From Thiomicrorhabdus sp. (GTDB lineage Bacteria; Pseudomonadota; Gammaproteobacteria; Thiomicrospirales; Thiomicrospiraceae), in assembly GCF_963662555.1 (NCBI RefSeq), contig NZ_OY759719.1, forward strand, positions 2,252,985 to 2,316,984: a DNA stretch of 64,000 nucleotides, read 5' to 3'. The notes beneath the pieces were generated by a model. It saw only the letters and a list, made by a program, of their open reading frames with translations. It did no database searches and had not been told where the DNA came from. Made by a program: the position numbers and the translations under genes. Positions 1-64,000 of the stretch are shown piece after piece (position 1 is the stretch's first letter; each line of letters opens with the position of its first letter).

Positions 1-669
1 CACTCTTTGCCATCTGCCCCGCCATTACAATTCACATTTCATACTGACTGGATTCTCTACGCCGATGATCATATAGTCGTTGTAAATAAACCGAGTGGTT
101 TACTTTCTGTTCCTGGTAGAGGCCCCGATAAACAAGAGTGTTTAGCTTCACACCTAGAAAACCTTTACCCAGATATTAAGATTGTTCACCGTTTAGATAT
201 GGACACCTCTGGATTAATGGTATTAGCACGCTCTGCAGAGGTTCACAAACACCTAAGCCGTCAATTTCAAGACCGTCAAACTAAAAAAACCTATCATGCC
301 ATTTGTAGTGGTAAACCAAGCTTACAATCAGGACATATAAACCTACCTATGCGTTGTGATTGGGAAAAACGACCTCTACAAATGATTGATTTCAAGCAAG
401 GTAAGGGAGCACAAACCTTTTGGCAAATTCTTACCCAAGCCAATGACCGTTTTTTAGTAGAGTTAACACCTATTACTGGACGTTCACACCAGCTTCGACT
501 ACATATGAAATCGCTTGGTCACCCTATACTTGGCGACAATCTTTATGCTGATCCTACGAGCTTAAATCAAGCTAATAGACTGATGCTACACGCTAAAACG
601 TTAACCTTTACCCACCCTATCAATCAACAAGAAATGCATTTTGATTGTCCAAGTCTTTTCATTATCTAA
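1..669 (+). CDS. rluA: Dual-specificity RNA pseudouridine synthase RluA (5' end probably outside window)
   Basis: Isomerises specific uridines to pseudouridine; E. coli RluA modifies 23S rRNA U746 and tRNA U32. The reading frame is open from the first base and the first in-window start is a TTG at 7, so the true start may lie upstream. About 220 residues are visible, close to the 219 of E. coli RluA. Visible landmarks are the NKPSGLLSVPGR segment, the catalytic HRLDMDTSG motif with the Asp near residue 64 counted from the TTG, the PLICDW-like stretch LPMRCDW, and the GRSHQLRLHM substrate-binding motif. There is no N-terminal S4 domain, which argues for RluA over RluB/C/D. It stands alone; the next gene is 134 bases downstream behind its own promoter-like site. 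Confidence 0.9.
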   Translation, partial: HSLPSAPPLQFTFHTDWILYADDHIVVVNKPSGLLSVPGRGPDKQECLASHLENLYPDIKIVHRLDMDTSGLMVLARSAEVHKHLSRQFQDRQTKKTYHAICSGKPSLQSGHINLPMRCDWEKRPLQMIDFKQGKGAQTFWQILTQANDRFLVELTPITGRSHQLRLHMKSLGHPILGDNLYADPTSLNQANRLMLHAKTLTFTHPINQQEMHFDCPSLFII

Positions 670-696
670 AGCCTCATTAAAACCTAATTCACTCAA

Positions 697-712
697 TGGC
701 ATACTACATGCT
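697..712 (+). promoter_or_regulatory. Sigma54 (-24/-12) promoter for the acidic two-gene operon
   Basis: TGGCATACTACATGCT fits the sigma54 consensus TGGCAY-N5-TTGCW: GG and GC are separated by exactly 10 bases, with one mismatch in the -12 element. It differs at a single position from the site before the MCP gene (21790-21805, minus strand). The expected start point is about 80 bases before the ATG at 804. This links the unrecognised operon to the FlrA/sigma54 flagellar regulon by inference. Confidence 0.6.
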
Positions 713-803
713 TATTTACCTGCATAATCAAGATTACAAGACAGTCAAAGTCACCAATAACTTATGACTTTAGCGTCAATTTTTAAGGATAGGAAACCTC
801 GCC

Positions 804-2012
804 ATGTCAGAGATAGATTTAACAAAAGACGACAAAGCCACCCAAGAGATGTTATCGATGATGGGAGATTTAGGTGAAAACACGGATGATTCTTTGGATG
901 ATTTAGAAAATTTTGATGCCGATGAATTACTCAATGCCTTAGATGAATTGGATTCTGAAGCTGAAATTGAAGTCGACTCTGGCGAATCAACAAAAAATGA
1001 TGACATTGAAAACTCTGTTGAAGACCTAGGAATCGACATGGACGACCTTGACTCTTTAATGGCTCAGGTCTCTGATGAAGTTGAAACAGAAGTTGAAGTA
1101 CAAAATCCAACTGCTGAGATGGCTGATTTAGATAATATTGACATAGATAATCTAGACATGGATAACCTTGATAATTTAGCTACCGATTCATCAGATTCAG
1201 AAGTAGATGATTTAAACTCTGTTGCAGCTGATTTAGATAATCTTGATGATTTAGATCTTGAAGATTTAAACATGGATGATTTAGACAATATTGATGAAAC
1301 TGCTGATATTGATTTAGAAGAGTTAGAAGACTTACAAGATTTAGATGGCTTAAATGATGTAGAAATGACGGCTGATGATATCCCAGCTGACATTGAAGAA
1401 ACAGAGCAAGCACCAGTTACAGAAGACACCCTACTGAACGATATTGAATCCAATGATGGCTTAGATGATTTAGATGCTTTAGATGAAATCGAAAATCTTG
1501 ATTCTATGGCAAACCTGGATATTGAAGAAACAACTACTGAACTGGAAGCAGAGCCGGAAGTTCATCAGCCAGAAGAAGATGACATAGCAAATGAACAAGA
1601 AGCTGTGACTGAAAACCAAAACAGTGAAGATATCGCCTTAATTGATCAAGCAGGCCATTCAGTTGCAGCAATGGAAGAAGCCATAAATATAGATCAATCT
1701 ATTCAAGAAATTGCTCAGCAAGTTAAAACAACTGCTCATGAAGCGACTCAACTTGCCATTGCAACCTCTGAGCAAGCACAAGCTTCTGCAGAAAAAACCC
1801 AACAAGCAATTGAAGCTACTTTTGCAGCGGCTGAACGAGCTTTTGAAGCGGCTAAAAAAGCAGGTTATAGTGTAGATTTATCTAGCTTAAATACCAATCA
1901 AACAAGTGATGAAATTGCTTCACGACTTGCTGAAATTCAAGAAAAAAATACTCAATTAAAATCTGTGAATGACAGCATTAGAGCTAGAATTACAGAACTT
2001 AAAGCAGAATAG
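804..2012 (+). CDS. Unrecognised highly acidic Asp/Leu-repeat protein with Ala-rich C-terminal coiled coil
   Basis: I do not recognise this 402-residue protein. Residues 1 to about 280 are extremely acidic and built from degenerate repeats of the type DDLDNLD, DLEDLNMDDLD and DALDEIENLD. No signal peptide or membrane segment is visible. From about residue 285 the composition changes to an Ala/Gln/Glu-rich region (AATSEQAQASAEK-like) that should form a long helix or coiled coil, ending in a charged helix. The ATG has an AAGGATAGG ribosome site. The next gene starts 9 bases after the stop and shares the Ala-rich style, so the two products may pair. Opposite-strand open frames here are low-complexity shadows. 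A scaffold or adaptor role linked to motility is inferred only from the promoter and the helix motifs. Confidence 0.75.
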   Translation: MSEIDLTKDDKATQEMLSMMGDLGENTDDSLDDLENFDADELLNALDELDSEAEIEVDSGESTKNDDIENSVEDLGIDMDDLDSLMAQVSDEVETEVEVQNPTAEMADLDNIDIDNLDMDNLDNLATDSSDSEVDDLNSVAADLDNLDDLDLEDLNMDDLDNIDETADIDLEELEDLQDLDGLNDVEMTADDIPADIEETEQAPVTEDTLLNDIESNDGLDDLDALDEIENLDSMANLDIEETTTELEAEPEVHQPEEDDIANEQEAVTENQNSEDIALIDQAGHSVAAMEEAINIDQSIQEIAQQVKTTAHEATQLAIATSEQAQASAEKTQQAIEATFAAAERAFEAAKKAGYSVDLSSLNTNQTSDEIASRLAEIQEKNTQLKSVNDSIRARITELKAE

Positions 2013-2021
2013 GCCTTTTCT

Positions 2022-3188
2022 ATGAGCGATATTATGGACGACCTACTAGAAGAAGTTGAACAGCTAGAACAATCGACTCAAGAGTTAGAGTCAGCTTCTG
2101 AACAATCGGCAAATCAAAAACAACAAATTGATAAAGCTAATAATAAAGCATCAGCCGATGCCAATTTATTAGCCCTTGAAACCTCAAAAACAGCCCAAGA
2201 AGCAGCCAAACAAAGTCATTTAGCTGCCAAAACGGCAATCAAACAAGCAGAAATTCTTAAAGAGCAGACTTTAGAACTTAGTGAATCAAACTTCAATTGG
2301 CGTCAAGCTGTTCGTAACGCCAATAAAGAAATTGAATCTATTAAGGGCAATTTCACAATTATGCTCATCACTTCAATTACCTTTAGCTTGATCGCTCTTG
2401 GAGCAATAGGTTATTTGATGTATGCCATACAAAAGCAAGAAGCTCAATTTAAAGGAGACGTCTTGGATATGGTTTCAACAGAAAACACTCTGCTCGATAA
2501 AAAAGTCACTCTCAAAATGGATGAGTTAGCATCTGTAATTGAAATTCTTACTCAAAAAGTATCTCAATCAACCGCAACTCATGGCAAAACTGCAGTAAGT
2601 ATTCATAAAATAGAAAATTCAGAAGATCATTCAGACGTCATCGACACTAAAAATGAATCTGAAAAAACAGTGCCTACAGATAAAGAAAAGAGCAACGCTA
2701 CCGCTTTGCAGACACATGACAAGACAGATGACAAGACAAATGATAAAACTCATACTAAAGAATTAACGGCACTAGCTAAAGCTAACCTTCCAACGGAAGA
2801 ACACACTAATCTAGTAACGCTCTCACAAGAAGAGTACAAAGAGTTAAAAGCGTTAATTGAAAAGCTATTAGCCGCTCAAAATGCACTACAAACGCAAACT
2901 CATCACACAACCAGCAGTGGACTAAATAAAGACGACGCGAAAAAACTGAATGACATTAGCTGGATAGTAAGACAGCAAACTAAAACATTAAAAGAGATTG
3001 AAGCAAAAATTGGTTTAAAAGATAACAAGATAAGTCATTCCAACAATGACACAATTTTGAATGAACTTAAAAACTTACAGCTTCAACAAAGCGCTTTACA
3101 AAAACAGATTGTAGAAATGCAATCATCGGTAAAAAAATTAGCTAATCAGCCTAAAGAGCCACAACCGTATAGTTATAAAGCTAAATAA
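2022..3188 (+). CDS. Unrecognised single-pass membrane coiled-coil protein
   Basis: This 388-residue protein has no recognised family. It begins with MDDLLEEVEQLEQ, an acidic amphipathic helix, followed by an Ala/Lys/Gln-rich coiled coil (residues about 15-105). One transmembrane segment spans about residues 111-136 (ITSITFSLIALGAIGYLMYAI). The long C-terminal part is polar, with further heptad-like stretches (residues about 270-375) and no cysteines in evident motifs. It forms an operon with the acidic protein 9 bases upstream and is followed by a hairpin terminator. The N-terminal acidic DDLL helix resembles the C-terminal tail of CheZ in this window, but that is a weak similarity. The topology (short cytoplasmic N-terminus versus periplasmic tail) cannot be fixed from sequence alone. 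Confidence 0.75.
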   Translation: MSDIMDDLLEEVEQLEQSTQELESASEQSANQKQQIDKANNKASADANLLALETSKTAQEAAKQSHLAAKTAIKQAEILKEQTLELSESNFNWRQAVRNANKEIESIKGNFTIMLITSITFSLIALGAIGYLMYAIQKQEAQFKGDVLDMVSTENTLLDKKVTLKMDELASVIEILTQKVSQSTATHGKTAVSIHKIENSEDHSDVIDTKNESEKTVPTDKEKSNATALQTHDKTDDKTNDKTHTKELTALAKANLPTEEHTNLVTLSQEEYKELKALIEKLLAAQNALQTQTHHTTSSGLNKDDAKKLNDISWIVRQQTKTLKEIEAKIGLKDNKISHSNNDTILNELKNLQLQQSALQKQIVEMQSSVKKLANQPKEPQPYSYKAK

Positions 3189-3222
3189 ATTCGTTTAGCA
3201 TTAAAATTCTGTACTATCTTAT

Positions 3223-3254
3223 AGCCCATATAATTAAAACGATATGGGCTTTTT
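3223..3254 (+). terminator. Rho-independent terminator after the acidic/coiled-coil operon
   Basis: A perfect 9-bp stem AGCCCATAT/ATATGGGCT with a 10-base loop is followed by a T run, 35 bases after the stop codon at 3188. Confidence 0.85.
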
Positions 3255-3377
3255 AGTTTATAAGCGACTGCCATCTCTTTTCAACGGTAAAAGTTTTAAC
3301 TTAATCAAACACCCTATCTACTATCATTATTCATTAACAACCAACAGATGAAGATTGCTTGCAACCTTATTTTAGGC

Positions 3378-3406
3378 AAAAAAAAAGCCCGTACTAAGTA
3401 CGAGCT
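3378..3406 (-). terminator. Rho-independent terminator of tRNA-Ser
   Basis: Read on the minus strand, AGCTCGTAC-TTA-GTACGGGCT forms a 9-bp stem with one G-U pair, followed by a run of nine T. It lies 12 bases past the CCA end of the tRNA. Confidence 0.85.
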
Positions 3407-3418
3407 TTTTTCAAAATA

Positions 3419-3509
3419 TGGCGGTGGACTAGGGATTCGAACCCCAGGTAGGCTACAAACCTACAACGGTTTTCAAGACCGCCGCCTTCAACCGCTCAGC
3501 CAGTCCACC
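3419..3509 (-). tRNA. tRNA-Ser (anticodon UGA)
   Basis: The minus strand folds into a class II tRNA of 91 bases. The acceptor stem GGTGGAC/GTCCACC is followed by discriminator G and an encoded CCA. The anticodon loop CTTGAAA carries TGA and so reads UCA-type serine codons. A long variable arm (about TTGTAGGTTTGTAGCCTAC) and the T loop GGTTCGAATCC are present. The long variable arm plus the UGA anticodon identify serine. It has its own promoter and terminator. Confidence 0.97.
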
Positions 3510-3526
3510 ATGTTTTGATGTGGCGT

Positions 3527-3554
3527 ATTATAGAGGTCTGAGGGATTTTTGCAA
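3527..3554 (-). promoter_or_regulatory. Sigma70 promoter of tRNA-Ser
   Basis: On the minus strand a TTGCAA -35 box and a perfect TATAAT -10 box are separated by 16 bases. The -10 is followed by a GC-rich discriminator (ACGCCAC), the type usually found at stringently controlled stable-RNA promoters. The tRNA starts about 17 bases beyond the -10. Confidence 0.85.
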
Positions 3555-3604
3555 GGCGTTTTATTAAGTTTTTTGTCTTTTTTTTTGTAAAATAGAATCA
3601 AACA

Positions 3605-3616
3605 ACCAGGCCTGGT
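3605..3616. repeat. ACCAGGCCTGGT palindrome, copy 1 (intergenic)
   Basis: A perfect 12-bp copy of the dispersed palindrome, ending 9 bases before the ATG of the MGMT-like gene. It lies where a ribosome site or operator would be. Confidence 0.9.
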
Positions 3617-3625
3617 ATTTTACCC

Positions 3626-3952
3626 ATGACAAAACAGATAAAAAACAATACGTTACCTTTTAATGAGCAATGTTATACCCTACTGATGCTAATTCCAAAA
3701 GGCAAAATCACCACTTATAAAGCAATGGCTGAAGCTCTTGGTACCAAAGCCTATCAAGCTGTTGGCAATGCCATGGCAGCAAATCCAAACCCAATTATTG
3801 TACCTTGCCATAGAGTGGTTAACGCTAATGGGGCACTTGGCAACTATGCTTTTGGTATAGATAAAAAAACAGCGTTATTAGAATCCGAAGGGCTACAAAT
3901 CAAAGATGGAAAAATAGTAGATTTTGAAACGCATTTATTTACATTTAATTAA
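3626..3952 (+). CDS. MGMT-family O6-alkylguanine-DNA alkyltransferase domain protein (short)
   Basis: This 108-residue protein consists only of the C-terminal DNA-binding and active-site domain of O6-methylguanine-DNA methyltransferases. The motif VPCHRVVNANGALGNYAFG is complete and the acceptor Cys is residue 61. Alkyltransferase-like (ATL) proteins usually have Trp there, so this one could in principle be active. However, the helix equivalent to ARAVG reads YQAVG, so the arginine finger used for base flipping appears to be Gln44. The N-terminal domain of full-length Ogt/Ada is missing. The gene stands alone between tRNA-Ser and a diguanylate cyclase, with a palindrome copy directly upstream. 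It could be a repair enzyme or a lesion-recognition protein. Confidence 0.85.
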   Translation: MTKQIKNNTLPFNEQCYTLLMLIPKGKITTYKAMAEALGTKAYQAVGNAMAANPNPIIVPCHRVVNANGALGNYAFGIDKKTALLESEGLQIKDGKIVDFETHLFTFN

Positions 3953-4037
3953 TTTAAAACCGGTTAACTATCACCAATACACATCATGCGCTTTAGGCTG
4001 GTGAGGGTCTTGTCTGTAAAGCACTGTCTGGACATTA

Positions 4038-5201
4038 TTAACTCAGTTGCGTGACGGACGTCACTCTATTTCGTCCATTTCGTTTACTTTCAAACAACAT
4101 ATTGTCAGATTCATGCAATAAATCAGAAGCACTGAAACCATTGACAGGTACTTTAGAACTCACTCCTAAACTCAATGTTATCGACTGTTCTCCCCCATCA
4201 ATTTCAATTTGGTCATTCATGATATTGTTACGAATCCTTTCAGCAATGATCAATGCTTCATCGAGATTTGTATTATGAAGCGTAATCACAAATTCCTCTC
4301 CTCCATAACGAAACAGAGCATCTTCTGGCCGAATCTGTTGCTTGATGTTATTTGCAACCCTCACTAATACTTCATCTCCAATTTTATGCCCAAAAGTATC
4401 ATTAAAATCTTTAAAGTTATCAATATCACACATGATTAAACTAATCGGTTGCTGATTTTTTTTGTGCACATCCCAAGCTTTGTTCAAAATTTCATCGAAC
4501 GAACGTCTGTTTAAAACCTTCGTTAAAAAATCTGTTGTGGAAGTTTCTTCTAATTTAAGATTGGCTTCCTTAAGGTTGGCGATTAAAAATTCATTTTTTA
4601 ATGTTTGAATAATATTTTGCTTATGCGTTTGATGCAAACGGTTTACTTGACCATACAACATAACCCCAAAGACCATGAGCACGATGCTAATAATCATAGA
4701 TACAAAGCTAAACTGCAGTAAGTTGTAAATGAGATAACTGCCAATATAAGGCACCACAGAAAGATAAAAGGCAGGAATAAAAAATGCAGAATACATCGCG
4801 GCACTTGCCGCTAAAGACATCACCATTAAACTTAGGGCTAAGGATTCAAATGGTAAGTTGTGAAAATCTAAGAAAACAACAGAAGCCGCCCATAAAACAC
4901 CACTTGTAAGGGATGTTCCGAGCGCCATATTCCTCATCCAAGACTTATTTCTTTGCACAGTGGTGGCATTTAACCAAATACGGATAAATGTAAACCTGAC
5001 AAGCATATTGACTAGCAACACCCCCAGCCATAAGCCAAGCAAGGTCGAATCAACTTTACCAAAGAAAGTTGCTGCAACTAATAAACCAAATACCGTATGA
5101 ATAAAAACGGTTCCATAGGCGTGTGAATACAAATAGTCAGTCAGTAACTGATCAACTTTTTTGTCTGAGTACTTAAATTCAGGTATTTCTGGTGTATTCA
5201 C
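4038..5201 (-). CDS. Membrane-bound diguanylate cyclase (GGDEF)
   Basis: Makes cyclic di-GMP from two GTP at the inner membrane. The N-terminal half (about residues 28-195) has about six hydrophobic segments resembling a multi-pass sensor. After a short coiled linker, a GGDEF domain runs from about 215 to 385. The signature reads GGEEF (residues 300-304), so the catalytic site is intact. An RxxD inhibitory site (RPED, 291-294) sits five residues before it, so product inhibition is expected. No EAL domain is present. Translation appears to start at a GTG behind an AGGGA site. It lies downstream of serS with a 200-base gap, so it is probably separate. In a flagellated organism it is a natural motility/biofilm input, but its target is not shown. 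Confidence 0.92.
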   Translation of the reverse strand: MNTPEIPEFKYSDKKVDQLLTDYLYSHAYGTVFIHTVFGLLVAATFFGKVDSTLLGLWLGVLLVNMLVRFTFIRIWLNATTVQRNKSWMRNMALGTSLTSGVLWAASVVFLDFHNLPFESLALSLMVMSLAASAAMYSAFFIPAFYLSVVPYIGSYLIYNLLQFSFVSMIISIVLMVFGVMLYGQVNRLHQTHKQNIIQTLKNEFLIANLKEANLKLEETSTTDFLTKVLNRRSFDEILNKAWDVHKKNQQPISLIMCDIDNFKDFNDTFGHKIGDEVLVRVANNIKQQIRPEDALFRYGGEEFVITLHNTNLDEALIIAERIRNNIMNDQIEIDGGEQSITLSLGVSSKVPVNGFSASDLLHESDNMLFESKRNGRNRVTSVTQLS

Positions 5202-5297
5202 TTGATGGCTTCCCTTTTACCTAAGAAATAATTGAGTACATGAATCCAACTGCTCAACCACAGCCCGTGTTTTCTTAAGGCAATTTACCAATAGGGA

Positions 5298-5331
5298 TAG
5301 CCTCCCTTTTCATCGCGAAAAGGTAAGGCTA
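5298..5331 (-). other. Hairpin between serS and the diguanylate cyclase gene
   Basis: TAGCCT/AGGCTA (6 bp) encloses CCTTTTC/GAAAAGG (7 bp) with a small internal loop and a 5-base apex. There is no T run on either side, so it is not a standard terminator. It could be a weak serS terminator or part of the cyclase leader. Confidence 0.4.
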
Positions 5332-5402
5332 TACATTTATATTAATCGGTTATTTAATTAATCTATTTATGTCGACTTGAAGTTTTATTTTTAAAATGCG
5401 AG

Positions 5403-6692
<1,290 letters not shown>

Positions 6693-6836
6693 TTATCTCT
6701 GTTTGATTATTCAGTTTATATTGGCATTGGGAGCTGTGAAATTAAGATTTCTGCCAATTAATTTGCGAAGTATTTTACCACTTATTGTCGTCTTTGCACG
6801 AGACTATAAACAAAAGGCTCTCCCAAAAATACAAAG

Positions 6837-7364
6837 TTAGACATCTTCTTCTAAAAGTTCAATATCCACAATTAACTCATTGGCCAGTTCTTCTAATATT
6901 GCTCTAATTTCACTGGCAGGCACCTCTGTGGAAATGTGAACTTTGATATTGGCTTTAAACAGATGTTCGCCAGACATAGAAGCTTCAATCACTTCTGACT
7001 CAAGTTCATCCACATTGGCATTAATTTGAGCTAAAGCGGATGAAATTCGGTGAATAATCCCGGGTTGGTCTTGGCCAATCAGCTCAATCTCAAATTGATT
7101 TTGAGGCTCTTTATTGGCGTTTTCAGAGACCTCTTCAAATAGAACACTTAACCCTAATTGTTTTGCATTTTGCAGTTCTTGTTTAAAACCTTCAAATTCA
7201 CTTGCCGGTAAATCTACACGTAAAATACCAGCAAACTTGCCAGCTAAACTGGCCATCTGACTCTCAATCCATTGACCTTGATGAGCCACAATTATTTTTG
7301 AAAGCGATTTTACCAGGCCTGGTGAATCATTCCCCAATACGCTAATCACAATGGACTTATTCAT
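6837..7364 (-). CDS. gcvR: GcvR-like protein with two ACT domains
   Basis: A 175-residue protein with two ACT domains (about residues 5-75 and 92-165). The first opens with [17 protein letters not shown] and the second with [16 protein letters not shown], the typical ligand-loop pattern. GcvR of E. coli is a two-ACT repressor partner of the glycine cleavage activator GcvA, so a glycine-sensing role fits. The gene overlaps the end of gcvP by 8 bases and has a GAGGAG ribosome site inside gcvP, so it is co-translated with the cleavage enzyme. No gcvA is present in this window. A copy of the dispersed palindrome encodes part of the SPGLVK turn. Confidence 0.8.
7312..7323. repeat. ACCAGGCCTGGT palindrome, copy 2 (in gcvR)
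   Basis: Perfect 12-bp copy within gcvR, read in the frame that gives Pro-Gly-Leu-Val. Confidence 0.9.
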
Positions 7365-10353
7365 AACTCATCTCCTCTTGCTCATACTCCGTTAATGGCG
7401 GGCAAGAACAAACCAAATTACGGTCACCGTAAACATTATCGACCCGACCTACTGGAGGCCAATATTTAACCTGTTGTAAACTCTCTAAAGCATAGGCTGC
7501 TTGTTCTCGGCTATATGAGTGATTCCATTCACTATTCATAACACTGTAAGCGGTATGAGGTGCATTAATAAGTGGGTTATCATGTTCATCCAATACCCCA
7601 TTCATCACATCATTAATCTCTTGTTTAATGGCAATCATCGCATCACAAAAACGGTCAAGCTCCACTTTAGACTCAGACTCGGTAGGCTCTATCATCAAGG
7701 TTCCAGCAACTGGAAACGACATAGTGGGTGCATGAAAACCATAATCAATTAACCGTTTAGCAATGTCGTCCACACTAATGCCCGACTCTTCTTTAATAGG
7801 ACGCAAATCAATAATGCACTCATGAGCGACCAGGCCATTATCGTCACTATATAAAATTGGATAATGCGGTGCGAGTCGTTGGGCAATGTAATTAGCATTT
7901 AAAATGGCCACTGAGGTCGCTTGCATAAGGCCATCACGCCCCATCATGGCAATATAACTCCAACTAATCGGTAGTACGCCTGCACTCCCCCATGGAGCTC
8001 CAGAAACCGCACCAACTTCCTTAGGTTCATTCTCGTCTTCAATTACCGCATACCCTGGTAAAAATGGGGCTAAATGTTTGCCCACCCCAATTGGTCCAAT
8101 ACCTGGTCCACCCCCGCCATGCGGAATGGCAAAGGTTTTATGTAAGTTTAAATGCGAGACATCGCCCCCAAAATGGCCTGGTGCGGCAACCCCTACCATG
8201 GCATTCATATTGGCACCATCAATATAGACTTGCCCACCATGTTGATGCACCCAATCACAAACTGTTTTTACGTTTTCTTCAAACACGCCATGGGTTGAGG
8301 GATAGGTAATCATAATGGCGGCTAAATTTTGCGAGTGTTTTTCAAGTTTGGCTTGCAAATCCTCTAAGTCAATTTCACCTTTGGTATTTGTTTTAACGAC
8401 CACCACTGTCATACCCACCATCTGTGCGGAAGCGGGGTTTGTTCCATGTGCCGATGCTGGAATTAAACAAATATTACGGTGTTGTTCGCCACGGCTTTTA
8501 TGGTATGCACGAATTGCCAATAAACCTGCATATTCACCTTGTGCTCCTGAGTTAGGTTGTAAAGAAACCGCATCGTAACCTGTTGCTTGGCAAAGCATCT
8601 GTTCCAGCTCAAGCCGCATTTGTTGATAACCTTGGGCTTGATCTAGAGGAACAAATGGGTGAATATTGGCAAATTCCGGCCATGAAACGGGCATGAGTTC
8701 CGCTGCGGCATTAAGCTTCATGGTGCATGAACCTAATGGAATCATGGCTCTATCTAAAGCCAAATCTTTATCTGCCAACATTCGCATGTAACGCATCATC
8801 TCAGTTTCTGAACGGTGCTCATGAAATACGGGATGTGTTAAAAACTCTGACTCACGAATTAATTCTTCTGGAATCGCTGATGATAAGGAGTGTTCAGCGT
8901 TTTTCACAACACTCTGCACAACACTTTGCTCAACACTTTGTACAAAGTTATCCACAGCTTGTTCAGGCAACAAATCGGTGGTTAATTGCTCAGCGTGCTC
9001 TGCCGCTATTATTTGCCACAAGGCTTTAATGTCATCTAGCGTAGTACTTTCATCAAAAGAGAGTCCAATGCTATTTTCATCAATCTTTCTTAAGTTATAA
9101 CCTTGGGTTACCGCTTGTTGCAATACAACATTTACCAGGCCTGGTAATTTTATTTTGAGAGTATCAAAATAGTTTTTATACTCAATTTCAATACCGGCTT
9201 TAATTAAACCTGTTGCAAATACTTGAGTAAAACGATGCACTCTATAGGCAATTTGAGTTAATCCTTCCGCCCCGTGATACACAGCATACATGCTAGCCAT
9301 TACCGCTAATAAAGCCTGTGCTGTGCAAATATTACTGGTGGCCTTTTCTCGGCGGATATGTTGCTCTCGGGTCTGTAAAGCAAGTCGGTAGGCTTTTTGC
9401 CCATTACTATCAACTGACACCCCGATTAATCGCCCTGGCATAGAACGTTTAAAGGCATCTTTTGTCGCCATATAGGCGGCGTGCGGGCCACCATAACCAA
9501 GCGGAACGCCAAAACGCTGAGTATTACCAATAGCGACATCCGCCCCCATTTCGCCAGGTGGTTTTAGTAAGGTTAATGCCAATAAATCTGCCGCCACAGC
9601 CACCAATGCTTTTTTAGCATGGGCTTTTTCTATCAAAGGCGTTAAGTTTCTCACCTCTCCATAGGTACTTGGGTATTGCAGTAAGACACCAAACAGATCG
9701 TAATCATCAAAACCTTGTGTGGGATCAGCTACCACCACTTCAATACCTAAAGGTTCTGCACGAGTTTTTACCACTTCTATATTTTGTGGATGACAGTCAT
9801 CTGCCACAAAAAACACTTTACCTTTAGACTTACTCATTCGCTGGCAAAGTGTCATGGCTTCTGCACAGGCAGTGGCTTCATCTAACATAGAGGCATTGGC
9901 GAGTTCTAGCCCGGTTAAATCAGCAACCATGGTTTGAAAGTTAAGCATCGCCTCTAAGCGGCCTTGAGAAATTTCGGCTTGATAAGGAGTATAGGCGGTG
10001 TACCAGGCGGGGTTTTCGAGAATATTGCGTTGAATGGTTGGTGGTACCAGAGTGTTGTAATACCCCATACCAATAAAAGACTTGAGCACTTTATTTTGAC
10101 TTGCAATCGCTTTTAATTTGCTAAGAGATTGATGCTCGGTCAATCCCTCATTAATCAACATAGGTTGTTGGCGGCGAATAGACTTTGGTATGACCTTATC
10201 TAACAATTCATCTATGGTTGCTAAACCAAGCAAATCCAACATCTGTTGTTGTTCAGTTTGGTCAGGCCCAAGGTGACGTTTTACAAACTGTTCGCTCTGT
10301 TGAAGCTCGTGGAGTGAACGATTTGCCAGTTTAGATAAAAGTCTTTTACCCAT
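7357..10353 (-). CDS. gcvP: Glycine dehydrogenase (decarboxylating), glycine cleavage P-protein
   Basis: The P-protein decarboxylates glycine with pyridoxal phosphate and passes aminomethyl to the lipoyl arm of GcvH. At 998 residues it is a full-length fused P-protein, about 40 residues longer than E. coli GcvP. The N-terminal half carries [18 protein letters not shown]. The C-terminal half carries the PLP site around [16 protein letters not shown], whose Lys should bind the cofactor. The extra length includes a Gln/Ser/Val-rich linker between the two halves (about residues 465-490), coded by a 12-bp tandem repeat. A GGGAGAA site precedes the ATG. It sits in the order gcvT-gcvH-gcvP-gcvR. Confidence 0.97.
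8905..8940. repeat. 12-bp tandem repeat (3 units) inside gcvP
   Basis: Units CACAACACTCTG, CACAACACTTTG and CTCAACACTTTG lie head to tail. The period is a multiple of three, so copy changes would stay in frame; each unit adds four residues of a QSVV type to the inter-lobe linker of GcvP. Confidence 0.85.
9134..9145. repeat. ACCAGGCCTGGT palindrome, copy 3 (in gcvP)
   Basis: Perfect copy flanked by TTT and AATTT, inside gcvP; encodes LPGLVN. Confidence 0.9.
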
Positions 10354-10440
10354 GTTCTATTCTCCCGCGTATTCTTCAATGAAAACTCATTAAAGGAATG
10401 CTTTTGAAAGTACTTATGTTTAAGTTTTATTCTTTAAACT

Positions 10441-10812
10441 TTATTCTTCAGTTAGAGCGTTATAGGCATCTTCATCCATAAGATCATCTAAATCTGATGG
10501 ATCAGAAAGTTCAACTTTTAAAATCCAATTTGCCATGGCATCTTCGTTAATTAACTCGGGTTCATCATCTAAAGCATCATTAACTTCAACCACCGTTCCA
10601 TCGACAGGTGCAAACAGATCACTGGCTGCCTTAACCGATTCAATCACAGAAATTTCTTCACCTTTGTTAATCTCAGTACCTATCTCTGGCAACTCAACAA
10701 AAACTAAATCGCCCAGCTGTGCTTGGGCAAAGTCGGTAATACCAATTAAAACTGTGCCATCACCGTTATCTTGAATCCATTCATGTTCTGCACTAAATTT
10801 AATATTGCTCAT
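10441..10812 (-). CDS. gcvH: Glycine cleavage H-protein
   Basis: A lipoyl carrier that shuttles the aminomethyl group from GcvP to GcvT. With the start at 10812 the protein has 123 residues (MSNIKFSAEHEW). The GAGGAGA ribosome site seven bases upstream supports this over an earlier ATG at 10842. The lipoyl attachment motif ESVKAAS places the modified Lys near residue 61. The biotinyl/lipoyl hammerhead fold is evident from GITDFAQAQLGDLVFVELPE and LFAPVDGTVVEVN. It lies between gcvT and gcvP; the 141-base gap to gcvT carries a copy of the dispersed palindrome. Confidence 0.97.
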   Translation of the reverse strand: MSNIKFSAEHEWIQDNGDGTVLIGITDFAQAQLGDLVFVELPEIGTEINKGEEISVIESVKAASDLFAPVDGTVVEVNDALDDEPELINEDAMANWILKVELSDPSDLDDLMDEDAYNALTEE

Positions 10813-10876
10813 TGAGTTTCTCCTCAGTGTTTTATCTAACATTTAATTAATTGAATCTGTTCTTGATTTTCAATTT

Positions 10877-10888
10877 ACCAGGCCTGGT
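10877..10888. repeat. ACCAGGCCTGGT palindrome, copy 4 (gcvT-gcvH gap)
   Basis: Perfect intergenic copy that extends to the 14-bp palindrome TACCAGGCCTGGTA. It lies inside the gcv operon, 66 bases after the gcvT stop in the direction of transcription. Confidence 0.9.
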
Positions 10889-10953
10889 ATGCTCTCTGGT
10901 TATAAAGCCCTTTGAGCATGGAGTAAATGGCAATTGAATGAGGGTATTTTCCT

Positions 10954-12099
10954 TCACCCTCGGTAATAATTCTGTTTTATAAAAGGCAGCTTAACGATTT
11001 TTACAGGGACTTTTTTTCCCCTAACTATCGCATTTAATTCTGTACCTACTTGTTGGCCTTCTTGTGTCCATTCTGTTTTTATCAATCCCATGGCAATTGG
11101 CCCGCCAAATGATGGGCCAAAACCACCGCTGGTGACTGTGCCCACAAGGTCATCATTTGCATCAACAATCTCCGCACCATCTCTAACAGGCATTTTACCC
11201 AAGGCTTGAACGCCAACACGTTTACGAGAAACACCCGTGGCAATTTGTTGCATAATGACTTGGTCGCCAAGGTATCCACCAGCACGTTGACCATCTGCTC
11301 TGCGAGATTTTGACAAGGCCCAGAGTAAATTGGCTTCAACTGGAGAGATTGTATTGTCTAATTCGTGCCCATATAGACATAACCCTGCTTCTAAACGTAA
11401 AGAATCTCTTGCTCCAAGGCCAATCATCTCAACCGCTTCATGTTCCAATAATTTTCTTGCCAGGGCTTCAGCCTGATGATTCGCTACCGAAATCTCGAAC
11501 CCATCTTCTCCGGTATAACCTGAACGAGTGACAAAACACTCTATGCCATTTATGGTTAATTTTTTGCCAGTCATAAAAACCATCTGAGTTGATTCTGGTG
11601 CTAACTTGGCTAACACTTCTGCGGCTTTTGGTCCTTGAAGAGCAAGTAGAGCTTTGTCCTGTAAAACCTCTATTTCACACTCTTGATTAAGATAGTTTTT
11701 AAGGTGGGCAACATCTTGTTCTTTACAAGCGGCGTTGACCACTAAAAATAGAGAATCGCCCATATTGGTCACCATTAAGTCATCCATTACGCCCCCTTGT
11801 TCATTAGTAAACAGAGCATAACGTTGCTGCATAAATGGTAAATCAACAATATCAACGGGCACTAGCTTTTCTAATGCTAAAGCGGCTTGCGGGCCTTTTA
11901 GGATAATTTGCCCCATATGAGAGACATCAAATAATCCAGCTTGGCTGCGGGTATGAAGGTGTTCTTTTTTGATACCAAGTGGGTATTGCACCGGCATTTC
12001 ATAGCCTGCAAAAGGCACTAATTTAGCACCCAATTCTTGGTGTAAGGCAAACAGAGGTGTTTGCTGTAAAGGCGTTGAAATTTGGTGTTCGGAAGACAT
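10954..12099 (-). CDS. gcvT: Aminomethyltransferase, glycine cleavage T-protein
   Basis: Transfers the one-carbon unit from aminomethyl-lipoyl GcvH to tetrahydrofolate, releasing ammonia. The 381 residues match a normal T-protein. Visible features are FDVSHMGQI near the N-terminus, the folate-binding region with RSGYTGEDGFEI and GLGARDSLRLEAGLCLYGHELD, and a C-terminal barrel with GTVTSGGFGPS. An AGGAGA ribosome site precedes the ATG. It is the first gene of the gcv operon, 68 bases downstream of crcB, a gap too short for a glycine riboswitch, and I see none. Confidence 0.97.
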   Translation of the reverse strand: MSSEHQISTPLQQTPLFALHQELGAKLVPFAGYEMPVQYPLGIKKEHLHTRSQAGLFDVSHMGQIILKGPQAALALEKLVPVDIVDLPFMQQRYALFTNEQGGVMDDLMVTNMGDSLFLVVNAACKEQDVAHLKNYLNQECEIEVLQDKALLALQGPKAAEVLAKLAPESTQMVFMTGKKLTINGIECFVTRSGYTGEDGFEISVANHQAEALARKLLEHEAVEMIGLGARDSLRLEAGLCLYGHELDNTISPVEANLLWALSKSRRADGQRAGGYLGDQVIMQQIATGVSRKRVGVQALGKMPVRDGAEIVDANDDLVGTVTSGGFGPSFGGPIAMGLIKTEWTQEGQQVGTELNAIVRGKKVPVKIVKLPFIKQNYYRG

Positions 12100-12167
12100 G
12101 AAATCTCCTATTAACGAATACGTTTAAAACCGATAAAATCAAAATCAATAAATTTAAACTGACAGGC

Positions 12168-12551
12168 TTAAAACTGTTTTGCCGCCAACATTCCCAACCA
12201 AACCGCAACTAAACAAGTGATGACACTCACCCCAATATTCAGCACGGCTTTGTTAAGTTCACCAATTTCAATGTACTGCATGGTTTCGTAAGAAAAAGTA
12301 GAAAAGGTGGTAAAGGCTCCTAAAAAACCTACCATAATAAAGGCACGCCATTCGGTAGAAACGGCGATTTTGTCAACCAATAACACTGCCGATAAACCCA
12401 TAATAAAGGAACCAATGACATTGACCGACAAGGTACCCCAGGCAAAGTCTCGACCAAACCATTGATAAACATGATGAGACATGGCAAAACGCGACATAGC
12501 ACCCAATGCACCACCCATAGCAATTGCAATCCATCCCCAAGCTGACATCAT
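12168..12551 (-). CDS. crcB: Fluoride exporter CrcB/Fluc
   Basis: A 127-residue inner-membrane fluoride channel of the Fluc family, a dual-topology dimer. Four hydrophobic helices are visible. The family signatures GGALGAMSRF and NVIGSFIMG, plus GFLGAFTTFSTFSYE, which contributes the central Na-site and pore residues, are all present. It follows rarA on the same strand with a 104-base gap. No fluoride riboswitch is visible in that gap. A second ATG one codon in (12548) is an equally good start. Confidence 0.95.
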   Translation of the reverse strand: MMSAWGWIAIAMGGALGAMSRFAMSHHVYQWFGRDFAWGTLSVNVIGSFIMGLSAVLLVDKIAVSTEWRAFIMVGFLGAFTTFSTFSYETMQYIEIGELNKAVLNIGVSVITCLVAVWLGMLAAKQF

Positions 12552-12655
12552 TGGCTTTACCTTTATACCTGTTACGTTTGACGTGTTTTTAAAATTTGAT
12601 TAGCTTTTGTGGTTAACTTTTATGGTTAACTTTTTTAAGTAATCTTATTTAATCA

Positions 12656-14011
12656 TTATGAGCGGCGTTTATAAATGGCTTTTTCATTCAATTTTCTAAG
12701 ATGCTCCATCTTAGCGGAAATTTTTATTTCCAACCCTCGTTCAACAGGCTGATAATAGTCTCTCTCCATCATATCTTCTGGAAAGTAACATTCGCCAGCC
12801 GCAAAGGCTTCTGATTCATCATGTGCGTAACGATAGCCTTGTCCGTAATCCAGCTCGGCCATGAGTTTGGTAGGAGCGTTGCGTAAATGCAATGGGACTT
12901 CATGCGAACCATGTTCTTTAATATCGGCCAATACTGCTTTGTAAGCCATATAGACAGCGTTTGATTTTGGAGCCACCGCTAAATACGTTGCAGCATGAGC
13001 AAGAGCTAAATCACCTTCTGGAGAACCAAGACGTTCATAAGCTTCGGCAGCGTTCATGGCTAACTGCAATGCTTTAGGGTCGGCATTACCAATCTCTTCA
13101 CTTGCCATGCGGATTAAACGACGTGCCAAATAGCGTGGGTCAGCTCCTCCATCTAACATTCTGACTAACCAATACAAAGCGGCATTGGCATCTGACCCCC
13201 TTACTGATTTATGCAAAGCGGATATTTGGTCATAAAATGCCTCACCACCTTTATCAAAACGTCTTACGCCACCCTGAATGACTTCTTTACAATGTTCTGC
13301 TGATAAAATGACCAGGCCTGGTAAATCTTGATTGTCTGATATTTTTTTGGGCACAAATTCAGCAAAATCTATCGCTTGTTCTAGGCTATTTAATAATCTA
13401 CGGGCATCACCATCGGCAGCTTCAATCAGTAATTCTCTAGCTTTGTCTTCAATCTGAACCGTGACTTTTTCATCAACACTCAAATCTTGTTCAATTAAGG
13501 CACGACCACGTTCAAGTACTTTTGCCAGCTCATCATCTTCTAAGATTCTAAGTACATACACTTTAGCTCGTGATAACAAGGCATTATTGAGTTCAAACGA
13601 TGGGTTTTCTGTGGTTGCCCCAATAAACACAAAAGTGCCGTCTTCTACAAACGGTAAAAAAGCATCTTGCTGTGCTTTGTTAAAACGATGCACCTCATCC
13701 ACAAATAATAACGTGCCCTGCTTAAATTGCTCTCTGTGAAGTTTGGCTTGTTCTACCGCCGCTCGTACTTCTTTAACGCCATCCAAAACCGCAGAGAGAT
13801 TGATGAATTGCAAATCTGACTGTAAGGCAATGAGGCGTGCCAAGGTAGTTTTACCGACCCCTGGTGGCCCCCAAAAAACCATAGAGTGTAATCGACCAGA
13901 ATCGAGCATTCTTGAAAGTGCTCGGCGTTCACCCAATAAGTGAGTTTGACCAACATACTCAGTCAGTGTTTTGGGTCTTAAGCGATCTGAAAGTGGTTGA
14001 TAGACAGACAT
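12656..14011 (-). CDS. rarA: Replication-associated recombination protein A (RarA/MgsA ATPase)
   Basis: An AAA+ clamp-loader-like ATPase that acts at stalled forks and single-strand gaps (RarA/Mgs1/WRNIP1 family). The 451-residue protein shows Walker A GPPGVGKTTLAR, Walker B LLFVDEVHRFNKAQQD, and sensor 1 FIGATTENPSFELN, followed by the family's C-terminal tetramerisation domain (DPRYLARRLIRMASEEIGNADP). Its ATG overlaps the lolA stop (TAATG), so the two are translationally coupled. A palindrome copy lies within the gene at the LPGLVIL segment. Confidence 0.96.
   Translation of the reverse strand: MSVYQPLSDRLRPKTLTEYVGQTHLLGERRALSRMLDSGRLHSMVFWGPPGVGKTTLARLIALQSDLQFINLSAVLDGVKEVRAAVEQAKLHREQFKQGTLLFVDEVHRFNKAQQDAFLPFVEDGTFVFIGATTENPSFELNNALLSRAKVYVLRILEDDELAKVLERGRALIEQDLSVDEKVTVQIEDKARELLIEAADGDARRLLNSLEQAIDFAEFVPKKISDNQDLPGLVILSAEHCKEVIQGGVRRFDKGGEAFYDQISALHKSVRGSDANAALYWLVRMLDGGADPRYLARRLIRMASEEIGNADPKALQLAMNAAEAYERLGSPEGDLALAHAATYLAVAPKSNAVYMAYKAVLADIKEHGSHEVPLHLRNAPTKLMAELDYGQGYRYAHDESEAFAAGECYFPEDMMERDYYQPVERGLEIKISAKMEHLRKLNEKAIYKRRS
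13311..13322. repeat. ACCAGGCCTGGT palindrome, copy 5 (in rarA)
   Basis: Perfect copy encoding LPGLV within rarA. Confidence 0.9.
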
Positions 14012-14649
14012 TACTGCGGCGTACCTACTAAGTCTGCACCTTCTGGCATTTTAAACTCAAAGTTTTTGTAAGGAATCACTTGATTAGATTGAATATTTTT
14101 AAATTTCACATTCGTCACATTGGTAGGACTTTGATACATTTTTACCTCAACCATTTCACCGTCTCTCATACCCACATCAATGCTTTGAAAATAGGTTGGT
14201 GCTTTTGGCGTTAAGTTAAACCATTGCAAACCGTTTTTATCACCTGATTCAATAATACTAAATTTATCTTGAATGGGATCTCTATAAAGCAACCAACTAA
14301 GTGGTAGTTCGGCTTTTATATCGTTTATTGGTCGCACGGTAACTTGGTCTAAATCTTGGTCATACACCCATAGATTATGACCATCAACCACGATTTTTTG
14401 TTGCTCTGGCTGAAAGTATTGCCAAGTAAGTTTACCAGGCCTGTTCAATTCAAAATGCCCTGTAGATTGGTTGGTTTGAAACAACTCCTCATCTGGTTGG
14501 GTTTGCACAAAATCGGCTTTAAACGTTTGTAACTGGTTAACATAATCTTGCAGTGCTTTACCTGGTTTAGCTTTAGCATAGGCCTGATTGGTTACCGCTA
14601 AACTTGCCACTACCAATAAAGTGGCAAAGGTTTTAAAAATCAATTTCAC
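14011..14649 (-). CDS. lolA: Outer-membrane lipoprotein carrier protein LolA
   Basis: A periplasmic chaperone that carries lipoproteins from the LolCDE transporter to LolB. The 212-residue precursor has a clear signal peptide (about residues 1-25, hydrophobic core FATLLVVASLAV, cleavage after AYA). The mature part has the LolA pattern: FKADFVQTQ, GHFELNRPGKLTWQY, the VDGHNLWVYDQDLDQV strand pair, and FKMPEGADLVG at the end. It sits between ftsK and rarA, the usual gammaproteobacterial order. The 128-base gap from ftsK holds a 12-bp tandem repeat. Confidence 0.95.
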   Translation of the reverse strand: MKLIFKTFATLLVVASLAVTNQAYAKAKPGKALQDYVNQLQTFKADFVQTQPDEELFQTNQSTGHFELNRPGKLTWQYFQPEQQKIVVDGHNLWVYDQDLDQVTVRPINDIKAELPLSWLLYRDPIQDKFSIIESGDKNGLQWFNLTPKAPTYFQSIDVGMRDGEMVEVKMYQSPTNVTNVKFKNIQSNQVIPYKNFEFKMPEGADLVGTPQ

Positions 14650-14670
14650 TGTGTATGCCCTTATATTTAA

Positions 14671-14711
14671 GTCTTTGTTATATGTCTTTGTATATGTCTT
14701 TGTATATGTCT
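14671..14711. repeat. 12-bp tandem repeat in the ftsK-lolA gap
   Basis: GTCTTTGTATAT-type units repeat about 3.5 times (first unit 13 bases, then two identical 12-base units, then a partial). They lie in the 5' region of lolA, ending about 20 bases before its start codon. Copy changes could alter the leader length of lolA. Confidence 0.8.
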
Positions 14712-14777
14712 ATATATTTTGTTGGTTTTTGACAGTTATTTTCTACATGTAATTTATAAAATAATCTGCATTAAGGT

Positions 14778-17339
14778 TTATTGTTCTTGTGGTTTTGGAG
14801 CCAATACTTCACGGTTACCATTTGAACCTGCCGTTGAAACCACACCAGCTGATTCCATGGCCTCGACAATACGAGCTGCACGGTTATAACCAATTTTGAA
14901 GCGGCGTTGTACCGATGAAATTGAGACCTTTCTACCTTGCACAACAAACTCAACAGCCTCGTCATACAAAGCATCTTGTTCAGCATCGCCATCGTTCATA
15001 CCACCGTTACCATCAGCCCCATTATTAGCTTTGGTAATTGACTCTAAGTACTGAGGTTTACCTTGTGATTTTACAAACTCGGCCACTCTATGAACTTCTT
15101 CATCGGTCATAAAGGCACCGTGAACACGCTTGGGCGAACCAGAACCAGGCGGCATAAAGAGCATATCCCCCATACCTAAAAGTTGTTCTGCCCCACCCTG
15201 ATCTAAAATAGTACGCGAGTCAATTTTGGTGTTTACCATAAAAGAGATACGAGTTGGGATATTGGCTTTAATCAAACCAGTAATGACGTTAACCGATGGA
15301 CGTTGAGTGGCCAAAATTAGGTGGATCCCTGCGGCACGTGCTTTTTGGGCAATTCGAGCAATCAACTGCTCAACTTCTTTACCTACAACCATAATCATGT
15401 CGGCAAATTCATCTACCACCACAACAATAAATGGCAAAGGCTCTAGTGTTGGCGGTGCTTCGCCGATTTCATGACCAAAGTTAGCCGCTTGTTGATAAAG
15501 TGGATCAATAATAGGTTGGCCTTTATCAATCGCTTCTTTGACTTTAAGGTTATAACCGGCAATATTTCTTACCCCTAGTTTTGCCATGAGCTGATAACGT
15601 CTGTCCATCTCAAATACACACCAACGCAATGCATTAGCGGCGTCGCTCATATCAGTAACAACTGGGGTTAATAGATGCGGAATATCTTCATAAATGGATA
15701 ATTCCAACATTTTTGGGTCAACCATGATTAGGCGAACTTCTTCAGCTGTACTCTTATAAAGCATACTCAAAATCATACTGTTCACACCAACCGATTTACC
15801 CGAACCGGTTGTACCCGCCACTAATAAATGCGGCATTTTAGCGATATCCGCCACCACTGGCTTACCGGCAATATCTTTACCTAAAGCAATCGTTAATGGT
15901 GATGAGGCAGACTGAAACTCTTCTGAGGCCAAGACCTCTCTAAAGCCCACAATTTCTCGTTGTTCATTTGGTATCTCTATGCCCACTACCGCTTTACCAG
16001 GAATAACATCTACCACACGTACCGATTGCACAGAAAGTACACGGGCTAAATCTTTTGCCAAATTATTAATTTGACTCACCTTTACACCTGGTGCTGGCAA
16101 AATCTCAAAACGGGTTACCACTGGGCCTGGCTGAACCGATTCCACCTGGACGGTCACACCAAACTCAAGTAATCGTTGTTCTAACAAGGAAGATAACGCA
16201 GTTAGTTCATCTTTACTAAAACCTTCATCATAAGTTGGAGGCATATCCAATAAATCTAGCTTAGGTAGTTCCGCTTTTTCAACAATGCTTACATTAGCAG
16301 AACCGACTTGCTTAGTACCTACCGTTAACCCCTGGGGAGCCGCTACGGTAGAATCCGTTGTTTCAGTTGAATTTGTTGTTGTACTAATAGAATCTGAACC
16401 AGCTACTTTAGCGTTTGTTTGAGTAACCGGAGCTTCGTCATTGTAAAGAGGCGTTGTAACAATTTTTGGATCAACCGTTGGTTTATTGGCCAAATCTGTT
16501 TCTATTTCAGAATTGCTATCTTTAGAGGAAGGCAACACTTTTGCCAACCATTTTTTTCTAGCCTCTACTGCATCATTACTTGTAGTATTGGAGGCTATTT
16601 GACTAACTCCCTGCTTAACCTGAGTATGGATTTTTTGAACACGCTCTTTAACCCTATCAGATTCCATAACCTTGTCTTTGAACAGGCCTGTTAATTTGTC
16701 ATATAACTTAAAGGTACTTTCACCAGTAAATTCAATAATCGTTAGCCATGAACAACTACTTAACATACTAAACGCGACGGCAAACATAACCAATAAAATT
16801 AAGGTTGCTCCTAATAAATCAACCGAACCAACCAGAGCATTACTTAATTCATAACCCAAAACACCACCAGCAGAATAAGGCAAAGCAATTAAAGTATCTG
16901 GATGCATATATAAATTTGCCAGGCCTGCTCCTGAACTAATCAACAGCAATAAACCAAATAAACTCAATATAAACCTTAAATAATCGAGCTCATTCCCCGT
17001 TCTAATTTTGAGTGTGACCCAGCCTGCTAATAAAATACCAAAGGGAATCAGAAAACCAAAAACGCCAAATACATAGAGCAACATCGAAGAGATCCAAGCT
17101 CCTGTTTGCCCACCGTAATTTTTAAAGCTTTGACTCTCGCCAACTGAGTCAAAACCTGAGTCAGTAGGTGAAAAGCTAAATAACACAATAAATAAGAAAA
17201 AAGCTAAACCAATACAGCTCAACACGACACCGTCTTTTAGAATCCAACTAAAACGTTTGAGTGTGCTAATTTTTTCACCGCTTTTTTCATTACTAACAGT
17301 AGTGGACTTTTTTTCAATTTTTGCTGATTTAAAAGACAT
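14778..17339 (-). CDS. ftsK: DNA translocase FtsK
   Basis: A septal DNA pump that resolves chromosome dimers and clears DNA from the closing septum. The 853-residue protein has four or five N-terminal transmembrane helices (to about residue 200) and a short variable linker rich in Thr/Asn/Ser (about 230-360). The RecA-like motor has Walker A AGTTGSGKSVGVNS and Walker B PFIVVVVDEFADMIM. The C-terminal gamma winged helix (about 785-850, VSISSVQRRFKIGYNRAARIVEAMESAGVVS) recognises KOPS. The linker is much shorter than in E. coli FtsK (1329 aa). It is divergent from trxB. Confidence 0.97.
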   Translation of the reverse strand: MSFKSAKIEKKSTTVSNEKSGEKISTLKRFSWILKDGVVLSCIGLAFFLFIVLFSFSPTDSGFDSVGESQSFKNYGGQTGAWISSMLLYVFGVFGFLIPFGILLAGWVTLKIRTGNELDYLRFILSLFGLLLLISSGAGLANLYMHPDTLIALPYSAGGVLGYELSNALVGSVDLLGATLILLVMFAVAFSMLSSCSWLTIIEFTGESTFKLYDKLTGLFKDKVMESDRVKERVQKIHTQVKQGVSQIASNTTSNDAVEARKKWLAKVLPSSKDSNSEIETDLANKPTVDPKIVTTPLYNDEAPVTQTNAKVAGSDSISTTTNSTETTDSTVAAPQGLTVGTKQVGSANVSIVEKAELPKLDLLDMPPTYDEGFSKDELTALSSLLEQRLLEFGVTVQVESVQPGPVVTRFEILPAPGVKVSQINNLAKDLARVLSVQSVRVVDVIPGKAVVGIEIPNEQREIVGFREVLASEEFQSASSPLTIALGKDIAGKPVVADIAKMPHLLVAGTTGSGKSVGVNSMILSMLYKSTAEEVRLIMVDPKMLELSIYEDIPHLLTPVVTDMSDAANALRWCVFEMDRRYQLMAKLGVRNIAGYNLKVKEAIDKGQPIIDPLYQQAANFGHEIGEAPPTLEPLPFIVVVVDEFADMIMVVGKEVEQLIARIAQKARAAGIHLILATQRPSVNVITGLIKANIPTRISFMVNTKIDSRTILDQGGAEQLLGMGDMLFMPPGSGSPKRVHGAFMTDEEVHRVAEFVKSQGKPQYLESITKANNGADGNGGMNDGDAEQDALYDEAVEFVVQGRKVSISSVQRRFKIGYNRAARIVEAMESAGVVSTAGSNGNREVLAPKPQEQ

Positions 17340-17437
17340 TTAGAGTTGCTTATATCCTATTTAGATTTGCTAATAACTTGAACTTATTCATTATTTAAAA
17401 CAAACCGACTTTTAGTCTAGTTTGTCTTTTAAAAACT

Positions 17438-17451
17438 GCTAAAATTTTAGC
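17438..17451. promoter_or_regulatory. Perfect 14-bp palindrome between ftsK and trxB
   Basis: GCTAAAATTTTAGC is a perfect palindrome in the divergent ftsK/trxB control region (17340-17565), and so a possible operator. A longer imperfect hairpin (17400-17425, ACAAAC/GTTTGT with inner GACT/AGTC) lies beside it. Neither can be assigned to a known regulator. Confidence 0.35.
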
Positions 17452-17553
17452 ATAGAAAAAAGAGAGAATCTGACTATAACCTGGATTACATAACAATCTA
17501 GGTGGCACTTTTCTTAACTTTAATTCACAATACAAGCGACTCTTATTCGTTAA

Positions 17554-18513
<960 letters not shown>

Positions 18514-18521
18514 AAGTTGAG

Positions 18522-18555
18522 TTAATCAATTTACCAGGCCTGGTAAATTGATTAA
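18522..18555. repeat. Perfect 34-bp palindrome centred on ACCAGGCCTGGT (copy 6)
   Basis: The left half, TTAATCAATTTACCAGG, is exactly mirrored by the right half. It contains the dispersed 12-mer at 18533-18544. It lies 9 bases after the trxB stop and 38 bases before the start of the FKBP gene. It has no T run after it. It could be an operator, a cruciform or a weak terminator. Confidence 0.95.
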
Positions 18556-18592
18556 AACCCATACAATTTCATATACAACTAAAGGCAATTTC

Positions 18593-19300
18593 ATGAAAAA
18601 AGTTCTTTTTTTATCATTAGGTTTACTTGCATCTCAAAATGCACTTTCTGCAGACCCACTAGCCACGACAGAACAAAAAGCGAGTTATACCTTAGGTAGC
18701 GACTTAGCTAAAAACTTCACTAGACAAGGTTTAAATATCGACGTAAAAGCATTTACTCTTGGCTTAGAAGACGCACTTAATAACAAAAAACCGCGTTTAA
18801 CTGAAAAAGAGATGATGGATGCAGTCGCAGAAGTCAAAAAAGGCATGATGCAAAAACAACTTGAAATGCATAAAGCAAAAGCTGCTGCTAACAGTAAAGA
18901 AGGTAAAGCATTTCTAGCCAAACATGCTAAAGAACCTGGTGTAAAAACCTTAAAAAACGGCATTCAATATAAAGTAATCACCGAAGGTAAAGGTAAGTCA
19001 CCTACCGAAGATGATGTTATCTTTGCAAATTATAAAGGTAGCTTTATTGATGGCAAGGTCTTTGACAGCTCATACAAGCGTGGTTCACCACTTAAGTTTA
19101 AAATGGAAAATGTCATTCCTGGTTGGGGTGAAGTGCTTAAATTAATGAAGCCTGGTGCTAAATGGGAAGTCGTTATACCTCCTGAGTTAGCTTATGGTGA
19201 AAAAGGTGCTGGTCAAGCAATTGGGCCTAATAAAACACTATTATTTACTATTGAATTAATTCAATTTACAAAAGCTGACGACCACGCTAAAGCTAAATAA
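18593..19300 (+). CDS. FKBP-type peptidyl-prolyl isomerase, exported (Mip/FkpA/FklB-like)
   Basis: Catalyses cis-trans isomerisation of prolyl bonds, probably in the periplasm. I place the start at 18593 (MKKVLFLSLGLLASQNALSA), because this gives a proper signal peptide and an AAAGG ribosome site; an ATG at 18548 falls inside the palindrome. The 235-residue protein has the N-terminal dimerisation helices of Mip/FkpA proteins (YTLGSDLAKNFTRQGLNID...). A C-terminal FKBP domain (about residues 130-228) carries VIFANYKGSFIDGKVFDSSYKRG, VIPGWGEVLKLMKPGAKWEVVIPPELAYGEKG and LLFTIELI. It is followed by a hairpin terminator. Confidence 0.92.
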   Translation: MKKVLFLSLGLLASQNALSADPLATTEQKASYTLGSDLAKNFTRQGLNIDVKAFTLGLEDALNNKKPRLTEKEMMDAVAEVKKGMMQKQLEMHKAKAAANSKEGKAFLAKHAKEPGVKTLKNGIQYKVITEGKGKSPTEDDVIFANYKGSFIDGKVFDSSYKRGSPLKFKMENVIPGWGEVLKLMKPGAKWEVVIPPELAYGEKGAGQAIGPNKTLLFTIELIQFTKADDHAKAK

Positions 19301-19311
19301 TGTGAGTTTGC

Positions 19312-19360
19312 AATAAGTTAGTTTTAGATTAGTTTTGCTGGCTGAGCTAACTTATTTTTT
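19312..19360 (+). terminator. Terminator-like hairpin after the FKBP gene
   Basis: A perfect 10-bp stem AATAAGTTAG/CTAACTTATT with a 25-base loop is followed directly by a T run. The loop is long for an intrinsic terminator. Confidence 0.65.
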
Positions 19361-19410
19361 GTTACAAAAGTTTATAACAAATGTTTCTGTAAAAAACCTT
19401 TTTTAAGGGC

Positions 19411-19446
19411 AAAAAAAACCCCAGTTAAGACATGCTTAAGCTGGGG
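19411..19446 (-). terminator. Strong intrinsic terminator on the minus strand
   Basis: Read on the minus strand, CCCCAGCTTAAG pairs with CTTAACTGGGG (one bulge) across a 5-base loop and is followed by eight T. It lies more than 170 bases past the stop of the nearest minus-strand gene (19620). It therefore ends either a long 3' UTR or a separate small RNA. Confidence 0.85.
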
Positions 19447-19530
19447 GGTTCCATAATAAGGGGAACAATCTTAGCTCTTTTAGAGGAGTGTTGTAATGAA
19501 ACAACGAGCTCATATTAATCGAACCCGATA
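19447..19530 (-). ncRNA. Candidate small RNA or long 3' UTR ending at the 19411-19446 terminator
   Basis: The space between the minus-strand gene ending at 19620 and the strong terminator holds no substantial gene. On the minus strand it contains GTTCC/GGAAC and TCCTCTAAAAGAG-type local pairings. No convincing promoter could be fixed; a TTGTTG box near 19540 with an ATTAAT is weak. On the plus strand, an 11-codon frame (19496-19531, MKQRAHINRTR) has an ideal GAGGAG site seven bases before its ATG. Which strand matters is unknown. Confidence 0.3.
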
Positions 19531-19619
19531 AACATATCAACAAATTCTAATATAAAAAGTATTACAATATTTTATACCTCATAAAGCTTTAGTAGAGCTT
19601 TATTATCTTCACTAGAAGC

Positions 19620-19949
19620 TCACTCTTCATCATTATGAAAGCGATCTAATAATTCAACCACATCAAAGGCTGGCGTTTCATAGGGATGAGCGTTTTTTAA
19701 TGCTGTAATCACTTTTTCAATCCCCTCTTCTTTAACAACCATTTCAACCCGAAATTCCTCCACACTTTGTACAGTATTCTCCTTACCAATAAAAGGGTTA
19801 CTGCCATTAAGAGGTCTAAACTGGCCTTGACCTTTTACCTGCCAACAGCAGCTATCATAATTGCCGATATTCCCTGCTCCAGCATTAAACATAGCTGTTT
19901 TAACTACATCTAGATGTGATTCAGGCACATAGAATGTGACTTTATACAT
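19620..19949 (-). CDS. NIF3/YqfO-CutA-like small protein
   Basis: A 109-residue protein resembling the stand-alone NIF3 (NGG1p-interacting factor 3)/YqfO insert-domain family. It begins MYKVTFYVPESHLDVVKTAMFNAGAG and ends in AHPYETPAFDVVELL, the hallmark HPYETP motif. This ferredoxin-like fold is also shared with CutA/PII trimers. I place the start at 19949 because GGGAG lies eight bases upstream; an in-frame TTG four codons earlier overlaps that ribosome site. Function is not established; metal binding has been suggested for relatives. A hairpin (ATAAAGCT/AGCTTTAT, 19581-19603) follows the stop. Confidence 0.8.
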   Translation of the reverse strand: MYKVTFYVPESHLDVVKTAMFNAGAGNIGNYDSCCWQVKGQGQFRPLNGSNPFIGKENTVQSVEEFRVEMVVKEEGIEKVITALKNAHPYETPAFDVVELLDRFHNDEE

Positions 19950-20062
19950 ATTTACTCCCAAAAAGCTCTCTTACAGCCAAATAAATTCACTACAATATGT
20001 TTCAACTCTTAAAACAAAAAAAACTTTAAAACATTTATAACACATTGATAAAAGGTAAACAC

Positions 20063-20329
20063 ATGCGTTTAATTCTAATCACCTATGCGGTTATTTTATT
20101 TTTAGGAATCACTGCCATGCTCACAGACTGGTACTATTTAGCCAATATTGCCGGTTTTATTTCTGCCGTTGGTTTTATGGTTGTCTTCTTTAAAGACCGT
20201 CCAGACGAAGAGAGCGAATATGCAATTAAAATGCGCCGTTACTGGTATGTGGTGTTCGCTACGGGGATTTTCTTTAGTTTAATCTTTGGTAGCTTATGGA
20301 ATAACCAAATGGGCAATATGGCTAGTTAA
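20063..20329 (+). CDS. Small three-helix membrane protein, unknown function
   Basis: An 88-residue hydrophobic protein with three predicted membrane helices: LILITYAVILFLGITAML, LANIAGFISAVGFMVVFF and YVVFATGIFFSLIFGSLW. A charged loop (KDRPDEESEYAIKMRR) separates helices 2 and 3. I use the ATG at 20063, which has an AAAGG site eight bases upstream; an ATG six codons earlier (20045) has none. I do not recognise the family. It is convergent with the MCP gene and shares its terminator. Confidence 0.75.
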   Translation: MRLILITYAVILFLGITAMLTDWYYLANIAGFISAVGFMVVFFKDRPDEESEYAIKMRRYWYVVFATGIFFSLIFGSLWNNQMGNMAS

Positions 20330-20399
20330 CAATAAGTTCATAACATTAGGTTTATAACATTAGGTTTATAACATAAAGACTTAAAAACCTCTTAAAACA

Positions 20400-20428
20400 A
20401 AAAAGCCCCGTATTTACGGGGCTTTTGT
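20400..20428. terminator. Bidirectional terminator between the membrane protein and MCP genes
   Basis: AAAAGCCCCGTA-TTTA-CGGGGCTTTT forms a GC-rich stem with A and T runs on both sides, so it can stop transcripts from both directions. Confidence 0.9.
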
Positions 20429-20452
20429 TTAGAACTAGAGTTGATTGAAAAA

Positions 20453-21706
20453 CTAAAACAGCTCAATCTCACCTTCGTCCATACTTTCTGTATTCACTCT
20501 ACTCATTCGATGAGCATCTATCTCTTGACGTTTTTCATGAATACGTGCTCTAAACTCTTCAATACGTTGTTTATGCTCGCTTTCAGATTGTGCAGGCGTA
20601 TTTTGATTTTCTATTAAAAACTCACTGATTTCATTAGAAAAACGATTTAGATTATCTAAATGGCTCATCACCTGTTCAACCAGCTGACGCACAATATCTT
20701 CAAACTGAAGTGAACGTACCGCATTTGATACACTCGTTTCAATCTCTGAAATCATGCCAGAAACATCACCCAATTTAGAAGAAATACCATCATTCATTTC
20801 TTCAAGATCACCAAGCATAGTACCTACTTTTGTTTGAGATGACACAGCATGTTCCATATCTTTAGTAGCCGTTTCACTGACAATGTTTCGCACCTGATCA
20901 ACTGTTACACGAGCTTGTTCAGCTTGTTTACGAATTTGTTCATTCAATACATTGGAGTTTAATGAAAGTTTACGAACTTCATCAGCCACCACCGCAAAAC
21001 CTCGCCCTGCTTCACCAGCTCGAGCAGCTTCAATGGCCGCATTTAGTGCTAATAGATTGGTTTGGTCGGCAATGCCTTTAACGTCTTCAAGCAAGTGAAA
21101 GATAGATTCAATCTGCACCACCATCTCATCAATTTTGTCCACAGTTTGATTGCTTCGTTGACTTGCGTTAGTCAACAGATCAATAAGGTATTGCAATACA
21201 ACTTTAATTTCAGAAGAGAATTTTTGAATACTCATCTCGCTAGAAGTTTCTCCACCGCCTAAGTTGTCTAATAGCGATACAACAAGTTTATACTCGGCTT
21301 GGGTTTGTTCATGCAACCCAGAAAAGCTACCGTTTAAGGTATCAATGGCCTCAGAGACTAAGGTTTTCACCTGCAATAGCTCTTCACCAACTACAGAGAC
21401 TTCTTTCTCTATAACTGCATCTACATCACTCATAATAAGCTGAAGTGATTCATCTACTGTTTTAACCCTTACTACAGCCTCTTTGGAAGAAGAAGGTACT
21501 GTAGGTGTTGAAGGGACTGACACACTTTTTTCATTAGCCGCAGTATGAGATTGTGTTTTGGCAACATTTGCCACAAGTAAAGTCCATACTATTGAGACCA
21601 ATATAAGCATCATGCCCGCAATATAGGGTATGTCCATAAAACTCATAATTACGCCCAAAAGGGTAAGTAACCAGGCTAACCAATATGTTTTGATGACATC
21701 AAGCAT
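20453..21706 (-). CDS. Methyl-accepting chemotaxis protein without a periplasmic sensor domain
   Basis: A chemoreceptor signalling protein of 417 residues. Two closely spaced N-terminal helices (about residues 8-48) form a hairpin with almost no periplasmic loop, so any stimulus is sensed in or near the membrane. The signalling tip is visible as [37 protein letters not shown], which binds CheA and CheW. No CheR-docking pentapeptide is present at the C-terminus (ends EGEIELF). A sigma54 site lies about 85 bases upstream. It sits next to cheB and cheR, which would methylate it. Confidence 0.93.
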
Positions 21707-21789
21707 GAGATTTTTCCTTAATTCGCTGATTGGATAGGTATAAAACCGCCCAAAAAACGGGATAGTTAAATGTATTTAGTAGCTTACAA

Positions 21790-21805
21790 AGCATGTAATA
21801 TGCCA
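21790..21805 (-). promoter_or_regulatory. Sigma54 promoter of the MCP gene
   Basis: On the minus strand TGGCATATTACATGCT has the GG-N10-GC spacing of sigma54 promoters. It lies in the 346-base gap (21707-22052), which otherwise holds only the cheB terminator. Confidence 0.7.
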
Positions 21806-21944
21806 AGCATTTTCGGATTGTTAAAGATTAAAATATCGATTGATTAATCAGCAAGCATTCGATTTAATTTTCAGTCAATTAAACAAGGAATTAACATAAA
21901 TAAATCAAATGTTAAACGTTCAGTAAATAAACAATCGATGAACA

Positions 21945-21983
21945 AATAAAAAGCCTATAAACTCACAGAGTTTTATAGGCTTT
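21945..21983 (-). terminator. Intrinsic terminator of cheB
   Basis: A 15-bp stem (AAAGCCTATAAA arm, one bulged base, ACA loop) is followed by a T run on the minus strand, about 70 bases after the cheB stop. Confidence 0.9.
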
Positions 21984-22052
21984 GTAATAATTTTTCTCGT
22001 CATGTGCTGTATAAGAATTGGGTATTTAATCACACGCCTGTAAATTATTTTT

Positions 22053-23198
22053 TTATGCAAGTTCCATTATTTTACTGGCTATCTTTTCAAGCGGTAATAC
22101 AGAATCTACAGCACCAATTTTAACGGCCTCGCCAGGCATTCCCCAAACCACACTGGTTTTTTGATCTTGAGCTATAGTCGGCACTCCAGAAAGTTTAAGC
22201 TCTTTTAAACCCGCCGCACCGTCAGCCCCCATGCCAGTTAGCAATACACCAATAGCTTTTGAACCGGCCACTTGCAATACGCTTCTAAACATAACATCTA
22301 CAGCTGGTTTATGGCGATTAACAGGTTCACTATCATCTAAACGACAAATTAAACGAGTGCCACTCTTAGCAATAACTAAGTGCTTATCACCTGGAGCAAT
22401 ATAAACATGCCCAGGGTGTATTTCCATCCCATCTTCAGCATGATGCACAGTCATTTGTGACACTGAATCCATACGATTTGCAAAAGGTAAACTAAATGCT
22501 GCTGGAATATGTTGCGTAATTACAATAGCGGGAGCATTAGCAGGCAATCTTATCAACACCTCTTTAATTGCTTCTGTACCGCCTGTAGAAGCTCCTAAAG
22601 CAACAAGCTTAGTGCTCTTTCTTGTACTTTGAGATACCTGTTGATTACTTTGCAAAGAACTTGTTGCTGAAAAACGAGCCGATAAAGAATCCACTGTATG
22701 ATCCACTTTATGATTTACAGAGTATGAAGCGGTGGCTGGTTTTTGCGACTGGTTGGACACATATCGAGCATATTGCCTTTCCAACATTGAGCGACTAACT
22801 CTTGAAGCTGTTTTTACCTTGTTGCAAATCTCATATGTGTAATCTTCAAAGGTATGAGCTAAATCAATTTTAGGTTTAGTAACAAAATCTACAGCACCTA
22901 AATCCATTGCCTCAAATGTAACATCCGCTCCCTTCTCTGTAAGGGTTGATACCATAACGACTGGAACAGGATGAAGACGCATTAGGTTTTTTAAAAAGGT
23001 AACTCCATCCATCTTAGGCATTTCAACATCCAAGGTTAAAACATCCGGGTGTAACTGTTTTATTTTTTCGCGTGCATCATAAGGATCTATTGCCGTACCA
23101 ACAACCGTTATCATTGGATCTGTTGACAACATTTCTTTCAGCATTTTTCTTACTAAGGCAGAGTCATCTACAATTAAAACTTTAATTGGTGTAATCAC
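22053..23198 (-). CDS. cheB: Chemotaxis protein-glutamate methylesterase/deamidase CheB
   Basis: Removes methyl groups from chemoreceptors and so resets the signal. The 381-residue protein has an N-terminal receiver domain (phospho-acceptor Asp57 in LTLDVEMPKMDG) and a C-terminal esterase. The catalytic triad is visible: Ser204 in LGASTGGTEA, His230 in ITQHIP, and Asp326 in GMGADGAAG. Translation starts at a GTG with an AGGATT site. cheR lies 110 bases upstream on the same strand, so they are probably co-transcribed. Confidence 0.97.
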   Translation of the reverse strand: MITPIKVLIVDDSALVRKMLKEMLSTDPMITVVGTAIDPYDAREKIKQLHPDVLTLDVEMPKMDGVTFLKNLMRLHPVPVVMVSTLTEKGADVTFEAMDLGAVDFVTKPKIDLAHTFEDYTYEICNKVKTASRVSRSMLERQYARYVSNQSQKPATASYSVNHKVDHTVDSLSARFSATSSLQSNQQVSQSTRKSTKLVALGASTGGTEAIKEVLIRLPANAPAIVITQHIPAAFSLPFANRMDSVSQMTVHHAEDGMEIHPGHVYIAPGDKHLVIAKSGTRLICRLDDSEPVNRHKPAVDVMFRSVLQVAGSKAIGVLLTGMGADGAAGLKELKLSGVPTIAQDQKTSVVWGMPGEAVKIGAVDSVLPLEKIASKIMELA

Positions 23199-23308
23199 TG
23201 TAATCCTTTTTGTATCTGTTAAATATCGATAATTGGGTTAATTCTATACCAGTTATTTTATAACGATTATTCTATAAATACGTAAATAAGGTTCAAATGA
23301 ACGACTAT

Positions 23309-24136
23309 TTATTTGATTTTTTTATAGATGGTTTGCCCAAGCAATTCAAAACGATCGCAAACTTTGTATAGTGATTCGGAGTGTCCTATAAATAAATGAC
23401 CATTTTCGGGGAGTCTATCAGCATAACGATTAAATAATTTGGCCTGTGTAGTTTTATCAAAATAGATAACGACATTACGGCAAAATATAACATCAATATC
23501 ATCTTTTATGGGCCAGTCTTCCATTAAATTTAATTGCCCAAACTCAATAATTTTTTGTATCTCAGGCTTTACTTTAACTAGCCCATCTTGAGAACCCGTT
23601 CCTTTTAAAAACCAACGTTTTTTTCGTTCTTCACTCACCCCTTTAAGGCGATCAATCTTGTAAACCCCTGCTTTACCAGTTGCCACGACATTTGAATCAA
23701 GATCAGTGGCAATCACTTTTGCATCCCATCCAGCTGGAACCGACTCTTTTAGGGCGATTGCAATCGAATAAGGCTCTTCTCCGGTAGAACAACCAGCTGA
23801 CCAAACCCTAATTTTCTTTTTGCCTTGATTGGCTTTTACCAGGCCTGGTATAACAGTGTTAGCTAAATATTCAAAATGATGATTTTCTCTAAAAAAGAAC
23901 GTTAAATTAGTCGTAATGGCATTAATAAGGTGTACAAATTCTGCTTCACCTTGAGCTTCTACAAACTTTAAATATTCAGCAAATGTCTGCATATTCAAAA
24001 AACGAATGCGTTTAGATAAACGGTTATAGACAAGATTCTTTTTAGATTCATTTAAATCAATGCCAGCGTAATCGTAAACAATTTTTTTTACACGATTAAA
24101 GTCATTGTCTTGAAAATCAAATTCGCGTTCGCTCAT
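23309..24136 (-). CDS. cheR: Chemotaxis protein methyltransferase CheR
   Basis: Methylates glutamates on chemoreceptors using S-adenosylmethionine. The 275 residues have the N-terminal helical domain and a Rossmann methyltransferase domain. The SAM motif reads RVWSAGCSTGEEPYSIAI, and the later motifs FCRNVVIYFD and GHLFIGHSESL are typical. The internal copy of the dispersed palindrome encodes VIPGLVKA. A possible sigma54 site lies about 40 bases upstream. Confidence 0.97.
   Translation of the reverse strand: MSEREFDFQDNDFNRVKKIVYDYAGIDLNESKKNLVYNRLSKRIRFLNMQTFAEYLKFVEAQGEAEFVHLINAITTNLTFFFRENHHFEYLANTVIPGLVKANQGKKKIRVWSAGCSTGEEPYSIAIALKESVPAGWDAKVIATDLDSNVVATGKAGVYKIDRLKGVSEERKKRWFLKGTGSQDGLVKVKPEIQKIIEFGQLNLMEDWPIKDDIDVIFCRNVVIYFDKTTQAKLFNRYADRLPENGHLFIGHSESLYKVCDRFELLGQTIYKKIK
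23838..23849. repeat. ACCAGGCCTGGT palindrome, copy 7 (in cheR)
   Basis: Perfect copy, extended to TACCAGGCCTGGTA; encodes IPGLV. Confidence 0.9.
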
Positions 24137-24175
24137 GTTATATTGCTCTAATTTGAGGTGAATAATAATTGTTTA

Positions 24176-24191
24176 AGCAAAAAATTAGCCT
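24176..24191 (-). promoter_or_regulatory. Possible sigma54 promoter of cheR-cheB
   Basis: On the minus strand AGGCTAATTTTTTGCT keeps the GG-N10-GC spacing and the TTGCT -12 element, but its -24 box is weak. It is placed about 40 bases before the cheR start. Confidence 0.4.
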
Positions 24192-24315
24192 ATTTTTAAG
24201 GGTTTAGTTATTTTATTGTAAATTTCTCAAGTAAAACTAGTTTATTTATAAACCAATCACCCCCTATAATTGAGGGTAACTACACTCTATTCATTTAAAG
24301 GTTGGTATTGTTAAT

Positions 24316-25359
24316 ATGGTTACTACAGTTAATAACACCCTTAATAACCTACTATTAACTACCAGGCCTGGTAATTCTATTGAGAGTTTATTAAAGGTTG
24401 GACACATACTAACTGCCGATATTAAACCCTTAAGTAATACCCAAGTACAATTGACCATTGGTAATCAGACATTACTAGCAACAACCAAAACACCTATTCA
24501 AGAAACTGGTACGGTACAAGTTAAAGTCAACCAAGTTACGCCAGAGTTGCAACTTTCAATTGTTAAAAACCCAGCTCCAAACAGCTTAAATAATCTTTCT
24601 CAAACAGTGCAATCGGCCTATCGGCAATTTGTTCCTTTACAATCACCTATAAGCCAAGTTTTTCAACAAATTAACCTATTGCAATCTTTGCCGCCTTCAG
24701 TACAAACTTCGGTTCAAGAGTTAATGAGTTTAACTTCAAAAAACCAACTACAACCAGATGGACAGTGGATTAAACAAAAACTCATTGAGAGTGGGCTTTT
24801 TTTAGAGTCTAAACTTAAGCAAAGCAAGCCTGGTGACATGACTAGTTTCAAAAATGATATTAAGGCTCAAATTTTACAACTTCAACAACAAGTGAGTGCA
24901 ATACAACAACAAAACAACTCGAGCAGTTTAACCAAACTTTCTACCTTGTTAGATCAAGCTCTTAGCCGCATTACCGTGCAGCAAGTTCAACTGTTTGAAA
25001 ACCCAAATATAACCCCTTTAGAAATACCGTTTGAAAGAAACAAAAGAATCCATAATGATTCAGTTGAAATCAGAAAGCATGAACAAGCAGACAAAGCTAA
25101 ATGGGAAGCTTATATTGATTTAACATTGCCGCAAGGCTTATTGTCCGTTAAGCTCAATCTAAACAACGATAACCAACTAGACTGCTTTGTTTGGGGTGAA
25201 ACAGAAGAACTAAAAGAAAATGTTGAACAACACATGGATTTACTCAAACAACTGTTACAAATAGAAGGTGTAGAGTTAAACACCATCCAGCTTGCTTTAA
25301 ACAAACCACCCAAAACCGACAAATCAACTAAAATGGCACTTATCGACATCAAAATTTAA
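24316..25359 (+). CDS. FliK-like flagellar hook-length control domain protein
   Basis: A 347-residue protein of FliK-like composition. The N-terminal half is Gln/Thr/Asn/Leu-rich and flexible. A compact C-terminal domain (about residues 255-340, YIDLTLPQGLLSVKLNLNNDNQLDCFVWGE...) matches the FliK C-terminal region in layout. It lacks the LNPEKLGPVQVKL signature found in the true FliK at 44.5-46.1 kb. Such second FliK-type proteins are often encoded near an isolated FlhB C-terminal domain, and one is present 1.5 kb downstream. That supports a role in the export switch, but this is an inference. A palindrome copy lies near its start and is read as TTRPGN. Confidence 0.65.
   Translation: MVTTVNNTLNNLLLTTRPGNSIESLLKVGHILTADIKPLSNTQVQLTIGNQTLLATTKTPIQETGTVQVKVNQVTPELQLSIVKNPAPNSLNNLSQTVQSAYRQFVPLQSPISQVFQQINLLQSLPPSVQTSVQELMSLTSKNQLQPDGQWIKQKLIESGLFLESKLKQSKPGDMTSFKNDIKAQILQLQQQVSAIQQQNNSSSLTKLSTLLDQALSRITVQQVQLFENPNITPLEIPFERNKRIHNDSVEIRKHEQADKAKWEAYIDLTLPQGLLSVKLNLNNDNQLDCFVWGETEELKENVEQHMDLLKQLLQIEGVELNTIQLALNKPPKTDKSTKMALIDIKI
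24361..24372. repeat. ACCAGGCCTGGT palindrome, copy 8 (in FliK-like gene)
   Basis: Perfect copy, extended to the 14-mer TACCAGGCCTGGTA. It is the only perfect genic copy read in the Thr-Arg-Pro-Gly frame. Confidence 0.9.
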
Positions 25360-25373
25360 TTTTTTATGCCATT

Positions 25374-25389
25374 TGGCAATGTTATTGCT
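25374..25389 (+). promoter_or_regulatory. Sigma54 promoter of the plus-strand cheW operon
   Basis: TGGCAATGTTATTGCT matches TGGCAY-N5-TTGCW almost perfectly, with GG-N10-GC spacing. It starts 15 bases after the FliK-like stop and lies about 180 bases before the cheW ATG. Confidence 0.75.
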
Positions 25390-25570
25390 TGGTTTATGAA
25401 AAGTTTGAAAAGTTCACTATTGCCGTTTGAGTTAGGCATAAGAAAATAGGTAGATGAAAAGCATACCTATTCAACCTAATATTATGACGAACTCTGAACA
25501 CAGCAACAAAAGCTCATTACGATTTCAGTTAATTATTACAACATGAGCCAACCAAAGAGAGATAACCAAC

Positions 25571-26095
25571 ATGGATAAGAATTTGGACGCTATTCAAGAA
25601 CACATAGAACAAAACGAATCGGTTGACGATCAAGTTTTAAGCTTTGTTTTAGGTGAAGAAGAGTATGGCGTGGATATCTTGAGAGTACAAGAAATTAAAG
25701 GTTGGGAAAAAACCACCGCCATACCAAACAGCCCTGCTTATGTTATGGGAGTAATAAACTTACGAGGTTCAGTAGTTCCTATTGTTGATTTACGGGTTCG
25801 ATTTGGCTTAAAAGAAGTCACTTATAATGATTCAACTGTTGTTATTATTGTGCGTTCAGAAGACCATACTGGTTCACAAAAGATTATTGGGCTAGTGGTT
25901 GATGGAGTATCCGACGTTTATGCTTTAAATAAGTCAGAACTACAAGTCGCTCCAGAAATGTCAGGTACGATTAATACAGATTACGTAAACGGTTTAGCAA
26001 CTGTTTCAGACAAAATGCTTATTGTGCTACATGTAGACCAATTAATTAATGATGGCATACTGGCTTCTATTAAAAAAGCCTTAAATATTGAATAG
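25571..26095 (+). CDS. cheW: Chemotaxis adaptor CheW (plus-strand copy)
   Basis: An adaptor that couples chemoreceptors to CheA in the polar array. The 174 residues comprise a short acidic N-terminal tail and one CheW domain (about 22-165). Visible landmarks are EEYGVDILRVQEI, GVINLRGSVVPIVDLRVRFG and GLVVDGVSDVYAL. It is one of two CheW genes in the window; the other (27375-27869) follows cheA. The genes cheY, STAS and FlhB-C follow on the same strand, and an upstream sigma54 site suggests flagellar-regulon control. Confidence 0.95.
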   Translation: MDKNLDAIQEHIEQNESVDDQVLSFVLGEEEYGVDILRVQEIKGWEKTTAIPNSPAYVMGVINLRGSVVPIVDLRVRFGLKEVTYNDSTVVIIVRSEDHTGSQKIIGLVVDGVSDVYALNKSELQVAPEMSGTINTDYVNGLATVSDKMLIVLHVDQLINDGILASIKKALNIE

Positions 26096-26167
26096 CCGTC
26101 TGTATAATAAAACAAACCAAAAATTTAACGTTAAATATCAATTTAAACAAAAAGTGAGAGTATAAAG

Positions 26168-26527
26168 ATGGCCAAGATATTAGCTGTTGATGATTCTAAA
26201 TCTATGAGACAAATGGTAAGCATGTCGCTTAAATCCGCAGGACATGATGTAACTGAGGCTGAAGATGGTGCAGTTGCTTTAAGCATTGCTCAACAAAATC
26301 AATTTGATTTAATCGTTACAGATATAAATATGCCAAATATGAATGGTATTGAGCTTATTACTGCATTACGAGCTATGCCAAACTTTAAGTTTACTCCTAT
26401 TCTTTGTTTAACCACAGAGTCTTCTGGTGACATGAAAACAAAAGGTAAGGAAGCAGGAGCAACGGGTTGGATTGTTAAACCATTTAGCCCTGAAAAATTA
26501 TTATCTGTGATTAGCCGAGTATTGTAA
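26168..26527 (+). CDS. Single-domain response regulator (CheY-like)
   Basis: A 119-residue stand-alone receiver domain. The acidic pocket DDS is at residues 8-10, the phospho-acceptor Asp52 lies in IVTDINMPNMNG, and the conserved Lys lies in GWIVKPFSPEKL. It begins MAKILAVDDSKSMRQMVSMSLK, the subtype usually encoded beside chemotaxis adaptors rather than the motor-binding CheY. Because a second CheY (30840-31235) sits in the cheY-cheZ-cheA operon, this one could be a phosphate sink or could signal to the STAS protein encoded 38 bases downstream. Confidence 0.93.
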   Translation: MAKILAVDDSKSMRQMVSMSLKSAGHDVTEAEDGAVALSIAQQNQFDLIVTDINMPNMNGIELITALRAMPNFKFTPILCLTTESSGDMKTKGKEAGATGWIVKPFSPEKLLSVISRVL

Positions 26528-26565
26528 TTTACTCAATGATACATAACAGAGTGAAGAGGTAACTA

Positions 26566-26838
26566 ATGAGCAACGTGATTCAACTTCCTGAAAGCTTAAC
26601 AATTCATCATATTGAAAGTCATTTCAATGAATTAAACAAAAAATTTAATGATTTTGACGATGACATTACTATTGAAGCATCGGCAGTTGAAAACGTTGAT
26701 ACTTCTGGATTACAAACTTTAATGATTCTGGTTAAAAACGCTATAGATAATGGTAAAACTGTTACTTGGCTAGAAGTACCAGAAATACTTAAATTAAGTG
26801 CCGAAAAACTCGGTTTAAAACAACAACTCTCATTTTAA
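26566..26838 (+). CDS. STAS-domain protein
   Basis: A 90-residue single STAS domain (anti-sigma-factor-antagonist fold). The phosphorylatable Ser of the family is present in VENVDTSGLQTLM. It ends with EILKLSAEKLGLKQQLSF. STAS proteins of this size near CheY/CheW genes are common in gammaproteobacteria, but their targets are mostly unknown. MlaB-like proteins have the same fold, but the setting here is chemotaxis. No anti-sigma kinase gene is adjacent, so the partner is not evident. Confidence 0.85.
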   Translation: MSNVIQLPESLTIHHIESHFNELNKKFNDFDDDITIEASAVENVDTSGLQTLMILVKNAIDNGKTVTWLEVPEILKLSAEKLGLKQQLSF

Positions 26839-26841
26839 GAA

Positions 26842-26863
26842 AGCGGCTTTAAGCCGTTTTTTT
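26842..26863 (+). terminator. Intrinsic terminator after the STAS gene
   Basis: CGGCTT/AAGCCG forms a compact stem followed by seven T, starting a few bases after the stop. Confidence 0.8.
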
Positions 26864-26893
26864 ATATCTGAATTTTAGTGTTTAAGGGTTACG

Positions 26894-27199
26894 ATGAATA
26901 AAACTTTATCAGATTCATTTGCCGTATCTTTAGAGTACGAAGGATCAGGGGCCCCAAAAGTAACCGCTAAGGGCAGAGGCTATATTGCTGAAGAAATTAT
27001 TCAAGCCGCTAAAGAACACAACATACCCATTCAAAGTGATCCAGAATTGGTGAATGTTTTAAGCCAGGTAGAGCTCAATCACGAAATACCCGAAGCCCTC
27101 TATGAGGCTGTGGCACAAGTGCTGATTTTTGCCTATCAAATCAGTGGTAAATCTCCATTAGATGATCAACCAGATCATACAGAGTTTTCAAAGACTTAA
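26894..27199 (+). CDS. FlhB C-terminal-domain paralog (FhlB/EscU-like export switch protein)
   Basis: A 101-residue soluble protein that corresponds only to the cytoplasmic C-terminal domain of FlhB/YscU. AVSLEYEGSGAPKVTAKGRGYIAEEI aligns with the segment after the cleavage site of FlhB (ALKYDPE...PVILAMGVDFMAAQI), and ALYEAVAQVLIFAYQI matches LFKAVAAVLAYVYQL. It has no membrane helices and no NPTH autocleavage motif. Such FlhB2 proteins can partly replace the FlhB C-terminal domain in export. Full-length FlhB is at 36192-37316. Confidence 0.85.
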   Translation: MNKTLSDSFAVSLEYEGSGAPKVTAKGRGYIAEEIIQAAKEHNIPIQSDPELVNVLSQVELNHEIPEALYEAVAQVLIFAYQISGKSPLDDQPDHTEFSKT

Positions 27200-27294
27200 G
27201 CAAAAGTAACATCAACTCCATCAGATACAATCTACAAATTTTCTATTCATTCATTTTTAAGTTTAATTAAAGTACTTGCGTATAAACTTAACAA

Positions 27295-27344
27295 AAAAGC
27301 CTTATTTATATTGCAAAACACGTAGCAAAATAAATAAGGCTTTT
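27295..27344. terminator. Bidirectional terminator between FlhB-C and cheW
   Basis: A perfect 15-bp stem AAAAGCCTTATTTAT/ATAAATAAGGCTTTT with an inner TTGC/GCAA pair serves the two convergent genes. Confidence 0.92.
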
Positions 27345-27374
27345 AAATAAGTAAGAATATTAAAGAGAACTAAA

Positions 27375-27869
27375 CTAACTAAACATGTTATCCACATCAA
27401 TCAAAATAATCACATTATCTTGAAAATGGGCAATTCCTTGAATATACGAAGAAGTGGTCTCTTTTGTTGTGGATAATGCTTCAAAGCGATTTTCAGGAAT
27501 ATCTTTTACTTCCATAACAAAATCAACCAACATTCCTACGGTTTTTTCGTCATCTAATTCAACAATAATAATTCGTGATAAGTCATTAATTTCTTTAGCT
27601 GGCATGCCATACATGACTCTTGTATCAATAACCGTAACAATAACACCACGAACATTAATAACTCCAAGAATATTGTAGTCAGCACCTTCCACTTTACGAA
27701 TTGTACCTACCCTTAAAACCTCTCTAATTTTTTTGACTTGAATACCATAAATTTCATTTTCTAAGGTAAACAAAACGCAGCGAGCACTTGGCCCTTTGTA
27801 CTCATCTTCATCATCCAAAACTGGAGCACCACGCGATGTCGATGAAAACGATTCTTTAGTAAATTCCAT
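27375..27869 (-). CDS. cheW: Chemotaxis adaptor CheW (cheA-linked copy)
   Basis: A 164-residue CheW. After an acidic N-terminal tail (PVLDDEDEYKGP), the adaptor domain shows LENEIYGIQVKKIREVLRV, GVINVRGVIVTVIDTRVMYG and GMLVDFVMEV. It lies 10 bases after cheA and closes the large fliK-to-cheW gene string. It has a good GGGAGAG ribosome site. Confidence 0.95.
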   Translation of the reverse strand: MEFTKESFSSTSRGAPVLDDEDEYKGPSARCVLFTLENEIYGIQVKKIREVLRVGTIRKVEGADYNILGVINVRGVIVTVIDTRVMYGMPAKEINDLSRIIIVELDDEKTVGMLVDFVMEVKDIPENRFEALSTTKETTSSYIQGIAHFQDNVIILIDVDNMFS

Positions 27870-27879
27870 TCATCTCTCC

Positions 27880-29952
27880 CTACTGAAAACGCTGAACAAC
27901 GCCAGGTAAGTCTAAAATTAAAGCAATATTACCGTTACCTGTAATGGTTGCTCCAGCATAACCATGAACATGTCTTAAACCAACACCAAGGGGTTTAATA
28001 ACCACCTCTTCTTGACCATTTACTTGATCAACAACTAATCCCGCTCGTTGATTGCCCACTGAAACAATAATGACCTTATTGCCATGATAGTCATCTTTAA
28101 CCGAACCTGGTGCTAACCATTCCGATAGAAAATATAACGGTACACTGCGTTCACGCAATCTAACCATCATAGCACCATCAATTTTATTGGTTTTACTTGC
28201 ATCATAGTCAAAAATTTCTTGCACACTAGTTAACGGAATAGCATAACTATCTTCATCAAACGAGACCATTAAAGTAGGCAAAATAGCCAGTGTTAAAGGA
28301 ACTCGAATACTGATTTCTGTACCTTGACCTAAGACTGAATGAATATCGATACTACCATTTAATTTGGTAATCATATTCTTAACAACATCCATCCCTACGC
28401 CACGCCCAGAGATATCACTAATCTGTTCAGCAGTTGAAAACCCTGCCGATAAAATTAATTCAAAAGCAGCTTTATCATCTAATTGATTTGCTGCTAATTC
28501 ATCCATCATGCCCTTTTCAACTGCTTTACGGCGTAACAGATCTGGATCCATCCCTTTACCATCATCGGTAATGGACAATAATATATGATCCCCCTCTTGT
28601 TGGGCGGCAAGAACCACAGTACCATTTCTAGGTTTGCCAGCGGCAACTCTATCCTCAGGCATCTCAACACCATGATCAACTGAGTTACGGACTAAATGCA
28701 CTAGTGGATCAGCCAAAGCTTCCACCAAGTTTTTATCTAAATCGGTTTCTTCGCCACGAAGCTCTAAATCAATCTCTTTACCCAGTTTTCTCGCCAAGTC
28801 ACGGACAACCCTTGGAAAACGACCAAATACTTTCTTAACTGGCTGCATTCGCGTTTTCATTACTGAAGCTTGTAAATCAGTGGTCACATGATCTAAATTA
28901 CCAACTGCATTAGAGATAGCTTCAATATTAGCTTCACCGCCTCTAAGGGTTAATAGACGGTTGCGGACTAAAACTAGCTCACCAACCAAGTTCATAATTT
29001 CATCTAATCGCTTAGTATCAACACGAACAGTTGATTCAGTGTTATTTTTAGCAGGAGCCTTTGATTCAGCATTAACGGCTGTTTTTGATTTTGCTTGAGA
29101 AATGGTTTTTTCTGGTGCTTTTGGCACAACGGTCGGTGTTGGTTTTGCCACAATCGGTTCAGCCAAAACAGGTTCTGATTGAGAAGATGAAGCCCCATTT
29201 ATTTGGTCTTCTATACTGTCACGTTGATTAAGCAGTGCTTCAAACTCTTCATCCGTCATATCACCGTCAGGATCAACACCCGATTCAAGAGCCAAGCCTT
29301 TTGATTGTTGTGTTTCTTGGCTGGACGTTCCGTCCCTTTGATTCAGTAGAGCTTCAAACTCTTCATCCGTCATATCACCATCAGGGTCAACACCCTCTTC
29401 AAGCTGCAAGCCATTAGTAGCTTGAGCTGGAGTAGAATTACCATCACGTTGGTTAAGCAATGCTTCAAACTCTTCATCAGTCATATCACCATCAGGATCA
29501 ACGCCTTCAGCAAGATGCAAACCTGAACTTGCTTGAGTTTGTGGTTCTTCAGCAGGGATTTCTGGCAAACTTTGCCCTTTAGTTAGAGCATCTAATTCTA
29601 TTAAAAGAGTGGGATTATTTTCAGGAAGATCACGCTCTCCGTCATTTAATAATTCAATAGAATCACTTATGACATCAAACGCTCGTAAGATAACATCTGC
29701 GGCAACAGCATCGTAATCTACATCACCGTTGCGGATCTTATCAAATACATTTTCAGCTCTATGACAAACTTCAATAAGGGGGGTAATTCCTAAAAAACCA
29801 GCACCACCTTTTACCGTATGGAAACCTCTAAACACGGCATTAAGCAAATCTGCATCTTTAGGAGAATGCTCTAGCTCGACTAGCTGTTCATTGAGTTGAT
29901 CAACCAACTCTGATGCTTCAACTAAAAAGTCTTGTAAAATCTCTTCATCCAC
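27880..29952 (-). CDS. cheA: Chemotaxis histidine kinase CheA with a threefold linker repeat
   Basis: The central kinase of the chemotaxis array. Its 690 residues are arranged as follows: P1 Hpt domain with phospho-His45 in RGFHTVKGGAG; a linker of about 130-310; P3 dimerisation domain (RVDTKRLDEIMNLVGELVLVRNRLL); P4 ATPase (HLVRNSVDHGVE, DDGKGMDPD, GRGVGMDVVK); and P5 CheW-like domain. In place of a clear P2 CheY-binding domain, the linker has three near-identical copies of GVDPDGDMTDEEFEALLNQ (residues 144-171, 181-208 and 219-246). Translation starts at GTG behind GAGG. A perfect sigma54 site lies about 70 bases upstream, after cheZ. Confidence 0.97.
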   Translation of the reverse strand: MDEEILQDFLVEASELVDQLNEQLVELEHSPKDADLLNAVFRGFHTVKGGAGFLGITPLIEVCHRAENVFDKIRNGDVDYDAVAADVILRAFDVISDSIELLNDGERDLPENNPTLLIELDALTKGQSLPEIPAEEPQTQASSGLHLAEGVDPDGDMTDEEFEALLNQRDGNSTPAQATNGLQLEEGVDPDGDMTDEEFEALLNQRDGTSSQETQQSKGLALESGVDPDGDMTDEEFEALLNQRDSIEDQINGASSSQSEPVLAEPIVAKPTPTVVPKAPEKTISQAKSKTAVNAESKAPAKNNTESTVRVDTKRLDEIMNLVGELVLVRNRLLTLRGGEANIEAISNAVGNLDHVTTDLQASVMKTRMQPVKKVFGRFPRVVRDLARKLGKEIDLELRGEETDLDKNLVEALADPLVHLVRNSVDHGVEMPEDRVAAGKPRNGTVVLAAQQEGDHILLSITDDGKGMDPDLLRRKAVEKGMMDELAANQLDDKAAFELILSAGFSTAEQISDISGRGVGMDVVKNMITKLNGSIDIHSVLGQGTEISIRVPLTLAILPTLMVSFDEDSYAIPLTSVQEIFDYDASKTNKIDGAMMVRLRERSVPLYFLSEWLAPGSVKDDYHGNKVIIVSVGNQRAGLVVDQVNGQEEVVIKPLGVGLRHVHGYAGATITGNGNIALILDLPGVVQRFQ
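29215..29523. repeat. Threefold 111-114-bp in-frame repeat in cheA
   Basis: Three head-to-tail copies code for residues 144-246 of CheA. The DGDMTDEEFEALLNQRD core is identical in all three, while the spacers between them differ, so the core is conserved and not a fresh slippage product. Confidence 0.92.
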
Positions 29953-30019
29953 AGCTTTTACCTCTTGGCTATTCCTTACTCAGTGTAGTATGTCACACTG
30001 AAATCAATACCCAAGTAAA

Positions 30020-30035
30020 AGCAATCCTCATGCCA
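30020..30035 (-). promoter_or_regulatory. Sigma54 promoter of cheA-cheW
   Basis: On the minus strand TGGCATGAGGATTGCT is a textbook TGGCAY-N5-TTGCW element in the 142-base cheZ-cheA gap. Confidence 0.8.
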
Positions 30036-30094
30036 TTTACGGCTGAGTATTTATTAAAGCGAAAAGAAAGCATTTTTTGTGATTACGTTTAACC

Positions 30095-30763
30095 CTAAAT
30101 ACCCAAATCACTTAAAAGATCATCAATATCATCTTGCGATTCTACGATATCTTTCTTTGCATTTGTGGTGACATTTGGACCAACTCCCTGCATTTCTTGA
30201 GATTTTTGTTCATCTGCATCTTTTGCACGTTCGGGAATTGAATGATAGTCGTGGCCAGAGTTTTCTATCAATTGAATCAAGCTATGTTCAAGTGAACTAA
30301 TGACAAAAATAACTCTATTCAGTACCTGGCCTGTTAAGTCTTGATAAGATTGAGCCAACATAATCTCAGTTAAACCTTCACTTATTTTACTTAATTCAGC
30401 CTGTATTTCTTGATGCTGATTACTCTGCAACATTTGGCTAATACTTTCAATACTTTGTAATGCCCGTTCAGCTGTATCCAACGTTTGGTTACTTGCTTGT
30501 TCAGTAGCTTGAATGACGTATTCTAAGCGTTCGGTTGCATCTGGAATGTCATGCTTAGTCTGCATCAACAGTGAGTCATCATCAATTTCATTTAGCGTTA
30601 AATGCAAATTGCTGGTTAATGTATTTAACTGTTGGAAAAGTTCGTTTTCTCTAATCTGAGTCATCTCATCAACAATATTTGCAGCTAGCTCATGTTCTTG
30701 ATTTTCAAGAGCTTCTACAAGCTGTTTTGCTTGTTGTAGATCAATTTGATTTGAGATTGCCAT
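30095..30763 (-). CDS. cheZ: CheY-P phosphatase CheZ
   Basis: Dephosphorylates CheY-P to end the motor signal. The 222-residue protein has the long helical hairpin with the active-site region AQSYQDLTGQVLNRVI, which holds the catalytic Asp and Gln. A C-terminal CheY-docking helix reads DDIDDLLSDLGI, nearly the E. coli CheZ tail. cheY is 76 bases upstream on the same strand. Confidence 0.95.
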   Translation of the reverse strand: MAISNQIDLQQAKQLVEALENQEHELAANIVDEMTQIRENELFQQLNTLTSNLHLTLNEIDDDSLLMQTKHDIPDATERLEYVIQATEQASNQTLDTAERALQSIESISQMLQSNQHQEIQAELSKISEGLTEIMLAQSYQDLTGQVLNRVIFVISSLEHSLIQLIENSGHDYHSIPERAKDADEQKSQEMQGVGPNVTTNAKKDIVESQDDIDDLLSDLGI

Positions 30764-30839
30764 ATATTGACTGCTCCTTGCAGGGACTAATAGCGAAAAA
30801 ACGCCTTTAAGTTAATTTTGTGTGATATTTTAGATTTTG

Positions 30840-31235
30840 CTAAAGTTCGGATCTTTGATTAAAAATACTATGTATCTTTTCATTAAGAGTCTCGGAATTA
30901 AAGGGCTTAACAATATAGCCATCCACTCCTGCATCAGTAGCTTCAATAATTTGTGATCTTTTTGCTTCTGCACTAATTAAGAGAAAAGGAATGTTTTTTA
31001 AAGATGGGTCATTACGAACGAGTTTGAGTAATTCTAAACCTGATAAATTAGGCATATTCCAATCACTGACAATCAAATCAAAATGATGATTCGATAATTT
31101 TTGCCAAGCATTTTCACCATCATAAGCTTCATCAAAATTCTTAAAACCTAACTCTTCCAAAAGGTCTTTTACAATTTTTCTCATGGTAGAAAAATCATCT
31201 ACAATTAGAATGTTTATATCTTGGTTAATCTGCAC
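30840..31235 (-). CDS. cheY: Chemotaxis response regulator CheY (motor-binding)
   Basis: A 131-residue receiver that binds FliM and changes motor rotation when phosphorylated by CheA. The acidic pocket DD is at residues 13-14, the phospho-acceptor Asp58 lies in IVSDWNMPNLSG, and the switch residues Ser (LLISAEA) and Lys (YIVKPFN) are present. The SDWNMPNLSGLELL segment closely matches E. coli CheY. It is encoded between fliA and cheZ, the usual position of the motor CheY. Confidence 0.97.
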   Translation of the reverse strand: MQINQDINILIVDDFSTMRKIVKDLLEELGFKNFDEAYDGENAWQKLSNHHFDLIVSDWNMPNLSGLELLKLVRNDPSLKNIPFLLISAEAKRSQIIEATDAGVDGYIVKPFNSETLNEKIHSIFNQRSEL

Positions 31236-31276
31236 TGTTTATCCGTTCTCATTAAGTATTCGGTATCAGATAATAT

Positions 31277-32002
31277 TTAAATCCATTCAGACATTCTAGA
31301 ACGAATTCGTTTAATTGCCTGACTATGAATCTGACTTACTCTCGACTCACTAACCTCAAGAACTTCACCAATTTCTTTAAGGTTCAGTTCTTCATCATAA
31401 TAAAGAGCCATAACAAGCTTCTCTTTTTCAGGTAAATTGCCAATCTCCTTAGCTAAAGCTTCTTGAAAACCACTTTCTGATAACTCTGCAAATGGCGTGT
31501 GGCTTTTACCTATAATTTTACCTTCAGAAAGTTCCTCGTGATCTGGCTCGTCAATAGAAAGAAGTTGTGCAGAATTGGTGTCTTGTAGTATGAGATGATA
31601 CTGTTCAATTTCAATTCCCATTTCGAAAGCGATTTCAGTATCTTTGGCTTCACGCCCTTCTCTAGATTCAACTTTTTGAATAGCATCGCTGACTTCTCTA
31701 GATTTACGATGCACTGATCGCGGAGTCCAATCACCTTTGCGCATTTCATCAAGCATAGCTCCACGAATACGAATACCTGCATAAGTTTCAAAGCTTGCCC
31801 CTTGATTAGAGTTAAACTTTTGCATAGCCTCAATTAAACCAATAATACCCGATTGAATTAGATCATCCACAAACACACTATCAGGCAAGCGACCCTTAAG
31901 ATGGTAAGCGATACGCTTAACTAATGGCAAATACGACTCTAAATCAAGTAATTCGTTACCTGATTGTTTTTGAACTTGCTCGTAAACACGTGTACCACTC
32001 AT
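31277..32002 (-). CDS. fliA: Flagellar sigma factor FliA (sigma28)
   Basis: Directs RNA polymerase to late flagellar promoters. The 241 residues have sigma70 region 2 (YLPLVKRIAYHLKGRLPDSVFVDDLIQSGIIGLIEAM), region 3 and a region 4 helix-turn-helix (LNLKEIGEVLEVSESRVSQIHSQAIKRI). Sigma28-type sites seen before fliC and fliD in this window are its expected targets. It follows flhG by 18 bases. No flgM is seen in this window. Confidence 0.97.
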   Translation of the reverse strand: MSGTRVYEQVQKQSGNELLDLESYLPLVKRIAYHLKGRLPDSVFVDDLIQSGIIGLIEAMQKFNSNQGASFETYAGIRIRGAMLDEMRKGDWTPRSVHRKSREVSDAIQKVESREGREAKDTEIAFEMGIEIEQYHLILQDTNSAQLLSIDEPDHEELSEGKIIGKSHTPFAELSESGFQEALAKEIGNLPEKEKLVMALYYDEELNLKEIGEVLEVSESRVSQIHSQAIKRIRSRMSEWI

Positions 32003-32020
32003 GCTCTTATTGCCACCTTA

Positions 32021-32896
32021 TTAATGCCCTGAATTAAACAGGTTCTCAACAAAAAACTGTAAATAACCCGTTACTCCTCTTGGGATTGGCCATCTTTCAA
32101 CTTGTTTAGCCATATCATTAAATGACTTTGATGCAATACTATTTGGACGGTAAACCGTAACCGGAACCTGTTTCTGAACAGCTTCTCTTAAATCATGATC
32201 GAATGGAACCGAACCTAAAAAGTCGATGCTAACATCTAAAAATTGTTCACAAACCTTAGCAAATTTTTCATAAAGCTGTCTTCCATGGCCAGGCGTTCTA
32301 CTCATGTTAGCCAATAATCTAAACTGAGTTAACTGATAATCTCTGCTTAAAACTTTAACAAGAGCATATGCATCAGTAATAGACGCTGGCTCATCGGTTA
32401 CAACCACAACCACTTCTTGGGCAGCTCTACAAAAACTCACCACACTATCGGCAATACCGGCAGCAGTATCAACCAACAAAATGTCAATATCACCACTTAA
32501 CTCAGAAAAAGCATTGATGATTCCAGCATTTTCTAAAGCACTTAATTGTGCCATTCTTCGAACACCAGAAGCGGCAGGAATAATTTTTAGCCCACCAGGA
32601 CCTTCAACAATAACTTCTTGAAGCGTTTTTTCACCATCTAGAACGTGAGACAAGTTATATTTAGTTTGCAGACCAAGCATGATATCCACATTGGCTAAAC
32701 CCATATCAGCATCCATTAACAATACTCTATGACCCAGCTTAGACAATGATATTCCTAAGTTTACAGATACATTTGTTTTACCCACCCCACCTTTACCACT
32801 GGCTACAGCAATAACTCTAACGGGTTGTGTTTCACTGCTTGAAGTTGTTTTATTTGTCTGCATTGCACGTAATCCTGCTGCCTGATCATTGAGCAT
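32021..32896 (-). CDS. flhG: Flagellar number regulator FlhG (FleN/YlxH, MinD-like ATPase)
   Basis: A ParA/MinD-type ATPase that limits the number of polar flagella and restrains FlrA/FleQ. The 291-residue protein has a deviant Walker A (ASGKGGVGKTNVSVNLG), a DADMGLANVDIMLG switch and DILLVDTAAGI. The N-terminal activation helix (QAAGLRAMQ) resembles the DQAxGLR motif that stimulates FlhF. The start overlaps flhF by 11 bases, so they are translationally coupled. Confidence 0.95.
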   Translation of the reverse strand: MLNDQAAGLRAMQTNKTTSSSETQPVRVIAVASGKGGVGKTNVSVNLGISLSKLGHRVLLMDADMGLANVDIMLGLQTKYNLSHVLDGEKTLQEVIVEGPGGLKIIPAASGVRRMAQLSALENAGIINAFSELSGDIDILLVDTAAGIADSVVSFCRAAQEVVVVVTDEPASITDAYALVKVLSRDYQLTQFRLLANMSRTPGHGRQLYEKFAKVCEQFLDVSIDFLGSVPFDHDLREAVQKQVPVTVYRPNSIASKSFNDMAKQVERWPIPRGVTGYLQFFVENLFNSGH

Positions 32897-34061
32897 CAGA
32901 AATCTCCTTTCCCATTCCTAATCGGAACGCTTGCTCATTTTGATTATGTTCTTTATTTTGTTGACCCAATACAATGAATCGATCAATAAATTCTCTGGTT
33001 CTCACAGATTCTAAATCCTCTGGCACTCTCTGCCCATTTGATAAATAGGCAATAGGTAACTGTTCTTCTATTAAAACAGTTAACACATTACCTAATTGTA
33101 CGGCCTCATCAACTTTGGTCAAGATACATCCGTGCAATACCACCTGACTGAACGATTTTACAATATCTTTCATAACAGATAATTGTGTTGCAGCAGACAT
33201 AACTAAATAGTTTCTAATGGTAGCAACACCTTCATGCCCAGAAGTCACTTGTTGCGAAAGTTGCAAATCTCGCTGACTCATTCCTGCTGTATCAATGAGT
33301 ATTAACCTCTTATGTGAAAGCGATGCTAATAGAGCATAAAGTTCACCTTGCGTTTTAGCGATATGAACAGGAACATTAATTAGATCTGCAAACGTTTTTA
33401 ATTGTGCCTGAGCACCGATTTTATAACAGTCTGTAGTAATCAAAGCCAATTCATTTGGACTATTTCTCATCACAAAGCGGCTTGCTATTTTTGCTATTGT
33501 GGTTGTTTTGCCAACGCCTGTTGGCCCAACTAATGCAAAAATACCACCTCTATCAATAATATCTCTATCTGCAGTAGGTATCTGTTCTTCCATCTGCATC
33601 AAAATAGCTGACCAAGACTGGTTATTGACTTGTGGCAGTTTATTGACCAATTTTTCACTTAAATCCCAACCCACTCCAAGCTTAACCAATTTTTTAATAA
33701 GCTCTATTCTTGCTGGGTCATTTTGCTCAGTTTGATTCCATGCCAGTCCTGATAGTTGATTCTCAAGCATTGCTTTAACGGCTTTAAGTTCCTCAGCCAT
33801 ATTAGCGATCTCAGGATTAGGCTGTTGAACTTGTTGAGAATTAAACTGATTTTGTTGGGTCTCAGATGTGTTATATGTGCTTCCAGTAGAAGCTTGTTTT
33901 TCTGGCTGATTTTTATTTGAATCCGGATCTAACGCCGCTACAATTTCAACACCATTACCAGTATCTTTGGTCGATAAAATAACGGCATCATCACCATGTT
34001 CTTCTCTAACAATATTCATTGCTTGCCGCATATTGGGAGCAAAATAACGTTTTATTTTCAA
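32886..34061 (-). CDS. flhF: Flagellar placement GTPase FlhF
   Basis: An SRP-type GTPase that marks the pole for flagellar assembly. The 391 residues contain an N-terminal B domain (MRQAMNIVREEHGDDAVILST), a Gln/Asn-rich linker and an NG domain with G1 LVGPTGVGKTTTIAKIA, DCYKIGAQAQLKTFA, LIDTAGMSQRD and ILTKVDEA. The start codon is TTG at 34061 with a strong AAGGAGG site six bases before it. It follows flhA with only one base between the genes. Confidence 0.96.
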   Translation of the reverse strand: MKIKRYFAPNMRQAMNIVREEHGDDAVILSTKDTGNGVEIVAALDPDSNKNQPEKQASTGSTYNTSETQQNQFNSQQVQQPNPEIANMAEELKAVKAMLENQLSGLAWNQTEQNDPARIELIKKLVKLGVGWDLSEKLVNKLPQVNNQSWSAILMQMEEQIPTADRDIIDRGGIFALVGPTGVGKTTTIAKIASRFVMRNSPNELALITTDCYKIGAQAQLKTFADLINVPVHIAKTQGELYALLASLSHKRLILIDTAGMSQRDLQLSQQVTSGHEGVATIRNYLVMSAATQLSVMKDIVKSFSQVVLHGCILTKVDEAVQLGNVLTVLIEEQLPIAYLSNGQRVPEDLESVRTREFIDRFIVLGQQNKEHNQNEQAFRLGMGKEISDAQ

Positions 34062-34062
34062 G

Positions 34063-36153
34063 TTATCCTCCTTGCCCTACGCTAGCCACAACACTAATCT
34101 GTCGGTTTTCTGGCACCTCTGAGTACGCTAATATATATAACGTTGGCAAACTGTACCTAAACAGTCTTGCTAATTGTGCTCTGATTTGCGGTGCAACCAG
34201 TAAAACCGCAGATTGACCTGACATTTCCATTTTTTGAGATTCTTCTTTTAAAGTGGTGTGTAAACGTTCTGCCAGGCCTGGTTCAATTGCTAATTGTCCT
34301 TCAGGAGCCCCTTGAGTTGCTTGGAGCAATATCTGTTCCAAGCTTGGGTCTAAAGTAATGACCTTAAGGTCTTCATCTTGTCCAACAATTCCCTGAACAA
34401 TAGAACGTCCTAATGCAGTACGAACATGTATCGTTAATTCGGCCGCATCTTTAGTAGTGTCTGCTTTCTTAGTTAAGGTTTCTAAGATTGTTCGCATATC
34501 CCTAATAGAGACTTTTTCTTGTAATAAATTTTGTAATACCCTAACTAAAGTTGCTAGAGATAACTTATCAGGAACAAGCTCATCAACCAATTTAGGTGAC
34601 ACCGTTTTTAATTTATCAAGCAGTTTTTGAACTTCATCATGCCCCAATAGATCAAAGGCGTAATCTTGAATAAGTTGACTGACATGGGTAGCCACCACGG
34701 TACTTGAATCGACTACCGTATAACCTAGTGCCTGTGCCTGATCTTGGTCAGTCGGTGCTATCCAAACCGCATCCAAACCAAAGGTTGGATCTTTAGTAGC
34801 TGTACCAGCAATTTCACCAAAGACTTGGCCAGGGTTGATTGCCAACTCTCTATCTGGAAAAACTTCACCCTCACCCGCTGGTACACCCATTAACATGATC
34901 CGGTATTGATTTGGTTTTAAATCTAAGTTGTCTCTGATATGTACAGGAGGAACCAAAAAGCCAAGCTCTTGAGATACCTTACGGCGCACCCCTTTCACAC
35001 GATCTAATAGCTGACCGTTTTGTGCTTGATCAACCATAGGAATTAGCCGATAACCAACTTCTAAACCCAATACATCAACATTTTGAACATCATCCCAGCT
35101 TAAATCTACTGGTTTTGCCTCTTCTTCATCAGGTATTTCGATTGGTGTTGATTCTTGCTCTTGAGTTTTCTGTTTATGAATTAAATAAGCTCCGCCCCCT
35201 GCAACACCAGCAAAGGCAAGAAAGGCAAAGTTTGGCATACCAGGAATAAGACCTAAAAAACCTACCACACCAGCTGCAGTCGCTAAGGCTTTTGGGTTAG
35301 CAAACATTTGCAGTTGAATCTGCTCCCCCATGTCTTTTTTATCACCACCAGTAACGCGAGTCACAATAATCGCAGTCGCAGTAGAGAGTAATAGGGCTGG
35401 AATTTGGGCAACCAAACCATCACCCAGTGTCAAAATGGTATACACCTGAGCCGCATCACCAAACGATAAGTCATGTTGGCCTACACCAATTGCAAACCCA
35501 CCAATTAAATTTATAAAAAGAATCAAGATACCGGCAATGGCATCTCCTCTTACAAACTTACTTGCCCCATCCATAGAGCCATAAAATTCTGCTTCAGTAG
35601 ATATTTCTGCTCGTCTTACTTGAGCTTCTTCTTGAGTAATTAACCCTGCATTTAAATCGGCATCAATAGCCATCTGCTTTCCGGGCATAGAGTCTAAAGT
35701 GAATCTGGCAGACACTTCCGCAACACGTCCTGCACCTTTTGTTATCACCACGAAATTAATAACAACTAAGATGGCAAACACCACCAAACCTACTGCGTAG
35801 TTTCCACCTATAACAAACTCACCAAAGGCCTCAATAACGTCACCTGCAGCGGCACCACCATTATGACCTTCAAGTAAAATAACGCGGGTAGATGCAATAT
35901 TGAGTGACAACCTAAATAAGGTTGCTAATAAAATAATGGTTGGAAAAACGGCAAAATCTAGTGGTCTTTTGGCATACAGAGTCACCATTAACACAACCAA
36001 GGAGAGTGCGATATTAAATGTAAAGAATACATCTAATAAAAAAGGAGGAAGCGGTATAGTCACCATACCCAACAGAACTAATACCGCAATAGGTATGCCC
36101 AAGCTACTAGACAAGCTCTCTTTGGCTTTATTGATAAGTTGAGTAAAGTTCAT
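34063..36153 (-). CDS. flhA: Flagellar type III export gate protein FlhA
   Basis: The export-gate subunit that forms a nonameric cytoplasmic ring and helps use proton motive force. At 696 residues it has normal length. About eight N-terminal helices span to about residue 310, including the conserved RFTLDSMPGKQMAIDADLNAG (FHIPEP-type) loop. The C-terminal half is the soluble substrate and chaperone docking domain. A degenerate palindrome copy (34271-34282) encodes IEPGLAERL. Confidence 0.97.
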   Translation of the reverse strand: MNFTQLINKAKESLSSSLGIPIAVLVLLGMVTIPLPPFLLDVFFTFNIALSLVVLMVTLYAKRPLDFAVFPTIILLATLFRLSLNIASTRVILLEGHNGGAAAGDVIEAFGEFVIGGNYAVGLVVFAILVVINFVVITKGAGRVAEVSARFTLDSMPGKQMAIDADLNAGLITQEEAQVRRAEISTEAEFYGSMDGASKFVRGDAIAGILILFINLIGGFAIGVGQHDLSFGDAAQVYTILTLGDGLVAQIPALLLSTATAIIVTRVTGGDKKDMGEQIQLQMFANPKALATAAGVVGFLGLIPGMPNFAFLAFAGVAGGGAYLIHKQKTQEQESTPIEIPDEEEAKPVDLSWDDVQNVDVLGLEVGYRLIPMVDQAQNGQLLDRVKGVRRKVSQELGFLVPPVHIRDNLDLKPNQYRIMLMGVPAGEGEVFPDRELAINPGQVFGEIAGTATKDPTFGLDAVWIAPTDQDQAQALGYTVVDSSTVVATHVSQLIQDYAFDLLGHDEVQKLLDKLKTVSPKLVDELVPDKLSLATLVRVLQNLLQEKVSIRDMRTILETLTKKADTTKDAAELTIHVRTALGRSIVQGIVGQDEDLKVITLDPSLEQILLQATQGAPEGQLAIEPGLAERLHTTLKEESQKMEMSGQSAVLLVAPQIRAQLARLFRYSLPTLYILAYSEVPENRQISVVASVGQGG

Positions 36154-36191
36154 TAATGAATTAAATAACCTGAGTGTGTTGAATATACATT

Positions 36192-37316
36192 TTATTCGGT
36201 TTTCATATCAGCTGGAATTGCTAAATTTGCAAAATCCACCTTATCTGCAGTACCAGTTTCTTTAAGCTGATAAACATAAGCCAAAACAGCAGCGACTGCT
36301 TTAAACAAATCGTAAGGTATAGGCCTGTCTATTTCAGCATTATAGTACAAAGCCCTAGCTAAAGGGGGGGCTTCTACCATGGTAATATTATTCTCTTTTG
36401 CAATGGTTCTAATTTGTGCCGCCATAAAGTCAACACCCATGGCTAAAATTACGGGTTCTTGCATACTTTCAGGATCATATTTCAGTGCGATTGCGTAGTG
36501 TGTAGGGTTGGTGATAATCACATCTGCTTCTGGAACTTTTTGCATCATTCTGCGTTGAGACATCTCTCTTTGAACCTGACGAATACGCCCTTTGACTTCT
36601 GGATTACCTTCTTGTTGTTTGTACTCTTCTTTGACCTCTTGCTTGGTCATTTTTAACTGCTTATTATGATCCCAAAGTTGAAACGGCACATCAATAGCTG
36701 CAACAATCAACAACGATAAACTGACAAAAATAAATGCTTCTACGATTAAGCTCCCAGAGTGAGCCAAAGCAAACTTAAGGGGTTCTATACCAAGTTGTAA
36801 TACCTCATTAAAACTAAAATATAAAAAGAAAGTCGCCATTGTCATCACTAAAGCAAATTTTGCAAACGCCTTTGCCAACTCAAGTAACGCCTTTACTGAG
36901 AACATTCTTTTAATGCCAGAAACAGGATTTAATTTACTTGCTTTTGGAGCTAATGCCTTGGTACTAAAAGACCAGCCCCCCAATAAAGTTGGCGAAATAA
37001 GAGCAATAATTACCATCACCAAAATAAATGGCAAAATCATATAGATACCTTGAAGAATCAAAGCAATCATTAAATCAATCATTTTCTGAGAATCAAATGC
37101 AACATCTCGATCAAAACTAATGCCTTTCGTCATTAAATCAATAAAGTCTTGCATCATAAAGCCGCCATACATCAGCATAAAAATTGCCGCCGACAAGGTC
37201 ATTAACAAAGTGGTTAATTCTTTGGAACGAGGTATTTGACCCTTTTCGCGGGCATCGTCTAATTTTTTCTGGGTGGGTTCTTCGGATTTTTCACTGCCGT
37301 CTGCATTTTCAGCCAT
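36192..37316 (-). CDS. flhB: Flagellar export switch protein FlhB
   Basis: An export-apparatus protein that switches substrate class from rod/hook to filament. The 374 residues have four N-terminal helices, a linker helix and the autocleaving NPTH motif (residues 270-273). It is followed by ALKYDPESMQEPVILAMGVDFMAAQIR. A GGAG ribosome site precedes the ATG. fliR ends three bases upstream. Confidence 0.97.
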   Translation of the reverse strand: MAENADGSEKSEEPTQKKLDDAREKGQIPRSKELTTLLMTLSAAIFMLMYGGFMMQDFIDLMTKGISFDRDVAFDSQKMIDLMIALILQGIYMILPFILVMVIIALISPTLLGGWSFSTKALAPKASKLNPVSGIKRMFSVKALLELAKAFAKFALVMTMATFFLYFSFNEVLQLGIEPLKFALAHSGSLIVEAFIFVSLSLLIVAAIDVPFQLWDHNKQLKMTKQEVKEEYKQQEGNPEVKGRIRQVQREMSQRRMMQKVPEADVIITNPTHYAIALKYDPESMQEPVILAMGVDFMAAQIRTIAKENNITMVEAPPLARALYYNAEIDRPIPYDLFKAVAAVLAYVYQLKETGTADKVDFANLAIPADMKTE

Positions 37317-37319
37317 GAT

Positions 37320-38108
37320 TTACTCCGTTAAACGTAATTGGCTAATGACATCAACTGCACGATGAATTAGCTCTTGAAGATGAGGCAAAATTAAAGGCGT
37401 TGTCAGTGACAACATGACCAGGCCTGCTAATAATGTAAGAGGGAAACCAACTGCAAAAATATTTAACGAAGGTGCGGCACGAGTAACGACACCAAACGCC
37501 ACGTTAATCAACAGCAGAGCAGTAATAGCAGGTAAAGCAATCAAGACACCTGCAGTAAACATATAGCTACCAAATTTGACTAAATTCCATAAACTTTCGG
37601 AATTAAGAAAATGTGTCCCTACTGGCAAGTATTCAAAACTATTTGCCACTACCTGAATAACTAATAAATGACCATTTAACGCTAAAAAAAGCAATGTCAC
37701 CACAATGGTAAAATACTGAGATACAACAGGAGAGTTAACTCCTGTTCCTGGGTCAACCATTTGAGCGAATGCTAACCCCATACCCATAGCAATCAAGTGT
37801 CCTGCAATAACAAAAGCCTGAAAGACAATTAAAAAAACCAACCCCATTGCTAAACCAATTAGAACTTGTTGAACAAGATAGAGTACACCTTCATTTGTAA
37901 AAGGATCAACGGGCGGAGGAAGTGAAAGAGAAGGGGCAATAACGAGCGTAAGAAAAAATGTCAAAATAACTTTAGAACGCACAGGTACAGCTCTTATTCC
38001 ATAAATAGGAATAATTGACAGCATGGCACCAATTCTAACAAATGGGTAAAAATAAAGGCCTACCAGTTGCAAAAATTCTGGATAGCTAAAAGACATCTGA
38101 CTAACCAA
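37320..38108 (-). CDS. fliR: Flagellar export protein FliR
   Basis: An integral membrane part of the FliPQR export core. The 262 residues are strongly hydrophobic with about six helices. The segment VRIGAMLSIIPIYGIRAVPVRSKV is a family hallmark. The gene overlaps fliQ by 8 bases. A degenerate palindrome copy (37417-37428) encodes LLAGLV. Confidence 0.96.
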   Translation of the reverse strand: MVSQMSFSYPEFLQLVGLYFYPFVRIGAMLSIIPIYGIRAVPVRSKVILTFFLTLVIAPSLSLPPPVDPFTNEGVLYLVQQVLIGLAMGLVFLIVFQAFVIAGHLIAMGMGLAFAQMVDPGTGVNSPVVSQYFTIVVTLLFLALNGHLLVIQVVANSFEYLPVGTHFLNSESLWNLVKFGSYMFTAGVLIALPAITALLLINVAFGVVTRAAPSLNIFAVGFPLTLLAGLVMLSLTTPLILPHLQELIHRAVDVISQLRLTE

Positions 38109-38373
38109 TCATGGCAGGAATATTTTGATAAAGCTCACGAGTAAAAGAGATTAACGTCGTTAACATCCAAGGACCTGCAACAACTAATGCAACACCAACA
38201 ATGGCGAGCTTTGGAATAAAACTCAGCGTCATTTCGTTAATTTGTGTGGCCGCTTGAAACATACCCACCAATAAACCAATAATCAGTGCTGGAATCAATA
38301 AAGGAGCTGCCAACATGGCAGTTACTTCAAGCATCTTTTGCCCGAGTGTTAATACAAATTCTTCTTGCATCAT
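38101..38373 (-). CDS. fliQ: Flagellar export protein FliQ
   Basis: A 90-residue, two-helix subunit of the FliPQR core. The conserved LLIPALIIGLLVGMFQAATQINEMTLSFIPK region is clear. It overlaps fliP by 4 bases (ATGA) and fliR by 8. Confidence 0.97.
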   Translation of the reverse strand: MMQEEFVLTLGQKMLEVTAMLAAPLLIPALIIGLLVGMFQAATQINEMTLSFIPKLAIVGVALVVAGPWMLTTLISFTRELYQNIPAMIG

Positions 38374-39122
38374 ATACCTCCAGGTACAACGAAGCTATTT
38401 GCTAAAGTACCAACAACCAAAGCCCAACCATCTATGAGCACAAACAGCATAAGTTTAAAGGGTAAAGAGATAATCATGGGTGATAACATCATCATACCCA
38501 TAGACATCAATAAGCTGGCAACGACTAAATCGATAATTAAAAAGGGAATAAATAACATAAACCCAATTTGAAAAGCGGTTTTTAATTCACTTGTCATAAA
38601 GGCAGGAATAAGTACTTTAAATGGTACAGACTGAGGGTCTTTCAAAGTCACATCAGCCATTTCAGCAAACATACCCAAGTCATCTTCTCGAGTCTGTTGG
38701 AGCATAAACTGATGCATGGGTTTTGATCCGAGTTCTACCGCTTTTTGAAACTGTATTTTTTCATCAAGGTAAGGAGCTACGGCTGTGTCATAAACCTTAT
38801 CTAACACTGGACCCATTATAAAAAGTGTTAAAAACAAAGATAAACCAATCAAAACCTGATTTGATGGGGTTTGCATTGTACCCAAAGCTTGTCTTAGTAG
38901 AGCCAAGACAATAACTATTCTCAAAAATGACGTGGTTGCAATTAATGCCGCAGGCAATAACGTTAAGCCTGTCATTAAGAGTAGGATTTGGATGGTTAAA
39001 GTGTAATCTTGATTACCAGCGGCATCCGTTTCTACAGAAAATGCAGGAATACCAGGCATAGCCCATGTCAATACAGGGAAAAAAGTAAGTATAAAAAATA
39101 GAGAGGGCTTTAATATCTTCAC
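38370..39122 (-). CDS. fliP: Flagellar export protein FliP
   Basis: A pore-forming subunit of the export core. Its 250 residues include a cleavable signal peptide (SLFFILTFFPVLTWA). Four helices carry the signature FLRIVIVLALLRQALGTMQTPSNQVLIGLSLFLT. The C-terminal LMSMGMMMLSP block is typical. Confidence 0.97.
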   Translation of the reverse strand: MKILKPSLFFILTFFPVLTWAMPGIPAFSVETDAAGNQDYTLTIQILLLMTGLTLLPAALIATTSFLRIVIVLALLRQALGTMQTPSNQVLIGLSLFLTLFIMGPVLDKVYDTAVAPYLDEKIQFQKAVELGSKPMHQFMLQQTREDDLGMFAEMADVTLKDPQSVPFKVLIPAFMTSELKTAFQIGFMLFIPFLIIDLVVASLLMSMGMMMLSPMIISLPFKLMLFVLIDGWALVVGTLANSFVVPGGI

Positions 39123-39133
39123 GAGTATGTCGA

Positions 39134-39571
39134 CTATTTTCCTTTAGACTTAATGGCTTCTTGCAACCGCTTTGAAAACTGCCCTGAAACAGGAACATTT
39201 TCTTGGACTTCAACATTTTCTTCAAGTTGATGCAATCGACTTATTCTACTCGATGTCACCCCTACCAAAACTTGTTCTTTACCAACTTGCAATAACAAAA
39301 TACGTTCCCTTTGCCCAACAGATAAAGCCCCAAGAACTTTAAGATTGCCGTCAGCCACACCAGGAAAACGTCCATAACGTCTTAACAACCAAGCAGAAAT
39401 AAAAATAATAACCAGAACCAAAACCAAAGACAAAATAATTTGTCCAAAATATTCACTGGGTTGGGTAACTTTCTCTCCAATCAAAGGCATTTTATCTTCT
39501 GCAAACACCCAAGTAGTTTGAAGAGTTAATAGTAAAGTTAACCAGGCCTGCTTAATTAATTTCATGGTCAT
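39134..39571 (-). CDS. fliO: Flagellar export assembly protein FliO
   Basis: A FliO-family membrane protein of 145 residues that helps assemble FliP. It has an N-terminal signal-like helix, a transmembrane helix at about residues 42-64 (IILSLVLVLVIIFISAWLL), and a soluble domain with LKVLGALSVGQRERILLLQVGKEQVLVGVTSSRI. Its ATG overlaps the fliN stop by one base. A degenerate palindrome copy (39541-39552) lies at its start. Confidence 0.92.
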   Translation of the reverse strand: MTMKLIKQAWLTLLLTLQTTWVFAEDKMPLIGEKVTQPSEYFGQIILSLVLVLVIIFISAWLLRRYGRFPGVADGNLKVLGALSVGQRERILLLQVGKEQVLVGVTSSRISRLHQLEENVEVQENVPVSGQFSKRLQEAIKSKGK

Positions 39572-40023
39572 TACTTTAACTTTTTGATTCGCTCTTGTGG
39601 ACTAACCACGTCGGTTAAACGCACACCAAACTTATCATTGATAACAACCACTTCGCCATGAGCGATAAGGGTTCCATTTACTAATAAATCTAAAGGTTCT
39701 CCCGCTAAACGATCCATTTCAACAACCGAACCCTGTGTATATGAGAGCAGATTACGAATAGAGACTTTTGCTCTACCAATTTCTAGCTGCAATGTAACAG
39801 GGATATCCATTAAGACATCTAAATCAACCTTATCTTTATTGCCACCACGTTCTGCGTTGAGTTCATCAAATGCCGCCGAGCTAATTGACTCAGCATTCAT
39901 AGCATCTGCTTGCTCCGACAATGCATCTCCCCAATCTGCATCTGCAGAGCCTGTTGCACTTTCTGCATCAGCTTGTTCAGCTAAGGCGTCGCCCCACGCA
40001 CTTAAATCTTCTTCATCACTCAT
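39571..40023 (-). CDS. fliN: Flagellar switch protein FliN with duplicated N-terminal motif
   Basis: A C-ring protein of the motor switch. I place the start at 40023 because AAGGAG lies seven bases upstream; this overlaps fliM by 8 bases and gives 150 residues. The C-terminal SpoA domain (about 65-145) reads DIPVTLQLEIGRAKVSIRNLLSYTQGSVVEMDRLAGEPLDLLVNG. The N-terminus has two copies of WGDALxEQADA (residues 10-20 and 31-41). In E. coli FliN a single similar motif (LWAEALSEQ) occurs in this region, which has been linked to FliH docking. Confidence 0.95.
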   Translation of the reverse strand: MSDEEDLSAWGDALAEQADAESATGSADADWGDALSEQADAMNAESISSAAFDELNAERGGNKDKVDLDVLMDIPVTLQLEIGRAKVSIRNLLSYTQGSVVEMDRLAGEPLDLLVNGTLIAHGEVVVINDKFGVRLTDVVSPQERIKKLK

Positions 40024-41035
40024 CGTACCACTCCTTAACATTCTCTATCGTTCGCTCTTGATAAGCGGGGTGACGTAAAACTTCTTCTATTTTAACGGCT
40101 TTTTTATCATGGCTTTCACCTAGTTTGCCACGCATAATGGCAATATTTTCAGCTTTAACTGTAACTTGTTTAGGCATTTCCAGCGGAATAATATCGCCTT
40201 TTTCCATTCTTAATAAATCATCAACATTCATTTTTAGTTCAGCTAAACTCACACTTAAATCAATTTCAATATTTTTTGCTTCTTCTTTAAGTGTTCTTGA
40301 CCAACGATTATCACTCTCACCTTGAAGATTTTGCATACCTTCTTCAAGCTTGTCTCTAACTGGTTCAAGCATGGCATAAGGCATGACAATATCAACACGC
40401 CCTTCAACCCCTTCAAAACGAACATTGATTGGACTCACAACAATCATATCAGTTGGGTCAACAATCCCTGCAAATTTAGGGTTCATTTCAGAGTGCATGT
40501 ATTCGATCTCAATATCCATAACTGGACCCCATGCTTTACGCATGTTCTCAGAGGTGATATCAAGAATACTTCTTACCATACTCATTTCAACAGGTGTATA
40601 TTCACGCCCTTCGATTTTGAAGGGAAGTAGACCTGTTCCACCAAAGTAGATATCAACCGCAGTAAAAATCAACTTTGAGTCTAAGGTAAATAATGACACT
40701 CCGTTTAACGGGTTAATACGATAAATATTCAAGCTGGTAGGCACAAATAGATTACGCAAGTAGTCAATCATTTTAATGATTTTTACTTCACCCGCCGTCA
40801 CCTCAACACTCGCCATAATCATTTCATTAAAATGACGTTGAAAACCTCGAGCAAATCGTTCGTTAATAATATCTAAAGCAGGCAGACGACCACGAACAAT
40901 ACGCTCTTGGTTAGTAAAGTCATAGACTTTGGCACTCTGCCCCCCTGAAGTATCATCACCTTCAGTTTCGACATCACCACCGCCCATCCCTTTTAAAAGG
41001 GCGTCAACTTCATCTTGGCTTAGAATATCATCCAT
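40016..41035 (-). CDS. fliM: Flagellar motor switch protein FliM
   Basis: A C-ring protein that binds CheY-P. Its 339 residues begin with the canonical CheY-binding peptide ILSQDEVDALLKG. The middle CheC-like domain (LEMSMVRSILDITSENMRKAWGPV) and the C-terminal SpoA domain (LSVSLAELKMNVDDLLRMEKGDIIPLEMP) follow. It is encoded between fliL and fliN, the usual order. Confidence 0.97.
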   Translation of the reverse strand: MDDILSQDEVDALLKGMGGGDVETEGDDTSGGQSAKVYDFTNQERIVRGRLPALDIINERFARGFQRHFNEMIMASVEVTAGEVKIIKMIDYLRNLFVPTSLNIYRINPLNGVSLFTLDSKLIFTAVDIYFGGTGLLPFKIEGREYTPVEMSMVRSILDITSENMRKAWGPVMDIEIEYMHSEMNPKFAGIVDPTDMIVVSPINVRFEGVEGRVDIVMPYAMLEPVRDKLEEGMQNLQGESDNRWSRTLKEEAKNIEIDLSVSLAELKMNVDDLLRMEKGDIIPLEMPKQVTVKAENIAIMRGKLGESHDKKAVKIEEVLRHPAYQERTIENVKEWYDE

Positions 41036-41046
41036 TTATAATCGCC

Positions 41047-41646
41047 TTACTGCATCACAAAACGTGTCATATAAACATCTTCAACTAAATCTGGGTAAAT
41101 ATTATGTTTTTCTAGAACCTTACGGGTCACATCTAAAATTTGTGCTCGTAACTGATCAGGCCCATCCGGTTTGATTAATTCATTGTAGTGCTGATTTCGC
41201 AATAAACGTTCAATATCATTTTTAAGAATAGGTCGTAAATATTCCATTTCACCATCTGGACCGACTACCTGAGGGTAATACGATAGAAACTTCAAATCAA
41301 CTGCTAAGAATTTTGCTTGACCATCTCCATTGAAATTTACAACAAATTTATCCATTGTAAAATAACTTGGAGGTGCATCTGCCGCAGGTGGTTCAAACTG
41401 CTTATATTTAGGTGAATACTCTTTTGCATGCCCCATATCATGTCCGTCAGCTTCATCAGTACCATGCTCTGCTGAACCATGTACTTCAGCATTCGCTCCT
41501 TTTTCTTCTGAATGTTTATCAGCACTCAGGTACAAAAAAGCTAAAGCGCCAATACCAACTAAAAGAAGAATGACCACAACCAAAAGGACAATAATCAATC
41601 CTTTTCCACCGCTTTTCTTTTCTTCTTTAACATCTTCTTCAGACAT
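41047..41646 (-). CDS. fliL: Flagellar basal-body-associated protein FliL
   Basis: A 199-residue single-pass membrane protein that supports the stator. It has a short Lys-rich N-terminus, one helix (about 14-36, LIIVLLVVVILLLVGIGALAFLYL), a His/Glu/Gly-rich linker, and a periplasmic FliL domain (YFTMDKFVVNFNGDGQAKFLAVDLKFL... ending TRFVMQ). GGAAGG precedes the ATG. motB is directly upstream, which fits a stator function. Confidence 0.95.
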   Translation of the reverse strand: MSEEDVKEEKKSGGKGLIIVLLVVVILLLVGIGALAFLYLSADKHSEEKGANAEVHGSAEHGTDEADGHDMGHAKEYSPKYKQFEPPAADAPPSYFTMDKFVVNFNGDGQAKFLAVDLKFLSYYPQVVGPDGEMEYLRPILKNDIERLLRNQHYNELIKPDGPDQLRAQILDVTRKVLEKHNIYPDLVEDVYMTRFVMQ

Positions 41647-41670
41647 GGTTTTTCCTTCCTTTTCTCTGGT

Positions 41671-42552
41671 TTACTGAGGAGTGAGTCGTAGCTTTTTACT
41701 CAAGTCTTCTACAGGTACTGCATCACTTAAGCTACGCAAACGCTGCTCAGCCTCTTTATTCAAAACAATAATACTAATTCTTCTATTTCTTGGATTATAC
41801 GGATTTTCTTTATCAAACGGCACAGTATCCGCCATTCCAACTGTTTGTGCAATACGATTACTATCAACCCCACCTTTAAGTAACAGCCTTCTTGCTGCAT
41901 TCGCTCGGTCTGCTGAAAGCTCCCAGTTGGTATATTCAGAGTTATCGTGATAACCCGACGAATCGGTATGTCCAGTTATACTTATTTTATTTCTGGTAGT
42001 CGATAAAACCTTACCAACTTCTTGCAATAACTTAGATGCATACTCTTTAGGTAAATCTACTCCAGTTTCAAACATTGGGCGTTTTCTATCATCCAAAATT
42101 TGTACCTGTAATCCATTAGGAGTAACGTCTATTTTTAACTGATCTTTTAATTCACTTAAAGAGTCACTTTGTGCAATCTGTTTTTCAAGCTGAAGCTTCA
42201 TCGCTTCCATTTGAGCTTTTTCTGCCGCCTTACCCGAACCATCCTCATTTCCCTCAGTGCCTTTTGGTGAATCTTTAAATCCTCCCATATCAATCATTGC
42301 ATCTGAAGTTTGACCCGCTTCTTTTGATTCAACAAGAGACATGGGCGAAGACTCTATTACCGTAGGATCTCTAAAGTATTCAGCCATTGCCTTCATTTCT
42401 TCGTCGTTAGTTCCACCCAAAACCCATAACATTAAAAAAAACGCCATCGCTGCCGTCATAAAATCGGCAAACGCAATTTTCCATGCTCCGCCATGTGCTG
42501 AGTGCGGGCACTTATTTAAGCGCTTTATAATTATGGATTGTTCATCACTCAT
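41671..42552 (-). CDS. motB: Flagellar stator protein MotB
   Basis: A stator subunit that anchors the ion channel to peptidoglycan. The 293 residues have an N-terminal helix with the ion-carrying Asp30 (AFADFMTAAMAFFLMLWVLG), a plug/linker region rich in Gly/Glu, and a C-terminal OmpA-like domain with ITGHTDSSGY and NWELSADRANAARRLLL. Ion choice (H+ or Na+) cannot be decided from this alone. Confidence 0.96.
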   Translation of the reverse strand: MSDEQSIIIKRLNKCPHSAHGGAWKIAFADFMTAAMAFFLMLWVLGGTNDEEMKAMAEYFRDPTVIESSPMSLVESKEAGQTSDAMIDMGGFKDSPKGTEGNEDGSGKAAEKAQMEAMKLQLEKQIAQSDSLSELKDQLKIDVTPNGLQVQILDDRKRPMFETGVDLPKEYASKLLQEVGKVLSTTRNKISITGHTDSSGYHDNSEYTNWELSADRANAARRLLLKGGVDSNRIAQTVGMADTVPFDKENPYNPRNRRISIIVLNKEAEQRLRSLSDAVPVEDLSKKLRLTPQ

Positions 42553-42579
42553 GGCGTTTCAACTAACTCGAACTAGAGG

Positions 42580-43431
42580 TTATTTCTGGCTCTGTAAAAA
42601 TTCATCTACTTCTGTAAAAGTAGGTCTTTCATGGCTTGGCACTGCTTTACGCCCGAACTCTACCGCAACTTGCGGGGCATATCCATTAAGGTTGGCCATT
42701 AAACAGGTTTTAATTACACCAAAAAATGCTCCTTCTGCCTCTGCTCTGTTAGCTAGTTCAGACGAAATCGGTGCAATAAAGCCATATGCAATCAGAATCC
42801 CTAAAAAAGTCCCTACTAAAGCAACAGACATATGATGAGCTATTTCCATCGGTCCTGCGTCAAGATAACTCATGGTAATAACAATCCCTAATACCGCTGC
42901 CACGATACCAAAGGCTGGCAAAGCCTCAGAAACCTTACCAATTGCGGCACTTGGCATCATAGCCTCATGGTGGTGGGCATCGAGTTCTAAAATCATTAAG
43001 TCTTCTAACTGATAAGGATTGCTTGCACCACTAATCATTAGCCTCAAATAATCACAAATAAAATCTACAGCATGGTGATCAGCAGCCACCTTGGGTGCAC
43101 TATTAAACAATTCGCTTGAATGAGGGTCTTCTACATCCGCTTCAATTGACATTAAACCTTCACGACGTGCCTTATTAAAGATTTTAAACATGAGACCAAG
43201 CAACTCCATAAACAATTCTTTGTTTACATGGTGAGGCTTAGCAAGACCAAGTCCTTTTGAGAAACCAGCTTTAACTACCCAGCCCGGATTGGCAATAATA
43301 TAAGCACCCAATGCACCACCACAGATGATAACCATCTCTAGCGGCTGAATCATAATACCTATACTACCGTGTGGTAAGTAACCACCCAATAAGGTACCGA
43401 TTACGACGAGTGTACCTACTATTGCCTTCAT
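42580..43431 (-). CDS. motA: Flagellar stator protein MotA
   Basis: The pentameric stator subunit that drives rotation together with MotB. The 283 residues have four membrane helices, the cytoplasmic loop with FKIFNKARREGLMSIEADVEDP, and the pore region AFGIVAAVLGIVITMSYLDAGP and LVGTFLGILIAYGFIAP. It lies 27 bases before motB. An AGGATG site precedes its start. Confidence 0.96.
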   Translation of the reverse strand: MKAIVGTLVVIGTLLGGYLPHGSIGIMIQPLEMVIICGGALGAYIIANPGWVVKAGFSKGLGLAKPHHVNKELFMELLGLMFKIFNKARREGLMSIEADVEDPHSSELFNSAPKVAADHHAVDFICDYLRLMISGASNPYQLEDLMILELDAHHHEAMMPSAAIGKVSEALPAFGIVAAVLGIVITMSYLDAGPMEIAHHMSVALVGTFLGILIAYGFIAPISSELANRAEAEGAFFGVIKTCLMANLNGYAPQVAVEFGRKAVPSHERPTFTEVDEFLQSQK

Positions 43432-43474
43432 CTATTCATCCTATATTGCTGCTCAAAAATTATGGTTTTACCCA

Positions 43475-44461
43475 TTAACTGCGCTGAATAACGCCAGCCA
43501 ATTCTTCTTGCGCAGATTTTAACTCAGAAAGGTCTGCGACTATACCATTAAATATGTCATTTACTCGTCCAGCTTGCTCTTGAGTAGAATCCACTCTGTT
43601 TTGACCACTCGCCATAACTTGCACCGCATTTCGTGCACGCTGCTGAAGCTCTTCAATAATGGTTTGAATCTCTGTTGTTGCTTGCTGAGTTTTACCCGCT
43701 AAAATACGCACTTCATCAGCTACCACAGCAAATCCGCGGCCATGCTCACCAGCTCGGGCGGCTTCTATTGCCGCATTTAATGCTAATAAATTTGTTTGTT
43801 CTGCAATATCACGAATTAAGACTAAAACCGTTCCGATATTACTGCTGTCCTCTTCTAAGCGTTTAATAACACCAGAAGCATGAACAACCTCATCTGTTAA
43901 GCCACTGACCTCTGTTATAACATTACCGGCAGATTCCATGCCTTGAGATGATCCTGAGTTAAGAGCCTGAAGCTTAGTGGCTAACTTTTGTGAAAGCATC
44001 ATCAATTCACTGTTATCAAATTTTGCAGAGCTGGTTGAACTCTGTTGAGAATAGCAAGCCGCTAAAGTTTCATTTAACTCTTCAATTTGATTATCTAAGT
44101 CGGCAACTTTAGCTTCTATGGTTGATTTCTCAATCATCTCTTTAGTCACTTGGTTTGATGCTAACTCTAAAAGGTTATTAACAACGGTTAAAAGCTTTGG
44201 ATCGGCATTGGCAAGATTAACCGTTGTGGCCAAATCTTTTTCGTTTATTACCTTTTGCAAAGCCTCAACTAATTCTGTTTGATCACAAGCACCCGATTTA
44301 TTACATGTCATTAAATACACCAAAGAACCAACTACCAAGCCAGCAACAACCATTGCCATTACAACAAATCCAACAGTTGGAATACCTGCGATAGTTGATC
44401 CCGCATAGGCATTTTTTGTACTTAAAGCCACAAATAGGGCAATACTTTTTTCAAATTTCAT
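43475..44461 (-). CDS. Short methyl-accepting/MCP-signalling-domain protein between fliK and motA
   Basis: A 328-residue protein with an N-terminal hydrophobic part (about residues 25-50, [22 protein letters not shown], possibly after a signal-like start). A coiled linker (about 85-160) and an MCP signalling hairpin follow, with the tip [36 protein letters not shown]. No ligand-binding domain is present. Its position inside the fliK-motAB-fliL string is unusual and suggests tight co-expression with the stator. It may be a receptor that joins existing arrays, or a regulator acting on the motor complex. The latter is inference. Confidence 0.9.
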
Positions 44462-44470
44462 CTCTCGCTC

Positions 44471-46072
44471 CTAGGCGTAAAAATCGACAATGTTATCGGA
44501 CATGATTGTTGTTTTTGTTAATGATTGCTCAACCCCATCTGAATCAGCACTCATCGCAGATGAGTTAGCATTGTTTTCAGAACCAGATTCACCATCAGAA
44601 TTATTTGCAAAATTTGATTGCTCTCCAACATCCACAGAGGCTAGATCAATACCAGCTTGCTCAAGCATTTCTCTAAGTCTTGGGATTGCATTTTCCATTG
44701 CTTCACGAGTCGTTAGATGCTGAGCATTCATGCTTACGTGTACTTGCTGATCTTTATCTATATGCAATTTGACTTGAACTGGGCCAAGCTTTTCTGGGTT
44801 AAGCGTAATTTGTGCTTGTTGTAGTTTATTATTTGCCATATAAACCACACGTTGACCAAAAGCTTGGCCCCACTGTGGAGATCTCACTGGTACAGGAATC
44901 GACTGCATTCCAGGTGGTAAGAATGTCTTTTTATCACCAGAAAGACCATCAATTGCCAGCAAACTTTCTTTGGAATCGGCTTTAACAATTAATTCATCCG
45001 TGGCTTTTACAGCCATTTGCTGTTCAATGTTTTGAGCTCTTTTCTCTTGAAACTGCGATGATTGAATCGCATTTGCTATATATGGTTGTGCATTTGGTTG
45101 TGTTCCTGGTTGAGCACTCTGCTGTCCGTTAGATTGAGAACCAGATTGACCACCTTGAGCAAAGCCAGAAGATTGAGAGCCATCAGAACTAGAAGCCCCC
45201 CAATGTGCAGCAGAACTAGTTTGACTACCTGGTTGCTGGACACCGGATTGCTGATTAACCACTTGCTGGTTGGCGGTTACTGTAGCACCGGCATGAGATA
45301 CATTTGATGCCATGCCTGTAACATTCTGACTACTCGAGGCAACTGCACTTTTTTGTAGAGAATCCGTTGCCAAATTGTTGGCCTGGATGCTTTCTGGTGA
45401 TGTTGTCTCATCGACCGACTTATCAACCGTTTCTTGTGTAGCCTCTGAAGGCATGGTTACATTTGCCACATTATTGGCAGACTCATCAATAGACGCATCT
45501 GAAACGCTGTAACCAAATTCTTGAGACTGACTTAAAATAGGGTTATCTACAGAATCCACCTCTTGATAACCAGCTAGGTTTAACACATTGTTTTGCTCAG
45601 GGGCTTCACCATCATTTACGACCATATCAACGGATTCAGTGTTTGACTGTACAACGATATCAAGATTGTTATCAGCACTTAATTCACTTGCCGCATCAAT
45701 ATTTGAATTTACCAGGCCTGGTAAATTGACAGAATCTTTATCAATATTGGGTACATCTAAATTAGCTACATCTAATCGCATGCTTGCAAAAGCCTCTGAA
45801 GGCTCGGCATTATCAACTTGACTTGCAGGGATTGTTTTACCTTCCAGTAACGCTGAAACATCAATAACAGAAACTGGCAAATCATTAGCAGTACCAATCG
45901 TTTGCTCTTCAGCCATCTTGTCTGAATTAGCAATCTGCTTACCTGGCTGATTAATCATTGAGGCAAAAAGCTGTGAAAATGGTTTCCCTTGTGGCAAACC
46001 TTGCCCTTTATCCAACATATTTAAGCCTTCTAGAGGCTGTTCAACTTGTGCAGGTTTAGCATTTATAAGCAT
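44471..46072 (-). CDS. fliK: Flagellar hook-length control protein FliK
   Basis: A secreted molecular ruler that controls hook length and triggers the FlhB switch. I use the ATG at 46072 (MLINAKPAQVEQPLEG), giving 533 residues; an in-frame ATG at 46093 is possible. The long N-terminal part is low-complexity, with a Gln/Ser/Gly tract around residues 260-330. The C-terminal domain holds RVVYMANNKLQQAQITLNPEKLGPVQVKLHI, the family signature. A sigma54 site lies 41 bases upstream. A perfect palindrome copy encodes NLPGLVNS. Confidence 0.93.
   Translation of the reverse strand: MLINAKPAQVEQPLEGLNMLDKGQGLPQGKPFSQLFASMINQPGKQIANSDKMAEEQTIGTANDLPVSVIDVSALLEGKTIPASQVDNAEPSEAFASMRLDVANLDVPNIDKDSVNLPGLVNSNIDAASELSADNNLDIVVQSNTESVDMVVNDGEAPEQNNVLNLAGYQEVDSVDNPILSQSQEFGYSVSDASIDESANNVANVTMPSEATQETVDKSVDETTSPESIQANNLATDSLQKSAVASSSQNVTGMASNVSHAGATVTANQQVVNQQSGVQQPGSQTSSAAHWGASSSDGSQSSGFAQGGQSGSQSNGQQSAQPGTQPNAQPYIANAIQSSQFQEKRAQNIEQQMAVKATDELIVKADSKESLLAIDGLSGDKKTFLPPGMQSIPVPVRSPQWGQAFGQRVVYMANNKLQQAQITLNPEKLGPVQVKLHIDKDQQVHVSMNAQHLTTREAMENAIPRLREMLEQAGIDLASVDVGEQSNFANNSDGESGSENNANSSAMSADSDGVEQSLTKTTIMSDNIVDFYA
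45711..45722. repeat. ACCAGGCCTGGT palindrome, copy 9 (in fliK)
   Basis: Perfect copy whose mirror symmetry extends to 22 bp (AATTTACCAGG and its complement, 45706-45727), even though it lies inside a coding sequence. Confidence 0.92.
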
Positions 46073-46112
46073 TTGTATCTCACATCTGTACATTGCATCG
46101 TAAACTCAGAAA

Positions 46113-46128
46113 AGCAATATACATGCCT
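46113..46128 (-). promoter_or_regulatory. Sigma54 promoter of fliK and downstream genes
   Basis: On the minus strand AGGCATGTATATTGCT has GG-N10-GC spacing and a perfect -12 TTGCT. It lies in the fliJ-fliK gap, 41 bases before the fliK start. Confidence 0.65.
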
Positions 46129-46160
46129 AACAAATAAAACACTGATAAAAAGAGAAATAA

Positions 46161-46610
46161 CTAATGTGATATTTTCTGATTTTGAATATATTTTTGGGCT
46201 GACAGTTCATCAAGCATCCTTTGTTCTGCTCGATTAAGTATCGCTTGTTCATTATTACTAATACGTTTATACAACGCCTCTAAAGACTTTACTCTGGCTC
46301 TTTTTTCAATCCAGGCTTCTTTAGATAAAACCAACATTTTTTCAGATTCTTCAACCTGATTTTTTTGGGCAACTACCGCTTGGCTTAACTTTTCTGAAAA
46401 CGCATTATGGGTTTGCAATTGAATGGGAGAAATTTGACCAACAGAACTCGGTTTTTTGGCATACTCATCACAATATAAAAGTAAAGATTCTAGCTGCTGC
46501 TTGGCGTCAGCTAATCTGGTTTGCATATAGGCATAAGTTTGAGCCGCCTTGTCTAACTCCATTTCGGCAAGCTCTACTATTTTTTTGATTCTTTGCAATC
46601 TACGTGACAC
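46161..46610 (-). CDS. fliJ: Flagellar export chaperone FliJ
   Basis: A coiled-coil stalk protein of the export ATPase. Its 149 residues are almost entirely helical and charged (RRLQRIKKIVELAEMELDKAAQTYAYMQTRL...). It follows fliI by 84 bases. Identity rests on size, coiled coil and position; FliJ sequences are poorly conserved. Confidence 0.85.
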   Translation of the reverse strand: MSRRLQRIKKIVELAEMELDKAAQTYAYMQTRLADAKQQLESLLLYCDEYAKKPSSVGQISPIQLQTHNAFSEKLSQAVVAQKNQVEESEKMLVLSKEAWIEKRARVKSLEALYKRISNNEQAILNRAEQRMLDELSAQKYIQNQKISH

Positions 46611-46694
46611 AAATATCGTTTCCTTTAATAAGCATTACCGTCTGCCAGTAAACAATACAAATTGGTTCCTATCTATCAATTAGCTACGCAGCAC

Positions 46695-48041
46695 TTAGCT
46701 TAAAGTCGACTTTAAAGCTTCTAAAGAAACATCTAGCGAAAATTGTTCATGAATACCTTGAGATAAAAACGCATTAAGAGCAGGATGTTTAGATATGGCT
46801 AAATCAATCCCTTGATCAGCACCTTTACGATAAGCACCAACACTAATTAAATCATGATTTTGCTGGTATGTTGAGTAGAGGTTTTTAAATTTTCTGGCCA
46901 AATTTAATTGTTCATCGGGAACAATATCTACCATTACTCGACTGATAGAAGACTCAATATCAATCGCCGGATATCGACCGCTATCAGCAATTTCTCTTGA
47001 AAGCACGATATGCCCATCTAAAACACCACGAGCCGAATCAACAATAGGATCAGACTGGTCGTCCCCCTCTGCTAGAACAGTATAAATTGCGGTAATAGAA
47101 CCTCCGCCCAGCATTCCGTTACCCGCTCTTTCAACCAACTGTGGTAGCTTAGCAAAGACAGAAGGCGGATAGCCCTTGCTGGCTGGAGGTTCTCCAACCG
47201 CTAAAGCAATTTCGCGCTGGGCTTGAGCAAAACGGGTTAAAGAATCCATTAACAACAAAACATTTTTGCCCTGCTCTCTAAAGTATTCCGCAATGGATGT
47301 GGCTAACATTGCTCCATGCAAACGCATAAGTGGCGGATCATCTGCAGGGGTTGCCACGACGACTGAACGTTTGAGCCCCTCTTCACCGAGGTTATTTCTA
47401 ACAAACTCATTTACTTCTCGGCCACGCTCACCAACTAGACCAACCACCACAACATCAGCATCCGTATAGCGAGTCATCATACCTAATAAAACACTTTTAC
47501 CAACACCAGTTCCGGCCATTAAACCAATACGTTGTCCCTTACCTAATGTTAGCAATCCATTAATCGCCTTAATTCCAACATCTAGTGGTTCTTGAATTGG
47601 GTGGCGGCTCAAAGGGTTAATTCTCTCTCCTGCTAAAGATACATAATCGGTAGTTTCAATAGCTCCAAGTCCATCTAATGCTTCGCCGGTGCCGCTTACA
47701 ACTCGTCCCAGCATTCCATAACCCACTCCTACTTTAACACCACCATCTACAGGCAGTACTTCAGCATTGGGCTCAAGCCCATTGGTATCGCCAATTGGCA
47801 TTAAAAAAAGGCGACCATCATGAAACCCAACCACTTCAGCTTCAATCGGTGGTAAATCATGACTTCGCATGATTTGACATCGGGAACCGATAGGAGCAAA
47901 TGTACCCACAACTTCTAACGTCATTCCAACCATTCGCACAAGCCTTCCTGCCACTTTTAGTGCCTGAGGTTTAATACCGCTTTTGGTTAGATGTGTTAAC
48001 TTATCGCTCAAGTTTTGATTGAATTGTTTGGTGAGTTCCAT
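46695..48041 (-). CDS. fliI: Flagellar export ATPase FliI
   Basis: An F1-beta-like hexameric ATPase of the export apparatus. I choose the ATG at 48041 (MELTKQFNQN), with AAGAAG upstream, over an in-frame TTG at 48059; this gives 448 residues. Walker A is GLMAGTGVGKSVLLGMM, Walker B is VLLLMDSLTRFAQAQREIALAVGEPPASKGYPPS, and DGHIVLSREIADSGRYPAID is the family block. Confidence 0.96.
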   Translation of the reverse strand: MELTKQFNQNLSDKLTHLTKSGIKPQALKVAGRLVRMVGMTLEVVGTFAPIGSRCQIMRSHDLPPIEAEVVGFHDGRLFLMPIGDTNGLEPNAEVLPVDGGVKVGVGYGMLGRVVSGTGEALDGLGAIETTDYVSLAGERINPLSRHPIQEPLDVGIKAINGLLTLGKGQRIGLMAGTGVGKSVLLGMMTRYTDADVVVVGLVGERGREVNEFVRNNLGEEGLKRSVVVATPADDPPLMRLHGAMLATSIAEYFREQGKNVLLLMDSLTRFAQAQREIALAVGEPPASKGYPPSVFAKLPQLVERAGNGMLGGGSITAIYTVLAEGDDQSDPIVDSARGVLDGHIVLSREIADSGRYPAIDIESSISRVMVDIVPDEQLNLARKFKNLYSTYQQNHDLISVGAYRKGADQGIDLAISKHPALNAFLSQGIHEQFSLDVSLEALKSTLS

Positions 48042-48083
48042 ACTTATCTTCTTGATCAATAAATGGATAATTAGATTACTGAA

Positions 48084-48902
48084 TTACGCAGTACTGGATG
48101 TTTCTGAACTATTAGATATTTCTGGGATAACAGAATCTGATTCATCAGATACATCTTGTGAAACCTTTTCAACCACCTCATCAAACCGAGCAATCCAACT
48201 ATTAAGAATGGTTGAATAGTCTTGCTTAACAATACAGGTTCCTAGTTCAATTTTAGGGTTTTCATGAAGAGACCACTTCTCAGAAATTGACGGCTGAGAA
48301 ATTTGTAAAAAAGCCAAATCATCTGGATGTAAATAGATTTTTATCTCACTAGATGATTCAGGAAGAGCAGCTACCGATTCTCTTATCGTATTTAGAATCC
48401 ACTCTTTATCAGCCTGCACTTCCTTTTTAATAACGGTTTTCGCAACATGCAATGCGAAATCAACTAGCTCAGAATAAATACGCTGTTCTAGAGAATCATA
48501 AGGAGTTTTAAGAGATGAGAGTATTGAATCAAACTGATCTAACTTAGGTTGTAGATTAGCAAAAACCTCAGATTTCGCCTCAGTTTTCCCGTTATCATAA
48601 CCTTCCTCTTGACCTTTTTTTAGGCCTTCTTGGTAACCTTGCTCAAACGCTTTTTCGTAGGTTTCTTTTTTTATGATTTCAGCTTGTTTTTGAATTTCAG
48701 GCTGCATCTCTTGTTGAATTTTTTGATACACCTCATCAGAGACTTTTTTATCCGCTTGTTTAGTCTCTTCTTCAAAATTTGACATTTTCCAAGCTTTAAT
48801 ATGATTTGAAGAATCTATTTCAGAAGATGGCAAAAGAGTGGCAATCTCAGGTTGCTCATTATCTTCATGGTATTTCTTTTCTTGAAAAGATTCATCAACC
48901 AC
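48084..48902 (-). CDS. fliH: Flagellar export regulator FliH
   Basis: A FliI-regulating, FliN-binding protein of 272 residues. The N-terminus is acidic. The middle is a Lys/Glu/Gln coiled coil with the GxxxG-like EQGYQEGLKKGQEEGYDNGK repeat typical of FliH. The C-terminal domain has FALHVAKTVIKKEV and IYLHPDDLAFLQ. The start is GTG at 48902, directly after the fliG stop. Confidence 0.93.
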   Translation of the reverse strand: MVDESFQEKKYHEDNEQPEIATLLPSSEIDSSNHIKAWKMSNFEEETKQADKKVSDEVYQKIQQEMQPEIQKQAEIIKKETYEKAFEQGYQEGLKKGQEEGYDNGKTEAKSEVFANLQPKLDQFDSILSSLKTPYDSLEQRIYSELVDFALHVAKTVIKKEVQADKEWILNTIRESVAALPESSSEIKIYLHPDDLAFLQISQPSISEKWSLHENPKIELGTCIVKQDYSTILNSWIARFDEVVEKVSQDVSDESDSVIPEISNSSETSSTA

Positions 48903-49925
48903 TTACACAAACTCCTCACCACCACCAGGCATCATAATTTTCTCTTCATCGGCTAAACGGCGAACTGTTTGAATAATGCTACGCTGAGCATCTTCAACCG
49001 CACTAAGTTTAACTGGTCCACCAGTTTCAAGATCATCACGCATAATATCTGCTTGACGTTTTGAAAGGTTAGATAAGAACTTCTCTTTAATGCCTGTATC
49101 TGCACCTTTAAGTGCCACAATAAGAATATCACTCGGTACTTCAGCAACAATTGTTTGAATACCTCTGTCATCAATACCATCGATGTCGTCAAAGACAAAC
49201 ATTTTGTCTTGAATAGCTTTACTGACTTCTTCATGCTCAATAGAGATATCATCTAAAATACGAGAATCAACGCCACCACCCACTAAGTTCAAGATTTCTG
49301 CGGCACGTTTTTCACCACCAATCGAGGCAAGCTTACCTCCCTCACCATCACTTGATGCATTCTCTAATACATCATTTAAATCAAATAAAGCCCGAGGCTG
49401 AATAGTCGTTAGAGTTGCAATACGGTAAATCACTTCGGACTGGAATCGTTCAGGAATTCCTCTTAAGACCTCTGCTGCTTGGTCAGAATCAAAATAAGAT
49501 AATACAATCGCTATTACCTGAGGGTGTTCATTACGAAGCATATTAGAAATGGTTGATGGATGCTGCCATTTAAGAGCTTCAAGCCCCTTAACCTGGTCTC
49601 CAAGAAGTGCTGCATCCATAAGATGTCCACCTCCATCACCTAACGCATCCGCCATAAGCGATTGAGCATATTCACTAGGATCAACACCTAACGCATCATC
49701 TCCTAACTCATTTAAAAAAGACTTCATTACTGTATGGATGTCTTTATGGGACACATTTTCAACTGATGTCATTGCTGAACCAATTTGCTGTACCTCTCTT
49801 GGATTTAGGTGTTTTAGCACCTTAGCAGCAGAATCTTTACCTAAAGAAAGTAGCAATATGGCAGCTTTATCAAGCTTAGGAATATCTTTTTCATCTCCCA
49901 TTTCTTCAATTAGTGAATCAGCCAT
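48903..49925 (-). CDS. fliG: Flagellar motor switch protein FliG
   Basis: A C-ring protein that contacts the stator and generates torque. The 340 residues show the N-terminal FliF-binding domain (AAILLLSLGKDSAAKVLKHL), the middle domain (LKWQHPSTISNMLRNEHPQVIAIVLSYFDSDQAAEVL, with EHPQ) and the C-terminal torque domain (MFVFDDIDGIDDRGIQTIV). TGGAGG precedes the ATG. Confidence 0.97.
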   Translation of the reverse strand: MADSLIEEMGDEKDIPKLDKAAILLLSLGKDSAAKVLKHLNPREVQQIGSAMTSVENVSHKDIHTVMKSFLNELGDDALGVDPSEYAQSLMADALGDGGGHLMDAALLGDQVKGLEALKWQHPSTISNMLRNEHPQVIAIVLSYFDSDQAAEVLRGIPERFQSEVIYRIATLTTIQPRALFDLNDVLENASSDGEGGKLASIGGEKRAAEILNLVGGGVDSRILDDISIEHEEVSKAIQDKMFVFDDIDGIDDRGIQTIVAEVPSDILIVALKGADTGIKEKFLSNLSKRQADIMRDDLETGGPVKLSAVEDAQRSIIQTVRRLADEEKIMMPGGGEEFV

Positions 49926-49926
49926 A

Positions 49927-51618
49927 TTAGCCTCCAGACATCCATTGTTTAATTACGTGAGCAGCCACCTTAGGATCTGACGCAACAATTGTTCGTACTT
50001 TCTCCAATAACTCATGCTCAGCTTCAGATTCGGCTTCAGACGCTACTGCTGTCTGTTCTACTTCCTCATTCATCTGTTCAAGAGCTCTAGAAATCTCATC
50101 TACATTTTCTAACTCTTCAGCTTCTTCAGGAACATCCTCAGGATACTCTAAGTAAGTCTCTTCTTTCTTAGATAAATCTTTCAACATCGGACGAATCACA
50201 CCAAAGATAATAAATAGAACTGCCAGGCCTGCTAAAACTTGTTTAATTAAGTTCCAAAACCAGGTTTCTTGCCAAATAGGAGCTGTTTCAACCACTTCTG
50301 CAGGAGCAGTAACAAAAGAAGCATTTACAACACTTAAGGTATCGCCACGTGCCTCATCAAGGCCAACAGTATCACTGACTAGACGTCGATAACGAAGTAG
50401 CTCGTCTTCTGCAATAGGCTGCCTAACAATTTGCCCATTTGCATCAAGACTCGTTTTATCATCTAAAACCACTGCAACAGATAAACGGTGGATATTACCT
50501 ACTGAATTTTTAATATGACTAACTGTTCTATCAAGCTCATAGTTTTTGGTTTTTTTCTCACTTGAGCTTTTTAAATTAGGATCATTACTTGCCTTATAGC
50601 CTTCTTCAGGTGCAATACCTGCTCTTGGAGGTTGATTAGTTAGAGCCCCCGGAATCCCTGTTGGTCCTTGATCACGATTAATCTCTTTTACTTCTTGTTC
50701 AGAGCGAATCGCTTCAGGATCCGGCTCATAGTTTTCTCGTGTCTGTTCTTGCTGTGTAAAATCAAGCTCGGCAGTTACCTGAGCCCTTACTTTATTCTCC
50801 CCGCCAACAATAGGAGCTAAAAGTCTAATAATACGGTTAGATAAGGTCTCTTCAACCTGGCGAGTATAATCCAGCTGTTTCATACTCATATGAAGCATGC
50901 CATTATTGGCATTTGAATTTGTTAGTAGATTTCCGTTTTGATCAACAACGGTCACAGATTTAGCATCTAAATTTGGAATACTTGAGGCAACTAAATAGAC
51001 AATCGCACTGACTTGCTCTTCATTTAAGCTTCTACCTGGATAAAGCTTAACAACGACTGAGGCTGATGGCTTTTGCTGCTTTCTTACAAAAACTGAACGC
51101 TTTGGCAATCCTAACATCACTCGAGCAGATTTTACGGAATTAATAGATGAAACCGATTTAGCTAATTCACCTTCAAGAGCACGGTGATAACGAGTTGTTT
51201 CTTTAAATTGAGAAATACCAAAACCTTGCTCAACATCTAAAAGTTGATAGCCAGTAGCGGCTTGTTTTGGATAACCAGCGGCAGCTAATTTTATGCGAAG
51301 TGAATGAACTAAATCATTAGGAACTAAAATACCACCACTGCTGCTATCAATGCGGTATTTAACGCCTTCTTGCTCCAGCGTTTGTACAATCTCATTCATA
51401 TCTTTGGCATCAACACTTCCAAAAAGCAGAGTGTAATTTGTGTTTTGCGACCACAAAAAAATACCCACAACAAGAGCCAGAGAAGCAGCTAAAGCAATCA
51501 CTAAACTGACTTGTTTAGCAACAGATAGAGAAGTAAGATTATTTAATAAAGCAGAGCCAGTGCCACTTGGTGGCTGCATATTAAGAGAATTGTCGAGAGA
51601 CGCTTGTTGATCTGCCAT
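49927..51618 (-). CDS. fliF: Flagellar MS-ring protein FliF
   Basis: Forms the MS ring in the inner membrane. The 563 residues have two helices (about 35-55 and 448-468) and the conserved ring-building motifs, including YQLLDVEQGFGISQFKETTRYHRALEGELAKSV. The C-terminal tail (EEVEQTAVASEAESEAEHELLEKVRTIVASDPKVAAHVIKQWM) binds FliG. A degenerate palindrome copy (50222-50233) sits in the second helix. Confidence 0.97.
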   Translation of the reverse strand: MADQQASLDNSLNMQPPSGTGSALLNNLTSLSVAKQVSLVIALAASLALVVGIFLWSQNTNYTLLFGSVDAKDMNEIVQTLEQEGVKYRIDSSSGGILVPNDLVHSLRIKLAAAGYPKQAATGYQLLDVEQGFGISQFKETTRYHRALEGELAKSVSSINSVKSARVMLGLPKRSVFVRKQQKPSASVVVKLYPGRSLNEEQVSAIVYLVASSIPNLDAKSVTVVDQNGNLLTNSNANNGMLHMSMKQLDYTRQVEETLSNRIIRLLAPIVGGENKVRAQVTAELDFTQQEQTRENYEPDPEAIRSEQEVKEINRDQGPTGIPGALTNQPPRAGIAPEEGYKASNDPNLKSSSEKKTKNYELDRTVSHIKNSVGNIHRLSVAVVLDDKTSLDANGQIVRQPIAEDELLRYRRLVSDTVGLDEARGDTLSVVNASFVTAPAEVVETAPIWQETWFWNLIKQVLAGLAVLFIIFGVIRPMLKDLSKKEETYLEYPEDVPEEAEELENVDEISRALEQMNEEVEQTAVASEAESEAEHELLEKVRTIVASDPKVAAHVIKQWMSGG

Positions 51619-51674
51619 TATAAAATCTTCTTGTTTTTTAAATTAATGCGATTAGTTAGAAGGTAAGTTTCTAA

Positions 51675-52013
51675 CTATAAAGGCATATTAATCACATCTT
51701 TATAGGCTTCAACGAGTTTATTTCTTACCTGAGTCATGGCTTGAAAAGAAAGGCTTGCCTTTTGAACTTGAAGCATAACTTCTGATAATTCCATTTCAGG
51801 GTCACCTTGTTCAAACGCGTTTTTCATATCGCCGGCTTTATGCTGCTCATGATTTACAGATTGTACTGATTCCGCTAAAAGTTCGGCAAAATTAGCCGCT
51901 TTTTCTTGACCACTTTCTGAAGTATTCGTTACATCAGCAGCCGATTTAGCTTCTGCTTGAGCAGCTAAAGAACGCATTTGTAACATTAAACTTTGTGTAT
52001 CAATCGGATTCAT
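51675..52013 (-). CDS. fliE: Flagellar hook-basal body protein FliE
   Basis: A rod-MS-ring junction protein of 112 residues. The C-terminal half [37 protein letters not shown] is the family signature. It is the first gene of the fliEFGHIJ string and has a near-perfect sigma54 site about 90 bases upstream. Confidence 0.96.
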
Positions 52014-52103
52014 TTACTCTATTCACTCTGTATAAGTACTAGGCCATTTCAACGGATTTATGAAAAATGTGAATTTATTATCACACAGTTTCAAAACACT
52101 TTC

Positions 52104-52119
52104 AGCAATTGATATGCCA
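52104..52119 (-). promoter_or_regulatory. Sigma54 promoter of fliEFGHIJ
   Basis: On the minus strand TGGCATATCAATTGCT matches the -24/-12 consensus with exact spacing. It lies in the 170-base flrC-fliE gap, in which no terminator is visible. Confidence 0.82.
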
Positions 52120-52183
52120 GTTTTATGTCAAAAAACAAACAATTCCCTAAACTATTTATAACATTGGCCGATAACTACCGACT

Positions 52184-53593
52184 TTACGGAACGTCCACAC
52201 CTTGCTCTTTAAGTTTTGCAATTTTATAACGCAAAGTTCTGGGGCTAATATTTAACGCTTCGGCTGTTTTTTGTCTATGGCCAGAATTTTGACGCAACGT
52301 TTCTAAAATCATCTCTGTTTCACGAGCTTTCAAATCCATCGGTAACTCTAGCGGTTTAAAATTTGTAGATTCAGTATTTTCAGACTCTTCAATCCCTTCA
52401 CAAGCATTATCAGCTAACTCGGCTTTGGCATCCTCTGTCTGAGTTGGATTCATTAAACTATGCAAGGTATCAAAACCATCATCTAGCATGATATTTTGGT
52501 CTTGAATCGTATCACCAGACATCATAACCAATGCCCTTTGAATCACATTATCTAATTCACGAATATTACCAGGCCATGTGTATTGGATTAACCGCTTCAT
52601 AGCAGGTGCGGAAATCATGGGCTGAACTCTTGAAGCTCCACAATGCCTTTGAATCAATCGTTCTGCAATCGCAGCAATGTCTCTAGGGCGTTCTCTTAAA
52701 GGAGGTAAATGCATTGGGAATACATTTAATCTATAGAATAAATCCTCTCTAAAGTCTCCCGTTGCAATCGCTTTTTTCATGTCAATATTTGATGCACTTA
52801 AAACTCTAACATCTAACTTAACCGCCTTTGCACTACCTATTCGTTCAACTTCTCTCTCTTGTAAAACACGTAATATCTTAGCTTGCAAATCGGGCTTCAT
52901 CTCTCCAATTTCATCTAAAAATATTGTGCCATTTTGTGCTTGTTCAAACTTACCCGGCATAGCCTTGGCTGCACCTGTAAAGGATCCTTTTTCATAGCCG
53001 AATAACATAGCTTCCAGCATGCTTTCAGGTATTGCAGCACAATTTATTGCAACAAAAGGTTGTTTAGCTCGTGGCGATTGCATGTGTATATATCGAGCCA
53101 AAACCTCTTTACCTGTTCCGCTCTCTCCACTAATTAAAACGCTAGCATCGCTTTCTGCAACTTTCTTAGACATGGTTTTTAGTTGTTGTGTAGCAGGATC
53201 TGCAACCACAAAATCATCTTCAGAAGAGGCATCGCGGTTAAAATACACCTTGGCTTTTTCTACCAAAACACCAGCTTGAAAGGGTTTAACAATGTAGTCA
53301 ACAGCTCCAGCTTTCATAGCGTCAACAGCTTGCTCAATCGTACCGTAGGCAGTCATTAAGACAATCGGTAAATAAGGTTTTATGGCTCTAATTCTAGTCA
53401 TTAAGGTGTAGCCGTCCATGCCATCCATTCGAATATCACTGAATACCATACCAATCTCATCATTCAAAGCGGTTAATGCCTCTTCAGCACTGCTTACACT
53501 GATTACCTCAAAACCGTTTAACGATAAGGTATCAACTAATGCTTCTTGTAATTCTGAGTCGTCTTCTACCACTAATATTTTGGCAATACTCAT
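52184..53593 (-). CDS. flrC: Sigma54-dependent flagellar response regulator FlrC/FleR
   Basis: Activates middle flagellar promoters with sigma54. The 469 residues comprise a receiver (Asp53 in MVFSDIRMDGMDG), an AAA+ domain with Walker [14 protein letters not shown], the sigma54-contact loop GSFTGA (Ser where GAFTGA is usual), and a C-terminal helix-turn-helix (RQKTAEALNISPRTLRYKI). It overlaps flrB by 4 bases, its expected kinase partner. Confidence 0.96.
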   Translation of the reverse strand: MSIAKILVVEDDSELQEALVDTLSLNGFEVISVSSAEEALTALNDEIGMVFSDIRMDGMDGYTLMTRIRAIKPYLPIVLMTAYGTIEQAVDAMKAGAVDYIVKPFQAGVLVEKAKVYFNRDASSEDDFVVADPATQQLKTMSKKVAESDASVLISGESGTGKEVLARYIHMQSPRAKQPFVAINCAAIPESMLEAMLFGYEKGSFTGAAKAMPGKFEQAQNGTIFLDEIGEMKPDLQAKILRVLQEREVERIGSAKAVKLDVRVLSASNIDMKKAIATGDFREDLFYRLNVFPMHLPPLRERPRDIAAIAERLIQRHCGASRVQPMISAPAMKRLIQYTWPGNIRELDNVIQRALVMMSGDTIQDQNIMLDDGFDTLHSLMNPTQTEDAKAELADNACEGIEESENTESTNFKPLELPMDLKARETEMILETLRQNSGHRQKTAEALNISPRTLRYKIAKLKEQGVDVP

Positions 53594-54744
53594 GAGACTT
53601 CCTTCCTAGATGTTAAAGGTAAACGTAAACCAAATTGGGTGCCGTAACCAACAATGGATTTTACCCAGACTTCACCATTATGAGCTTCAGCAATTGCTCT
53701 TACAACCGCCAAACCAAGGCCTGTTCCTTTTGCACGACTTGTAAAAAAAGGTTCAAAAATCTTTTCTAGCTTATCTGATTCAATACCAGGGCCTTTATCA
53801 CTGACAACGACATCGACTCTGTTGGCAGAAACTTTATTCACAGTAACTTCGATATCGGCCCTTTGGCCAACAATATCAATCGCATTACCCACTAAATTTT
53901 GCAAAGCAGTCATTAATGCATCTTTATCGCCTGTAATTACCAGGCCTGGTATAAATGCATTAAAACGAATCTTACTTAAAGATTGATTTATTTGAGCCTC
54001 AACACTCTGTTCTAACTGCTCTATTAAATCCTCAAGTAAAATCGCCTTATCACTCCCCTTTCCACCTTTTGCATACTGCAACATGTCTTTTACTAAAGAC
54101 TCCAGGTGATTAAGGCTATTTAACGCCTTACCAACAAATTTTTCTCTTTTATCATCATCAAGGTGTTCAGAGTTCATTTGCGATACATAGAGCAATGCAG
54201 AAGAGAGTGGCGTTCGTATTTGATGAGCCAAAGAAGCCGCCATTTCACCCATAGAATGTAGGCGTTGATGGCGGCTTTCATGATCCTGAAGCTGCCTAGC
54301 AGCAGTAACATCCTGAATCAATAGAATTCGGCTTGAATCCTTATTTGATGTGGTCTCAGATAACTGGTAAACCATTTTATTATGTGTAATTAATTCACCC
54401 GCATCATTGGTAGTGAGAAAGACATTTTTAATAACTATATCCCAATCGCGATTAACCGCATCAGCACCTAAAATTTCTTGGGCACTCGGGTTCATCTCTA
54501 CAATGACATTATTGTCACTTAACACAAGAACTCCAGCAGGTAAAACATCCAAAAGACGACTTAGACGATCTGCTACTCGTTTTTTTTCTTGGTCACTACG
54601 GGCTAATTGACTTTGTAAATGAGCCGCCTGATTTTGTAGTGCTTCATAGGAGGTAGTAAGCTGTAAAGAGGTCTGATTAAACAGATCAAAAGCCGCTTCT
54701 AACTCCTTGAGACGCTCTTGTTCTTGCATATCAATCAAATCCAT
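53590..54744 (-). CDS. flrB: Flagellar sensor histidine kinase FlrB/FleS
   Basis: A soluble kinase of FlrC. The 384 residues have an N-terminal coiled coil, a PAS domain (about 62-150), a DHp helix with His174 in MGEMAASLAHQIRTPLSSALLYVSQM, and an ATPase domain with NLVGNAIDIVGQ, VSDKGPGIE, FEPFFTSRAKGTGLGLAVV. No membrane helix is present, so it senses a cytoplasmic cue. A perfect palindrome copy (53939-53950) encodes IPGLVI. Confidence 0.96.
   Translation of the reverse strand: MDLIDMQEQERLKELEAAFDLFNQTSLQLTTSYEALQNQAAHLQSQLARSDQEKKRVADRLSRLLDVLPAGVLVLSDNNVIVEMNPSAQEILGADAVNRDWDIVIKNVFLTTNDAGELITHNKMVYQLSETTSNKDSSRILLIQDVTAARQLQDHESRHQRLHSMGEMAASLAHQIRTPLSSALLYVSQMNSEHLDDDKREKFVGKALNSLNHLESLVKDMLQYAKGGKGSDKAILLEDLIEQLEQSVEAQINQSLSKIRFNAFIPGLVITGDKDALMTALQNLVGNAIDIVGQRADIEVTVNKVSANRVDVVVSDKGPGIESDKLEKIFEPFFTSRAKGTGLGLAVVRAIAEAHNGEVWVKSIVGYGTQFGLRLPLTSRKEVS
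53939..53950. repeat. ACCAGGCCTGGT palindrome, copy 10 (in flrB)
   Basis: Perfect copy, extended to TACCAGGCCTGGTA; encodes IPGLVI in flrB. Confidence 0.9.
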
Positions 54745-54765
54745 TTACTCATAGTAAATTCTGTA

Positions 54766-55848
54766 TTAAGAAAGGTCATATTTACGAATTTTTTCAACTA
54801 ATGTAGTTCTATTAGTTTGTAGTAATTTAGCAGCTTGAGACACATTGCCATCTGTCTGAGACAGAGCTTTTTGAATGAGTTGTACCTCCATTTCTACCAA
54901 ATACGATTTTAAATCCAAGCCTTCATCTAAATTTGGAGACCCCATGTCATGTCCCATGTTCTCTTTTTCTAGATTATTTTCTTGGGTATCAATTTGAGCA
55001 TTCTCATTATCCATTTGCAGGTTATTTACTTTAGGTTCAGTAACCTCTTCTGCAACTAATAATTGAGCAGAGTTATCGATCTCTACCTGGTACTTAGCTG
55101 GTAAATCGTCATAATCTACTGACAGGCCTGGAAATAAAATTGATAAACGTTCCGCTAAGTTACCCAGTTCACGAACATTTCCAGGCCACGGATAATTCTG
55201 CAACGCGATTAACGCCTTTTCAGACAGTGTTGGAATCTTTCTACCCTCTGACTGAATACGAGCAAACATATAATCCAATAATTCAATAATATCTTCTGGT
55301 CGTTCTCGTAATGAAGGCATTTCAATAGGAAAAACATTCAAGCGGTAATAAAGATCCTCTCTAAAATCACCTGCTTCAATATTATCTTCGAGGTTTCGGT
55401 GTGTAGCAGCAATGATTCTCACATCACATTCAAAACTTTTATTACCACCTACACGTTCATAAATTCGTTCCTGGAGGACTCGCAGAAGTTTTACTTGCAT
55501 AGGTAATGGCATATCACCAATTTCATCTAAGAAAATAGAGCCTTTTTCTGCCATTTCAAAACGCCCTTTACGAGCAGTAATGGCACCTGTGAATGCTCCT
55601 TTTTCATGACCAAATAGCTCACTTTCTAACAATTCCCCAGGAATTGCTCCACAGTTAATAGGTACAAAAGCACGATTTGAACGTTCAGAAGAGTTATGTA
55701 AAGCTTGAGCAACCACCTCTTTACCTGTTCCAGATTCACCTAAAATAAGAACGGTTGCATCGGTTTGTGCTACTTGGAGAATGAGTTTTTTAACTTTTTG
55801 CATCGCGGAACTAGAGCCCACGAGTGAAGTAAAAATTTCTTGAGACAT
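54766..55848 (-). CDS. flrA: Sigma54 activator FlrA/FleQ-type flagellar master regulator lacking the N-terminal domain
   Basis: An AAA+ sigma54 activator that should head the flagellar cascade. The 360 residues start directly at the AAA+ domain ([16 protein letters not shown]), with Walker A GESGTGKE (37-44), GAFTGA (84-89) and a C-terminal Fis-type helix-turn-helix ([26 protein letters not shown]) very like FleQ. FleQ and FlrA of Pseudomonas and Vibrio have about 490 residues with an N-terminal receiver-like domain that is absent here. The FleQ c-di-GMP contacts LFRS and R-N appear replaced (FTS, and Q48-A49). A strong sigma70 promoter lies upstream, so the short start is real. Confidence 0.9.
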
Positions 55849-55884
55849 TGAGTTGCCATTTAATTGTTTAATTCCTGGTTAACC

Positions 55885-55913
55885 TTTATATACGGCTTTT
55901 CTCAAGATGTCAA
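55885..55913 (-). promoter_or_regulatory. Sigma70 promoter of flrA
   Basis: TTGACA and TATAAA are separated by exactly 17 bases on the minus strand, placing the start of transcription about 30 bases before the flrA ATG. This is the only consensus sigma70 site seen in the flagellar locus. Confidence 0.82.
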
Positions 55914-55938
55914 AATATTGGCAATGTTTTTTGTAGGT

Positions 55939-56226
55939 TTATTTTAAATAGGATCGAATTGATGCAGTATTTTGAGTGCTTTTTTCTAATTCACTAAGAA
56001 TAGATTTTTGTGACTCAGTTATGTTTTTTTGTATTTTTTGGTTATCAGCAATTAACTCATTAGCAATCGAATTTAATGCATCACCATATTTATTCTTGGC
56101 AGATTGCAACATCTCAGCCCAATCTTTCTCAAGTTCGGAATAACGTTCCCAATTTTGGTCTTCAGCTGCAATCAACAAGTTTTTAGAGTGTGATAATAAA
56201 GTAATTTTTATTTTTTCTAAACTCAC
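55939..56226 (-). CDS. fliT: FliT-like flagellar chaperone
   Basis: A 95-residue helical, charged protein directly after fliS. Size, helical content and position (fliD-fliS-fliT) match FliT, the FliD chaperone. Sequence identity to FliT cannot be judged by eye. Translation seems to start at a GTG with a weak ribosome site, 4 bases after fliS. Confidence 0.65.
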   Translation of the reverse strand: MSLEKIKITLLSHSKNLLIAAEDQNWERYSELEKDWAEMLQSAKNKYGDALNSIANELIADNQKIQKNITESQKSILSELEKSTQNTASIRSYLK

Positions 56227-56230
56227 TTAA

Positions 56231-56665
56231 CTATACTCTTAATCGATCTAATTGTTCTTTACTAGCATTTTTAATATTGTCTGGCATTTGTTGCCAGGCC
56301 TCACTCACGGTTTGAATATGGCCAATAACTTCTTCAAGCAATGCTGTGTCATTTTTTACAGACGATTGAAATAAAGTTTTATAACAATATTCATATAAAC
56401 CATCTAAATTGGCTGCTACTTCACCCCCATTTTCTAAATCAAGATTAGCGCGTAACGAGGCCAAAATAGCCAAAGCCTTATTAATGTGTTCAGACTTCTT
56501 TTCAAAGTTCTTTTGCTCCATAAAAACTTTGGCTAAGTTCATATTTTTTATTGCACCGTCATAAAGCATTTGAACTAATTTATGTGGGCCAGCTTCAGAG
56601 ACAGCTGTTTCAACATAATTATTTGCATATTGTTGAATGAATTGTTTTTTCAATGCCATATTCAT
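56231..56665 (-). CDS. fliS: Flagellin export chaperone FliS
   Basis: Binds unfolded flagellin in the cytoplasm before export. The 144 residues contain YVETAVSEAGPHKLVQMLYDGAIKNMNLAK, the family core, and LDGLYEYCYKTLFQSSVKND. It lies 32 bases after fliD on the same strand. Confidence 0.95.
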   Translation of the reverse strand: MNMALKKQFIQQYANNYVETAVSEAGPHKLVQMLYDGAIKNMNLAKVFMEQKNFEKKSEHINKALAILASLRANLDLENGGEVAANLDGLYEYCYKTLFQSSVKNDTALLEEVIGHIQTVSEAWQQMPDNIKNASKEQLDRLRV

Positions 56666-56697
56666 GTTAATTACCTACTTATACTTAATATTATTCT

Positions 56698-59022
56698 TTA
56701 ATTGTTATTATTATTTGAGAAAGTTGCGGTTAAATAATCACTTGTTTGCTTTGAGCTTGCCAACATTGATTGTAGTGAAGAAAATTGTAATTGATACTTC
56801 ATTAGTAACATTTCATATCGAGCATCCAACTTATCACTTTTTTCGCTATAGTCATCAACTTTAGAATTTAAAGAATCCACTCTACCGCTAATCAAACCAT
56901 TATCTGAATCGAGCAGACGATTAATCGTTTGATCTATACGACTCGCAAACCCCTGAGAAAAAGTAATATCACCACGAGCACCCGTTGCTCCACCTAAAAT
57001 ATCAAATTGCAAACCTCTTACTTCAGCAGGTGCACCAGCAATAATTGCATAGTCAGAAATTTTTACTTTTCTTCCATCATTACTATCAACGTAGATTCCA
57101 AGACTTAAATCTCCCGAAGCGGTAGTAATGGTTCCAGCAACATTTTGTCCTTGATCAGTTAAATTAGCGGTTAGGCCAGCATTTCCAGCATTGCTAAATG
57201 TATCTAAGGTTACATCAGAGTTTATTCCATAACGCTCAGAAGAGATATTTAAAACTCCTCCATCAGTCGAAACTCTAACCGATGCTCCTGCAGAAGCTAC
57301 TTCTGTTAAACCATTAATAGTTGTTCCCATTTTCTGGGCCAATTCATTCAATGTATATTTACCTGCACCAATAGTGGCGGCTGCAGAAGTTGCTCCATCA
57401 ATTGAAACATTAAAGCTTACATCTCCACCTGACAAATCAATGAGTTGTTCACTTGCATAACTATTAGTAGAAGAAAAACCTTGATTGCTCATTGAAGTAG
57501 CCGAGGTTATATCGAGAGTACCCGTTGAGTTACTAATCTCAAATCTTGATTGTGCTGCGTCGTAAGTGACACTCACACTTTGGCCCGTTTGAGTATTAAT
57601 ATCAGTTTGCATTTGTGCTGCTAAAAGCTCTTTAGATGAATAACTTCCTGCTGTCAACGTAACAGCTGATGGTGCTCCACCATTTACCGCAATCTGAAAG
57701 CCTGCACCAGCTTCAATTGTTAAAGCAGCAGTAGGATCAATGACTTTATCACTGGCAAGCTTATATTCATTAGGAGAATAAGTAACAGCTCCACCCGTAA
57801 CACTCGCTCTTTCAGCTACCTGAGAAATATTTACAGAGTAGTTACCTGCTTGAGTCAGATCATTTCCACCAACGACTTTCATTAAAGGATCTGAAGTTTG
57901 ACCATTTTTTGAAAAAAGACTAGCCAAACCATCTAAGTTATTGCTCACTAAATTATTTAACTTTTCAGTATCAACATTAAGCTTGCCTGTTTTGTCAAAA
58001 CTTAATCCCGCTGCCGCTAAAGTATTTGGATCGCTTAATTCAGAAATCGCTCCATTTAAAGAATCCCGTAATTGAGATTTTAAACTTCTTAATAGAGAGC
58101 TTCCGGCTAGATCACCAAAATACGCATAATCTTCAGAACTTTTTTCATCTGGTGTCAATTCTTTATATGAACCTAAATCGTCTAAAATACTATCCAATTG
58201 GTTATAAACATCAGCAAAATCGGTAACAGCACTGGTTATTTTTTCAGAATCAGTGGTCACTGATAGGCTTTGTGTTGTTTGCGGAGAAACTGATTTTAAA
58301 GTTATCTGCAAACCATCAACTACGTTATTAAAACTATTGGTATTATTTGAAATGGTTAACCCATTAATGCTCATTACTGCATCTTGAGCTTCTGAAGTCG
58401 TTGTTAATCCATTAGTATCAAAATCAGCCAAACCACTTAACGAAATCTCTGAAGCCGCCCCAGACTGTTTTGAAGAAAACATAATCTGATAATTTCCACC
58501 ATTATTAATAATCGCGGCATTCACTCCAAAATCACCGTTATTAATTGTGTTCTGTAAACCTTCAAGCGTGTTATTACTAGCATCAACCACAATATCTTTT
58601 GACTGACCGCCAACATTAATCGTTAAAGTTCCTGTTGAAATCGTATCTGAAGCTGAGCTAAAGACCTTATTGGCCACCAAAGTGTGAGCTTGAGCCATTT
58701 GCAAGGACTGAACTTGATAAGAGCCTGAAACAGGCACTCCATTAGTCTGAATAGAGACAACTGAATCATCAGAAGAGGTCGCTTGACGGCTTTGAAATAA
58801 CGATGGTGAAGATAAATCACCCAAGTAACTTTGAAAAGCTTCAACATTGGTTTTTAAATAGGTAAGTGCACTTAACTCAGTATTGACTTTTGTTTGATTT
58901 TTTTCCAATATCGACTTTGGGCCTGCAACACCTGCATCTGCAAGAGCTTTTGACATATTCCCAATATCAAACGTGCTATTTGTTAAGGTGTTTAAAAGCG
59001 TTGTGCCAATTTCATTAGCCAT
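56698..59022 (-). CDS. fliD: Flagellar filament cap protein FliD (long form)
   Basis: Caps the filament and folds flagellin at the tip. I start at 59022 (MANEIGTTLLNTL), which has AGGAGGG five bases upstream; the longer frame to 59109 adds an unlikely hydrophobic stretch. This gives 774 residues, longer than the usual 450-680. Terminal FliD_N and FliD_C coiled coils are intact. The middle holds at least two flagellin-hook-IN-like modules (around ...FQIAVNGGAPSAVTLTAGSYSSKEL... and ...FNVSIDGATSAAATIGAGKYTLNEL...). A sigma28 site lies 111 bases upstream. Confidence 0.94.
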   Translation of the reverse strand: MANEIGTTLLNTLTNSTFDIGNMSKALADAGVAGPKSILEKNQTKVNTELSALTYLKTNVEAFQSYLGDLSSPSLFQSRQATSSDDSVVSIQTNGVPVSGSYQVQSLQMAQAHTLVANKVFSSASDTISTGTLTINVGGQSKDIVVDASNNTLEGLQNTINNGDFGVNAAIINNGGNYQIMFSSKQSGAASEISLSGLADFDTNGLTTTSEAQDAVMSINGLTISNNTNSFNNVVDGLQITLKSVSPQTTQSLSVTTDSEKITSAVTDFADVYNQLDSILDDLGSYKELTPDEKSSEDYAYFGDLAGSSLLRSLKSQLRDSLNGAISELSDPNTLAAAGLSFDKTGKLNVDTEKLNNLVSNNLDGLASLFSKNGQTSDPLMKVVGGNDLTQAGNYSVNISQVAERASVTGGAVTYSPNEYKLASDKVIDPTAALTIEAGAGFQIAVNGGAPSAVTLTAGSYSSKELLAAQMQTDINTQTGQSVSVTYDAAQSRFEISNSTGTLDITSATSMSNQGFSSTNSYASEQLIDLSGGDVSFNVSIDGATSAAATIGAGKYTLNELAQKMGTTINGLTEVASAGASVRVSTDGGVLNISSERYGINSDVTLDTFSNAGNAGLTANLTDQGQNVAGTITTASGDLSLGIYVDSNDGRKVKISDYAIIAGAPAEVRGLQFDILGGATGARGDITFSQGFASRIDQTINRLLDSDNGLISGRVDSLNSKVDDYSEKSDKLDARYEMLLMKYQLQFSSLQSMLASSKQTSDYLTATFSNNNNN

Positions 59023-59132
59023 AACAGCCCTCCTGGTCTTAAAGGAAAATTTTATATTATTAGAATATGTTTTTATTATATTAAAAACTACTAGCACCAA
59101 AAATGCCAAACTAGCTTTCTTTTATAATTTAT

Positions 59133-59158
59133 ATATCGGCAGAATTGAGAATACTTTA
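59133..59158 (-). promoter_or_regulatory. Sigma28 (FliA) promoter of fliD-fliS-fliT
   Basis: On the minus strand TAAA and GCCGATAT are separated by 14 bases, against the TAAA-N15-GCCGATAA consensus. It lies between the flaG terminator and fliD. Confidence 0.75.
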
Positions 59159-59179
59159 AGAAAAATAACAATTAGAAAT

Positions 59180-59203
59180 AAAAAAAGCGGCCAAAAGACC
59201 GCT
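59180..59203 (-). terminator. Intrinsic terminator after flaG
   Basis: A 7-bp stem AGCGGTC/GGCCGCT (one G-U pair) with a TTTT loop is followed by seven T on the minus strand. Confidence 0.87.
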
Positions 59204-59232
59204 AAACACACAAGGGAAATGATGCCACTATT

Positions 59233-59673
59233 TTATACAGTTTCATTGGTAAACATACCAACGAGTGGCGAATTCTTTTCAGAAAGCTGTTTGCTCATAT
59301 CTAAGTATTGACCAATACTTTTTGATATAGCAAGAAATTCTTGAGTAGGAATCTGGCGAATAACTTCACCAGTTTCTCTATCCTTAACGAAGATGACCAT
59401 TCTGTCTGAATCTTCATCCCGTTCAAACTTCAAATAATTTTGAAGTTTTTGTAACTGAGCGTTGATACTTGTCATTTGACTATCAATCTCAGCAGCATTA
59501 ATTTGGCCATCAGCCTCTTTTGATTTGGTTCCAGTAATATCAGTATTTTGTCTCACAACATTTTGTGAAACGCTCTGCATACTAACCTTAGCCGACTCAT
59601 TTGAGGCGATGGTTCTTGGTAGCTCGACAGAGGAATTTTTTAACAGGCTATCAGGTTGCATAGAATCTATCAT
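59233..59673 (-). CDS. flaG: FlaG-family protein (second copy)
   Basis: A 146-residue FlaG-type protein. I use the start at 59673 (MIDSMQPDSL), with AAGGAGG upstream. After a variable N-terminus, the FlaG domain has LQNYLKFERDEDSDRMVIFVKDRETGEVIRQIPTQEFLAISKSI. FlaG is thought to affect filament length. The last residues (LVGMFTNETV) resemble those of the neighbouring FlaG (LTGVLFNEII), which suggests a tandem duplication. Confidence 0.9.
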   Translation of the reverse strand: MIDSMQPDSLLKNSSVELPRTIASNESAKVSMQSVSQNVVRQNTDITGTKSKEADGQINAAEIDSQMTSINAQLQKLQNYLKFERDEDSDRMVIFVKDRETGEVIRQIPTQEFLAISKSIGQYLDMSKQLSEKNSPLVGMFTNETV

Positions 59674-59705
59674 TGCTATACCCCCTCCTTTATTCAAATC
59701 ATCAT

Positions 59706-60116
59706 CTATATGATTTCATTGAATAACACGCCTGTCAAACCCTCTTTTGTTGTCGCGCTACTTTGTTGAACCGAATTTAGATAGTCTTGAATGTTTTTCA
59801 TCATTTTCAACGAGTCTTCATTCGGGTACTGCTTTATTATTTCATCAGTCGTTTTATCAATCACTTTAACTACTGAAGACCTAGTGTTTTCATCTACTGA
59901 GAAGGCTAATCCTAAACCCGTTTGATCAAGCTTTGAATTAAGTTGATCAACTTGGTCTTGAATTGCCTGCTCAGTTTCTTGCTGAGTCTTTATATTCGGA
60001 GAGACGACTGAGGCCTCAACCTGCTTAGGTTTTACTACTTCTGTGGCTACCGGTGTTGCCACCGGCTTAGCTGAATTAGTCTCCATCACAGGGGATGACA
60101 TAGAATTAATATCCAT
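59706..60116 (-). CDS. flaG: FlaG-family protein (first copy)
   Basis: A 136-residue FlaG-type protein with an AAGGAGG ribosome site. The domain reads LGLAFSVDENTRSSVVKVIDKTTDEIIKQYPNEDSLKMMKNIQDYL. The N-terminal half is Val/Thr/Pro-rich and differs from the other copy. It follows the second flagellin by 53 bases, without a visible terminator. Confidence 0.9.
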   Translation of the reverse strand: MDINSMSSPVMETNSAKPVATPVATEVVKPKQVEASVVSPNIKTQQETEQAIQDQVDQLNSKLDQTGLGLAFSVDENTRSSVVKVIDKTTDEIIKQYPNEDSLKMMKNIQDYLNSVQQSSATTKEGLTGVLFNEII

Positions 60117-60169
60117 TTCAATCCCTCCTTATTCAATAATGCTCTTCGCCTTTCTTGCTAAGCTAAAGC

Positions 60170-60988
60170 TTATCGTAATAAGGCTAAAACATTTTGAGAG
60201 TTAGAGTTAGCTTGTGACAACATGCTCATACCTGCCTGCTGTAGAACCTGTGTACGAGCTAAGTTAGCACTCTCTTTTGCAAAGTCAGCATCTTGAATAC
60301 CAGAACGAGCTGCTGAAACGTTTTCACTTACATTTTGTAAGTTAGATACCGTATATTCTAATCGGTTCTGTACCGCACCCACACCTGAACGAGCCGTGTT
60401 CAATGCTGTAATTTGAGTATCTAAAGCAGTAACTAAAGCAGAAGTACCCACAGCACCTGCTGTACCTGATGCTAATGCTGTAGCAATAGCACTACCACCA
60501 ATAGTTGTGATAGCAACTTTGTCATTTGCTGTAGCTTCCCAACCTGCATGAACGTTAATTGCCGCTCCAGTCTGCATTACCGCAACACCATTAAACTTAG
60601 TAGTTGTTGAAATACGACCAACCTCAGCTGTTAAAGCATCATATTCAGCCTGCATTGCAGCAATATCAGTTGTAGAGTAAGTACCGTTTAAACCTTGAAT
60701 TGCTAACTCACGCTGACGTTGCATCATGTTGCCCATTTCTTCTGAAGCACCATCGATAGTTTGTGCCAATGAAATACCATCATTTGCATTACGAACTGCC
60801 TGATCCGTACCACGAATCTGAGAAGTCATTTTTGTTGCTACGGCTAAACCTGCTGCATCATCTGCTGCACTGTTAATACGCAAACCAGAAGTTAAGCGTT
60901 CCATTGAAACTGCTTGTTCTCTAGATGAACCATCTAACTGACGAGTTGCATTGATTGCACTCATATTTGTGTTGATTACCATTGCCAT
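60170..60988 (-). CDS. fliC: Flagellin (second copy)
   Basis: A filament subunit of 272 residues. I start at 60988 (MAMVINTNMSAINATRQ), with AAGGAG upstream; the longer frame to 61060 has no support. Both conserved D0/D1 ends are present (SMERLTSGLRINSAADDAAGLAVATKM; ...SMLSQANSNSQNVLALLR). The variable central domain is nearly absent, so this is a minimal flagellin. It is almost identical to the upstream copy along its length. Confidence 0.95.
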   Translation of the reverse strand: MAMVINTNMSAINATRQLDGSSREQAVSMERLTSGLRINSAADDAAGLAVATKMTSQIRGTDQAVRNANDGISLAQTIDGASEEMGNMMQRQRELAIQGLNGTYSTTDIAAMQAEYDALTAEVGRISTTTKFNGVAVMQTGAAINVHAGWEATANDKVAITTIGGSAIATALASGTAGAVGTSALVTALDTQITALNTARSGVGAVQNRLEYTVSNLQNVSENVSAARSGIQDADFAKESANLARTQVLQQAGMSMLSQANSNSQNVLALLR

Positions 60989-61024
60989 GATAAATCTCCT
61001 TTTTAGATAAATTGTTAGTGTTGC

Positions 61025-61065
61025 CCTAGTTGGCGTTCTAACTTTTATGTCATCCGCCAACTAGG
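61025..61065. repeat. Inverted repeat between the flagellin genes
   Basis: CCTAGTTGGCG (61025-61035) and CGCCAACTAGG (61055-61065) are perfect inverted repeats around a 19-base loop, in the 5' leader of the second flagellin. A competing 5-bp hairpin (CGCCA/TGGCG, 61055-61070) shares one arm. A third hairpin (TCAGAA/TTCTGA, 61108-61123) follows. None has a T run. Confidence 0.8.
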
Positions 61066-61146
61066 TGGCGAATTCTGTTTGGGTTTATCCCAAATCTGTT
61101 GTTTAATCAGAATATCTTCTGAATAAAAATTCTTTATTTATGGCTA

Positions 61147-61965
61147 TTACTGCAATAACTGCATCACATTCTGTGATTGCTGGTTAGCTTGCGAAAGCAT
61201 ACTCATACCAGCTTGCTGTAGTACTTGTGTACGAGCTAAGTTAGCACTCTCTTTTGCAAAGTCAGCATCCTGAATCTGTGATCTTGCAGTACTGATGTTT
61301 TCACTTATGTTTTGCAAGTTAGATACGGTATATTCCAATCGGTTTTGTACCGCACCAACACCAGAACGAGCTGTGTTTAATCCTGTAATTTGAGTGTCTA
61401 ACGATGCCACTAAAGCAGAAGTACCAACAAGACCTGCTGTACCTGATGCTAATGCTGTAGCAATGGCACTTCCTCCAATAGAGGTAACTGCGATTTTATC
61501 GTTGGCTGTAGTCTCCCAACCTGCATGGATATTAATAGCGGCTCCAGTCTGCATAACAGGTACACCATTAAATTTAGTCGTTGTTGAGATTCTGCCAACT
61601 TCCGCTGTTAAGGCATCATATTCAGCCTGCATTGCAGCAATATCAGTTGTAGAGTAAGTACCGTTTAAACCTTGAATAGCTAGCTCACGTTGACGTTGCA
61701 TCATATTGCCAATTTCTTCTGATGCACCATCAATAGTTTGTGCTAAAGAAATTCCATCATTTGCATTGCGCACTGCCATATCTGTTCCACGAATCTGTGA
61801 AGTCATTTTTGTTGCTACTGCAAGACCTGCTGCATCATCTGCAGCGCTATTGATACGCAAACCAGAAGTTAATCGCTCCATAGAAACTGATTGTTCACGA
61901 CTTGAACCATCAAGTTGACGAGTTGCGTTTAGAGCTGCCATATTAGTGTTGATTACCATTGCCAT
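61147..61965 (-). CDS. fliC: Flagellin (first copy)
   Basis: A filament subunit of 272 residues, equal in length to the downstream copy and differing at few positions (for example TARSQIQDAD versus AARSGIQDAD, and the C-terminus QQSQNVMQLLQ). D0/D1 signatures are intact and the central domain is minimal. It has its own sigma28 promoter about 95 bases upstream, and a GGGAGAAA ribosome site. Confidence 0.95.
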   Translation of the reverse strand: MAMVINTNMAALNATRQLDGSSREQSVSMERLTSGLRINSAADDAAGLAVATKMTSQIRGTDMAVRNANDGISLAQTIDGASEEIGNMMQRQRELAIQGLNGTYSTTDIAAMQAEYDALTAEVGRISTTTKFNGVPVMQTGAAINIHAGWETTANDKIAVTSIGGSAIATALASGTAGLVGTSALVASLDTQITGLNTARSGVGAVQNRLEYTVSNLQNISENISTARSQIQDADFAKESANLARTQVLQQAGMSMLSQANQQSQNVMQLLQ

Positions 61966-62060
61966 GATATTTTCTCCCTGTATGTTTTTACATACTAATT
62001 TGTGTGTTTACTTTATGTTTTATTTATATTTTTAGACAGTATCTCCTGCCTTCAATACCT

Positions 62061-62087
62061 TTAACGGACACGAAAGATAAAACTTTA
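62061..62087 (-). promoter_or_regulatory. Sigma28 (FliA) promoter of the first flagellin gene
   Basis: On the minus strand TAAAGTTT-N11-TCCGTTAA matches TAAAGTTT-N11-GCCGATAA with a perfect -35 and two mismatches in the -10. Confidence 0.78.
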
Positions 62088-62111
62088 GAAAAAATTAAAA
62101 AAAAACCGAAA

Positions 62112-62148
62112 AAAAAGCCCAAAGTCCTAAAAAAGGAGCTTTGGGCTT
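62112..62148 (-). terminator. Intrinsic terminator of the motility accessory factor gene
   Basis: AAGCCCAAAG/CTTTGGGCTT with an additional TCCT/AGGA pair forms a strong hairpin, followed by eight T on the minus strand. Confidence 0.92.
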
Positions 62149-62176
62149 AAAAAAAGGGTTTAAATCTATATTAAAT

Positions 62177-64000
62177 CTATAAGCTATATTGAATAGAATT
62201 TAGAAAATCAGAGAGTTGTTGCTGATTAATCTCTGAACTAGACTGCGCTTTTATAATGATTTGATTTGTTTGTTGTTTATCAACAGAAGCCAATAAATTA
62301 ATTAAATCTAAAACCGCTGAGGTATCTTTGAACAGGTTAGGGTATTGTTTTAATAACTCTATTGCTCCTTCAGAATTCCCTAGAAAGGCGATAAGGTTTG
62401 CTAGCCTTGGCAGATAATTAATATCAACTTGGCATAATGACTGTAATGACTTGATGGCTACTTCATAATCTTCAAGCTTAACTGCTAATGGGTAAACACT
62501 GTTTTGAATGAGATATAACTCATAATTTGGATCTAAAGTAATTAAATGAATTAATGCTTCTTTTTCTTGACCTTGAAGTTGCATGATTAAAGTTGCGGTA
62601 TATTTTTTGTAAAAAAGTAATTCAGCATCCTGTTGGTTTTCTAATTGTTGATAAATTTCTTGTACCTCTTCTAGTGAAGAAGCCTGAAAAGCCTTTAAAA
62701 GTCTATTAATCAATTCAGCAGGATCTATTTCCATTGTCGTTTGCTCAAATTTTGCATCAAGGTTTTTATTTGAGGTAAATACTTCTGCATACTGAGCATC
62801 TAAATCAGCGACCAGGCCTGGAACATTTTCTTTATAGTAATCTATTGAGTTAGGTGCAAAATAATCTAACCATACATAAAACCGCCCAGGAACCCCACTC
62901 TCAATCCAATGATGCACTAGAGCCTCAAAATCAACATTTTGGGTTATCTCATTTTCCCTAAACTTAATTTCTTCTTGAGCCTTTTCTAGCTTTTCAATAA
63001 ATCGTTTTGTAGCAACTCTAATGCCTGAGAAAAAATCGATAAATGACTGACTAATCTCATCATTAGACATCGCTTGTTCAGAATCAAGCGGCTTTAAGGT
63101 TTGCATAAATTCATCATAAGCGTAATTGACCATTACTGAATAATCACTGGCTAGCTTTCCTTCCAATCTTTTTTTAAGCTTAATGATTTCGTTAATACGC
63201 TTTTGCTTCAAGGCAGGCTTTTCAAAAAGTGTAGAGGCTAACTGCTGCCCCTGTTGAGATATTTTTTGTAATGCATTTAACCAACCAACATGTTGATTTA
63301 TTTGACCTCTCATTTCTTTTAAAAAATGTCGTGTTGTCTCAGCATCAAAAGCCAATTCTTTAGAAAAAAGTTCAATGGCATTTTGCTTATTACTTACCAA
63401 ATCAATCTCTTTCGTTGCTTGATAGGATATCCCTTTTGCAACCGCGGCCGTTTCACTTAAGTTAAATACGTTTAAGTTTGAACAAAACGCTTTAAAGTTC
63501 ATCAATTGATTTTCAAAACTATTGAGAGCCATATAAAGCTGTAGATTGGTAGTCGTCATCTCTCCCAAATAATTAGTGACTTGAACCTCGCCTTTTGCAA
63601 CCACTTGCTTTCGTGCTTCAACACTTGCAGACTCGTGCGTTTTTCCTTCAGGTGTGAAGCATAAATCGACACCAGCCAAATAAATGTTTCTTAATCCTAA
63701 ACAAACAGCGGCACCAAACAGGCTATTAGAGACCGTTGGTCCGCCTGCATCAAAATTATTTTCGCTTCCTCTTCTCCAGGGAAAACGGTTTTGTGCATAG
63801 GTTTTTAAACCACCCCATTGCCGAATAATCGTTGGGCAAGGATGATTGCCAGTAATCAAAACACTTTGTTCCTGAAATAAATACATTTCTCTAGAATAGT
63901 CAAACATCAATGGTTGAGGGTCAACTACCCCGATAAAATCTGGTGTAATACCCTCTTGCTTAAGACGTCCACAGATCCGACTTACTGCAAAAATCCACAA
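62177..64000 (-). CDS. Motility accessory factor (MAF/MptE-like flagellin glycosyltransferase), 5' end outside window
   Basis: The window holds 607 codons of a larger gene. The visible N-terminal part carries the MAF_flag10/6-hydroxymethylpterin pyrophosphokinase-like domain (GVVDPQPLMFDYSREM, VLITGNHPCPTIIRQWGG, GAAVCLGLRNIYLAGVDLCFTPEGKTHE). Members of this family transfer nonulosonic acids such as pseudaminic or legionaminic acid to flagellin before export. The C-terminal half is a helical repeat region, possibly TPR-like. Its position directly before two flagellins fits that role. A degenerate palindrome copy (62811-62822) encodes NVPGLVAD. Confidence 0.88.
   Translation of the reverse strand: MWIFAVSRICGRLKQEGITPDFIGVVDPQPLMFDYSREMYLFQEQSVLITGNHPCPTIIRQWGGLKTYAQNRFPWRRGSENNFDAGGPTVSNSLFGAAVCLGLRNIYLAGVDLCFTPEGKTHESASVEARKQVVAKGEVQVTNYLGEMTTTNLQLYMALNSFENQLMNFKAFCSNLNVFNLSETAAVAKGISYQATKEIDLVSNKQNAIELFSKELAFDAETTRHFLKEMRGQINQHVGWLNALQKISQQGQQLASTLFEKPALKQKRINEIIKLKKRLEGKLASDYSVMVNYAYDEFMQTLKPLDSEQAMSNDEISQSFIDFFSGIRVATKRFIEKLEKAQEEIKFRENEITQNVDFEALVHHWIESGVPGRFYVWLDYFAPNSIDYYKENVPGLVADLDAQYAEVFTSNKNLDAKFEQTTMEIDPAELINRLLKAFQASSLEEVQEIYQQLENQQDAELLFYKKYTATLIMQLQGQEKEALIHLITLDPNYELYLIQNSVYPLAVKLEDYEVAIKSLQSLCQVDINYLPRLANLIAFLGNSEGAIELLKQYPNLFKDTSAVLDLINLLASVDKQQTNQIIIKAQSSSEINQQQLSDFLNSIQYSL

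What the first reader, a model, noticed from the sequence alone, without database searches (positions are those of the whole stretch)
3605..62822. Dispersed 12-bp palindrome ACCAGGCCTGGT, far above chance
I count 10 perfect copies (3605, 7312, 9134, 10877, 13311, 18533, 23838, 24361, 45711, 53939). Seven of them extend to TACCAGGCCTGGTA. At least nine near copies share the AGGCCTG core: 14434, 16681, 16918, 34271, 37417, 39541, 50222, 55131 and 62811. A given 12-mer is expected well below once in 64 kb. Copies lie in unrelated genes and in gaps. In coding copies the frame is biased to Pro-Gly-Leu-Val, so it sits where protein sequence tolerates it. This resembles the behaviour of HIP1-type highly iterated palindromes or sites for a chromosome-organising protein. 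The core is an StuI site flanked by Dcm-like CCAGG/CCTGG, so a methylase or restriction system is another option.
Basis: seen in the sequence. Interest (0 to 1): 0.82.

Follow-up and report, generated by a model that had tools for sequence, protein, structure and literature searches.

The report
Genome-wide palindromic signature in sulfur bacteria
A short mirror-image DNA word is scattered hundreds of times through the genomes of many members of a family of sulfur-oxidising bacteria, is kept at the same places across species and genera, comes in local dialects and has been lost repeatedly, which suggests an unrecognised DNA-recognition system that may mark the cell's own DNA.

Summary
The window has 10 exact ACCAGGCCTGGT; its genome has 488, against roughly 0.07-1 expected (Markov orders 1-4 on a 484-kb sample, scaled by hand). 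In the family the core CAGGCCTG is bimodal: 236-1173 copies in 32 of 62 genomes, 0-74 in 30; one of the 30 carries 1025 copies of ACCGGCCGGT instead. The core has dialects. Sites keep their orthologous place among ACC-dialect species (188 of 271 comparisons at 75% identity; controls 9-12%) and in 0 of 162 comparisons with the others. A rarA-like gene keeps its site in 22 of 28 bearers of four genera and 0 of 21 others. Non-coding copies are in excess and double as hairpins.

HIP1-type cytosine methylation is not supported: 11 of 26 near-complete bearers lack PF00145 and PF01555. Best reading: a drive-maintained site for a dimeric DNA-binding protein, most likely a palindromic self-DNA/uptake signal analogous to DUS/USS; an architectural role is the main rival. 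No cognate protein was found, and four complete bearers lack the better PilQ-type hit, which speaks against uptake.

The parts
3605..3616 (.). exact copy, convergent gap; exact at the same place in G030, G016 and G027, one-off copies in G009 and G015
7312..7323 (.). exact copy in an ACT-domain ORF next to gcvP; identical 12-mer at the same place in 5 other genomes
9134..9145 (.). exact copy (TACC..GGTA) in gcvP
10877..10888 (.). exact copy (TACC..GGTA) in the gap between glycine-cleavage H and T genes
13311..13322 (.). exact copy in a rarA-like AAA ATPase gene, in a loop of variable length; 12-mer or core kept in 22 of 28 bearers of four genera and in 0 of 21 others
14434..14445 (.). near copy ACCAGGCCTGTT in lolA; G030 has it too, G023 has CCGGCCGG here
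16681..16692 (.). near copy AACAGGCCTGTT in the ftsK-like gene
16918..16929 (.). near copy GCCAGGCCTGCT in the ftsK-like gene
18533..18544 (.). exact copy in a gap; flanks extend the palindrome (predicted RNA hairpin -16.6 kcal/mol) and stay complementary while differing between six relatives
23838..23849 (.). exact copy (TACC..GGTA) in a cheR gene
24361..24372 (.). exact copy (TACC..GGTA) near the start of a FliK-like ORF
34271..34282 (.). near copy GCCAGGCCTGGT in flhA
37417..37428 (.). near copy ACCAGGCCTGCT
39541..39552 (.). near copy ACCAGGCCTGCT
45711..45722 (.). exact copy (TACC..GGTA) in a fliK-like gene
50222..50233 (.). near copy GCCAGGCCTGCT in fliF
53939..53950 (.). exact copy (TACC..GGTA) in a histidine-kinase gene
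55123..55130 (.).
62811..62822 (.). near copy ACCAGGCCTGGA

Best explanation
The palindrome is a genome-wide recognition site for a dimeric sequence-specific DNA-binding protein of this family (shown: the behaviour of the site; inferred: the protein). Its number, dialects and the thousand copies of another word in one species suggest that copies are kept by a drive acting on the DNA word itself rather than by the function of each gene (inferred). The most likely drive is preferential uptake or recombination of self DNA carrying the word, that is, a palindromic counterpart of the DNA uptake sequences of Neisseriaceae and Pasteurellaceae (inferred). Non-coding copies are secondarily used as hairpins at gene ends (covariation and placement shown; termination inferred). 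When the recognising protein is lost or changed, sites decay or another word takes over (pattern shown, cause inferred).
For: 488 copies, Poisson-like over 20 sampled stretches, no ori/ter trend seen by eye. Bimodal presence over 62 family genomes, needing 7 changes on an FtsK tree of 49 genomes, at least 4 forced by well-supported branches. Dialects around a fixed CAGG|CCTG: ACC, AGC, AAC, GCC, some of them weak. One species has 1025 ACCGGCCGGT. Position kept in ACC-dialect relatives (188/271), in bearers of other genera (13/20) and other dialects (39/96), and in 0/162 of the motif-poor genomes plus G023, below the 7-8% of control 8-mers, so conservation belongs to the word, not the protein; rarA-like site 22/28 against 0/21. 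Non-ORF excess: 43 of 69 exact sites in 14% of the DNA. Convergent > tandem > divergent gaps, 2.11/1.17/0.62 per kb over 17 bearers. Flanks complementary in non-coding sites (z 5.6 at flank positions 3-5, n=187), not in coding ones (n=363). Even spacing in two Hydrogenovibrio genomes (CV 0.58 and 0.64, null 0.98). The 12-mer is absent from 83 kb of G036 of which 20 kb sampled is low-GC with a TrwC relaxase. ComEC in 56 of 62 genomes, 31 of 32 bearers. Uptake sequences have dialects with a conserved core and can serve as terminators (PMC12616744, passages), and show a non-coding excess and, per Karlin as cited there, even spacing (PMC1939737, passages).
Against: No cognate protein was identified. 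Known uptake sequences are not palindromes. Four bearers given as 100% complete (G063, G064, G067, G075) lack the better PilQ-type hit, and this hit does not track the trait significantly (23/27 bearers against 11/18 motif-poor genomes at least 95% complete, Fisher p 0.086); no genome passes the curated PilQ cut-off (0 of 62), so the marker itself is soft. ComEC is common in motif-poor genomes too (25 of 30, G023 included). The FimT/GspH model hits only three genomes, all motif-poor. Even spacing is clear in 2 of 5 position lists only; within stretches it is weak in the Thiomicrorhabdus ACC group, slight in G023 and absent in two other groups. For G036 the even spacing holds only with its 83-kb gap left out (CV 1.73 with it). 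PMC1939737 (passages) itself argues that uptake sequences are poor terminators and not very evenly spaced. My searches listed no uptake experiment in this family (listings only).
Confidence: 0.4

Rival explanations
1. Binding sites of an abundant dimeric intracellular protein that organises or partitions the chromosome (a new nucleoid-associated or occlusion-type factor), with sites selected for their spacing.
For: Palindrome of 12-22 bp with AT flanks in G000; Poisson-like to even spread; position conserved across genera; dialects as specificity drift; present in genomes without the better PilQ-type hit.
Against: No ter depletion or ori clustering seen in the sample (by eye); no general second ParB; a thousand sites of another word in G023 are hard to reach by selection on single sites (inference).
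Confidence: 0.32
2. HIP1-type process: a solitary DNA methyltransferase plus methyl-directed mismatch repair creates and keeps the word.
For: Same look as cyanobacterial HIPs: palindromic, highly iterated, alternates in sporadic genomes (PMC4390886: abstract, passages, first part of section 18).
Against: No PF00145 or PF01555 match in 11 of 26 bearers at least 99% complete, G000 among them, nor in G023; GGCC alone is about 1.5 times, and AGGCCT outside CAGGCCTG about 1.4 times, base-composition expectation in G000 (counts, ratios by hand); conserved flanks reach about 22 bp. Elhai himself notes four HIP1 genomes without a recognisable CGATCG methyltransferase, so absence is not fatal.
Confidence: 0.08
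3. A bidirectional Chi-like site for a RecBCD-type enzyme.
For: Density of about one core per 2-6 kb resembles Chi (Chi density recalled); the half-site CCTGGT shares CTGGT with E. coli Chi GCTGGTGG (recalled sequence).
Against: Chi is oriented and not palindromic (recalled); the G023 word and the AGC/AAC dialects lack CTGGT; the non-ORF excess is not Chi-like (recalled). RecBCD distribution was not tested.
Confidence: 0.07
4. Mainly an RNA hairpin or terminator element.
For: Non-coding copies covary as hairpins and favour convergent gaps.
Against: Many copies are in ORFs (26 of 69 exact sites in G000; 128 of 147 cores in group g5), show no pairing beyond the core, and ones such as the rarA-like site and window 7312 are conserved across species. 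No marked T-run follows tandem-gap copies (T 0.31 against A 0.36).
Confidence: 0.04
5. Scars or copies of a small mobile palindromic element.
For: Dispersed copies in unrelated loci; at the rarA-like site several motif-poor rows have alignment gaps.
Against: At most of the aligned window sites species differ by substitutions inside continuing alignments rather than by a 12-bp insertion; the same position is shared across genera.
Confidence: 0.02

Closest known systems
DNA uptake sequences of Neisseriaceae (DUS) and Pasteurellaceae (USS)
   Same: hundreds to a thousand copies, species dialects with a fixed inner core, excess in non-coding DNA, some use as terminators, even spacing in some genomes
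   Different: this word is a perfect palindrome; different gammaproteobacterial family; no receptor known; four complete bearers lack the better PilQ-type hit
Cyanobacterial HIP1 and alternate HIPs
   Same: palindromic, highly iterated, sporadically absent or replaced by another GC-rich palindrome
   Different: no PF00145 or PF01555 methyltransferase in 11 of 26 near-complete bearers; longer site with AT flanks in G000; non-coding excess and hairpin covariation
Noc / SlmA / ParB binding sites
   Same: dimeric palindromic sites of similar length (recalled)
   Different: far more copies, no ori/ter pattern seen, no general second ParB
E. coli Chi
   Same: similar density (recalled)
   Different: palindromic, not oriented, excess outside ORFs

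Membership tests
HIP1-type highly iterated palindromes | palindrome over-represented genome-wide | tested here: met
   488 copies; sample 72 against 0.01-0.17
HIP1-type highly iterated palindromes | cognate cytosine methyltransferase in bearers (Elhai's association) | tested here: not met
   no PF00145 or PF01555 match in 11 of 26 bearers at least 99% complete, G000 included (58 genomes)
HIP1-type highly iterated palindromes | methylated base in the site | not testable with these tools
   needs a methylome
DUS/USS | genome-wide over-representation with dialects around a fixed core | tested here: met
DUS/USS | non-palindromic, oriented word | tested here: not met
   perfect palindrome; papers state that DUS/USS are not palindromes
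DUS/USS | even spacing around the genome | tested here: inconclusive
   clear in G036 (83-kb gap left out) and G064, not in G000, G019 or G072; mixed within stretches
DUS/USS | competence and type IV pilus machinery in bearers | tested here: inconclusive
   ComEC in 31 of 32 bearers; better PilQ-type hit, below the curated cut-off, in 23 of 27 bearers at least 95% complete
DUS/USS | enhances DNA uptake | not testable with these tools
   needs transformation assays
Noc-type ParB paralogue sites | second ParB-like protein in bearers | tested here: not met
   one full-strength ParB hit per genome except G007 and G062 with two; weak extra hits in a few genomes do not track the trait
Noc / SlmA sites | depletion near the terminus | tested here: inconclusive
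   counts of 5, 3 and 1 in three stretches around the skew switch at 1.5-1.8 Mb, mean 2.95; small sample
Restriction-modification recognition site | methyltransferase for the site | tested here: inconclusive
   PF00145 and PF01555 absent in G000; other adenine families not searched
Chi | orientation with replication | not testable with these tools
   a palindrome has no orientation

The most novel reading that the evidence does not exclude
A third, independent and palindromic family of DNA self-recognition (uptake) sequences, recognised by an unknown dimeric protein not strictly dependent on a PilQ-type pilus, with dialects across four genera, repeated losses and one replacement of the word by another palindrome.
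Probability: 0.33. Interest if true: 0.88.

Novelty: new variant of a known kind. Interest (0 to 1): 0.78.

Why it matters
HIP1 still lacks a settled function (recalled; Elhai's abstract offers only a clue), and its leading explanation leans on methylation. Here is an iterated palindrome in bacteria that can lack the two methyltransferase families searched, with natural presence/absence contrasts between related species, dialects and one replacement. Competing ideas (uptake drive, chromosome organisation, repair bias) make different, testable predictions here, in free-living chemolithoautotrophs.

Tried and rejected
Methyltransferases PF00145 and PF01555 over 58 genomes: do not track the trait. 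ComEC over 62: near-universal. PilQ TIGR02515 over 62: loose, non-significant link, no match over the curated cut-off. ParB PF02195 over 62: no general paralogue. FimT/GspH PF12019 over 62: three weak hits, all in motif-poor genomes. A closely spaced pair of sites in G000 (37840/37864) lies between phosphoglycerate kinase and pyruvate kinase genes, no regulator there. The 36 viral stretches with the 14-mer hold one site each; I read that as chance and did not follow it. In G000 alone the flank covariation was not significant position by position; it became clear with pooled positions and more genomes. Literature: no paper held ACCAGGCCTGGT or CAGGCCTG together with 'overrepresented' and 'palindrom'; Thiomicrorhabdus plus 'palindrom' gave two papers, of which I looked into one by passages and found only the CRISPR abbreviation. 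Uptake and competence searches showed in their listings no paper on this motif.

Limits: genome statistics in scripts rest on sampled stretches (G000: 484 of 2,696 kb; other bearers about 12-80 kb each, with 5-34 cores); ORFs are a greedy longest-ORF call, not a gene finder; pair comparisons share sites and are not independent, so the binomial values are only indicative; the tree rests on one protein (FtsK C-terminal part) and places long-branch rows unsurely; spacing used only the first listed positions. The cut between bearers and motif-poor genomes (236 against 74 cores) is my own, from the gap.
Full report
CHECK. ACCAGGCCTGGT occurs 10 times exactly in the window, at the coordinates given, and 23 times with up to two mismatches, against a shuffle mean of 1.09. 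Seven copies extend to TACCAGGCCTGGTA; one near copy was misplaced by 8 bases. The genome (G000, one contig of 2,696,250 bp; window at 2,252,985-2,316,984) holds 488 copies and none of the reversed control. In 484 kb of sampled G000 sequence, Markov models of order 1 to 4 expect 0.01-0.17 copies where 72 are seen, and 3.4-15 CAGGCCTG where 143 are seen.

WHOSE GENOME. Genus-mates include a genome whose main contig has the length of Thiomicrorhabdus sp. Milos-T2 (2,211,915), and the family includes contigs of the lengths of Hydrogenovibrio halophilus DSM 15072 (2,356,686) and H. marinus MH-110 (2,491,293; abstract in the listing). I therefore place the window in or near Thiomicrorhabdus, family Thiomicrospiraceae in GTDB (family name recalled). 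That genus g5 is Thiomicrospira is an inference.

DISTRIBUTION. Over 62 family genomes the core CAGGCCTG falls into two classes: 236-1173 copies in 32 genomes (bearers) and 0-74 in 30. The exact 12-mer reaches 718. Outside the family, 21 same-class genomes have 0 or 1. One of the 30, G023, has 12 cores but 1025 copies of ACCGGCCGGT, a word with at most 15 copies in any other of the 62. On a tree of the FtsK C-terminal part (49 genomes) presence needs 7 changes, at least 4 forced by well-supported branches; G023 lies inside a motif-poor clade.

DIALECTS. Around the invariant CAGG|CCTG the half-site reads ACCAGG in G000 and its close relatives (with AT flanks giving about AATTTACCAGGCCTGGTAAATT in G000), AGCAGG in G008 and G063, AACAGG (weak) in G005 and G018, GCCAGG (weak) in G081, and CACCAGG in G067 and G060; group g5 mostly lacks the AT flanks (samples hold 5-34 cores per genome outside G000). 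The AGGCCT 6-mer is far less enriched than the 8-mer (3.8 against 66 fold).

PLACEMENT. In the G000 sample 43 of 69 exact sites lie outside ORFs that cover 86% of the DNA; for cores it is 60 of 143. Over 17 bearers the density of cores is 2.11 per kb in convergent, 1.17 in tandem and 0.62 in divergent gaps, and in tandem gaps 65 of 95 are nearer the upstream stop; there is no marked T-run. In non-coding sites of 23 bearers the flanking bases 3-5 and 6-8 outside the core are complementary beyond what shuffling flanks gives (z 5.6 and 2.3, n=187); coding sites show nothing (n=363). So the core matters as DNA sequence, while non-coding copies also act as hairpins. Group g5 has most copies in ORFs (128 of 147). 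Counts over 20 stretches of 20 kb have mean 2.95 and variance 3.10. Spacing is even in G036 (CV 0.58 with its 83-kb gap left out, 1.73 with it) and G064 (0.64) against about 0.98 expected, but not in G000 (0.94), G019 (0.94) or the cores of G072 (1.00). Within stretches there is weak avoidance of close pairs in the Thiomicrorhabdus ACC group, a deficit under 2 kb in Hydrogenovibrio (P 0.002) and slightly in G023 (P 0.025), and none in the other two groups. The 83-kb stretch of G036 without the 12-mer (listing) has, in the 20 kb sampled, one core, low GC (0.453 against 0.543-0.548) and a TrwC relaxase, so it looks like a young mobile element.

CONSERVATION. In orthologous regions around ftsK, cores of eight ACC-dialect genomes are identical at the same place in 188 of 271 ordered comparisons with each other (75% nucleotide identity; control 8-mers 12%, GC-matched 9%), in 13 of 20 with bearers of other genera, in 39 of 96 with other dialects, and in 0 of 162 with motif-poor genomes and G023 (controls 7-8%). 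The rarA-like site at window 13311 is present as 12-mer or core in 22 of 28 bearers (G000 counted) of four genera and in 0 of 21 others, in a loop whose length varies. Sites thus sit where the protein tolerates change and are held only in species that use the word. At window 18533 the flanks differ between species but stay complementary.

MECHANISM. Shown: a symmetric DNA word kept over long times, lost or supplanted as a whole, without flank pairing in coding copies. Inferred: a dimeric protein recognises it. Cytosine methylation as in Elhai's HIP model (PMC4390886: abstract, passages and the first part of section 18) does not fit: of 26 bearers at least 99% complete searched, eleven (G000, G015, G018, G025, G027, G033, G060, G064, G068, G075, G081) match neither PF00145 nor PF01555, and nor does G023 (58 genomes). 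The other 15 match at least one, as expected for scattered restriction-modification systems (inference). Dialects and the thousand copies of another word are easier by a drive than by selection on single sites (inference). Uptake sequences share much of this: dialects with fixed cores and terminator use (PMC12616744, passages), non-coding excess and, as cited there, even spacing (PMC1939737, passages; the same paper argues against a terminator role and finds the spacing not very even). Against it: those words are not palindromes; four bearers given as 100% complete lack the better PilQ-type hit (best E below 1e-45; none of the 62 passes the curated cut-off) though their sisters G035, G036 and G060 have it; 23 of 27 bearers against 11 of 18 motif-poor genomes (at least 95% complete, G023 left out) have it, p 0.086. 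Three isolated motif losses (G003, the G074/G076/G078 group, G082) do coincide with its absence, which may mean that sites decay slowly after machinery loss; this was noticed after the fact. ComEC, FimT/GspH and ParB do not discriminate.

VERDICT. A real genome-wide feature, probably old in the family (shared positions across genera), lost repeatedly and once supplanted. I could not name the protein. I rank uptake/self-DNA signal (0.40) over an architectural protein (0.32), with methylation-driven HIP, Chi-like, terminator-only and mobile-element readings well below. I file it as neither HIP1 nor DUS/USS, because a defining or associated feature of each was tested and not met.

Noticed in passing
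G023 (L245, L258, L302-L305): A different palindrome, ACCGGCCGGT (TTACCGGCCGGTAA), reaches 1025 copies in a species inside a motif-poor clade; also in excess outside ORFs (20 of 54 sampled).
   Followed up: partly
L307 (G036:C1:240001-260000): Low-GC stretch with TrwC relaxase, Fic protein and a type I secretion-like set, inside an 83-kb region without the 12-mer.
   Followed up: partly
L341, G000 positions 37840 and 37864: Two exact copies 24 bp apart between phosphoglycerate kinase and pyruvate kinase genes.
   Followed up: partly
window 24316-25359 and 44471-46093: Two ORFs with FliK-type hook-length-control similarity in one window.
   Followed up: no
G003, G014, G031 stretches: The 6-mer ATCGAT is 3.0-4.3 times over base-composition expectation in these motif-poor genomes.
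   Followed up: no
G000 sample: TATATA and ATATAT are at 0.3 of expectation.
   Followed up: no
G003, G058, G063, G064, G067, G074, G075, G076, G078, G082 among others: The better PilQ-type hit is missing, so type IV pili may have been lost several times in the family.
   Followed up: partly
window 14434 region in G023 (L245): G023 has CCGGCCGG at the place of a near copy in G000, where several relatives have CCCGGACGCT-type sequence, as if the new word arose in place.
   Followed up: no
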